A stretch of DNA of 33,617 bases from Candidatus Levyibacteriota bacterium (GCA_013816255.1 JACDET010000001.1:1-33617), one strand, 5' to 3'; counted from the first letter of the stretch, positions 1 through 33,617 are shown. Made by a program: numbers and translations. The notes: generated by a model not told the origin, from the sequence alone.

Positions 1-93
1 ATACAGAGCAATCAAAGCAGGAATCCTATCCAACCATTTCTGCCCTTCTTCACCACGAAGAGAAATAATATTTTTTACAAATTGTTGGTTCAT
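1..93 (-). CDS. N-terminus of a protein cut by window start; possibly aminoglycoside/streptomycin phosphotransferase-like kinase
   Basis: Minus-strand ATG at 93 opens MNQQFVKNIISLRGEEGQKWLDRIPALIALY..., running off the window; G-x-x-G-x-x-WL-x-x-(I/L)P pattern resembles APH/streptomycin 6-kinase N-termini. TGCTATACT lies 6 nt upstream of the ATG. Confidence 0.4.
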   Translation of the reverse strand, partial: MNQQFVKNIISLRGEEGQKWLDRIPALIALY

Positions 94-99
94 GAAATT

Positions 100-108
100 A
101 GTATAGCA
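100..108 (-). promoter_or_regulatory. Extended -10 (TGCTATACT) 6 nt upstream of ATG at 93
   Basis: + strand agtatagca, 6-nt gap (94-99) to the start codon. Confidence 0.5.
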
Positions 109-140
109 AAATAATTCTTCACATTTATGAAAAACTAGTG

Positions 141-146
141 TAGTAT
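141..146 (+). promoter_or_regulatory. Candidate -10 TAGTAT, 7 nt upstream of ATG at 154
   Basis: TAGTAT at 141-146, gap 147-153. Confidence 0.4.
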
Positions 147-153
147 TATCGTT

Positions 154-897
154 ATGGAATATAAGCTAATATCTATAGATGAGACTGGGAAAGCATCTTT
201 TAATCATGCTTCAGAATTCTTCATTTTATCCGGAGTTGTACTGCCAGAAAAGTTTAAAGTCGTTTTGGACAGAAAGATTCGGAGAATGAAAATGAAATAC
301 TTTCAAAATGAAGAAATTATATTTCATACAAGAGATATGTTACGGAAGAAAGGACAATTCATTGCATTGCAAGATCCCAAGGTAGAAGTGGCGTTTTGGT
401 CTGAGTTTATTAGTTTTATAAATCATCCAAAAATTAGTCTATTTTATATAATTGTTAATAAAGCAAAAGTTAAAAATTTAGGATGGCAACCAAAGACTGT
501 TCTTAGAAAGGCATATCTAGAACTATTAGAAGGATTTGCATCCCAGCTAAAAGTAAGCAATAGTAAAGGGAGAATAATAGTAGAGTCTGATCCTGCACAA
601 GATACATTCTTAATTCAGGCTCATAACAGGCTACAAGCACTGGGCACTACAGATAAATCTATTAATAATCATGATTATCAGCAAATGGTAACATCTTTAA
701 GTTTGGTAAATAAAGAAAATTTAGATATTGATATACAGATTGCTGATGCGCTAGCACCTTTTGCAGGAATGAAGTATAAAACTGAAGTACTAAAAGAAAA
801 AACGAAGCTAACTCCTCTTGATAAAATGAAAGTCAGATTAATAAATAGAAAGTTAGCAAATAAGACCAACCCTAGCTTATTTAAACCCCTTATATAA
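154..897 (+). CDS. DUF3800-like protein
   Basis: N-terminal ISIDETGK...FFILSGVVLP and C-terminal IQIADALAPF pattern typical of DUF3800 (RNase H-like fold) proteins. Confidence 0.6.
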   Translation: MEYKLISIDETGKASFNHASEFFILSGVVLPEKFKVVLDRKIRRMKMKYFQNEEIIFHTRDMLRKKGQFIALQDPKVEVAFWSEFISFINHPKISLFYIIVNKAKVKNLGWQPKTVLRKAYLELLEGFASQLKVSNSKGRIIVESDPAQDTFLIQAHNRLQALGTTDKSINNHDYQQMVTSLSLVNKENLDIDIQIADALAPFAGMKYKTEVLKEKTKLTPLDKMKVRLINRKLANKTNPSLFKPLI

Positions 898-937
898 CGG
901 AAAAAGCCGGCCTTGGCTATCCGCACAATTACCGACT

Positions 938-986
938 TCTCTCAATTTGAATTGTATATCAACATGTATATAAATTCAAGATAGAG
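938..986. terminator. Imperfect inverted repeat between convergent genes, possible bidirectional terminator
   Basis: tctctcaatttgaattgtatat / atataaattcaagatagaga flank a short loop; sits between stops at 897 (+) and 999 (-). Confidence 0.35.
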
Positions 987-998
987 AATTGTAATAAA

Positions 999-1475
999 TT
1001 ATTTTGTCAAGTCTATCTCAACTCTAATATCAATAAAATTCCCGTTCTTCTCCCCCCCACTATTCATCCAAACCTTTTCTGGAACTGCTTTATAAATTCT
1101 TCTTGGATAACTACCTAAAAACTCTTTAACTTCTCGCTTCTTAGGATCTTGATTCTTCCTTCTATACAAGTATCCCAACGCTTCAGCTATTTCTGTCTTT
1201 TCTGTCAACGCATAGGCCTTGGCTTTTATATAAACTCCTTCTCCAGTCCCTTCTGGTACAGTTGAATCATAAATAACGAGGAATACATGTCCATTGTCTG
1301 CAATATTCTGTGAATGCTGTCCATTTTGATCAGAAGCCCAGTAAAAATTGTATTCTTTATCAGATGCTGAATAAACAGGAGCGTTCCAAGGCTTACCATC
1401 CTTAGACGCTGTAGCAATAGTTATATAGAGGATTTGTTCAATGATTTCTCTTGCTCTTTTATTGAATTTATCCAT
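999..1475 (-). CDS. Pyridoxamine 5'-phosphate oxidase-family (FMN-binding split barrel) protein
   Basis: IATASKDGKPWNAPVYSASDKEYNFYWAS...HSQNIADNGHVFLVIYDS pattern. Confidence 0.7.
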   Translation of the reverse strand: MDKFNKRAREIIEQILYITIATASKDGKPWNAPVYSASDKEYNFYWASDQNGQHSQNIADNGHVFLVIYDSTVPEGTGEGVYIKAKAYALTEKTEIAEALGYLYRRKNQDPKKREVKEFLGSYPRRIYKAVPEKVWMNSGGEKNGNFIDIRVEIDLTK

Positions 1476-1501
1476 AGAAGAATTTATTTTTACAGAATTT
1501 T

Positions 1502-2104
1502 TTACTCAATAACAATATCTCTTGTTGTTCTCCAAACTGCGCGTTGTGATCTGCGTATCTCTTCAAGATCTGTGGCAAGTCGGGCTGATACTTGGTCTGC
1601 GCGCGCGATCTCTTCTCTGAGTCTTGAAGCTTCGTCAGGTTGAAGCCGCATAGCGATATCTTTTTGATCTCCATTAAGCCCTGGTGAGCTAACAAATGCA
1701 ACTAATGCTATTGCTTCTTCTCCATCCAACTCACGAGTTACACCAAAACCTATTAACTGCATTTTCGGAAGATGATTCCGCACAATAACATCGTCATCTC
1801 GTACACCAAATACAGTCCGCGCAATTGGAATACCATTAACTTCAGTAGGAGTATATCCAACAACTTCTATCATATGCGTTGGAACAAAAGGTAACCCTTG
1901 AATACCACCTATTCCAGCATCAGGTGTAGAAAGAGTATGCGTAATCTCATCTCCTCCAATAAGACTTCTTGTTTCTGCTTTGGTAGTCGATGAAGGATAG
2001 ACAGTAGAAACTCCTCTGTGTTGCTCCGCAATTACAGGAGCAACTGCTGCATCAACAATATGCTTAAACGCTCTAGCTTGATGAGAACTGCCTTCAATTG
2101 TCAT
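1502..2104 (-). CDS. Hypothetical protein immediately downstream of ftsZ
   Basis: ORF track start is 2143, but the ATG at 2104 (MTIEGSSHQARAF...) lies 2 nt after the ftsZ stop (2107-2109) and avoids overlap. No family recognised; C-terminal ~50 aa looks helical/coiled-coil. Confidence 0.6.
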   Translation of the reverse strand: MTIEGSSHQARAFKHIVDAAVAPVIAEQHRGVSTVYPSSTTKAETRSLIGGDEITHTLSTPDAGIGGIQGLPFVPTHMIEVVGYTPTEVNGIPIARTVFGVRDDDVIVRNHLPKMQLIGFGVTRELDGEEAIALVAFVSSPGLNGDQKDIAMRLQPDEASRLREEIARADQVSARLATDLEEIRRSQRAVWRTTRDIVIE

Positions 2105-2106
2105 AG

Positions 2107-3306
2107 TTAATTTCTCTGTCTGAGGAACGCGGGGATGTCCCATTCATCTTCTGCGGCTTTTTCGTCTTTTTTGTCTTGGTGCGGTTGTTGCATTTGTTGT
2201 TGTTGTGGTGGTTGATTGGTATTGTCATCATCGTCGTCATTTTGTTGTTGCTGTGGATCATTCTGTTGGACTGGTGGCTGGGTCCTCGTCAACGGTGTGT
2301 CTGTGACTTGTGGGGTTGGTTGTGGGATGACGAACTGTTGGAGTCGTTGTTTGGCTTGGTCAAAACCTGTTGCAACAACTGTGATACGGATTTGATCGTG
2401 CATTGTCTCATCGATTGTCGCACCAAAGATGATGTTGGCATCTGGATCGGCTGCACTTGAGATGATCTTGGCTGCTTCGTCGACTTCAGTCATTGTCAGA
2501 TCAGATCCGCCGACCACGTTGAAGAGCACTCCCCGTGCGCCTTCCATACTGATTTCAAGAAGCGGGGACGCGATAGCAGAACGTGCGGCTGTCTGGGCTC
2601 GATTTTCGCCGACACCACTGCCAATACCCATAAGGGCGGAGCCAGCGTCGGACATGATGTTCCGGACATCGGCGAAATCGACATTGATGAGACCAGGCAT
2701 GGTAATGATTTCAGAGATACCTTGGACGCCTTGGGTCAAGACTGAATCAGCTACTTTAAATGCATCCAAAAGACTTAACTTACGGTCGACGACATCAAGG
2801 ATCCTCTGATTTGGAATCACAATCAACGTATCTACTTTATCTTTGAGGCTATCTATGCCTTCTTCAGCACTGACCATACGGCGTGTACCTTCGAACATAA
2901 AAGGCTTCGTGACAACGGCAACTGTCAATGCGCCAACTTCTTTGGCGATTCCGGCCACAACTGAAGTCGCGCCAGTTCCTGTTCCGCCTCCCATTCCAGC
3001 GGTTAAGAAAACCATATCTGAGCCTTCGAGAGCGCTTTTGATTTTTTCAGAAGATTCTTCAGCAGCTTGACGGCCGATTTCAGGATCTCCACCTGATCCA
3101 AGACCTTTGGTGAAGACTTCACCAATTTGGATTTTGGTATCTGCTTTGTTGAGCAGAAGCGCTTGCGCGTCTGTGTTGATAGCTACGAAGTCGACACCGT
3201 GGATGGTTCCATTGGAGATCATTGAGCCGATAGCATTGCTTCCACCGCCACCAATACCCATGACACGAATTTTGGCGAAATTTGAAGATTGTGGTCGAAT
3301 TAACAT
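2107..3306 (-). CDS. ftsZ: Cell division protein FtsZ
   Basis: Tubulin signature [17 protein letters not shown], long Q/P/D-rich linker, C-terminal peptide [10 protein letters not shown]. Confidence 0.97.
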
Positions 3307-3394
3307 AGTATGTGGGCTTGGTCAAATCCTACCAGATATATTCTAGGTTTGCAATAAGGAAATGGTATAAACAGTGTCACTTTTAGTAAGTATT

Positions 3395-4678
3395 TTACGG
3401 AATAAATGATTTGATGAGGTTAATGATTTTTTTTATGACTTTATTTGCTCCGCCTCCACCTGATGGCATGGAGAATCGTGAAGTTGATCGGGCTGGTGCA
3501 TTACCCATACCGTAACGGATAAGACCAATTGCTGTTGAGAATGCAGGATGTTGGACCTCATCGATAATACCTTTAACATCGGTCGGCATACCAATTCTCA
3601 CAGGCATCGCGAGCGTCCTTCGTGCAGCTTCACGCAAACCGACAGTCAACGCACCGCCACCGGTGAAGACGATACCGGCTGGAGTTTGCGCCGCAAAACC
3701 ACTCTTTTTGATCTCAATACCAATCATCGTACAAATTTCATTAAGCCTTGGACGGATGATGCCGTCAACAAGGGTTTTTTGTGATACTTTGCGGATTTCT
3801 TCGGAAAGGTTCAGTGGCGTCAGATCGACTTCATCAGAAGGCTTTGGTGCTGCTGCTTCGCCATCTTCAGTTCGAGTGAGTTTCTTATTGTAATTTTGTG
3901 AGAAGAATAACTTGATTTTTTCAGCACTTTCAAGTGAGATACGAAGACCAATTGCCAGGTCATTGGTCACATGCCGTGCGCCAATCGCGAGAACGGATGA
4001 ATACGCGACTGATCCCTCGGTATAAATTGAAATATCAGTCGTCCCAGCTCCGATATCTACCAACACAACACCAAGTTCTTTTTCAGTATCTGAAAGTACT
4101 GAAAGCGAACTAGCATAGCCACTAAATGCAAAGCTATCGATATCCACACCTACTTCTGAGAAAGCTTTTTCAAGGTTTCTCAGAGAGACACTGTTGGCAG
4201 TCACGATATGGGTATCCACTTCAAGTCTTGTGCCTGACATACCGACTGGATCTTTGATGCCTTCTTGTCCATCGACAATATAATTTCGTGGAAGCACATG
4301 GATGATGTCACGGGTTGAGGGGATAGAGATAGCTTTGGCTGCGTCGATGACACGTTGTAAATCGCTTTCTGAGATCTCACCATTTGGCGTAGCTACTGCG
4401 ACAACACCACGAGAATTTTGACAGTCAATTTGACTGCCACCTAAAGAAACCATCACATGTGAAGCCGAATAACCTGCCATGCGCTCGGCGGCTTCAAGGG
4501 ACGCATTAATCGCATGAACAGCTTCGTCAATGTCAACAACTTGTCCTTTTCGGATGCCTTGTGATTTTACTTCTGAAACACCGAGGACGTTAACGACATT
4601 TTCTATAACTTTAGAGATGACTGTAACTATTTTGTATGTTCCAACGTCAATTGCAACAAGTATTTTTCCTTCATTCAT
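3395..4678 (-). CDS. ftsA: Cell division protein FtsA
   Basis: VAIDVGTYKIVTVI, GVVLVDIGAGTTDISIY, GIVFTGGGALTVGL actin-like motifs; adjacent to ftsZ. Confidence 0.95.
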   Translation of the reverse strand: MNEGKILVAIDVGTYKIVTVISKVIENVVNVLGVSEVKSQGIRKGQVVDIDEAVHAINASLEAAERMAGYSASHVMVSLGGSQIDCQNSRGVVAVATPNGEISESDLQRVIDAAKAISIPSTRDIIHVLPRNYIVDGQEGIKDPVGMSGTRLEVDTHIVTANSVSLRNLEKAFSEVGVDIDSFAFSGYASSLSVLSDTEKELGVVLVDIGAGTTDISIYTEGSVAYSSVLAIGARHVTNDLAIGLRISLESAEKIKLFFSQNYNKKLTRTEDGEAAAPKPSDEVDLTPLNLSEEIRKVSQKTLVDGIIRPRLNEICTMIGIEIKKSGFAAQTPAGIVFTGGGALTVGLREAARRTLAMPVRIGMPTDVKGIIDEVQHPAFSTAIGLIRYGMGNAPARSTSRFSMPSGGGGANKVIKKIINLIKSFIP

Positions 4679-4719
4679 ATACTCTTTTTAAATCATTTTA
4701 CAGATAGTGTAGTATGCCT

Positions 4720-4762
4720 CGTCGTTCATTCTGCCTTAATAATTTTTGCAAAATGAATGACG
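4720..4762. repeat. Stem-loop between ftsQ and ftsA
   Basis: cgtcgttcattctgc (4720-4734) vs gcaaaatgaatgacg (4748-4762): 15-bp stem, two mismatched/wobble positions, 13-nt loop; ends resemble the CGTCATTC repeat family. Confidence 0.6.
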
Positions 4763-4776
4763 ATAGGTATATCTCA

Positions 4777-5220
4777 TTATTTGGGCACTATTACGGGCTT
4801 CTCAAAACGCAAATCTAACCGTGAAAACAGCTTATCTTCCATTGTAAGGTGTGAAAGGATGAATTGTAAAGAGGCTATTTGTTTAATTATATCCTTTTGG
4901 CCCGAAAATGTCACGGCACCACCTTGCTTTAACGTAACAATATAAACATCTTTCGCTGTTTTTTCAATTTTTGTATAGGCTATTTGTTCTTTTTGCAATT
5001 CTCTCTTTAATAGCTCAACTTGATTATCTTTCTGGCTCGCTTGTGCGAATTTCATACTCGCCAACGGACTTACGTACAAAGGTTTACTCATTTCTATCGT
5101 AATATAGTAAAACGTCCCTGCACCAACAGCACTTACCATACCAGCAATCACCAAACAAAATAATACAATCTTCTTGGCAGCTCTCTTTTGTTTCCGGTCA
5201 ATATTAGGCTTTTGTTTCAT
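4777..5220 (-). CDS. ftsQ: Short FtsQ/DivIB-like protein
   Basis: Basic N-terminus, one TM segment (IVLFCLVIAGMVSAVGAGTFYYI), C-terminal RLDLRFEKPVI like the FtsQ end; between murG and ftsA. Confidence 0.55.
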   Translation of the reverse strand: MKQKPNIDRKQKRAAKKIVLFCLVIAGMVSAVGAGTFYYITIEMSKPLYVSPLASMKFAQASQKDNQVELLKRELQKEQIAYTKIEKTAKDVYIVTLKQGGAVTFSGQKDIIKQIASLQFILSHLTMEDKLFSRLDLRFEKPVIVPK

Positions 5221-6322
5221 GCTTTACAATCTCAATAATTTTGTCGGCTGCGTCGCGATCAATTAATTCATGTGTTACAACTGCATGACTTTTATATGTT
5301 TCTATATTGGAAAGCATTTCTTGTACTTTTTCAACAAATAGTTCAGGCGTTAACACATCTTGTTCAAACACTTCTCCCAAACCAGTACTCTGCACAAATT
5401 GCGCATTGGTTAATTGTTCGTGCTGTTGACCATATGGCAGAGGGATAAGCATACACGGTTTACCAAGATACAATAGTTCGCTCACGGTTCCAATTCCAGA
5501 ACGCGCGATAACCAAATCAGCATGCTGAATCATCGAAACGACCTGATCTGATGGAACAAATTTGGTCAGTTCATAGCGTTTTTGTAAATGCTCAGGAAAA
5601 CTTGCGCGCTTTTGCTGTAATCGATCATAGTCTCCAAATTCAGTGGCACTTCCTGTTTGATGGATCACCAAATAATTTTCCAAAAGCTTTTCAAGTGCTC
5701 CTTCTACCAATAGATTAATCCCATGTGCCCCACCACTGCCCCCGGTTACATACAGTAAAGGGTGTTTATTGTTTGAGCCATGTCGAGAACTATCTGCATA
5801 TTCAAAGAATTCTTTGCGCAAAGGGTTCCCGGTCAATACTGTTTTGTCTTTTGGAAAAAATTGCTCTGAATATTTCCACGAAATACAAATCTTATCGGCA
5901 AATTTACTTACAATCTTATTTGATAGTCCCGCTTGAAGCGTTTGTTCATGGAGCACTATGGGAATTTTTTGCATCTTCGCCGCAACGGCAATTGGTACTG
6001 CGATATACCCGCCAAATGATAATACGACATCAGGTTTAAAATCTTTAAGAATTTTCGTCGCTTGGGAGAGTCCAACCGGAATTTTTAGTAGGGAGGATAT
6101 TGTATGCGTAGAGAGTTTTCTTTGTAGTCTGCCTGTGGTGATTGGAGTAAACGGTATTCCTAATTTTTGCGCTGTTTGATATTCAAAAGATAAAGCCTCA
6201 TCTCCTTCAAATGCATATTTCCGTCCAACAACCAGAACTTCCCATTCCTTAGGTAATTTATCCAAAACAGCCAAAGCAGGAGCAAAATGCCCCCCACCTC
6301 CAGCAACAATTAAAAGTTTCAT
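5204..6322 (-). CDS. murG: UDP-GlcNAc:lipid I GlcNAc transferase MurG
   Basis: GGGGHFAPALAV, VVLSFGGYIAVP, LHEQTLQAGLSNK, ARSGIGTVSELLYLGKPCMLIPLP. Confidence 0.95.
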   Translation of the reverse strand: MKLLIVAGGGGHFAPALAVLDKLPKEWEVLVVGRKYAFEGDEALSFEYQTAQKLGIPFTPITTGRLQRKLSTHTISSLLKIPVGLSQATKILKDFKPDVVLSFGGYIAVPIAVAAKMQKIPIVLHEQTLQAGLSNKIVSKFADKICISWKYSEQFFPKDKTVLTGNPLRKEFFEYADSSRHGSNNKHPLLYVTGGSGGAHGINLLVEGALEKLLENYLVIHQTGSATEFGDYDRLQQKRASFPEHLQKRYELTKFVPSDQVVSMIQHADLVIARSGIGTVSELLYLGKPCMLIPLPYGQQHEQLTNAQFVQSTGLGEVFEQDVLTPELFVEKVQEMLSNIETYKSHAVVTHELIDRDAADKIIEIVKHETKA

Positions 6323-6328
6323 ATGATA

Positions 6329-6337
6329 AGTATATCA
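6329..6337 (-). promoter_or_regulatory. Extended -10 (TGATATACT) 6 nt upstream of murG ATG
   Basis: + strand agtatatca; gap 6323-6328. Confidence 0.45.
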
Positions 6338-6360
6338 CTCTTGAGGTAGTTTACTTAATG

Positions 6361-7464
6361 TTAACTTCTTGATTGTTTGGCGATATTAAGAAGGACACCC
6401 ATAGATGCAAGATCAATAATAAGAGCTGAGCCTCCGTATGAGATGAATGGTAATGGGACACCAGTCAATGGGACCAATGCCGTCATGGCGGCCAAATTGA
6501 TGACAGTCTGGATACCGATAAAAGCTATGATGCCACCAGCGAGGAGTTTGCCGAAACTATCTTTGGCACGTGATGCGATATATAAACAACGCCAAATAAA
6601 AGCCGCAAAAACCATGATCAACACAACCGATCCGATAAAACCAAATTCTTCAGCAATAATCGGGAAAATTGAATCAGTTACATTTTCCGGTAAGTAGGCG
6701 TATTTCTGTATTGAATTTCCCACACCCAGACCAAATAGCCCACCAGATCCTAATGCAATTAAGATCTGTTTCACATGATATGACGTATCTTGAATTGAAT
6801 TTCCTAAGTTGAGAAAGCTTGTTAGGCGGGATAAACGGTACGGTTCAATGATAATATAAAGAAAACCGATAATGCCGACAAAAGGCGCAATAAAGAGGAA
6901 GTAAAAAATATTTCCACCCGAAAGAAAGTAAATGACGAGCGCTTCAAAAAGAATAATTGAAGCTGTTCCCAAATCTGGCTCAAGCATAATAAGCAGGAGA
7001 ATTGCTCCCATCAGAAGCAAAAATGCTCCAAATCTTCCTTTTTCTTTATGCGAGAACCAAGCTGCCAAATATATTGCCAAACCTAATTTCACAAACTCTG
7101 CAGGTTGCAATGTGATAAAGCCTAAATTTACCCATCTATTTGCACCCAAAGCATTGGAACCAATTCCAGGAATAAATACTAATATTAAAAGAACGAGAGC
7201 AATAATAAGAAGCGGAAGTGCCAAGTGATATAACTTATGATAATCAGTTCTATAAGCGATGAATAGCGCAGCAAAACCTAAGATACACCAAACAATTTGA
7301 TCCTTGATAAAACCATATTTGTCACCAAAAAGATTAAACGCAACAACTGAGGAAGAATTAAAAATCATGAGGAGTCCAAATAACGTAAGCGAAGTAACGA
7401 TACTAAATAAAACAATATCGAATTTTCCGGTAGATACTTTTTTAAAACGAAAACGTGATTTCAT
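6361..7464 (-). CDS. ftsW: SEDS-family protein FtsW
   Basis: Polytopic; GANRWVNLGFITLQPAEFVKLGLAIYLA and PLPFISYGGSALI motifs. Confidence 0.93.
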   Translation of the reverse strand: MKSRFRFKKVSTGKFDIVLFSIVTSLTLFGLLMIFNSSSVVAFNLFGDKYGFIKDQIVWCILGFAALFIAYRTDYHKLYHLALPLLIIALVLLILVFIPGIGSNALGANRWVNLGFITLQPAEFVKLGLAIYLAAWFSHKEKGRFGAFLLLMGAILLLIMLEPDLGTASIILFEALVIYFLSGGNIFYFLFIAPFVGIIGFLYIIIEPYRLSRLTSFLNLGNSIQDTSYHVKQILIALGSGGLFGLGVGNSIQKYAYLPENVTDSIFPIIAEEFGFIGSVVLIMVFAAFIWRCLYIASRAKDSFGKLLAGGIIAFIGIQTVINLAAMTALVPLTGVPLPFISYGGSALIIDLASMGVLLNIAKQSRS

Positions 7465-7488
7465 CAGGCAGTAACAAATGTAAGCAAA

Positions 7489-8493
7489 CTAGATTAGCGC
7501 TATAAAGACTCCTAATATAGCCAATAAGAATCCCACCAACCATGCACGCATAACTATCTTTGGCTCTTCCCATCCCTTTTTAAGAAAATAAAGATGGAGT
7601 GGTGCTACAGGAAGTAATTTGCGTCCGAGATATTTTTTGCCTAATAATTGAATTAGAGACGAAGCAATTTCAATGACGAAGACACCACCAATGATCATTA
7701 ATGCAAATACTTTTCCAGTTAATAATCCGGTAACAGCAAGTGCCGCGCCAAGCGACAATGATCCGACATCACCCAACCATATACGGGCTTTGTAAATATT
7801 AAAGTAGAGAAATGCAGCGACACTTCCAATCAGTATTGCCAAAAAGATACCTAGAGGTTGATCCAGTTGAATTGAGTTAATTGCCAAAAATGCCAAAAGA
7901 CAAATGATCAAAAGTCCTGATGCTAAACCATCTAATCCATCCGTTATATTAAAAGCATTAACAAAAGCAACAATAACAAATGCCGCAAAAGGAACAAATA
8001 GTGCACCAAGAAAGAGCTGACCAACCCCATGAATAAAGATAAAATCAAAACCAAGTTGTACATAAAAGACTGTTGCAATAATAAGAGCTAAAATCCATTG
8101 AATAACAAATTTATGCCGGAAACGCAAACCAAAGAATTTTTCTTTCCCTGGTACTAATTTTTTCAAATCATCATAAAAACCAAGAATTCCAAAGCTCACA
8201 AATGAGAACAGAATCACAAAGATTTCCCAAGGATTACTCTGGATATTGAAAATGCCGTATGCCCACAGGGTCCAGACAAATACGACAATAATAATGAGGA
8301 CACCACCTCCATATGGCGTACCGACTTTCCAGCCATTGAATTTATCAAAAAGCGGCGTACGGTTATCAAACATATCTGTTGTAACCTGCTTATGACGGCG
8401 AAGTTTTATCTTATAGAGAAAATCTATAAATGGTAATAAAAGAATAGCCGTTATAAAAGCTGACGAGAGCATTAGCCCAAGGAGAAGTCTCAT
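7489..8493 (-). CDS. mraY: Phospho-MurNAc-pentapeptide transferase MraY
   Basis: TPYGGGVLI, FVNAFNITDGLDGLASG, WLGDVGSLSLGAALA, PLHLYFLKKGWEEPKIVMRAW. Confidence 0.95.
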   Translation of the reverse strand: MRLLLGLMLSSAFITAILLLPFIDFLYKIKLRRHKQVTTDMFDNRTPLFDKFNGWKVGTPYGGGVLIIIVVFVWTLWAYGIFNIQSNPWEIFVILFSFVSFGILGFYDDLKKLVPGKEKFFGLRFRHKFVIQWILALIIATVFYVQLGFDFIFIHGVGQLFLGALFVPFAAFVIVAFVNAFNITDGLDGLASGLLIICLLAFLAINSIQLDQPLGIFLAILIGSVAAFLYFNIYKARIWLGDVGSLSLGAALAVTGLLTGKVFALMIIGGVFVIEIASSLIQLLGKKYLGRKLLPVAPLHLYFLKKGWEEPKIVMRAWLVGFLLAILGVFIALI

Positions 8494-8500
8494 GACTACA

Positions 8501-8506
8501 ATTATA
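8501..8506 (-). promoter_or_regulatory. Candidate -10 TATAAT, 7 nt upstream of mraY ATG
   Basis: + strand attata; gap 8494-8500. Confidence 0.45.
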
Positions 8507-8539
8507 CTCTATATGGCTTTGAAAGCACAATTGTTCTGG

Positions 8540-9028
8540 TTAATTATTTTCAATGAGGGATATAGTTTGATGAAGATCTGTAACTGTTGCATCAGGTTTA
8601 TATGCAACTACTACCCGAGGATTTTGGGCAAATCTTCCGCGTTTCATAAATATAGTAAAGACATTTTCACCATATGCTTTTACTTTCTCCAATACTTCCA
8701 ACCGGTCTTCAACGACAAATAGCCTACCGCTATCTTTATATGTTTCAATTAGACCCTTTATTACCTGTATTTTTTCCTCAACAATGTACGTATGCTTTTC
8801 TTGAAAAAGATGGTCAATATTTGTTTCGACCAACTTCTTTTTCTGAAATGCAACATCTCCTTGAGAGAATATACCAAGAGTCGCTATTTGAGAGAGTGCT
8901 TTAAGGGCTGCATGCACTTCTTCATACATCTCATATGTCTTGAAATTTGTGGAGTAGAATTTCGCGGTGTTAAAGATAGTATCATCTATATCTAAAAGAA
9001 CAATTTTTTTATATTTCTCCATAATCAC
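8540..9028 (-). CDS. HAD-like hydrolase
   Basis: IVLLDIDDTIFNT motif I, IFSQGD motif II, FVVEDRLEVLEKVKAYG late motif. Confidence 0.65.
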   Translation of the reverse strand: MIMEKYKKIVLLDIDDTIFNTAKFYSTNFKTYEMYEEVHAALKALSQIATLGIFSQGDVAFQKKKLVETNIDHLFQEKHTYIVEEKIQVIKGLIETYKDSGRLFVVEDRLEVLEKVKAYGENVFTIFMKRGRFAQNPRVVVAYKPDATVTDLHQTISLIENN

Positions 9029-9470
9029 AAATTAATCTATACACATTTGTTTCGCGTTTTTCAAAACCTAATTTCTCATATAAATTGTTACTTGCATCCC
9101 GTCTTGGCCGTGAAGTGAAATCAATATACGCTGCACCTTTCTCGCGTGCAGTATCTACCGCTCGTTGCATAAGCTGTGTTCCTAAACCTTTATTCCGGAA
9201 CTTCTCATCAACAACCAAATCATCAATATACCCTTTTCTGACATATGGAATACGAAAAACCATAAGCAGCACCATCCCAACAAATGCGTTACTCTTTGTG
9301 TCACGAGCAAGATAAAGAAAGTGCAGTGGTGACTCTATCATTTCTTTGACTTCTCCGTCTGAAAGATCTTTGTAATTCTTTCCTTCTTGTTGCGCTAAAT
9401 TTCTGATTGCTTGAGCAACGCCAGAGGAGAATGTTGTAACTCTATGTATAACGAATTCTTGTTGCGCCAT
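9009..9470 (-). CDS. GNAT-family N-acetyltransferase
   Basis: DDLVVDEKFRNKGLGTQLMQRAVDTAREKGA...NNLYEKLGF. Confidence 0.8.
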   Translation of the reverse strand: MAQQEFVIHRVTTFSSGVAQAIRNLAQQEGKNYKDLSDGEVKEMIESPLHFLYLARDTKSNAFVGMVLLMVFRIPYVRKGYIDDLVVDEKFRNKGLGTQLMQRAVDTAREKGAAYIDFTSRPRRDASNNLYEKLGFEKRETNVYRLICDYGEI

Positions 9471-10243
9471 TATGTATTGATCTTTTTCATACTGTTGAGT
9501 AGTAGCTCAGCTTCTTCGAGTTCTGCTTTTGTATTGACCCCACGCCATGCCATGTAACCACCTTTGAGTGTCTCAACATGTTCATCATCTTTAATGGCTA
9601 AATCTATAAGACTTGTGAGGTAGTATTCTCCTGTGGCTGAACTTTTTTTAACCATTGAGAGATACTTTTTTAAGAAGCTTACTTTAAAAATAAAACATCC
9701 TGGGTTAATTTCTTTGATCCTCTTTTGTTCTTCTGTCGCATCTTTTTCTTCAACAATTGCTAAGACTTTGCCACGGTCATCCCGCATGATTCTTCCCAAT
9801 CCAAACGGCTGCTCTTTTTCAATCGTCAAAAAGGTGAATGCAGCATTGGATGCGTAATGTGTTTCAAACAATTTACTCATCATCGGCAAATGCTCATCGA
9901 TATAGATAACGGCATCATCTCCATACACGATAATGACATCCGTGATATCTTCAGGCAACTCTGTCAAGGCAGATTGGGCGGCGTGTCCAGTACCCAACAA
10001 TTCTTTTTGTTCGGCATAAATGACATCCTCATTGGCATCTGCAAGTGTCTGCATCACAGATTCTTTAGCGAACCCGACAACAACGACTGTTGCCTTTGCA
10101 CCAAGTTTCTTCATGAATTGTACAATATGTACGATGATTGGCTTTTTAGCGAGAGACAGCGTTACTTTATTGATACCATCAACTTCCATTCGCTTACCTC
10201 GACCAGCAGCCAAAATGATTGCGCCTAATTTTCTTTCTATCAT
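9470..10243 (-). CDS. Nucleotidyltransferase, GlmU N-terminal domain-like (no LbH acetyltransferase domain)
   Basis: GAIILAAGRGKRM, ELLGTGHAAQSAL, VIIVYGDDAVI; 257 aa only; embedded in dcw cluster. Confidence 0.8.
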   Translation of the reverse strand: MIERKLGAIILAAGRGKRMEVDGINKVTLSLAKKPIIVHIVQFMKKLGAKATVVVVGFAKESVMQTLADANEDVIYAEQKELLGTGHAAQSALTELPEDITDVIIVYGDDAVIYIDEHLPMMSKLFETHYASNAAFTFLTIEKEQPFGLGRIMRDDRGKVLAIVEEKDATEEQKRIKEINPGCFIFKVSFLKKYLSMVKKSSATGEYYLTSLIDLAIKDDEHVETLKGGYMAWRGVNTKAELEEAELLLNSMKKINT

Positions 10244-11574
10244 TATTCTTCCTCTATTACTCTTTTTATAGATGCGCCAAGTTTGGTGAGACGGGTTTCA
10301 AAGCCTTCATAACCTCGGTCTAACTTCTCTATTCCGAAAATTGTCGATGTACCTTTCGCAGCCAGTGCCGCAAGAACTATTGCTGCACCCGCACGGATAT
10401 CAAGTGTCGTCATCACTGCATTATGGAGTTTTTTGGGTCCTGTTATTCGTACTGCATGGAAGTATTCAGGTTGGTCGTCTTCTAAGTTATAGTTATACAC
10501 CTCTTCAGGATTACTCACTTTTGGATTAAAAAGCTTTACTTTTGCGCCCATTCTTTTGAGGTCTGCGACATATCCCATTTTATTTTCAAATACTGTTTCA
10601 TGAATAGTCGAGACACCTTCAGCTTGTGTCATAAGAATCGCCCATGGCGCTTGCCAGTCAGTTAGAAATCCAGGATGAATACCCGTCTCGACATCAACTG
10701 CTCGTAGCGTTCCATTGGCAAAAAACCGGATGCCATTCTCTTTTATTTCATATCCTGCCCCAGTTGCTTTATATTTTTCCATGAATGCCGCAATATGTGC
10801 TTTGTGTGCATCTTTGATAAAGATATCTCCACCAGTGATGACTGCAGCGATTGCAAAAGTCGCGACTTCAATTCTGTCAGGACTAATTGTAAATTCTGAA
10901 CCATGAAGTTTCTCAACACCAATAATAGTTATTTGGCGCGGTGCAGTACGCTTTACATTACCTCCCATTGCGTTGATTAACGTGATCACATCATTAATCT
11001 CAGGCTCTTCAGCAGCATTTTCCAAAACCGTTGTTCCCTGAGCTAGTGCCGCACTGATGATCATTGTCTCTGTACCGGTATGTGTACTCTTTGGGAAACG
11101 ATATGATGTAGCCTTTAAACCTTTTGTCTTTGCATGGAAGTAACCATCTTCACTATGATACGTAATATCGACACCCATTTGTCCCACACCTTCAACCGTT
11201 CTATCAATCGGCCGGGCACCAAGTCTACACCCACCTGGATTTGGAATAATCGCTTCACCTGTTCTTGCAAGAAGCGGGCCGATGAACATTGATGAGGTGC
11301 GGGCTCTTGCTGCTTTATCGAGTGGAATTGAAGAGTGTGCAAACTGCTTTAATTGAATTGTGACAGTATGATCTTCAAGCTGTACATCTGCTCCAAGATC
11401 TTTCATGATGTCGATCATGACGAAAAGATCTGCAATAAGTGGGACATTATGGATAACGACTTTCTCATCGGTAAGACATGCAGCGACGAGCACTTTTAAC
11501 GCAGCGTTTTTCGCACCCGCAATTCCAATCTCACCCTGTAATGTGTTGCCACCTTTGATAACAAATTTATTCAT
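10243..11574 (-). CDS. murA: UDP-GlcNAc 1-carboxyvinyltransferase MurA
   Basis: GGNTLQGEIGIAGAKNAALKVL; PNPGGCRLGARPIDRTVEG with catalytic Cys; HPGFLTDWQAPWAIL. Confidence 0.96.
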   Translation of the reverse strand: MNKFVIKGGNTLQGEIGIAGAKNAALKVLVAACLTDEKVVIHNVPLIADLFVMIDIMKDLGADVQLEDHTVTIQLKQFAHSSIPLDKAARARTSSMFIGPLLARTGEAIIPNPGGCRLGARPIDRTVEGVGQMGVDITYHSEDGYFHAKTKGLKATSYRFPKSTHTGTETMIISAALAQGTTVLENAAEEPEINDVITLINAMGGNVKRTAPRQITIIGVEKLHGSEFTISPDRIEVATFAIAAVITGGDIFIKDAHKAHIAAFMEKYKATGAGYEIKENGIRFFANGTLRAVDVETGIHPGFLTDWQAPWAILMTQAEGVSTIHETVFENKMGYVADLKRMGAKVKLFNPKVSNPEEVYNYNLEDDQPEYFHAVRITGPKKLHNAVMTTLDIRAGAAIVLAALAAKGTSTIFGIEKLDRGYEGFETRLTKLGASIKRVIEEE

Positions 11575-11576
11575 AA

Positions 11577-12287
11577 CTAAGATTTATCTTCTCTTCTTTG
11601 TGTTTCTTCTCTTCTCCAGGTCATAGCTTCCTCACCATGTTCGCGCAATACTTCTTTATCAGCAGGTACTAGCTTAAAAGCTGCTGAGAGTATTATATCC
11701 TTTGTTTCTTCCCACTCTTCATCAGTATAAACGAAATGTGGTAATTGTCCATTGTATGTTTGTATTTCTCCATTTTCATGCAAAATTCTGACTGACTGCA
11801 ATGCTTTATTGACCATCAGATACTTTGGTATATATTTGGCGTTTGTATAAATAGCGCCTCCTACCGTTCCCGGTAATCCTAATTGATATTCAAGACCAGA
11901 TAATCCTTCTGCAATTGTATATCGTACCAATTGATTCAAATTAACACCCGCTTCAGCATACACAAGTACCTCTTGCATTCCCATCTGATTTTGCCGTATA
12001 GAACCTTTCATTCCTGCTTTATCAAAGCGGTGACAATTATTCTTGATGACCAAACCGTTTATGTCTTTCGTTGATGCAATCCTTGCACCACCTCCAAGCA
12101 TATAAATAGGAACTTTGAGCTCTTGTGCTGCTCTGACTATCTTTACAAGTTCATCAATTGTATCAATTTCTAGATATAATTCGGCCGTTACAGCAACCTT
12201 TGCAATACTGTGTGTCGCTAATGATTCGTTTCTTTTAATCCGCTTCTCGCCAATTATCTCAGCAATTTTTTGTATGTTATCTGTCAT
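11577..12287 (-). CDS. murB: MurB-like FAD-binding protein lacking the C-terminal domain
   Basis: THSIAKVAVTAELYLEI, PIYMLGGGARIAST, GLSGLEYQLGLPGTVGGAIYTNA; ends after ILSAAFKLV with no SAGSVFKNP-type domain. Confidence 0.75.
   Translation of the reverse strand: MTDNIQKIAEIIGEKRIKRNESLATHSIAKVAVTAELYLEIDTIDELVKIVRAAQELKVPIYMLGGGARIASTKDINGLVIKNNCHRFDKAGMKGSIRQNQMGMQEVLVYAEAGVNLNQLVRYTIAEGLSGLEYQLGLPGTVGGAIYTNAKYIPKYLMVNKALQSVRILHENGEIQTYNGQLPHFVYTDEEWEETKDIILSAAFKLVPADKEVLREHGEEAMTWRREETQRREDKS
11587..11615. repeat. Direct repeat of tcttctcttct at 3' end of murB
   Basis: tcttctcttct at 11587-11597 and 11605-11615 (18-nt period); encodes RREETQRRED tail. Confidence 0.5.
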
Positions 12288-12296
12288 TTATTACAT

Positions 12297-12390
12297 CGTC
12301 ATTGCGAACATAGTGAAGCAATCCCCTGCAGCTAATTGAGATTGCACCCTACGGGCACAAGACCGCGTCGCTCCACTTCTCGCAATGACG
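12297..12390. repeat. Intergenic palindromic repeat unit (murC/murB gap)
   Basis: Terminal inverted repeat cgtcattgcga ... tcgcaatgacg; contains 31-nt core identical in inverse orientation at 20136-20166. Confidence 0.8.
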
Positions 12391-13809
12391 TTATTGAAAG
12401 CTCAATTTAGTATGGATCGTATAGATATCTCCGGCTCCCATTGAAACTAAGATTGTATCTGATCTGAACCTATTTTGATTAATATATTCTACCACATCAA
12501 GAAGCGTAGGCAGGTATAAAACCTCTTTATGATGACTACTTAAAGCGACTGCGAGATGTTTTGCTGTCACACTTGCATCAGGTTTCTCCCGCAAGGAGGC
12601 ATAGATATCGGTCAGAACGACAGTATCCACACTTTCAAAAACGCGAAGAAAATCATTAAAGAGCTGTTTGGTCCGTGAATACGTATGTGGTTGAAAAATG
12701 CATACGATTTTTTTCTTCGGATATTGCTTACGTAACGCACCAAGTGTTTTTTTAATTTCAGTTGGATGGTGCGCGTAGTCATCATAGACTTTGGCCCCAG
12801 TCCGTAAGTCTCCAATGAATTCAAGACGGCGTTTTGAACCTTGGAAAGCAAGTAATCCTTTTCTAATCTTATCAATCGACAGTCCAAGCTCAAGTGAAAC
12901 AATGAGAGCGGCTAATGCATTGAGGGCATTATGCTCACCAACCACCCGGATAGCAAATTCACCCAATGGTACACCTTGTGACTTTACCCAAAAGAAGGTT
13001 TGATCACCGGAGATATTTACTCGCTCCAGAATATAATCATTGGTTGTGCCAAGACCATATGTCACAGCTTTACGCTCATATTCTTTTAAAAGCTTTCGCA
13101 CTTCAGGATCATCTCCACACGCAATTAATAATCCTTTGGCCGAGATTTGATTTGCAAATGTTAAAAACGTTTCGCGGACATCATCGATTGTAGGATAGAT
13201 ATCAGTATGATCATGCTCAATATTGGTAAAAACCGTAAGCGTCGGATGCTGCCATAAGAATCTTGCCCGCTTATCATGCACAGGTTCTGTCGCGTATTCA
13301 TCAGCTTCAGCAATAAAGTATCTTCCAAGTCCCAAATAGCCTGGCGCACCCAGAGATTTTACGTCCCCCGTCCCAATGATATAGGAAGGGTCAAGACCAT
13401 TTTCTTTGAGAATTGTCGCAACCATAGCGGTTGTGGTCGTTTTCCCATGTGTTCCCGCAATTGAAACACCTGTGAACTTCCGGTCAAGTACTTCCCCTTT
13501 CATAAACAACCCCGTTGCCTCACCTGCTGACATAACTGGAATTTTCTTCAACTTCGCAGTTTGCACTTCAATATTGTCATAACCGCCATGGGCTCCTGTT
13601 GTAATGACAAAATCAGGCTCTTGGATATGCTCAGGCGCGAATGAGGGATGAACAACAATTTTTGCCCCTTTCAAAGCGGCATCTGTAATGAATTCTTGAT
13701 CGATATCAGACCCTGTGACATCATACCCAGCTTCTTTAGCAATAAGTGCCAAAGGAGTCATATTCGTCCCTTTAATACCAACAAAATATATTTGCTTTTT
13801 CTTTGTCAT
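12391..13809 (-). CDS. murC: UDP-MurNAc-L-alanine ligase MurC
   Basis: GIKGTNMTPLALIAKEAGYDVTGSDI, SIAGTHGKTTTTAM, VYDDYAHHPTEIK, FQPHTYSRT. Confidence 0.95.
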   Translation of the reverse strand: MTKKKQIYFVGIKGTNMTPLALIAKEAGYDVTGSDIDQEFITDAALKGAKIVVHPSFAPEHIQEPDFVITTGAHGGYDNIEVQTAKLKKIPVMSAGEATGLFMKGEVLDRKFTGVSIAGTHGKTTTTAMVATILKENGLDPSYIIGTGDVKSLGAPGYLGLGRYFIAEADEYATEPVHDKRARFLWQHPTLTVFTNIEHDHTDIYPTIDDVRETFLTFANQISAKGLLIACGDDPEVRKLLKEYERKAVTYGLGTTNDYILERVNISGDQTFFWVKSQGVPLGEFAIRVVGEHNALNALAALIVSLELGLSIDKIRKGLLAFQGSKRRLEFIGDLRTGAKVYDDYAHHPTEIKKTLGALRKQYPKKKIVCIFQPHTYSRTKQLFNDFLRVFESVDTVVLTDIYASLREKPDASVTAKHLAVALSSHHKEVLYLPTLLDVVEYINQNRFRSDTILVSMGAGDIYTIHTKLSFQ

Positions 13810-13815
13810 ATATTT

Positions 13816-13881
13816 GTGTCATCCTGAACGCAGTGAAGGATCTCAAATGTGAGATTCTCCGGCTTTGCCTCAGAATGACAC
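13816..13881. repeat. Intergenic palindromic repeat, same family as the in-CDS copy at 33034-33102
   Basis: gtgtcatcctgaacgcagtgaaggatctcaaatgtgagattctccggctttgcctcagaatgacac. Confidence 0.8.
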
Positions 13882-13882
13882 G

Positions 13883-14668
13883 TTACTCTAAACTTATAAC
13901 ACTCACAAATCTCCCTGATCTATCTCCGCTACGGTATGAATAGAGTGTTTCTTTATTACATTGAGTACACTCCTCCGATACCTCAATATTCCCTTCCAGT
14001 ATACCCTCTTTCAAAAGACATTGCACTGCAATTGCTCTAAGATCAAGCAAATATTTCTCCTCATTATTGTTCGAGTGAAGTCGAGAACTTTCGTTTCCTC
14101 GCTTCACAATGTGCTTTGACTCCTTAAAGAGTATATTTTGAAATGTTGGAAATGCTTTCTCAAATTGCAAAGCAACTTCCTCTCCCACTTCATAACATTT
14201 CTTTTCAATACCAGGACCAATACCGACAATGATATCCTTGGGATTACTATCAAAAGTACTATGCATCTGTTGCACTGTATTTGCAATGATATTTTTTAGA
14301 AGTCCTTTTGTTCCAGCATGTGCTGCTCCAATTACGTTTTTTTGCTGATCATAAAAAAGAATTGGAAGACAATCTGCGGTAATAATCGCCAACGGAAGAT
14401 TTTTTTGTTTGGTCACCATCCCATCACTTTTAGGGATAACTATTTCTCGATCATTCTCAATAAGTGCGACTGTCCCACTATGCACCTGGTCCATACAAAG
14501 AGGTATTGATTTCAAATCAACTGTTTTCCCAAACTTCATGAGATTTCCATGATGGATGCTCAGATCCTCTTTCTTCATAGAATCAAAAGCTTTTGTAGAA
14601 ACTGCGTGCTTAATCGTTGGGAAATTTGATAAGTTTTGAAAGGTATAAATTGAATCTTTAAAATGCAT
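13883..14668 (-). CDS. pgeF: Peptidoglycan editing factor PgeF / laccase-domain (YfiH) family
   Basis: MDQVHSGTV, DGMVTKQKNLPLAIITADCLPILFYD, GAAHAGTKGLLKNI. Confidence 0.85.
   Translation of the reverse strand: MHFKDSIYTFQNLSNFPTIKHAVSTKAFDSMKKEDLSIHHGNLMKFGKTVDLKSIPLCMDQVHSGTVALIENDREIVIPKSDGMVTKQKNLPLAIITADCLPILFYDQQKNVIGAAHAGTKGLLKNIIANTVQQMHSTFDSNPKDIIVGIGPGIEKKCYEVGEEVALQFEKAFPTFQNILFKESKHIVKRGNESSRLHSNNNEEKYLLDLRAIAVQCLLKEGILEGNIEVSEECTQCNKETLYSYRSGDRSGRFVSVISLE
14065..14089. repeat. 25-nt repeat tattgttcgagtgaagtcgagaact inside pgeF
   Basis: Identical to 15920-15944; encodes part of ESSRLHSNNNEE just before the YLLDLRA segment. Confidence 0.85.
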
Positions 14669-14671
14669 ACA

Positions 14672-15913
14672 TTATTTTTTATCCCGCAATACTTGCTTTG
14701 TAATTTCATTCTCATCCCACGGTTCTTCACCACGTCCATAATTCATAGACTTCTCATGGCCCTTCCCGGTCATAAGCACTGCATCACCTTTTTGCGCCAA
14801 AGTAATAGCCAAACGAATCGCTTCTTTACGGTCCGAAATAACAAAAACATATTTTTTCTCTTTCTGAACGCTAGACGCTAGACGCGAAACGCTATCTCCA
14901 GTAATAACCTCAAACCGTTTATCTTTAATTCCTGAAAGAATTTCTTTATTAATCTTCTCAATTGGCTCATCTCTCGGATCCTCTGAGGTAATGATAATAA
15001 TATCTGAGAAGCGTGCCGAAATATTTCCCATTTCAGGTCTCTTATATGTATCTCTTCGAGCAGCAGCACCAAAGACATGAATCAATCGTTTGCTCGCAAG
15101 CTTTTTCACTTCAGGTAAAATTTCAGTAAATGAATTAGGTGTATGCGCGAAATCATTGATGACCAAAAAGTCTTTATTGTAGAGCACTTCCTGCCGACCA
15201 GCTGGAGCTTTAAAAGTCGCTATCCCTCTTCGTATACCTTCTTCAGGCAAATGCAGTGACTGTAAAGCCGCAATTGCTGCAAGACTATTATATTTATTAA
15301 ATTGCCCTATGAGTTTGGTAGTGAAAGGAAAGACATGAGGATTCACATCAGCATCTTTTTTCATCCCGTAAGTAATGATAGCTTCTTTGCCTTTCAATTC
15401 TTTTTTCCTAATCTGCCAATATGAGTGATCATCTTTATTGACTACGGCAACTTTGGCAGTCCGCAATAATTTCGATTTTGCCTTTACATAATTTTCATAC
15501 GTTTTGTGATAATCCAAATGCTCACGAGTTACATTGGTGATAACACCAACATCAAAATGCACACCTGCAACGCGGTGCTGATCAAGAGCATGGGAAGTAA
15601 CTTCCAGAACAATATATTTCACACCTTCTTTTTTGGCTTTTTTGATATATGACTGAATAGCAAAACGACCAGGTGTTGTGATATGAAAACCTAAATCACT
15701 CGCGCGCCCATTGATGATAGCGCCATTTGAAGAGATCAATGCGGCTTTATATCCACTTGTTATTAAAATATGATAAATGAGACTTGAGGTTGTGGTCTTA
15801 CCATCTGTTCCTGTAACACCGATTATAGTCAATCCACGAGCTGGAAATCCATACATGATGTTCGCAAGAACAGCTTGACCCAGATGATAGATGTTTTTTG
15901 TTTTCTGCCACAT
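14672..15913 (-). CDS. murE: UDP-MurNAc-tripeptide synthetase MurE, N-terminally short
   Basis: IIGVTGTDGKTTTSSLIYHIL, EVTSHALDQHRVAGVHFDVGVITNVTREHLDYH, FAHTPNSFTEIL, SEDPRDEPIEKI. Start reassigned to ATG 15913 (MWQKTKN); residues upstream in the ORF track are repeat-derived. Confidence 0.85.
   Translation of the reverse strand: MWQKTKNIYHLGQAVLANIMYGFPARGLTIIGVTGTDGKTTTSSLIYHILITSGYKAALISSNGAIINGRASDLGFHITTPGRFAIQSYIKKAKKEGVKYIVLEVTSHALDQHRVAGVHFDVGVITNVTREHLDYHKTYENYVKAKSKLLRTAKVAVVNKDDHSYWQIRKKELKGKEAIITYGMKKDADVNPHVFPFTTKLIGQFNKYNSLAAIAALQSLHLPEEGIRRGIATFKAPAGRQEVLYNKDFLVINDFAHTPNSFTEILPEVKKLASKRLIHVFGAAARRDTYKRPEMGNISARFSDIIIITSEDPRDEPIEKINKEILSGIKDKRFEVITGDSVSRLASSVQKEKKYVFVISDRKEAIRLAITLAQKGDAVLMTGKGHEKSMNYGRGEEPWDENEITKQVLRDKK
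14867..14893. repeat. Heptamer tandem (acgctag acgctag acgcgaa acgct) inside murE
   Basis: Encodes SVSRLASSV; ctagacgctagac also occurs at ~30817-30829. Confidence 0.65.
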
Positions 15914-15919
15914 AACTAC

Positions 15920-15944
15920 TATTGTTCGAGTGAAGTCGAGAACT
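15920..15944. repeat. 25-nt repeat immediately upstream of murE
   Basis: Exact copy of 14065-14089; starts 6 nt upstream of the murE ATG. Confidence 0.85.
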
Positions 15945-15956
15945 AAACTCACTATT

Positions 15957-16535
15957 CTATTTCAAATACTCTCTCAACAATTCCAAAATTTTATCATAAT
16001 ACGTGTAATAAATATATCCTGTCAATACAAGCAAACCAGGAAATATAATATACTTTTCAAAAAACTCTCCTGTCGTCACACGAAATGCACGGATTGGCGG
16101 GAAACCAAAACTCCAAGGAATTGGCAAAAGCCATGCAACTCCTTCTTTGGTAAATGTATCCATAATTAAATGCGACACAAACCCAATCATAAAAGCCCAC
16201 CACACCACATCCAGATCAATATTGGGAATACTCGGTTGAAGGAAGTTAAGAAATAGTTGGAATAAAATGCCAAAGAGAAAAATCCCTAGAATTGAATGTG
16301 AAAGAAAGCGATGACCACCCAAAAGTCTGCCAAAGAACCTCCCAAACATCGGCCCGATCGGGACATTCCTCCAAAAAGGTGCTGTAGATTGATCAATATC
16401 CGGAGCAATCCCTCCAAGCATATTGGCCCCCAACGCAACAATTGCTGTACCCATAGTCATTTCAGGAAGCGGTTGTGTCACGACAACAACACTCAATGCA
16501 GTAAAAGCAGCCAAATCATGCGTTCTCCCTAACAT
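15957..16535 (-). CDS. Membrane-bound metal-dependent hydrolase, YdjM/DUF457-like
   Basis: LGRTHDLAAFTAL, LGGIAPDIDQSTAP, GGHRFLSHSILG, SHLIMDTFTKEGVAWLLP. Start set at 16535 (MLGRTHD), 7 nt after TATACT. Confidence 0.8.
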   Translation of the reverse strand: MLGRTHDLAAFTALSVVVVTQPLPEMTMGTAIVALGANMLGGIAPDIDQSTAPFWRNVPIGPMFGRFFGRLLGGHRFLSHSILGIFLFGILFQLFLNFLQPSIPNIDLDVVWWAFMIGFVSHLIMDTFTKEGVAWLLPIPWSFGFPPIRAFRVTTGEFFEKYIIFPGLLVLTGYIYYTYYDKILELLREYLK

Positions 16536-16542
16536 AGTAACC

Positions 16543-16551
16543 AGTATAGCA
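16543..16551 (-). promoter_or_regulatory. Extended -10 (TGCTATACT) 7 nt upstream of ATG at 16535
   Basis: + strand agtatagca; gap 16536-16542. Confidence 0.5.
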
Positions 16552-16572
16552 AATTTTGCAGAACCAATCATA

Positions 16573-16633
16573 CGTCATTCTGGCTTGTCCAGAATCAGTT
16601 TTTGTGAGATGCTGAACTAAATTCAGCATGACA
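16573..16633. repeat. Palindromic repeat between divergent genes; its ATGACA end supplies the DUF192 ORF start codon
   Basis: cgtcattctggcttgtccagaatca... and tgctgaactaaattcagcatgaca; first half closely matches 26335-26359. Confidence 0.75.
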
Positions 16634-16960
16634 GTTTTTAATCAAACAAAGCAAACTATTCTCGCAAACAATATCATCGAAGCAAAATCCTTCATCGATC
16701 AGTCTCTCGGCTTATTAAAATACCCAACTCCAACTGCAATGCTCATCAAAACTAGATTTGGTATCCATACATTTTTTATGAAATACGCGATTGATGTATT
16801 GGTGTTGGATAAAGAAAATCGTATCGTCAAACTAAAGGAAAATCTTAAACCAAATGTTATCTTTATCTGGAACCCAAAATACGATACTGTCGTAGAATCA
16901 CGCGAAGGCACAATTAAAAAGACAAATACACAAGTTGGAGATGTACTGATACTAAAGTAG
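16628..16960 (+). CDS. DUF192 family protein
   Basis: IIEAKSFIDQSLGLL...MLIKTRFGIHTFFMKYAIDVLVLDKENRIVKLKENLKP. Confidence 0.8.
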   Translation: MTVFNQTKQTILANNIIEAKSFIDQSLGLLKYPTPTAMLIKTRFGIHTFFMKYAIDVLVLDKENRIVKLKENLKPNVIFIWNPKYDTVVESREGTIKKTNTQVGDVLILK

Positions 16961-16970
16961 CTAGTTCAGC

Positions 16971-17531
16971 TTAAAGATTATACTGTATATGCCTAAAATC
17001 CGGAGTAACCATACTGGAATAAACAATTTTTTCACCATAATGTCTTTCAATAGCTCTATCATATCCTTGATGAGATAGGGCACGTATTACAACACTCTTA
17101 AACCCTTTATTTCGTAAATCTTCGTCTAATGGTTCCATTAGAGCGCCGACATATCCGTTGCCTCTGTGATCTTTATCAATGATTGTTGCTGTTATTTCTG
17201 CTTTTGTATCTGAAGGAACCGTATCATTTGCTTCCTTGGACCACCCATAACTATGTTGTGTTAAAGCAAAACCAATTACTTTATTTCCTTCTCTTAGCAA
17301 CACTTTTGTATTATCAATCGTATGAGGATTTGTAAAGCTCTTGTCTACCCACTCATGTATATCATCAGTTCGAAAGACACCACTACTTTGAGCCTGACGA
17401 GCTAAATCGGTAATATCATCTTTTACAGCGTCCCATTTCTCGGGAGTGTATCGAAATACTTCTCCTCTCACCGTAGGTTGATCCCTTCTGGAACCTTTGT
17501 CTGAACTTCCGCCTTTGGATTCTGCTCCCAT
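16971..17531 (-). CDS. GNAT-family N-acetyltransferase
   Basis: ITATIIDKDHRGNGYVGALMEPLDEDLRNKGFKSVVIRALS...YDRAIERHYGEKIVY. Confidence 0.65.
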   Translation of the reverse strand: MGAESKGGSSDKGSRRDQPTVRGEVFRYTPEKWDAVKDDITDLARQAQSSGVFRTDDIHEWVDKSFTNPHTIDNTKVLLREGNKVIGFALTQHSYGWSKEANDTVPSDTKAEITATIIDKDHRGNGYVGALMEPLDEDLRNKGFKSVVIRALSHQGYDRAIERHYGEKIVYSSMVTPDFRHIQYNL

Positions 17532-17540
17532 AATAATGGA

Positions 17541-17569
17541 ATTATACTAAGATAGAACTAAGATGTCAA
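17541..17569 (-). promoter_or_regulatory. Perfect consensus promoter TTGACA-17-TATAAT
   Basis: + strand tgtcaa 17564-17569 and attata 17541-17546, 17-nt spacer; 9 nt to ATG at 17531. Confidence 0.8.
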
Positions 17570-17643
17570 ACTATAGGATTCTGATATTGGTTACTCTCAA
17601 TAATTAACAATTGAGCAATATAACAATAATAATCTATATTTTC

Positions 17644-17652
17644 TGCTATAAT
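17644..17652 (+). promoter_or_regulatory. Extended -10 TGCTATAAT, 7 nt upstream of ATG 17660
   Basis: TGC-TATAAT; gap 17653-17659. Confidence 0.65.
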
Positions 17653-17659
17653 CACATTT

Positions 17660-17989
17660 ATGAAACCACTAATTACCTACGATGATTTTGCAAAGCTTGA
17701 TATCCGAGTCGGGACAGTTATCAACTGTGAAGAGAAAGAAGGTTCTGAGAAATTACTCCGTCTTACTGTCGATTTCGGAGAACATGGCATGCGAAATATT
17801 CTTTCAGGAATTAAGAAGTGGTACAAACCATCAGATTTGATTGGCAAACAATTCGTCTTCGTCTTTAATCTAGCTCCACGGAAAATGATGGGTGAAGAAT
17901 CTGAGGGAATGATTCTAGCAGCAGAAGGCAAAAAGCCGCAACCTCTCAAACCAAAATCAAAAGTACCCCCAGGCGCACCAATACTCTAA
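17660..17989 (+). CDS. tRNA-binding (OB-fold) domain protein, CsaA / MetRS-beta-like
   Basis: [32 protein letters not shown]...[22 protein letters not shown]. Confidence 0.85.
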
Positions 17990-17994
17990 TTTAC

Positions 17995-18066
17995 TGTCAT
18001 TCCGAGCGTAGTCGAGGAATCTCTTTCACCTGATTATAAGATCCCTCCACTTTGGTCGGGATGACA
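17995..18066. repeat. Palindromic repeat between convergent genes
   Basis: tgtcattccgagcgtagtcgaggaatct ... agatccctccactttggtcgggatgaca; same family as 25495-25583. Confidence 0.8.
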
Positions 18067-18074
18067 ATAAATCG

Positions 18075-19772
18075 CTACTTATCTTCGACAATCGGTTCCG
18101 TTGGTGGGATACTATAATAACTCAAAATATTTCGCGCTACATTAAAAAATATTGGTGCTGCTGTCTCAGAACCATAAATCGAAGTTGATGGCCGGTCAAC
18201 GACAACAAGCATTAAGAACTTCGGATCATCAGCAGGTGCAAAACCTACAAATGACGCAATGGTCTTATTTGCATCATAATGTCCTTCGACAGGGATTTGT
18301 GCAGTACCAGTCTTCCCAGCGATTCTATAGCCTTTTGGCGCTGCCCATTTCGATTCTCCATCTTCAACTGCTTTGACCATCATCTCAGTCATAACCTTGG
18401 CTGATTTTGCTGAGATAGGACGTCCTACTTGCTTTGGAGGAATTGGAATAACATTGCCTTCTGCTGTCTCTACTTTGGCAACAACATGTGGCTCCATAAG
18501 TTTCCCCTCGTTTGCAATCGCGCTAAAAGCAGTTAACAATGTAATTGGTGTTAAGGTTAATCCTTGACCAAATGTTGCGGTTGCTTGATCGATCTCATAC
18601 CAAGAATCCCGCTCACGCAAACTTGGATAGACTTCTCCCTGCAGATCAATACCCGTTGCACGTCCAATCCCAAACTTATCCATGTACGATAACATCCGGT
18701 CCAATCCCAATAGCCTACCGGTAAATACCATACCTGTGTTATCTGAATGCACGATAACATCAGTCATTGAGCTGTTTGCAGTATATTTATCATTCCATGT
18801 CTTGATTTCATATCCCGTGATCTCAACAGGTCCCGCACAGATAGTACATCTGGTATCTGCTTTTAAAAGTCCTGCATCGAGCGCTGATGCCATGATGAGT
18901 GGTTTGAAAGTAGAACCAGGTTCATAGGCAAAAGAAATAAATGGATTAGAATAGAGTTTATCCGAAAAATCCTGATATGACCGGGGATCATAGGTCGGGA
19001 AAGAAGACATGGCGAGAATGCCACCTGTTTTTGGATCCATTATTGCGGCTGTCCCACCCACAGCACCATACGCTTCAATACCTCTTTTTAATTCTTGGTC
19101 AAGCATAAATTGAATTCTGCGGTCAATGTGTAAGATCAAATCTCTTCCATCAACTTTTTCAGTATTATCATTCATGTTGGCCAGAATCGGTTGTCCTCTC
19201 GCGTCTTTGACAACTATAGCGACACCATCTTTACCCCGCAATTGCCGATCATAATATCCTTCCAGACCAAAGTATCCTTTATCATTTCCTTCATCGTCAC
19301 GACCAACAAACCCGAGAAGGTTCGCAGCAGTTGTTGCCTCAGGATAAAAGCGCAATGTTTGGTCTTGAAACCCAACACCTGGTAATTTTTTAGCTTCAAT
19401 TTTCTCTTTGAGACTATGTTCAATTGGTGACTTCAGTGGCACCCAGAATTTATTTTTTGAGAGTTGCGCGCTAATTGTAGCTTCATCAATATCGAGTAAT
19501 TTGCCAAGTATCTCAGATTCTTTTTCTTTATCTTTTACTTCTTTGGGATTGGCAAATGCGAGATATGCTAATTTGTTTGCTGCAATCGCATACTCATCGG
19601 AAGTCTTAATCTCACCGCGAATAGCCGTAAGTGTCACTTGGGCATCGTATTGTGCTTGACCAAGTGAAGATAATTCTTGTGCACGAACAACCTGCCAATA
19701 AAACAAGCGCGAGATGATAAGAGAAAATAAGAAGAGAAAAAATAGTAACGTAAAACGGTATCGCCAACTCAT
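18075..19772 (-). CDS. ftsI: Penicillin-binding transpeptidase FtsI/PBP2-type
   Basis: N-terminal TM; EPGSTFKPLI (SxxK), HSDNTGMVF (SxN), GKTGTAQIP (KTGT). Confidence 0.93.
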   Translation of the reverse strand: MSWRYRFTLLFFLFLFSLIISRLFYWQVVRAQELSSLGQAQYDAQVTLTAIRGEIKTSDEYAIAANKLAYLAFANPKEVKDKEKESEILGKLLDIDEATISAQLSKNKFWVPLKSPIEHSLKEKIEAKKLPGVGFQDQTLRFYPEATTAANLLGFVGRDDEGNDKGYFGLEGYYDRQLRGKDGVAIVVKDARGQPILANMNDNTEKVDGRDLILHIDRRIQFMLDQELKRGIEAYGAVGGTAAIMDPKTGGILAMSSFPTYDPRSYQDFSDKLYSNPFISFAYEPGSTFKPLIMASALDAGLLKADTRCTICAGPVEITGYEIKTWNDKYTANSSMTDVIVHSDNTGMVFTGRLLGLDRMLSYMDKFGIGRATGIDLQGEVYPSLRERDSWYEIDQATATFGQGLTLTPITLLTAFSAIANEGKLMEPHVVAKVETAEGNVIPIPPKQVGRPISAKSAKVMTEMMVKAVEDGESKWAAPKGYRIAGKTGTAQIPVEGHYDANKTIASFVGFAPADDPKFLMLVVVDRPSTSIYGSETAAPIFFNVARNILSYYSIPPTEPIVEDK

Positions 19773-19778
19773 AATATA

Positions 19779-19787
19779 AGTGTATCA
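19779..19787 (-). promoter_or_regulatory. Candidate extended -10 (TGATACACT) 6 nt upstream of ftsI ATG
   Basis: + strand agtgtatca; gap 19773-19778. Confidence 0.35.
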
Positions 19788-19812
19788 AAGTGTAATGAGT
19801 ATTCAAATGTAT

Positions 19813-20094
19813 TTACCTTTTTGCTAAAGGTAATGGAGCTGCCATATTAAGGTGGGACTTGGTAGGAACAAAGCCCATAGATTTCGCTTTGGCATTAATA
19901 TTGGTAAGTGAGGCTGCAAGTAAATATTGTTCTTTCAGTAGTTCATTCTCTTTTTGATACTCTTCAACTTGTGTCTGCAAATCAACTAATGCGTTACCAT
20001 TTGTTGAAATGCTATTCACGAGAGAAATCCGCACAAGAGAAAGAGCAACGACAATGGCAAATAGACTACCTAATAATAAAACTGGTTTTTTCAT
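19813..20094 (-). CDS. ftsL: FtsL-like septum protein
   Basis: MKKPVLLLGSLFAIVVALSLVRISLV TM followed by VDLQTQVEEYQKENELLKEQY coiled coil; between rsmH and ftsI. Start reassigned to 20094. Confidence 0.65.
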   Translation of the reverse strand: MKKPVLLLGSLFAIVVALSLVRISLVNSISTNGNALVDLQTQVEEYQKENELLKEQYLLAASLTNINAKAKSMGFVPTKSHLNMAAPLPLAKR

Positions 20095-20106
20095 AATACT
20101 GTTTTT

Positions 20107-20206
20107 GTCATTGTGAGAAACCCACGATAGTAGATGACGCGGTCTTGTGCCCGTAGGGTGCAATCTATAGTAGTAGAGATTGCTTCGCTACGCTCGAAAT
20201 GACAAC
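20107..20206. repeat. Palindromic repeat unit upstream of ftsL
   Basis: gtcattgtgag ... ctcgaaatgacaac; core 20136-20166 is the exact reverse complement of 12339-12369 (31 nt). Confidence 0.8.
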
Positions 20207-20209
20207 GTA

Positions 20210-21103
20210 TCAACTTTTCTCAAAAACTCGCAATTTTGAACTTCTCGACCGGTTATTTATCTCTATCTCTTCATCAGTCGGTACTACTGGCTTTTTTGTA
20301 ATAATCTTTCCTAATCCTTTTTCTTCAAATTCTAGAAAAGCACGCTTCACGATACGATCTTCTAGTGAGTGAAACGATATAACAGCTAATCGTCCTCCAC
20401 TCTCCAAAAGATTCACGGCTTTTGGAAGTGCATCTTGTACACTATGCAATTCATCATTCACTGCGATCCGTAATGCTTGAAACACTTTGGTCGCGGGATT
20501 AATTCCCTTTTTTGACCATGGAACTGCTTTTCTGATAATTTCAGAAAGTTCAGTTGTCGTTTCAATCCTTCTTATCTGCCGCGCATTAATAATACTTTGT
20601 ATTATTGGACGAGCCGACCATTCTTCTCCTAATTTAGTAAATAACTCATATAGTTCATTTTTATTCAGTGCATTAACTAAATCTGTCGCACTCACTGACA
20701 AATCTTGATCCATCCGCATATCAAGCGGACCTTCTTTCTGAAAACTAAACCCCCTCTCAGCACTATCCACATGATGGCTAGAAATACCTAAATCCAAAAG
20801 TATCCCTGCGACATTCTCAAAATCATTAGCCTTTGCAATCGTATCAATATCCCGAAAATTGCCTTTGACTAAAATAATGTCTTCACCAAATCTTAAATCT
20901 TTAATCCTAAATCCTAAATCTTTTTCTACAAAATCCAATGCTTCTTGATCGTGATCAATCCCTAAAACTTCCCCCCCAGCTTCTAAAATCAACCTCGTGT
21001 GTCCGGCGCCACCAAGCGTTCCGTCAATATATTTACGGCCCGTTCGTACATTGAGCAGCTCAATTGTTGGTTGTAAGAGTACACTTACGTGATAATTATT
21101 CAT
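20210..21103 (-). CDS. rsmH: 16S rRNA (cytosine-N4) methyltransferase RsmH (MraW)
   Basis: YIDGTLGGAGHT, LGIDHDQEAL, GILLDLGISSHHVDSAERGFSFQKEGPLDMRMD, RLAVISFHSLEDRIVK. Confidence 0.96.
   Translation of the reverse strand: MNNYHVSVLLQPTIELLNVRTGRKYIDGTLGGAGHTRLILEAGGEVLGIDHDQEALDFVEKDLGFRIKDLRFGEDIILVKGNFRDIDTIAKANDFENVAGILLDLGISSHHVDSAERGFSFQKEGPLDMRMDQDLSVSATDLVNALNKNELYELFTKLGEEWSARPIIQSIINARQIRRIETTTELSEIIRKAVPWSKKGINPATKVFQALRIAVNDELHSVQDALPKAVNLLESGGRLAVISFHSLEDRIVKRAFLEFEEKGLGKIITKKPVVPTDEEIEINNRSRSSKLRVFEKS
20888..20922. repeat. Heptamer tandem repeat inside rsmH (aaatctt aaatctt taatcct aaatcct aaatctt)
   Basis: Five 7-nt units; encodes DLGFRIKDLRF. Confidence 0.8.
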
Positions 21104-21114
21104 CCTGCCACTTT

Positions 21115-21549
21115 TTATTCTGTATTGTCACTCGATAATCTCTCTGCTATTGAATCAATATTCTTTGTTAATTCTTTCTGATGATCTTCCCAATGTTTCT
21201 TATTCCAAATTTCAACAAATCGCTGTATGCCTACAAAAACTATTTCATCTTTAATATCTGCAAAATCTCTTAAGTATTCAGGAAGAACAAATCTCCCTTT
21301 TCCATCTAACTCGACATCTGTCGCATTTCCTAAGAGAAACCTTTGCATCTCACGTGCTGATTTACTCGTAAAAGGCTTTCCTTCAGTTCCCTCGAGCAAA
21401 GTTTTCCAGTTATCTTCAGAAACAACAATAAGACAATTTTCAAACCCTTTTGTAACAATTAATTTCTCGCCAAGTTCCTCACGGAATTTTTTAGGTAATC
21501 CTGCTTGATGTTTTTCTCCAATCGTACTTTCAAACTGTCCAATCAACAT
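21115..21549 (-). CDS. mraZ: Transcriptional regulator MraZ
   Basis: GQFESTIGEKHQAGLPKKFREEL, FLLGNATDVELDGKGRFVLPEYLRDFADI; first gene of dcw cluster. Confidence 0.94.
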   Translation of the reverse strand: MLIGQFESTIGEKHQAGLPKKFREELGEKLIVTKGFENCLIVVSEDNWKTLLEGTEGKPFTSKSAREMQRFLLGNATDVELDGKGRFVLPEYLRDFADIKDEIVFVGIQRFVEIWNKKHWEDHQKELTKNIDSIAERLSSDNTE

Positions 21550-21569
21550 ATTTGTCTACCAGAATTGTC

Positions 21570-21593
21570 CTACAAAAGACTACTTTAGACTAC
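21570..21593 (-). promoter_or_regulatory. Candidate MraZ operator: three GTAG(T/G) direct repeats at 10-bp period
   Basis: + strand CTAC at 21570, 21580, 21590 (exactly 10 apart), fourth CTAC at 21556; 20-43 nt upstream of mraZ ATG. Confidence 0.65.
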
Positions 21594-21601
21594 CTTGATC
21601 T

Positions 21602-21630
21602 ATTTTGCTCTTTCTGTGAAAAGTTGTCAA
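21602..21630 (-). promoter_or_regulatory. mraZ/dcw promoter TTGACA-17-CAAAAT
   Basis: + strand tgtcaa 21625-21630, attttg 21602-21607, spacer 17. Confidence 0.6.
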
Positions 21631-21728
21631 CATGCGAGTTTCCACGGTAGTGTTCTCATAATGAAACAACTACAAGATGTAGTGTGTATATATGTAAGAA
21701 AAGGACTTAGAGTAAATATATGAGGAAT

Positions 21729-22223
21729 TTAGAGTTCGAGTGTTTCTTCGACATTGTAAATATTTCCATCATTTTTAATAAGTTTGAGCGTTATCGAAAC
21801 AGACTCTACTCCTTCATCATACCTGCAAACATTCCGTGAGCAACTACCTAAATCCAATTCTTCTGATTCAAAAGATGCAGCACCTGATTCTATGTCAGCT
21901 TCACCGGTGATACCTCTTTGAACACGGGGTTCGCCACCTTCACTTTGCTCTTGCGCTGTTGAATCTGCTTCATACACTAATTCATATTCGATTGATTCAA
22001 TGCCTTCAGCTTTGGCAATCTTAAACATAACTTTTTTACTATCAGGAGTTGCTTCAAGCGTGAGGCCAATTTCTTCAGCAGTTATTGTTTGGACGAGTGT
22101 CTCAGATGCTTCCTCTTCGACAGGCTCTGCTGATCTATTTGCGACAAAAAGAAACCCGCCAAGTCCTACCAAGACAAGGAGAACTACTCCAATTGCAATC
22201 TGAACATTTCTATTCTTTAACAT
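21729..22223 (-). CDS. Hypothetical single-TM exported protein
   Basis: N-terminal NVQIAIGVVLLVLVGLGGFLFVA then acidic extracytoplasmic region; TTGACA-18-TATTCT promoter 7 nt before ATG. Confidence 0.65.
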   Translation of the reverse strand: MLKNRNVQIAIGVVLLVLVGLGGFLFVANRSAEPVEEEASETLVQTITAEEIGLTLEATPDSKKVMFKIAKAEGIESIEYELVYEADSTAQEQSEGGEPRVQRGITGEADIESGAASFESEELDLGSCSRNVCRYDEGVESVSITLKLIKNDGNIYNVEETLEL

Positions 22224-22230
22224 CTCTTAT

Positions 22231-22260
22231 AGAATAACGGAAAAAGAGCTCAACTGTCAA
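22231..22260 (-). promoter_or_regulatory. Promoter TTGACA-18-TATTCT, 7 nt upstream of ATG at 22223
   Basis: + strand tgtcaa 22255-22260 and agaata 22231-22236. Confidence 0.65.
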
Positions 22261-22290
22261 GTCCACCCCAACTGATCTATTTATGACATA

Positions 22291-22320
22291 TTGCTGACGT
22301 AACAATTTGTATGGTAGAGT
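22291..22320 (+). promoter_or_regulatory. Candidate promoter TTGCTG-18-TAGAGT, 6 nt upstream of GTG 22327
   Basis: Hexamers at 22291-22296 and 22315-22320. Confidence 0.4.
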
Positions 22321-22326
22321 TAAATT

Positions 22327-23985
22327 GTGGAGAGACTGTCCCATGCCTCACCAGATACTAAGCGATCGAAAAAATTCGACCTCCCATTTCCTAGTGTAAG
22401 AAAAACCTCAATCACAGTACAAGACGAAAGACCGCAAGAAGAATGCGGCCTTCTTACTTTTTACTCCCTAAGCGGAATAACTAAAACCGAGGTAGAAAAA
22501 CTCTTTGCGGGAGCTGAAGGCATACAACAACGTGGACAGCAGGGAGCGGGTATTACCGTGCATGCTATGAATGGAGAGTCATTTATCCATCGGGGGCATG
22601 GATTACTAGATGATGCTTTTCCAAAGACTGCTCGAGATCAAGTAATGAACCTCGGGACTCTTCGATCGGCTTCTGTTCAAACAAGATACAGCACAGATGG
22701 TGGCTTTGAAAAAGAGAACCTGCACCCTATTGTAGTGGGTGAATATGAAGTTATGGCCAACGGAAATTTTTCCAACAAAGATGCGTTACGTCGCCAAAGT
22801 GGAAAAACTTATGACTTCGATCCAAGTGATACAAAAGTATGGTCAGATGTATTACCGACAATTCCAGGTGAGACACAAGATGACAAAATTGTAAATGCTG
22901 TTCACGGATCGGTGGGTGCAGCAAGTTTAGTAATTAATGTCGGTGATGAAACACAGTATGTTGCAAAAGACCCCAAAGGAGTTCGCCCACTTGTACTTGG
23001 TCAGATGGAGGGAGAGCTAGGAACAATTTATGTAGTCGCATCAGAAACAGTAGCACTTGAAAAAATTAATGCTACTGTGGTCAGAGATATTAGACCAGGA
23101 GAAGTCATCAAGTTTGATTCAACTGGCATGACTGTTCTTGAAAAAGGAGACAAGTCAGAAGAACGCATGTGCAGTCTGGAACACGCGTATCTGAGCGATC
23201 CTGATTCCCAAGTAAATGTAACAAGTAATGGTGCTTCCCCAGAAACATGGCCAAGACATGGAGAAAACCGGACGGAAGTAGGCAGGCAAATGGCGAGAGA
23301 AGAAAAAGCTCGGCAAAGAATTGCAAAGAAAAGAGCGGAAAAGCTAGGCGAACCATATAAAGAATTTAAACCAGATATCGTCGTCGGTATGCCATCATCA
23401 GGTATCCCATATGGCAAAGGCTATGCCGAAGAAATGGGTGCTGTATATAGACAACTTATAGAAAAGGATCCAGAAAATAAAACCCGCATGTTTCAAGCTG
23501 ATGAGGAGAAAGATCAAAGACGGGCTGGAATAAGAAGAAAAGTAGATATTCTTACTCCTGATGATTGGGCATGGGAGGACAAAGATGTTGTGATCACAGA
23601 AGATACAATGGTACGAGGTGATGCAGCATACGTCCTAGCAGAGATACTTACAGAGTTAGGCGCACGATTGCATTTGCGGATTGGATATCCACAGATTATT
23701 AACCCTTGTCATCTTGGAGTTAATATGAAAACACATGATGAGCTTATGGCATATCGTATGAATGGAGATGTTACGGAGATAGCAAAGGAGATTGGTGCAG
23801 CTAGTGTAGAATTTGTTAGTTCTGTCGGTTTTGTCCGTGCGATCCAAGGTGATCACTTTGAAGAAACCTCAAAGCCAAAAGATGTCTTTGATATAAATAG
23901 AATGTGTGGTGGCTGTGTAACTAAAAAGTATCCGTATCCTCCTGCGATAGCAAATGCTTCCTTACTTACTGCACAAGCTTCTTAG
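22327..23985 (+). CDS. purF: Divergent amidophosphoribosyltransferase (PurF family), GTG start
   Basis: ECGLLTFYSLSG...GIQQRGQQGAGITV, TRYSTDGG, PKGVRPLVLG, VVITEDTMVRGDA, MCGGCVTKKYP. Confidence 0.8.
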   Translation: MERLSHASPDTKRSKKFDLPFPSVRKTSITVQDERPQEECGLLTFYSLSGITKTEVEKLFAGAEGIQQRGQQGAGITVHAMNGESFIHRGHGLLDDAFPKTARDQVMNLGTLRSASVQTRYSTDGGFEKENLHPIVVGEYEVMANGNFSNKDALRRQSGKTYDFDPSDTKVWSDVLPTIPGETQDDKIVNAVHGSVGAASLVINVGDETQYVAKDPKGVRPLVLGQMEGELGTIYVVASETVALEKINATVVRDIRPGEVIKFDSTGMTVLEKGDKSEERMCSLEHAYLSDPDSQVNVTSNGASPETWPRHGENRTEVGRQMAREEKARQRIAKKRAEKLGEPYKEFKPDIVVGMPSSGIPYGKGYAEEMGAVYRQLIEKDPENKTRMFQADEEKDQRRAGIRRKVDILTPDDWAWEDKDVVITEDTMVRGDAAYVLAEILTELGARLHLRIGYPQIINPCHLGVNMKTHDELMAYRMNGDVTEIAKEIGAASVEFVSSVGFVRAIQGDHFEETSKPKDVFDINRMCGGCVTKKYPYPPAIANASLLTAQAS

Positions 23986-25453
23986 CAAAATATTCTTTTA
24001 ATTCGGCAATCTTTACCCGTTCCTGCTTCATTGTATCCCGATCCCGTACTGTTACTGCTTCATCTTCAAGCGTCTCAAAATCAACCGTCACACACCAAGG
24101 TGTACCAATTTCATCTTGTGCCAGATATCTCTTTCCGATATTTCCTCGTGCGTCAAAAATAACCATAAAGTCATTTGTCAGGTCTTCAAATAATCCTTTC
24201 GCCTTCTTCACAAGCTCTTCTTTATTTGCAAGCAGTGGGAAAACTGCTACTTTATATGGAGCAAGCTTGGGGTCAATCTTAAGGACTGTTCGATTTTCTT
24301 CTTCTGTATACGCGTCACACAATACCATAAGCATCAAACGGTTAACACCAACAGCTGGTTCAATAACGTGTGGTACGATTTTCTTCCCTGTTTGTGGATC
24401 GACAACTGAGAGATCTTTGTTTGAATACTTAATATGCTGGGTCAAATCATAATTTGTTCTATAGGCAAGTCCCCAAAGTTCTTTTACCCCAAATGGGAAA
24501 TTATATTCAAGATCTTCAGTCTTTTTACTATAGAACGATCGCTCTTCGTCAGTGTGTAATCTCCATCTAAGATTCTCTTCTTTGATTCCCAATTCTTTGG
24601 TAACGAAATCATTCATTCTTTTTTTCCATTCATCATATAATGGTTCCCAGTCTGTCTCTTCAGGATCAAAAAAATATTCAATCTCAGCTTGGTCAAACTC
24701 AATCGTACGGAAAATAGAATTCCCTGGAGTAATTTCGTTACGGAACGCTTTACCTTGCTGCGCGATACCAAATGGTAACTTTACTCGATTTGATGATAAA
24801 ACATTTTTAAAGTTGGTAAAAATAAGCTGCGCTGTTTCTCCACGAAGATATCCTTTTCCTTCATCACCTTCAACAATACCAAGTTGCACAGGAAAAAGCT
24901 GATTAAACTTACGAACCTTCGTCCAATTATTATCTTTTTTGGGGTTAGCACCGCACGTTGGACATGGGATAGTATGTTGTTTGATAATTGCGTCATAGTG
25001 CTCATTACTTAATCCTTCAACTTTCCCTGTCGAAAGATATGCATCAACAACTTCTTTTGTTAAAGGCTTTTCAAATACTTTTGTTTTGTCCGTATAATCT
25101 TTGAGTTCGTCAGCATGTGCTTCGAGATAATCTTCAACCAAATGATCACCACGCATACGTGCTTTACATACTTTACAATCGACCATCGCATCAGCAAATC
25201 CTGCCACGTGACCAGATGCTTCCCAAATCTTGTGGTGTGAAATAATACTTCCATCAAGACCGACCATATCAGGACGCTTTTGTACAAAGTATTTCCACCA
25301 GAGGTTTTTTATATTGCGAAGAAGTTCTGTCCCGACAGGACCATAATCATATGTGTTGGCAAGTCCCCCATAAATCTCAGACCCAGGATAAATAAATCCC
25401 CGCCGCTTCGCCAAAGCAACAATTTTCTCCATAGTATTTCCAGTTTCAGCCAT
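23966..25453 (-). CDS. glyS: Glycyl-tRNA synthetase (alpha2 type)
   Basis: LAKRRGFIYPGSEIYGGLANTYDYGPVGTELLRNIKNLWW, LRGETAQLIFTNFKNVL, FGIAQQGKAFRNEITPGNSIFRTIEFDQAEIEYF. Confidence 0.95.
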   Translation of the reverse strand: MAETGNTMEKIVALAKRRGFIYPGSEIYGGLANTYDYGPVGTELLRNIKNLWWKYFVQKRPDMVGLDGSIISHHKIWEASGHVAGFADAMVDCKVCKARMRGDHLVEDYLEAHADELKDYTDKTKVFEKPLTKEVVDAYLSTGKVEGLSNEHYDAIIKQHTIPCPTCGANPKKDNNWTKVRKFNQLFPVQLGIVEGDEGKGYLRGETAQLIFTNFKNVLSSNRVKLPFGIAQQGKAFRNEITPGNSIFRTIEFDQAEIEYFFDPEETDWEPLYDEWKKRMNDFVTKELGIKEENLRWRLHTDEERSFYSKKTEDLEYNFPFGVKELWGLAYRTNYDLTQHIKYSNKDLSVVDPQTGKKIVPHVIEPAVGVNRLMLMVLCDAYTEEENRTVLKIDPKLAPYKVAVFPLLANKEELVKKAKGLFEDLTNDFMVIFDARGNIGKRYLAQDEIGTPWCVTVDFETLEDEAVTVRDRDTMKQERVKIAELKEYFAKKLVQ

Positions 25454-25459
25454 GGGAGT

Positions 25460-25468
25460 ATTATACCA
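25460..25468 (-). promoter_or_regulatory. Extended -10 TGGTATAAT, 6 nt upstream of glyS ATG
   Basis: + strand attatacca; gap 25454-25459. Confidence 0.6.
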
Positions 25469-25494
25469 TGGAAACTTATTAATGTGCTATCTTA

Positions 25495-25583
25495 TGTCAT
25501 TCCGAGCGGAACGTAGTGTAGTCGAGGAATCTTACTCACCACAGGCAGTTGAAAAAGATCCCTTCACTTCGGTCGGGATGACA
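25495..25583. repeat. Palindromic repeat between glyS and recO
   Basis: tgtcattccgagcgga...gtagtcgaggaatctt ... agatcccttcacttcggtcgggatgaca. Confidence 0.8.
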
Positions 25584-25592
25584 AATAGATTA

Positions 25593-26270
25593 CTACTGCA
25601 GCTTTGTGAAGATGTTGTGGCTTTTGAGTTTGCGTTCGAGGATTGATTCGATCATTGTATGGGTATCGAAATTCTTAGAAAGTGGATCTTCTTTATTCCA
25701 GTAGCCCAGCTCTGAAAGAAGGGCAATTTCAAATGTATGCAATGTCTTGGCCAAGCTTTCCTCTTTGATAAGGGGAGCAACTCGTGGCACGTCTTTCACA
25801 CCAAGACCAAATGTTCCAAGAGTATAATCATCGATTTCACTTCGTAAATAAGCCTGAACAGGAACCTGCGCACTGACAGCTTCTTCTTGTACCTGCCGCG
25901 CGATTTGTCTCAAAGCATTCTTTAAAAGATAATAGGCATTACCATTCTCTTGTCCTTCAGGACATAGCCCGTCAATCAATTCGCACATGTGGTACGCCAA
26001 ACCAACTTTGGTAAAATCCATTTTGATTGCCGCATGATCATCAATCATTTTAACTTCAGTCAAGACATGCATACCGCTTCCTTTATACAAATTGAGAGCG
26101 GAATGATTGAGAAGTTCTATGTGTGCCGAACGGCGACTTGTAATCTTGCGGACACCGGTAGCTTTGATAGTGAGTTTGCCGAAATATGGAGTAATCACAG
26201 TTAACAAACGGTCTGCTTCTCCAAAGTTTTTTCTTTTAATAATGATTCCCTCAGTCTTGATAGTACGCAT
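25593..26270 (-). CDS. recO: DNA repair protein RecO
   Basis: KTEGIIIKRKNFGEADRLLTVITPYFGKLTIKATGVRKITSR. Confidence 0.85.
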   Translation of the reverse strand: MRTIKTEGIIIKRKNFGEADRLLTVITPYFGKLTIKATGVRKITSRRSAHIELLNHSALNLYKGSGMHVLTEVKMIDDHAAIKMDFTKVGLAYHMCELIDGLCPEGQENGNAYYLLKNALRQIARQVQEEAVSAQVPVQAYLRSEIDDYTLGTFGLGVKDVPRVAPLIKEESLAKTLHTFEIALLSELGYWNKEDPLSKNFDTHTMIESILERKLKSHNIFTKLQ

Positions 26271-26283
26271 AGGCAGTCCAAAT

Positions 26284-26292
26284 AGTATAGCA
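26284..26292 (-). promoter_or_regulatory. Extended -10 TGCTATACT, 13 nt upstream of recO ATG
   Basis: + strand agtatagca. Confidence 0.45.
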
Positions 26293-26334
26293 CTTTAGGG
26301 AAGATGATTCGAGCAGAGCAGTAATAAAATATAT

Positions 26335-26414
26335 CGTCATTCTGGCCGTGTCCAGAATCGGTCATCATTCTTATATGGTTTTAGCAGACTGATCCTGGAC
26401 AAGCCAGGATGACG
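26335..26414. repeat. Palindromic repeat between recO and the DUF4012 gene
   Basis: cgtcattctggccgtgtccagaatcgg ... gatcctggacaagccaggatgacg. Confidence 0.8.
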
Positions 26415-26430
26415 GGAAGACAAACGCTAA

Positions 26431-28434
26431 TTAGAGTTCTAATTTCGTCTCTTTATCAGTAGTGAGGTTAAACATCTCAACAGTTTTACCATTGATGATT
26501 GTTTGATATTCATGACCTGCTGTACCTGGCTGTTTTTGAATAAGCAGTGGAAGTGGTGAGTTCTTTTCGAGTTTGAAAGGTAACTTGTATGTAACAGTCA
26601 ATGTACCTACACCTTTTGGACGGACTGTGACAAACCCATCAATAACTGTTTTGCCAAGTTCATCATAAGTAGTCATCTTTACTTGTGAACCTTTACTATC
26701 GACAAGCTCACTGCCTTGTGGAACATAAATACGGATCCAATCACGGTATTCAGCATTCAAGCAAAGCCCACCGCGCTCAAGGTTACAATCAGATGGAGGG
26801 AAAGGATTTTTGTATTTAATTGTTAATGTCTTGGTGATGGTCCCGTCTGCATCGACTTTGTACTCATTATCAACTCTTTCTTCCATAAAGATATTTACCT
26901 TGGCGCCAGAGAAGTTGACTTCGTTAATATGGAGATAATCACCTTCAAATGGTCTGATTTGTCCAGCAGCATTGAGTGCGACGATACCCTGCTGTGCTTG
27001 CTCATCATACAGTTTGAACATAATATGCTTCTGTTGCGTTTGGGCGATGATTGATTGGAAAAGTGGACCCCAATACTGTTGTGGTGATGACGAAAGAGCT
27101 TTGACCATAATTGCCGAGATCAGGTCCCCAATAACACTTTTGCGATCTGTCTTGATGTAATTAACAGGACGGGAGATATCATTTTCTAACTCATAAATGA
27201 TTTGTGGACAGTCACAACGTGGATCATTGACAGTCGTAAATGTCTGTCCACCTGCTTGTACTTGATCGTCAAGAATTTTGACTGTTGAGACAAGAACGTG
27301 TGTATCAATCGCGATAATACCATCAACTTCTTCTTTCAAAGCAGCCCTTTCATACATCTCTTCAAATGTCTTCATTGACTCAATAAAATCTGGCGATAAA
27401 TTACTATCTCGCAAGTTAAGTGTATATACTTTTGGCAAATACTTCAGGATTGGAGCAGGAGCTTTTGGCTTGTTGCGTATCGAATCATCAAGTTTGTAGA
27501 TATCATCTGATTTCTCAAATTTAATAATACCCTTGTCGATACTAAAGATTGCATACGCTGTGATAAATCCACCGGTTGCACGGAGTTCTTTATCATTTTG
27601 GAAGAGAACAAGATAACGTTTTGCTTCTTTTTCACCTAAGAGTGATGGTAGTGTTTTGATAAGGGGTTTGGCATCACTGACAGCAGTTGCTGTCTGGTCC
27701 GCTGTCAGTCGTAAAGTTGTCAATTGATCTTTCACTTGTGATCCAAAAATAAGCTTAGGATAGTGATCTGGATTTACTTGATCAATCTCCTTTTGTACTT
27801 TAACGATTGATGATTCAATTTTATCTATCTCTGGTGTGATCTTGCCCATACTCAGAACTGCTGTTTTAATTCTATCTTCGGTTGAACCACCAGCAAAACT
27901 ATCATCACCCTTCAACCCCAATACATCAGCATATGGAGCCAAAGAATCAGTTACAGTCTTTGCGCTCTCAAGACCATAAGTTGCAGCATTCATCATGTGA
28001 TCCGCATCGCTATAGTACCAACCAACAACAGGAACAAATTTTAATGGGACCATGTAATGAAGGTTTTTCTTTGTCTCTTCTAAGTATTCTTGTGTTTTTG
28101 TAATTTCTTGCGAAGCGAGTTCAATATTTTGCTTCTTCAAAGCACTGGAAACTAATTGTGATTGGCGGTAGGTTTTAAGGCCTGATTGATATGTCGCGTA
28201 TGCTGGAATAGCAATGAGTACAACGAGTAATGCAAAAATTCCCAAGCCGATAGAAAGCTTTTTGGAAAATCTAAACTTTTTTGGACTACTCTTTCTTCTT
28301 TTTGCCATACTATCCTCTGTTATGCTCTGACTTTTTGCGAAATCCTGTGGTGCCTTTTTAACAGTACTTGCATGAGTACTGGCAGTAGGTGTTCGTGATT
28401 GTTGAGCAAATTCAATTTTATCAAATCCTGACAT
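26431..28434 (-). CDS. DUF4012 domain protein, membrane anchored
   Basis: KRYLVLFQNDKELRATGGFITAYAIFSIDKGII...; N-terminal TM; adjacent to glycan genes. Confidence 0.85.
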   Translation of the reverse strand: MSGFDKIEFAQQSRTPTASTHASTVKKAPQDFAKSQSITEDSMAKRRKSSPKKFRFSKKLSIGLGIFALLVVLIAIPAYATYQSGLKTYRQSQLVSSALKKQNIELASQEITKTQEYLEETKKNLHYMVPLKFVPVVGWYYSDADHMMNAATYGLESAKTVTDSLAPYADVLGLKGDDSFAGGSTEDRIKTAVLSMGKITPEIDKIESSIVKVQKEIDQVNPDHYPKLIFGSQVKDQLTTLRLTADQTATAVSDAKPLIKTLPSLLGEKEAKRYLVLFQNDKELRATGGFITAYAIFSIDKGIIKFEKSDDIYKLDDSIRNKPKAPAPILKYLPKVYTLNLRDSNLSPDFIESMKTFEEMYERAALKEEVDGIIAIDTHVLVSTVKILDDQVQAGGQTFTTVNDPRCDCPQIIYELENDISRPVNYIKTDRKSVIGDLISAIMVKALSSSPQQYWGPLFQSIIAQTQQKHIMFKLYDEQAQQGIVALNAAGQIRPFEGDYLHINEVNFSGAKVNIFMEERVDNEYKVDADGTITKTLTIKYKNPFPPSDCNLERGGLCLNAEYRDWIRIYVPQGSELVDSKGSQVKMTTYDELGKTVIDGFVTVRPKGVGTLTVTYKLPFKLEKNSPLPLLIQKQPGTAGHEYQTIINGKTVEMFNLTTDKETKLEL

Positions 28435-28478
28435 CGTATAATACCCTTCAAACGAAATATTTTTCCGCGTAGATTATT

Positions 28479-28508
28479 ATCATACTGGACTTATTTATCT
28501 GTTGTCAA
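28479..28508 (-). promoter_or_regulatory. Promoter TTGACA-18-TATGAT upstream of DUF4012 gene
   Basis: + strand tgtcaa 28503-28508, atcata 28479-28484. Confidence 0.6.
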
Positions 28509-28525
28509 CTTGACAAACCATGATT

Positions 28526-29194
28526 TTATAATGCGCCTTTGCCTGAAATCATGGCCCATGGAGTTTTTAAGATGATAAAAATATCTAAGAAAATAGACTC
28601 TTTTCGTGCGTAGTCAGCATCCATTTGAATCCGTTTATCAAACTTTACTTCACTTCGTCCTGTCACTTGCCAATAGCCGGTAATCCCTGGTTTGACTGAT
28701 AACACTTCTTTCACCAAATTTTTGGTCTGTGGATATGTCTCTTGTTGCTTTTCAAGTTCTTCTGGATAGTAAGGACGAGGACCAACGAGACTCATTTCTC
28801 CTTTTAAAACATTTACCAGCTGAGGAATTTCGTCCAATGAATACTTGCGGATAATTGTACCAAAGCGGGTAATTCGTGGGTCATTTTTCACTTTATAATT
28901 GCCACCTTTTTGCTGTTCTTCGTATGCTTTTTTAAATTTAGGATCAGTCTTGAGAAGATAGTATGCGTTAACAATCATTGAACGAAATTTATATGGATAG
29001 AAAAATTTATTGTCTTTTCCAACACGACGCGGTGTATCAGCCAAAATTGGTCCTTTTGTTTCAAGTTTGATTGCAATAGCGACAACAACAATAATTGGAG
29101 AAAAAATCACCAAAAGTATAATTGAGGAAAAAATATCTATGATCCTTTTGGTAATACTGTAGATCATGCTTTTATGTAATTCTGTTGAAGACAT
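28526..29194 (-). CDS. Undecaprenyl-phosphate sugar phosphotransferase (bacterial sugar transferase)
   Basis: KRIIDIFSSIILLVIFSPI, RVGKDNKFFYPYKFRSM, YSLDEIPQLVNVLKGEMSLVGPRPYYPEE, KPGITGYWQVTGRS. Confidence 0.93.
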   Translation of the reverse strand: MSSTELHKSMIYSITKRIIDIFSSIILLVIFSPIIVVVAIAIKLETKGPILADTPRRVGKDNKFFYPYKFRSMIVNAYYLLKTDPKFKKAYEEQQKGGNYKVKNDPRITRFGTIIRKYSLDEIPQLVNVLKGEMSLVGPRPYYPEELEKQQETYPQTKNLVKEVLSVKPGITGYWQVTGRSEVKFDKRIQMDADYARKESIFLDIFIILKTPWAMISGKGAL

Positions 29195-29195
29195 T

Positions 29196-30281
29196 TTAAA
29201 CCAGATGCTCGTAATCAGTACCACTTAGATTTTGGACAAACTTTTTAATCTTTGGAACAGAATCTTTTGGACAGATAAGAATAACATCTTCCATACTGAC
29301 GACTACTAACCCTTCCAGATCAATACCCACGATAAGCTGCTTGCTTTCATTGTGCAAAATTGAATCGGTACAACCTTCAAGAAGAATTTTTCCTTTTGTA
29401 ACATTTGCTTCAACCGTATCGCTAAGCGCCTCTTTCAAAGCTTCCCATGCTCCAATGTCACTCCAGCCAATATCGGCCGAAATAACACACCCAACTTTGG
29501 GATCCATCTTTTCTAAGATTGCATGATCAAATGAAATCTTTTCAATTTGCGGATACACTTCTTCAAGTACTTGCTCATACGCATCTGTTTGATATGCATC
29601 GTGAATCTTTTTTAAGTGAGCAAACAATTCTGGTGAGAATTCTTCAAACATTTTCCAGAGGAGCGCCGGGGTTGTTGCGAAGTAACCAAGATTCCACGCG
29701 TGCTTATTGTCAGTTGCAAATTCGTTTGCTAATTCACTTGGCGGAGCATATTGAAACGCTTTGAACTCGTGAAGAGCAAGCCCATCAATAGTTTCAGTTT
29801 GCTCACCAAACTCGATATATCCAACATTCTGATTACCATAGCGTGGTTTTTGTGCGATAAAAACAATCTTATCTGGATTTTCAAGAACCTTTTTCTCAGC
29901 TGTACGCAAGATTTTGCGGAACAGTGCTTCTTTCTTCACCAAGTGGTCACTTCCCCACAGAAGAACAATTGGTTCGTTTGGATTAGTTTTTACAAATTGT
30001 GCAATTACCAAACCGACTGCAGGTCCTACGTCCCGCATTTCAGGTTCAACAATGACATTTTTTTCAGGCAAGCTAGGAAGCTGCTCTGTTATGTGAGGTG
30101 CATATTGTTTTCCTGTTGAGATAAAAACATCTTCCCATTTAAACTCCGGGAAAAGCTTGTGGACGGCAATCTGCAACATTGAACGGTCGGCAATAATCTT
30201 GCCAAATTGCTTTGGGGCACTCTTTCGGGAAAGAGGCCATAGTCGGCTTCCAACTCCTCCAGCGAATAAAACAATCTTCAT
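29196..30281 (-). CDS. manC: Mannose-1-phosphate guanylyltransferase
   Basis: LFAGGVGSRLWPLSRKSAPKQF, VIVEPEMRDVGPAVGL, DIGWSDIGAWEAL. Confidence 0.9.
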   Translation of the reverse strand: MKIVLFAGGVGSRLWPLSRKSAPKQFGKIIADRSMLQIAVHKLFPEFKWEDVFISTGKQYAPHITEQLPSLPEKNVIVEPEMRDVGPAVGLVIAQFVKTNPNEPIVLLWGSDHLVKKEALFRKILRTAEKKVLENPDKIVFIAQKPRYGNQNVGYIEFGEQTETIDGLALHEFKAFQYAPPSELANEFATDNKHAWNLGYFATTPALLWKMFEEFSPELFAHLKKIHDAYQTDAYEQVLEEVYPQIEKISFDHAILEKMDPKVGCVISADIGWSDIGAWEALKEALSDTVEANVTKGKILLEGCTDSILHNESKQLIVGIDLEGLVVVSMEDVILICPKDSVPKIKKFVQNLSGTDYEHLV

Positions 30282-30289
30282 ATATAAAT

Positions 30290-30295
30290 ATTATA
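30290..30295 (-). promoter_or_regulatory. Candidate -10 TATAAT, 8 nt upstream of manC ATG
   Basis: + strand attata. Confidence 0.4.
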
Positions 30296-30298
30296 GTA

Positions 30299-31423
30299 TT
30301 AAATAACTTTCTTCACAAGTCGGAGAAACTCTTCTTTGAATTTCATTTCACTAAACAGTCCAGCTTGCTTTTTTGCAGCTTTTGGATCAAATTGCATATT
30401 TTCAAAGACTTTCAGAGCTTCTGTTAATGACTCGACGTTTTGTTCATCAAAAAATATACCCGTCTTCCCTTCTTTTATTGTATCCAATGCTCCACCTTTT
30501 CGGAGTGCTATGACAGGTTTTCCAAATGATTGCGCCTCAACAACAACCAAACCAAAGTCTTCAAAAGCTGGGAAGATGAGCGCTTTACAATTTGTATAGT
30601 ATTGTACTAATTCTCTGTCTGAAACATCTCCAACGAATTCCACGGTAGGTCCTGCTAATTTTTCTAATTCTTTTCTCAGACTTCCTGTTCCTACAATTTT
30701 TAAAGGAAGCTTAAGCCTATTACACGCTTCAATCGCTAAATCTACCCGTTTATATTGTGTAAACTTGGATAACCGCGAAACAATAAGAAAGTAATTATTG
30801 TTTTTGATAGGATTACTAGACGCTAGACTCTGCTTGCCCCGTGAAGCCTTGGCGAAGTGGGGACCCCTAACGCCTAATGAAACCGGTGGATAGATAATAA
30901 ATGAATCTCTTTGATAGTATTTTTTAATTCTTTCTTGCACTTCAGTAGATATAGCGACCAACACATCAGGACGCGCAGCCGCAGCCTTGTCCCATTTACG
31001 CAAATATGAAACAACAGGATGCGCAGCCATGCGTAGCGGGCGGTTAGTAAAGTATTCTTCATACCCACTCCACAAATACCGTGTAGGAGTCAATATATAA
31101 CTGATATGTTTGGTGCCTGGCTTGGTTACAATGCCTTTTGCCGCCTCACTCGTAATTGATATAACAAGATCATACTTATCAAAAGAGAACCGTTCAAATG
31201 CGAGAGGCATCATAAAGGGATACATCTCATGATTTTTTATTGCATGTGGATTTTTTTGCAGAAAAGAAGTTTTGATATCAAACACTTCAGCCCATGGTGC
31301 TGTTTTTTTATTATATACTGACGTAAAAAGAGGGGCTTTCGGAAATATTTTGTTGAGAGCCAAGAGAACTCGTTCAGCTCCTCCCCATTTATTTACCCGA
31401 TCGTACACTAGTGCTACTTTCAT
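30299..31423 (-). CDS. GT4-like glycosyltransferase with in-frame repeat insertion
   Basis: MKVALVYDRVNKWGGAERVLLAL, IVSRLSKFTQYKRVDLAIEA, FPAFEDFGLVVVEAQSFGKPVIA; foreign-looking RGPHFAKASRGKQSLASSNP segment. Confidence 0.9.
   Translation of the reverse strand: MKVALVYDRVNKWGGAERVLLALNKIFPKAPLFTSVYNKKTAPWAEVFDIKTSFLQKNPHAIKNHEMYPFMMPLAFERFSFDKYDLVISITSEAAKGIVTKPGTKHISYILTPTRYLWSGYEEYFTNRPLRMAAHPVVSYLRKWDKAAAARPDVLVAISTEVQERIKKYYQRDSFIIYPPVSLGVRGPHFAKASRGKQSLASSNPIKNNNYFLIVSRLSKFTQYKRVDLAIEACNRLKLPLKIVGTGSLRKELEKLAGPTVEFVGDVSDRELVQYYTNCKALIFPAFEDFGLVVVEAQSFGKPVIALRKGGALDTIKEGKTGIFFDEQNVESLTEALKVFENMQFDPKAAKKQAGLFSEMKFKEEFLRLVKKVI
30814..30879. repeat. Repeat-like insertion within GT gene
   Basis: actagacgctagactctgcttgccccgtgaagccttggcgaagtggggacccctaacgcctaatg; shares ctagacgctagac with murE copy. 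Confidence 0.6.
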
Positions 31424-32552
31424 ATATCGCGACTGTTTCCTCAGCCATTTTCTGCCAAGAAAACTTTTTCGTTCTTTCTAACCCTTTCTGTATATATGCT
31501 TTATATTTTGATTTGTTTTCCAGAACTTTTTGCATTGTATCACTCATCTGCTGTATATCAAGAGGGTCAAAATAAACTGCTGCGTCTTGGTACACTTCCT
31601 TGAATACCGGTATATCCGATGCAAGGACCAAACATTTATTCTGCATAGCTTCCAAACCCGGCAAACCAAACCCTTCCATAAGTGATGGAAAGAGTAATGC
31701 TTGTGCATTTTGATAGAGAGCTGCTAACTCTTGATCATCAACTGCTCCCGTAAAAATAATTTTCTTTTGCAAACCTATCTTGCCCACTTTTTCCTCAAGT
31801 CTTTGATAAAAGTAATTTTTCTTACCAACCATAATAAGCTTGGTAGCAGGAGAGGCTTTATTGACCAATGCAAATGCTTCAACTAATCTTTCACAATTCT
31901 TATGCGGATACGCATTACCTACATAGAGAAAGTAGGGATAAGCGTTAAGGGGAAAGGGTAAAGTGCTTTTTTCTTCTCTCTTTCCCCTTTCCCCTTTTCT
32001 CTGTAGTGCAAGATCTATCCCTTCATAGGTAACCTTAATTTTATCTTCAGTAACTGGCAGATGATCAATTATTTCTTTTTTGGTTGCTTCAGAAACAGTT
32101 ATAATTTTCTTAGCTGTTTTTGCTGCGTGACGAAGAACATACTTATACGCCAACCGCTTGAAGTGATACACAGGAGAGGGCAATGTCGATGCTTTGCCTG
32201 TTGGAAAATGATTGATGATCAAATCATGAATAGTGATAACGTAGGATTTGGTATACAATATTGGAATCGAGAAGTATGGGAAATGGACAAGATCAAGTGC
32301 CTCATTATCAAGCACTTTAGAAAAAAGTAATTGCTCCTCAACTGTATGCCAACGAATATCTGTAGGAACAACTTTCCATGCACTTTCCTCGGTTCGTGCA
32401 AACTCGAAATCACTACTTGCAAACAATTCAGGGGTAACAAATAAAATATACTTATTCTTTTTATCTATCGCATAAAGCTCTCTTACTAAATTACGGATAT
32501 ATCTCCCAACACCTGTTTGATCCCATAAACGTGCATCAATTCCAATTCGCAT
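31389..32552 (-). CDS. GT4 family glycosyltransferase with in-frame palindrome insertion
   Basis: MRIGIDARLWDQTGVGRYIRNL, YFLYVGNAYPHKNCERLVEAF, LFPSLMEGFGLPGLEAM. Start reassigned from 32582 to 32552. Confidence 0.92.
   Translation of the reverse strand: MRIGIDARLWDQTGVGRYIRNLVRELYAIDKKNKYILFVTPELFASSDFEFARTEESAWKVVPTDIRWHTVEEQLLFSKVLDNEALDLVHFPYFSIPILYTKSYVITIHDLIINHFPTGKASTLPSPVYHFKRLAYKYVLRHAAKTAKKIITVSEATKKEIIDHLPVTEDKIKVTYEGIDLALQRKGERGKREEKSTLPFPLNAYPYFLYVGNAYPHKNCERLVEAFALVNKASPATKLIMVGKKNYFYQRLEEKVGKIGLQKKIIFTGAVDDQELAALYQNAQALLFPSLMEGFGLPGLEAMQNKCLVLASDIPVFKEVYQDAAVYFDPLDIQQMSDTMQKVLENKSKYKAYIQKGLERTKKFSWQKMAEETVAIYESSTSVRSGK
31947..31996. repeat. 17-bp inverted repeat (one mismatch), 16-nt loop, inside GT coding sequence
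   Basis: aaggggaaagggtaaag (31947-31963) / ctttcccctttcccctt (31980-31996); encodes part of RKGERGKREEKSTLPFP. Confidence 0.8.
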
Positions 32553-32558
32553 ACACAA

Positions 32559-32567
32559 AGTATAGCA
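32559..32567 (-). promoter_or_regulatory. Extended -10 TGCTATACT, 6 nt upstream of ATG 32552
   Basis: + strand agtatagca; gap 32553-32558. Confidence 0.55.
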
Positions 32568-32595
32568 CAGGCATAAAAGCAACTATATGGAGAGC

Positions 32596-33617
32596 TTATC
32601 TTAAAACACTCTTTTTCGCATCAATATATACATTATTAAGTCTTTGTGCAATTTCTTTCCAAGTATAATGTTTCTCAATAAATACTCGCCCATTCTTACT
32701 TATGTTTTTATGCAATGTTTTATCTTGCAAAAGCTGGAGTGTTTTTTGCGCTAATTCCTCGGCATTATCGCCTACCATAAGTTCTTTTCCATCTGTTGCT
32801 TGCAATGCATTTGCACTCAAGGGCATTGTGACAACTGGTGTCCCGCAACTCATTGATTCCAGAATCTTGTAACTTGTCCCGCCACCAACACGAATTGGGG
32901 CAAGAAGTATTGTGGCTTCTTGAAATATTTCAGGAGTTGATTTCGAAGAACTTGCTTCATCAAAAAGAATATCCGGGTCAACTGATAAACTTCTAATCGA
33001 TTCAGGAATACTTCTTGCAACGAACCAAAGTTTAATGTCATCCTGAGCATTTGCGAAGGATCTCATATTTGTGGGATTCTTCACTTCGTTCAGAATGACA
33101 TTATTAAGTTTCTCTTTTATTAGCGGCCATATTTCTTTGATAATAAATGCTGCGCTATCTTTATTCTGCAACCACTTAAAGTCTCCTATGAATAGGATCT
33201 TCTTTTCTTTCGTTGTAATTGCAGATTCTAAAGATTTTGATGCAAATAGGTCAGTGTCTACGCCGTTTGAAACAACAGCAACATCCAAATCAAGCTCTTG
33301 AATAACTTTTTGATCATCTTTTGACACAGCTACAACTTTTGACGCATCCTTCCAAAATTTCTCTTCTTCTTTTCTTATTTTTGCGATATCAATTGCCAAC
33401 AGTGGACGCAACGGAAATAGTGCATTATCTTTGAACTTGGTATAGACTTTATATTCGATATTATGTTCTACAAGAATAATTGGAATATTTGTTGGAGGAA
33501 CATTTTGCATCACATAAAAGGTTTCAACATGGATAAGATCAAATGATTCTTTGGCTAGAAGTTCACTAATCTTCTCCTTCATTGCAGAAAGAGTATGTCC
33601 TGTGATCAGAAATGAGT
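32596..33617 (-). CDS. GT4-like glycosyltransferase, N-terminus beyond window, with in-frame 69-nt repeat
   Basis: Frame is open upstream of the listed Met to the window edge (...SFLITGHTLSAMKEKISELL); LVEHNIEY, LFIGDFKWLQNKDSAAFI, LLAPIRVGGGTSYKILESMSCGTPVVTMP. Confidence 0.85.
   Translation of the reverse strand, partial: SFLITGHTLSAMKEKISELLAKESFDLIHVETFYVMQNVPPTNIPIILVEHNIEYKVYTKFKDNALFPLRPLLAIDIAKIRKEEEKFWKDASKVVAVSKDDQKVIQELDLDVAVVSNGVDTDLFASKSLESAITTKEKKILFIGDFKWLQNKDSAAFIIKEIWPLIKEKLNNVILNEVKNPTNMRSFANAQDDIKLWFVARSIPESIRSLSVDPDILFDEASSSKSTPEIFQEATILLAPIRVGGGTSYKILESMSCGTPVVTMPLSANALQATDGKELMVGDNAEELAQKTLQLLQDKTLHKNISKNGRVFIEKHYTWKEIAQRLNNVYIDAKKSVLR
33034..33102. repeat. 69-nt palindromic repeat in frame inside GT gene
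   Basis: aatgtcatcctgagcatttgcgaaggatctc...gattcttcacttcgttcagaatgacatt; encodes NVILNEVKNPTNMRSFANAQDDI; aligns with intergenic copy 13816-13881. Confidence 0.88.

Follow-up and report, generated by a model that had tools for sequence, protein, structure and literature searches.

Tagged palindromes and heptamer arrays in a Microgenomates genome and the apparent independent colonization of the same conserved-protein loops by unrelated repeats

How can short palindromes and heptanucleotide tandem repeats come to lie within conserved genes and leave the reading frame open? This question is raised by a 33,617-nucleotide stretch of DNA (hereinafter, the window) from Candidatus Levyibacteriota bacterium (GCA_013816255.1 JACDET010000001.1:1-33617), in which a sequence-only reading had noticed repeat-derived segments in six conserved genes and related segments between genes, and had attributed them to one active or recently active repeat system that diversifies proteins. 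The source is contig 54 of a Microgenomates MAG (1.55 Mb in 78 contigs, 80% complete) near Candidatus Levybacteria; by RsmH, the closest named relatives are Candidatus Levybacteria/Levyibacteriota (Microgenomates, Patescibacteria). Copy numbers were determined in stretches totalling 1.06 Mb (1.04 Mb without the ~28 kb of N), about two thirds of the genome. Homologues were compared in 60 relatives, with 80 named rsmH loci drawn from many phyla serving as outgroups. An Rfam search of the window yielded no match.

All segments listed by the sequence-only reading were present, either at the positions it gave or displaced by 1-2 bases (Table 1). The seven intergenic sites are all head-to-head pairs of GTC-AT hairpins. 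The GTTC-type hairpins of pgeF, the 5' end of murE and murG, and the CCCC-type hairpin of the glycosyltransferase GT1, belong to sibling families that lack the GTC-AT foot, and both types vary with paired changes in the stem. In the murE array, it is the degenerate copy that would otherwise contain a TAG in frame.

Table 1. Repeats in the window, with coordinates counted from its first nucleotide
Position	Repeat	Location	Residues or remark
5767..5791	GTTC-type hairpin, third copy	murG	84% identical
12297..12390	REP pair, CGTC-tagged, head-to-head, ATTGC stem class	between murB-like and murC-like genes	arm common to 20136-20173
13817..13880	REP pair, TGTC-tagged, head-to-head, ATCCT / ATTCT stems	upstream of murC-like gene	
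14065..14089	GTTC-type hairpin	pgeF	~aa 194-202 (SSRLHSNNN)
14868..14894	ACGCTAG heptamer array	murE	~aa 354-362
15920..15944	GTTC-type hairpin, second copy, identical 25 bases	5' end of murE ORF	possibly upstream of the real murE start
16573..16632	REP pair, CGTC-tagged, ATTCT + ATGCT stems	intergenic	
17995..18066	REP pair, TGTC-tagged, ATTCC + ATCCC stems	intergenic	
20106..20204	degenerate REP pair, TGTC-tagged, long-loop variant	downstream end of rsmH	
20888..20922	AAATCYT heptamer array	rsmH	loop between helix 53-66 and strand 76-80 of model
25495..25583	REP pair, TGTC-tagged	intergenic	
26335..26414	REP pair, CGTC-tagged, ATTCT + ATCCT stems	intergenic	
30814..30879	CGCTAGA heptamer remnant + CCCC-type hairpin	glycosyltransferase GT1	~aa 182-204
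31947..31996	GGGGAAA heptamer arrays in inverted arms	glycosyltransferase GT2	~aa 196-212
33036..33100	complete REP pair, TGTC-tagged	glycosyltransferase GT3	encodes VILNEVKNPTNMRSFANAQDD, ~aa 161-183

The copy numbers of these families are not near one. We identified 236 GTCAT hairpins in 1.04 Mb, 12 GTTC units with at most 2 mismatches (0 with the reversed control), and, in the sample of this genome, 36 heptamer arrays representing 20 kinds. A single architecture is common to the intergenic palindromes and the GT3 insert, namely, T or C, GTC, a hairpin with AT at its foot, and then ATC. The stem bases covary, giving the classes ATCCT, ATTCC, ATTCT, ATGCT, ATCTC and ATTGC. A hairpin follows GTCAT at 10.6% of the sites, compared to 2.8-3.6% for eight control prefixes. 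When all hairpins with a stem of at least 7 were taken regardless of the tag, GTC was the most enriched 5' neighbour (5.3-fold), and of the 98 GTC-tagged hairpins, 88 had AT at the foot of the stem. Among the 181 strict REP units in the 1.04 Mb, the base preceding GTC is T in 141, C in 35, A in 3 and G in 2; pairing of these units is head-to-head in 61 cases, tail-to-tail in one and head-to-tail in none, with spacers clustering near 12 and 37.

Judged by this architecture, the intergenic palindromes and the GT3 palindrome can be classified as CGTC/TGTC-tagged REPs. The CGTC-tagged superfamily was described by Di Nocera, De Gregorio and Rocco in 2013 (PMC3733652), who assigned to it the Neisseria dRS3 elements and the Rickettsia palindromic elements RPE-4 and RPE-6 (placed in CGTC-4 and CGTC-1, respectively). 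The published elements share with those reported here the GTC tag after T or C, the AT stem foot, the covarying stems, the predominance of head-to-head over rare tail-to-tail pairs, the lack of a flanking transposase, and the presence of intragenic copies, some of them in DNA-repair genes. They typically have an 8-9 bp stem, a loop of 4-5 and a 3-bp tail that is mostly CCA (PMC3733652). The same stem and loop lengths hold for the GTCATCCTGAACTTGTTTCAGGATC class here, whereas in the ATTGC and ATTCC classes, the stems are interrupted and the loops are longer; the trinucleotides past the closing C are mostly TCA (31), TCT (19), AGT (19) and CCC (13), along with TCC (16) and only some CCA (12). 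RPE-4 and RPE-6 are, likewise, in-frame palindromes in protein-coding genes, but their host is an alphaproteobacterium rather than a member of Patescibacteria, and heptamer arrays share the same loops in the present case. The phyla listed for CGTC REPs do not include Microgenomates (Patescibacteria).

The REPs differ sharply in abundance between relatives. The REP pattern has 18 matches in this genome, none in the relative from the same genus and 0-3 in each of the other 58 genomes, that is, the expansion is specific to this lineage. Because REPs are abundant only in this genome among the 60, the data suggest that the palindrome system was recently active or expanded in this lineage, in agreement with what the sequence-only reading had proposed.

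That reading, which had noticed no transposase, also pointed to a RAYT, encoded elsewhere in the genome, as a possible mobilizer acting in trans. Under this scenario, Y1 (tyrosine HUH) transposases would move the palindromes as they do in REPIN/RAYT systems, and indeed, the genome contains four intact RAYT-length Y1_Tnp genes, and the REPs are hairpins in head-to-head pairs that could fold in single-stranded DNA. However, each of the RAYT-like genes is bordered by its own, distinct inverted repeat with few further copies, and no GTC-AT units were found beside any of the four. The arrangement resembles the RAYT 'TIRtrons', where RAYT-like genes have their own inverted repeats, but the palindromes studied here are not those repeats; neither of the REPIN/RAYT hallmarks, a GTAG-type tag and a RAYT gene flanked by the same REP, was found. 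Across the 60 genomes, the numbers of RAYTs and REPs were unrelated (rho = 0.02, p = 0.88), and five REP-positive genomes had no Y1 match. In the previous study of CGTC REPs, no transposase was found beside the repeats either (PMC3733652). RAYT-driven mobilization thus appears quite unlikely, and we rejected it as the route of REP spread. In a search for a CGTC 'REPtron' gene, the ORFs lying between REP pairs 300-2500 bp apart differed in size and position, and no obvious recurrent candidate emerged by these properties. Because no mobiliser was identified among the RAYT flanks and the ORFs enclosed by REP pairs, nor did near-identical strains reveal an empty site, we can only infer that the REPs move.

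The REPs are under-represented in genes: 128 of the 181 strict units are intergenic, 10 lie at gene edges, and 43 are within ORFs, although ORFs account for ~90% of the sequence. Family searches identified several of the host ORFs, namely, YchF, Fmt, TopA, MutY, an ATP-citrate-lyase-like protein, ATP-dependent DNA ligase, HolB, a P-type ATPase, RecJ and MutS. The majority function in replication or repair, as was reported for other phyla (PMC3733652), which gives the impression of an enrichment. In GT3, TopA, MutS, MutY, RecJ, the ligase, HolB, Fmt and YchF, the palindromes are in-frame inserts predicted to be translated. Among the predicted insert-derived peptides are VILNEVKNPTNMR in GT3 and VISSATRNPTG in TopA. 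Comparison with protein structures places several inserts in gaps or in a low-confidence loop. The predicted TopA peptide VISSATRNPTGSLTDVRDDK occupies a gap relative to the E. coli structure; the MutS insert sits between two matched blocks, in a gap relative to solved MutS; and the murE array coincides with a gap of solved MurE structures. In the AlphaFold2 model of GT3 (mean pLDDT 91), the insert, flanked by a helix and a strand, is the sole clearly low-confidence stretch (pLDDT 54). Combined with the copy numbers and the homologue alignments, these structures bear out the claim that several genome-wide repeat families are tolerated in frame in loops of conserved proteins.

The heptamer arrays show a strong preference for a single period. 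In this genome, 34 exact runs (at least 12) were detected at offset 7, compared to 0-1 at offsets 4, 5, 8, 10, 11 and 13, and 5-6 at offsets 3 and 6; in the relatives' loci, there were 71 runs at offset 7 and no more than 5 at any other offset that is not a multiple of 7. Short matches do arise in AT-rich coding DNA, and a few hairpin calls in ORFs look accidental (for example, at window position 3959, in ftsA), so that chance or low-complexity coding sequence might have been mistaken for repeats. Yet shuffled controls yielded none or one run at any offset, and the reversed-pattern controls for the repeat families gave 0 matches; the chance reading is therefore refuted for the families as a whole, and we assign it next to no probability. 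Heptad protein repeats (coiled coils) were rejected as the source of the arrays because the DNA identity is at an offset of 7 nt and not merely 21 nt. The exact 7-nt tandem pattern also differs from the adenine-specific template copying of diversity-generating retroelements. The period-7 preference extends to bacteria in general, with the cyanobacterial loci showing it most strongly, in agreement with published reports on Xanthomonas and Nostoc (PMC4692102) and on Beggiatoaceae and cyanobacteria (PMC4679880), in which period 7 is likewise dominant and the arrays are dispersed, with about four units being common. The published heptamers are mainly intergenic and scarce in coding sequence (PMC4692102, PMC4679880), whereas here many unrelated units are found within conserved genes, in loops that recur. 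Intragenic tandem repeats that add flexible protein segments are also reported for Borgs, where they give rise to disordered protein regions (PMC9879509); those are archaeal elements, and the unit here is 7 nt, so that each copy is out of frame.

To what extent do the arrays of different genomes share positions? For the six genes singled out by the sequence-only reading, 64 arrays in homologues map to the query, and 63 of these fall in nine loops that make up 12% of the length. Because the borders of the nine loops were drawn after inspection of the data, the fair test is a permutation of pair clustering, which is free of that bias: 224 of the 427 array pairs are at most 12 aa apart, compared to 29 expected and a maximum of 53 after shuffling. 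Of these 224 co-located pairs, which come from different genomes, just 6 have a heptamer in common, and the similarity between co-located units does not exceed that obtained by shuffling (p = 0.14). Therefore, the same loops appear, from these alignments, to have been independently colonized by unrelated repeats.

The alternative explanation is that the arrays are ancestral in these loops and changed only by sequence drift, without repeated insertion. The recurrence of the same loops in many genera fits such a history, as does the absence of a consistent length difference between loops with and without arrays: those with arrays are significantly longer in only some of the nine cases, so that some arrays may replace existing loop sequence. 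On the other hand, the lack of similarity between co-located units argues against common ancestry, many homologues have no array at the given loop, and even within the genus of the window, rsmH, GT2 and GT3 bear unrelated repeats in the two genomes. Nor are the individual inserts of the window conserved: those in pgeF and GT3 are missing in every relative aligned, and the murE, GT1, GT2 and rsmH inserts lie in loops that vary among relatives and are frequently occupied by another repeat. We consider ancestral arrays unlikely.

Within a genome, in contrast to the comparison between genomes, units are reused more often than expected by chance (9 of 76 pairs vs. 1.8 expected; 0 of 5000 shuffles). 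In several relatives, a GC-rich hairpin is nested in a heptamer array (for example, CCGAAATCC / CTGCCTGCCGGCAGGCAGG / GCGAAATCC), and such nests are also present in cyanobacterial loci; the control for nested arrays employed periods 5, 6 and 8, all with zero cases, and left out periods 9-11, for which short matches suffice. This nesting of GC hairpins in arrays notwithstanding, the notion of one shared repeat system gives way to two processes, one producing mobile-looking REPs and the other tandem heptamers. It is conceivable but improbable that a dedicated 7-nt templating or slippage activity produces the arrays and the nested GC hairpins and continually rewrites tolerant loops of conserved enzymes across Microgenomates.

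The explanation that we consider probable involves two ongoing repeat-generating processes combined with purifying selection that retains repeats in tolerant loops. The two processes would feed the genome independently. In the first, CGTC/TGTC-tagged REP pairs would spread, probably as single-strand hairpins handled in trans; in the second, 7-nt tandem arrays would be created and reused, the simplest route being slippage of the polymerase together with copying from one array to another. New copies of both kinds would land widely, and purifying selection would keep those that lie between genes or in surface loops of proteins, with intragenic survival possible when the length preserves the frame and no stop is read. 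Unrelated repeats would recur in the same loops, since it is these few loops that accept insertions in all relatives. The inserted peptides would be mostly neutral passengers that diversify the loops.

Could the loop inserts, instead, be favoured by selection or programmed, analogously to contingency loci, because variation of cell-wall and surface-glycan enzymes is beneficial? In favour of this possibility, the best-studied carriers here are loops of glycosyltransferases and Mur enzymes, and the repeat units are unrelated between relatives. However, the gene sample was chosen by the sequence-only reading, and elsewhere in the genome, REPs occur in housekeeping genes for DNA repair and translation. 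Furthermore, a loop insert that preserves the frame cannot turn a gene off, and no dedicated machinery was seen. We regard this possibility, too, as improbable: the repeats do diversify proteins as an outcome, with no sign of selection or programming, and the data lend no support to an adaptive benefit or direction, so that diversification is best viewed as a by-product of repeat insertion and purifying selection.

Both CGTC REPs within genes and heptamers in bacteria have been described before. The new part is that, across a bacterial family, unrelated repeats appear to have repeatedly colonized the same loops in orthologous core proteins; we found no such description in the reports consulted, and no pertinent report of repeats in genes of Patescibacteria or Levybacteria. 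Intragenic CGTC REPs are extended to Patescibacteria, with a fresh data set for approaching the missing mobiliser of these elements, and the repeat inserts provide a natural map of where essential enzymes tolerate insertions. If a dedicated 7-nt activity did exist, it would drive loop innovation in general, in place of random slippage followed by selection. Comparison of many genera makes it possible to test the old question of whether inserted repeats generate protein novelty or merely reflect survivorship.

In the heptamer array of murE, the only copy with a potential in-frame TAG (GTC TAG CGT) is degenerate and reads GTT TCG CGT, as would be expected under selection against stop codons, in this single case. 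In intergenic arrays of the genome (loci L061-L140), we identified units including AAACCCT, ACCCTAG, AACCCCT and AAGCACT, and most intergenic heptamers contain CTAA or CTAG, with stops on both strands (18/20). The most frequent, TTTAGGG, is identical to the telomere unit of plants and could form G-quadruplexes. GC-rich hairpins are nested within heptamer arrays at L152, L146, L149, L155, L038, L043, L179, L231 and L232, and, outside Patescibacteria, at the cyanobacterial loci L334, L341, L344 and L347.

We also identified four intact RAYT-like Y1 transposase genes (Table), the terminal inverted repeats of which differ from gene to gene, with CGGG/CCCG at the ends in 3 of the 4; genes with such repeats of their own correspond to the 'TIRtrons' defined by Di Nocera et al.

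Table. Repeat-bearing genes and RAYT-like genes
Feature	Locus	Coordinates
murE array (ACGCTAG)		window 14868-14894
RAYT-like Y1 transposase	L061	C69:3035-3256
RAYT-like Y1 transposase	L062	C52:32806-33042
RAYT-like Y1 transposase	L063	C61:8464-8754
RAYT-like Y1 transposase	L064	C19:18912-19142
fmt	L080	382-1263
MutS, REP insert	L082	14014-16878
MutY, REP insert	L079	
RecJ, REP insert	L125	
TopA, REP insert	L094	
Ligase, REP insert	L127	
HolB, REP insert	L130	

A single methionyl-tRNA formyltransferase gene, fmt, contains three repeat segments, two of them heptamer arrays and the third a REP unit, each in frame. REP inserts are also hosted by mismatch-repair and other repair genes (Table); alteration of MutS by its insert might increase slippage and thereby supply the process that generates the heptamer arrays.
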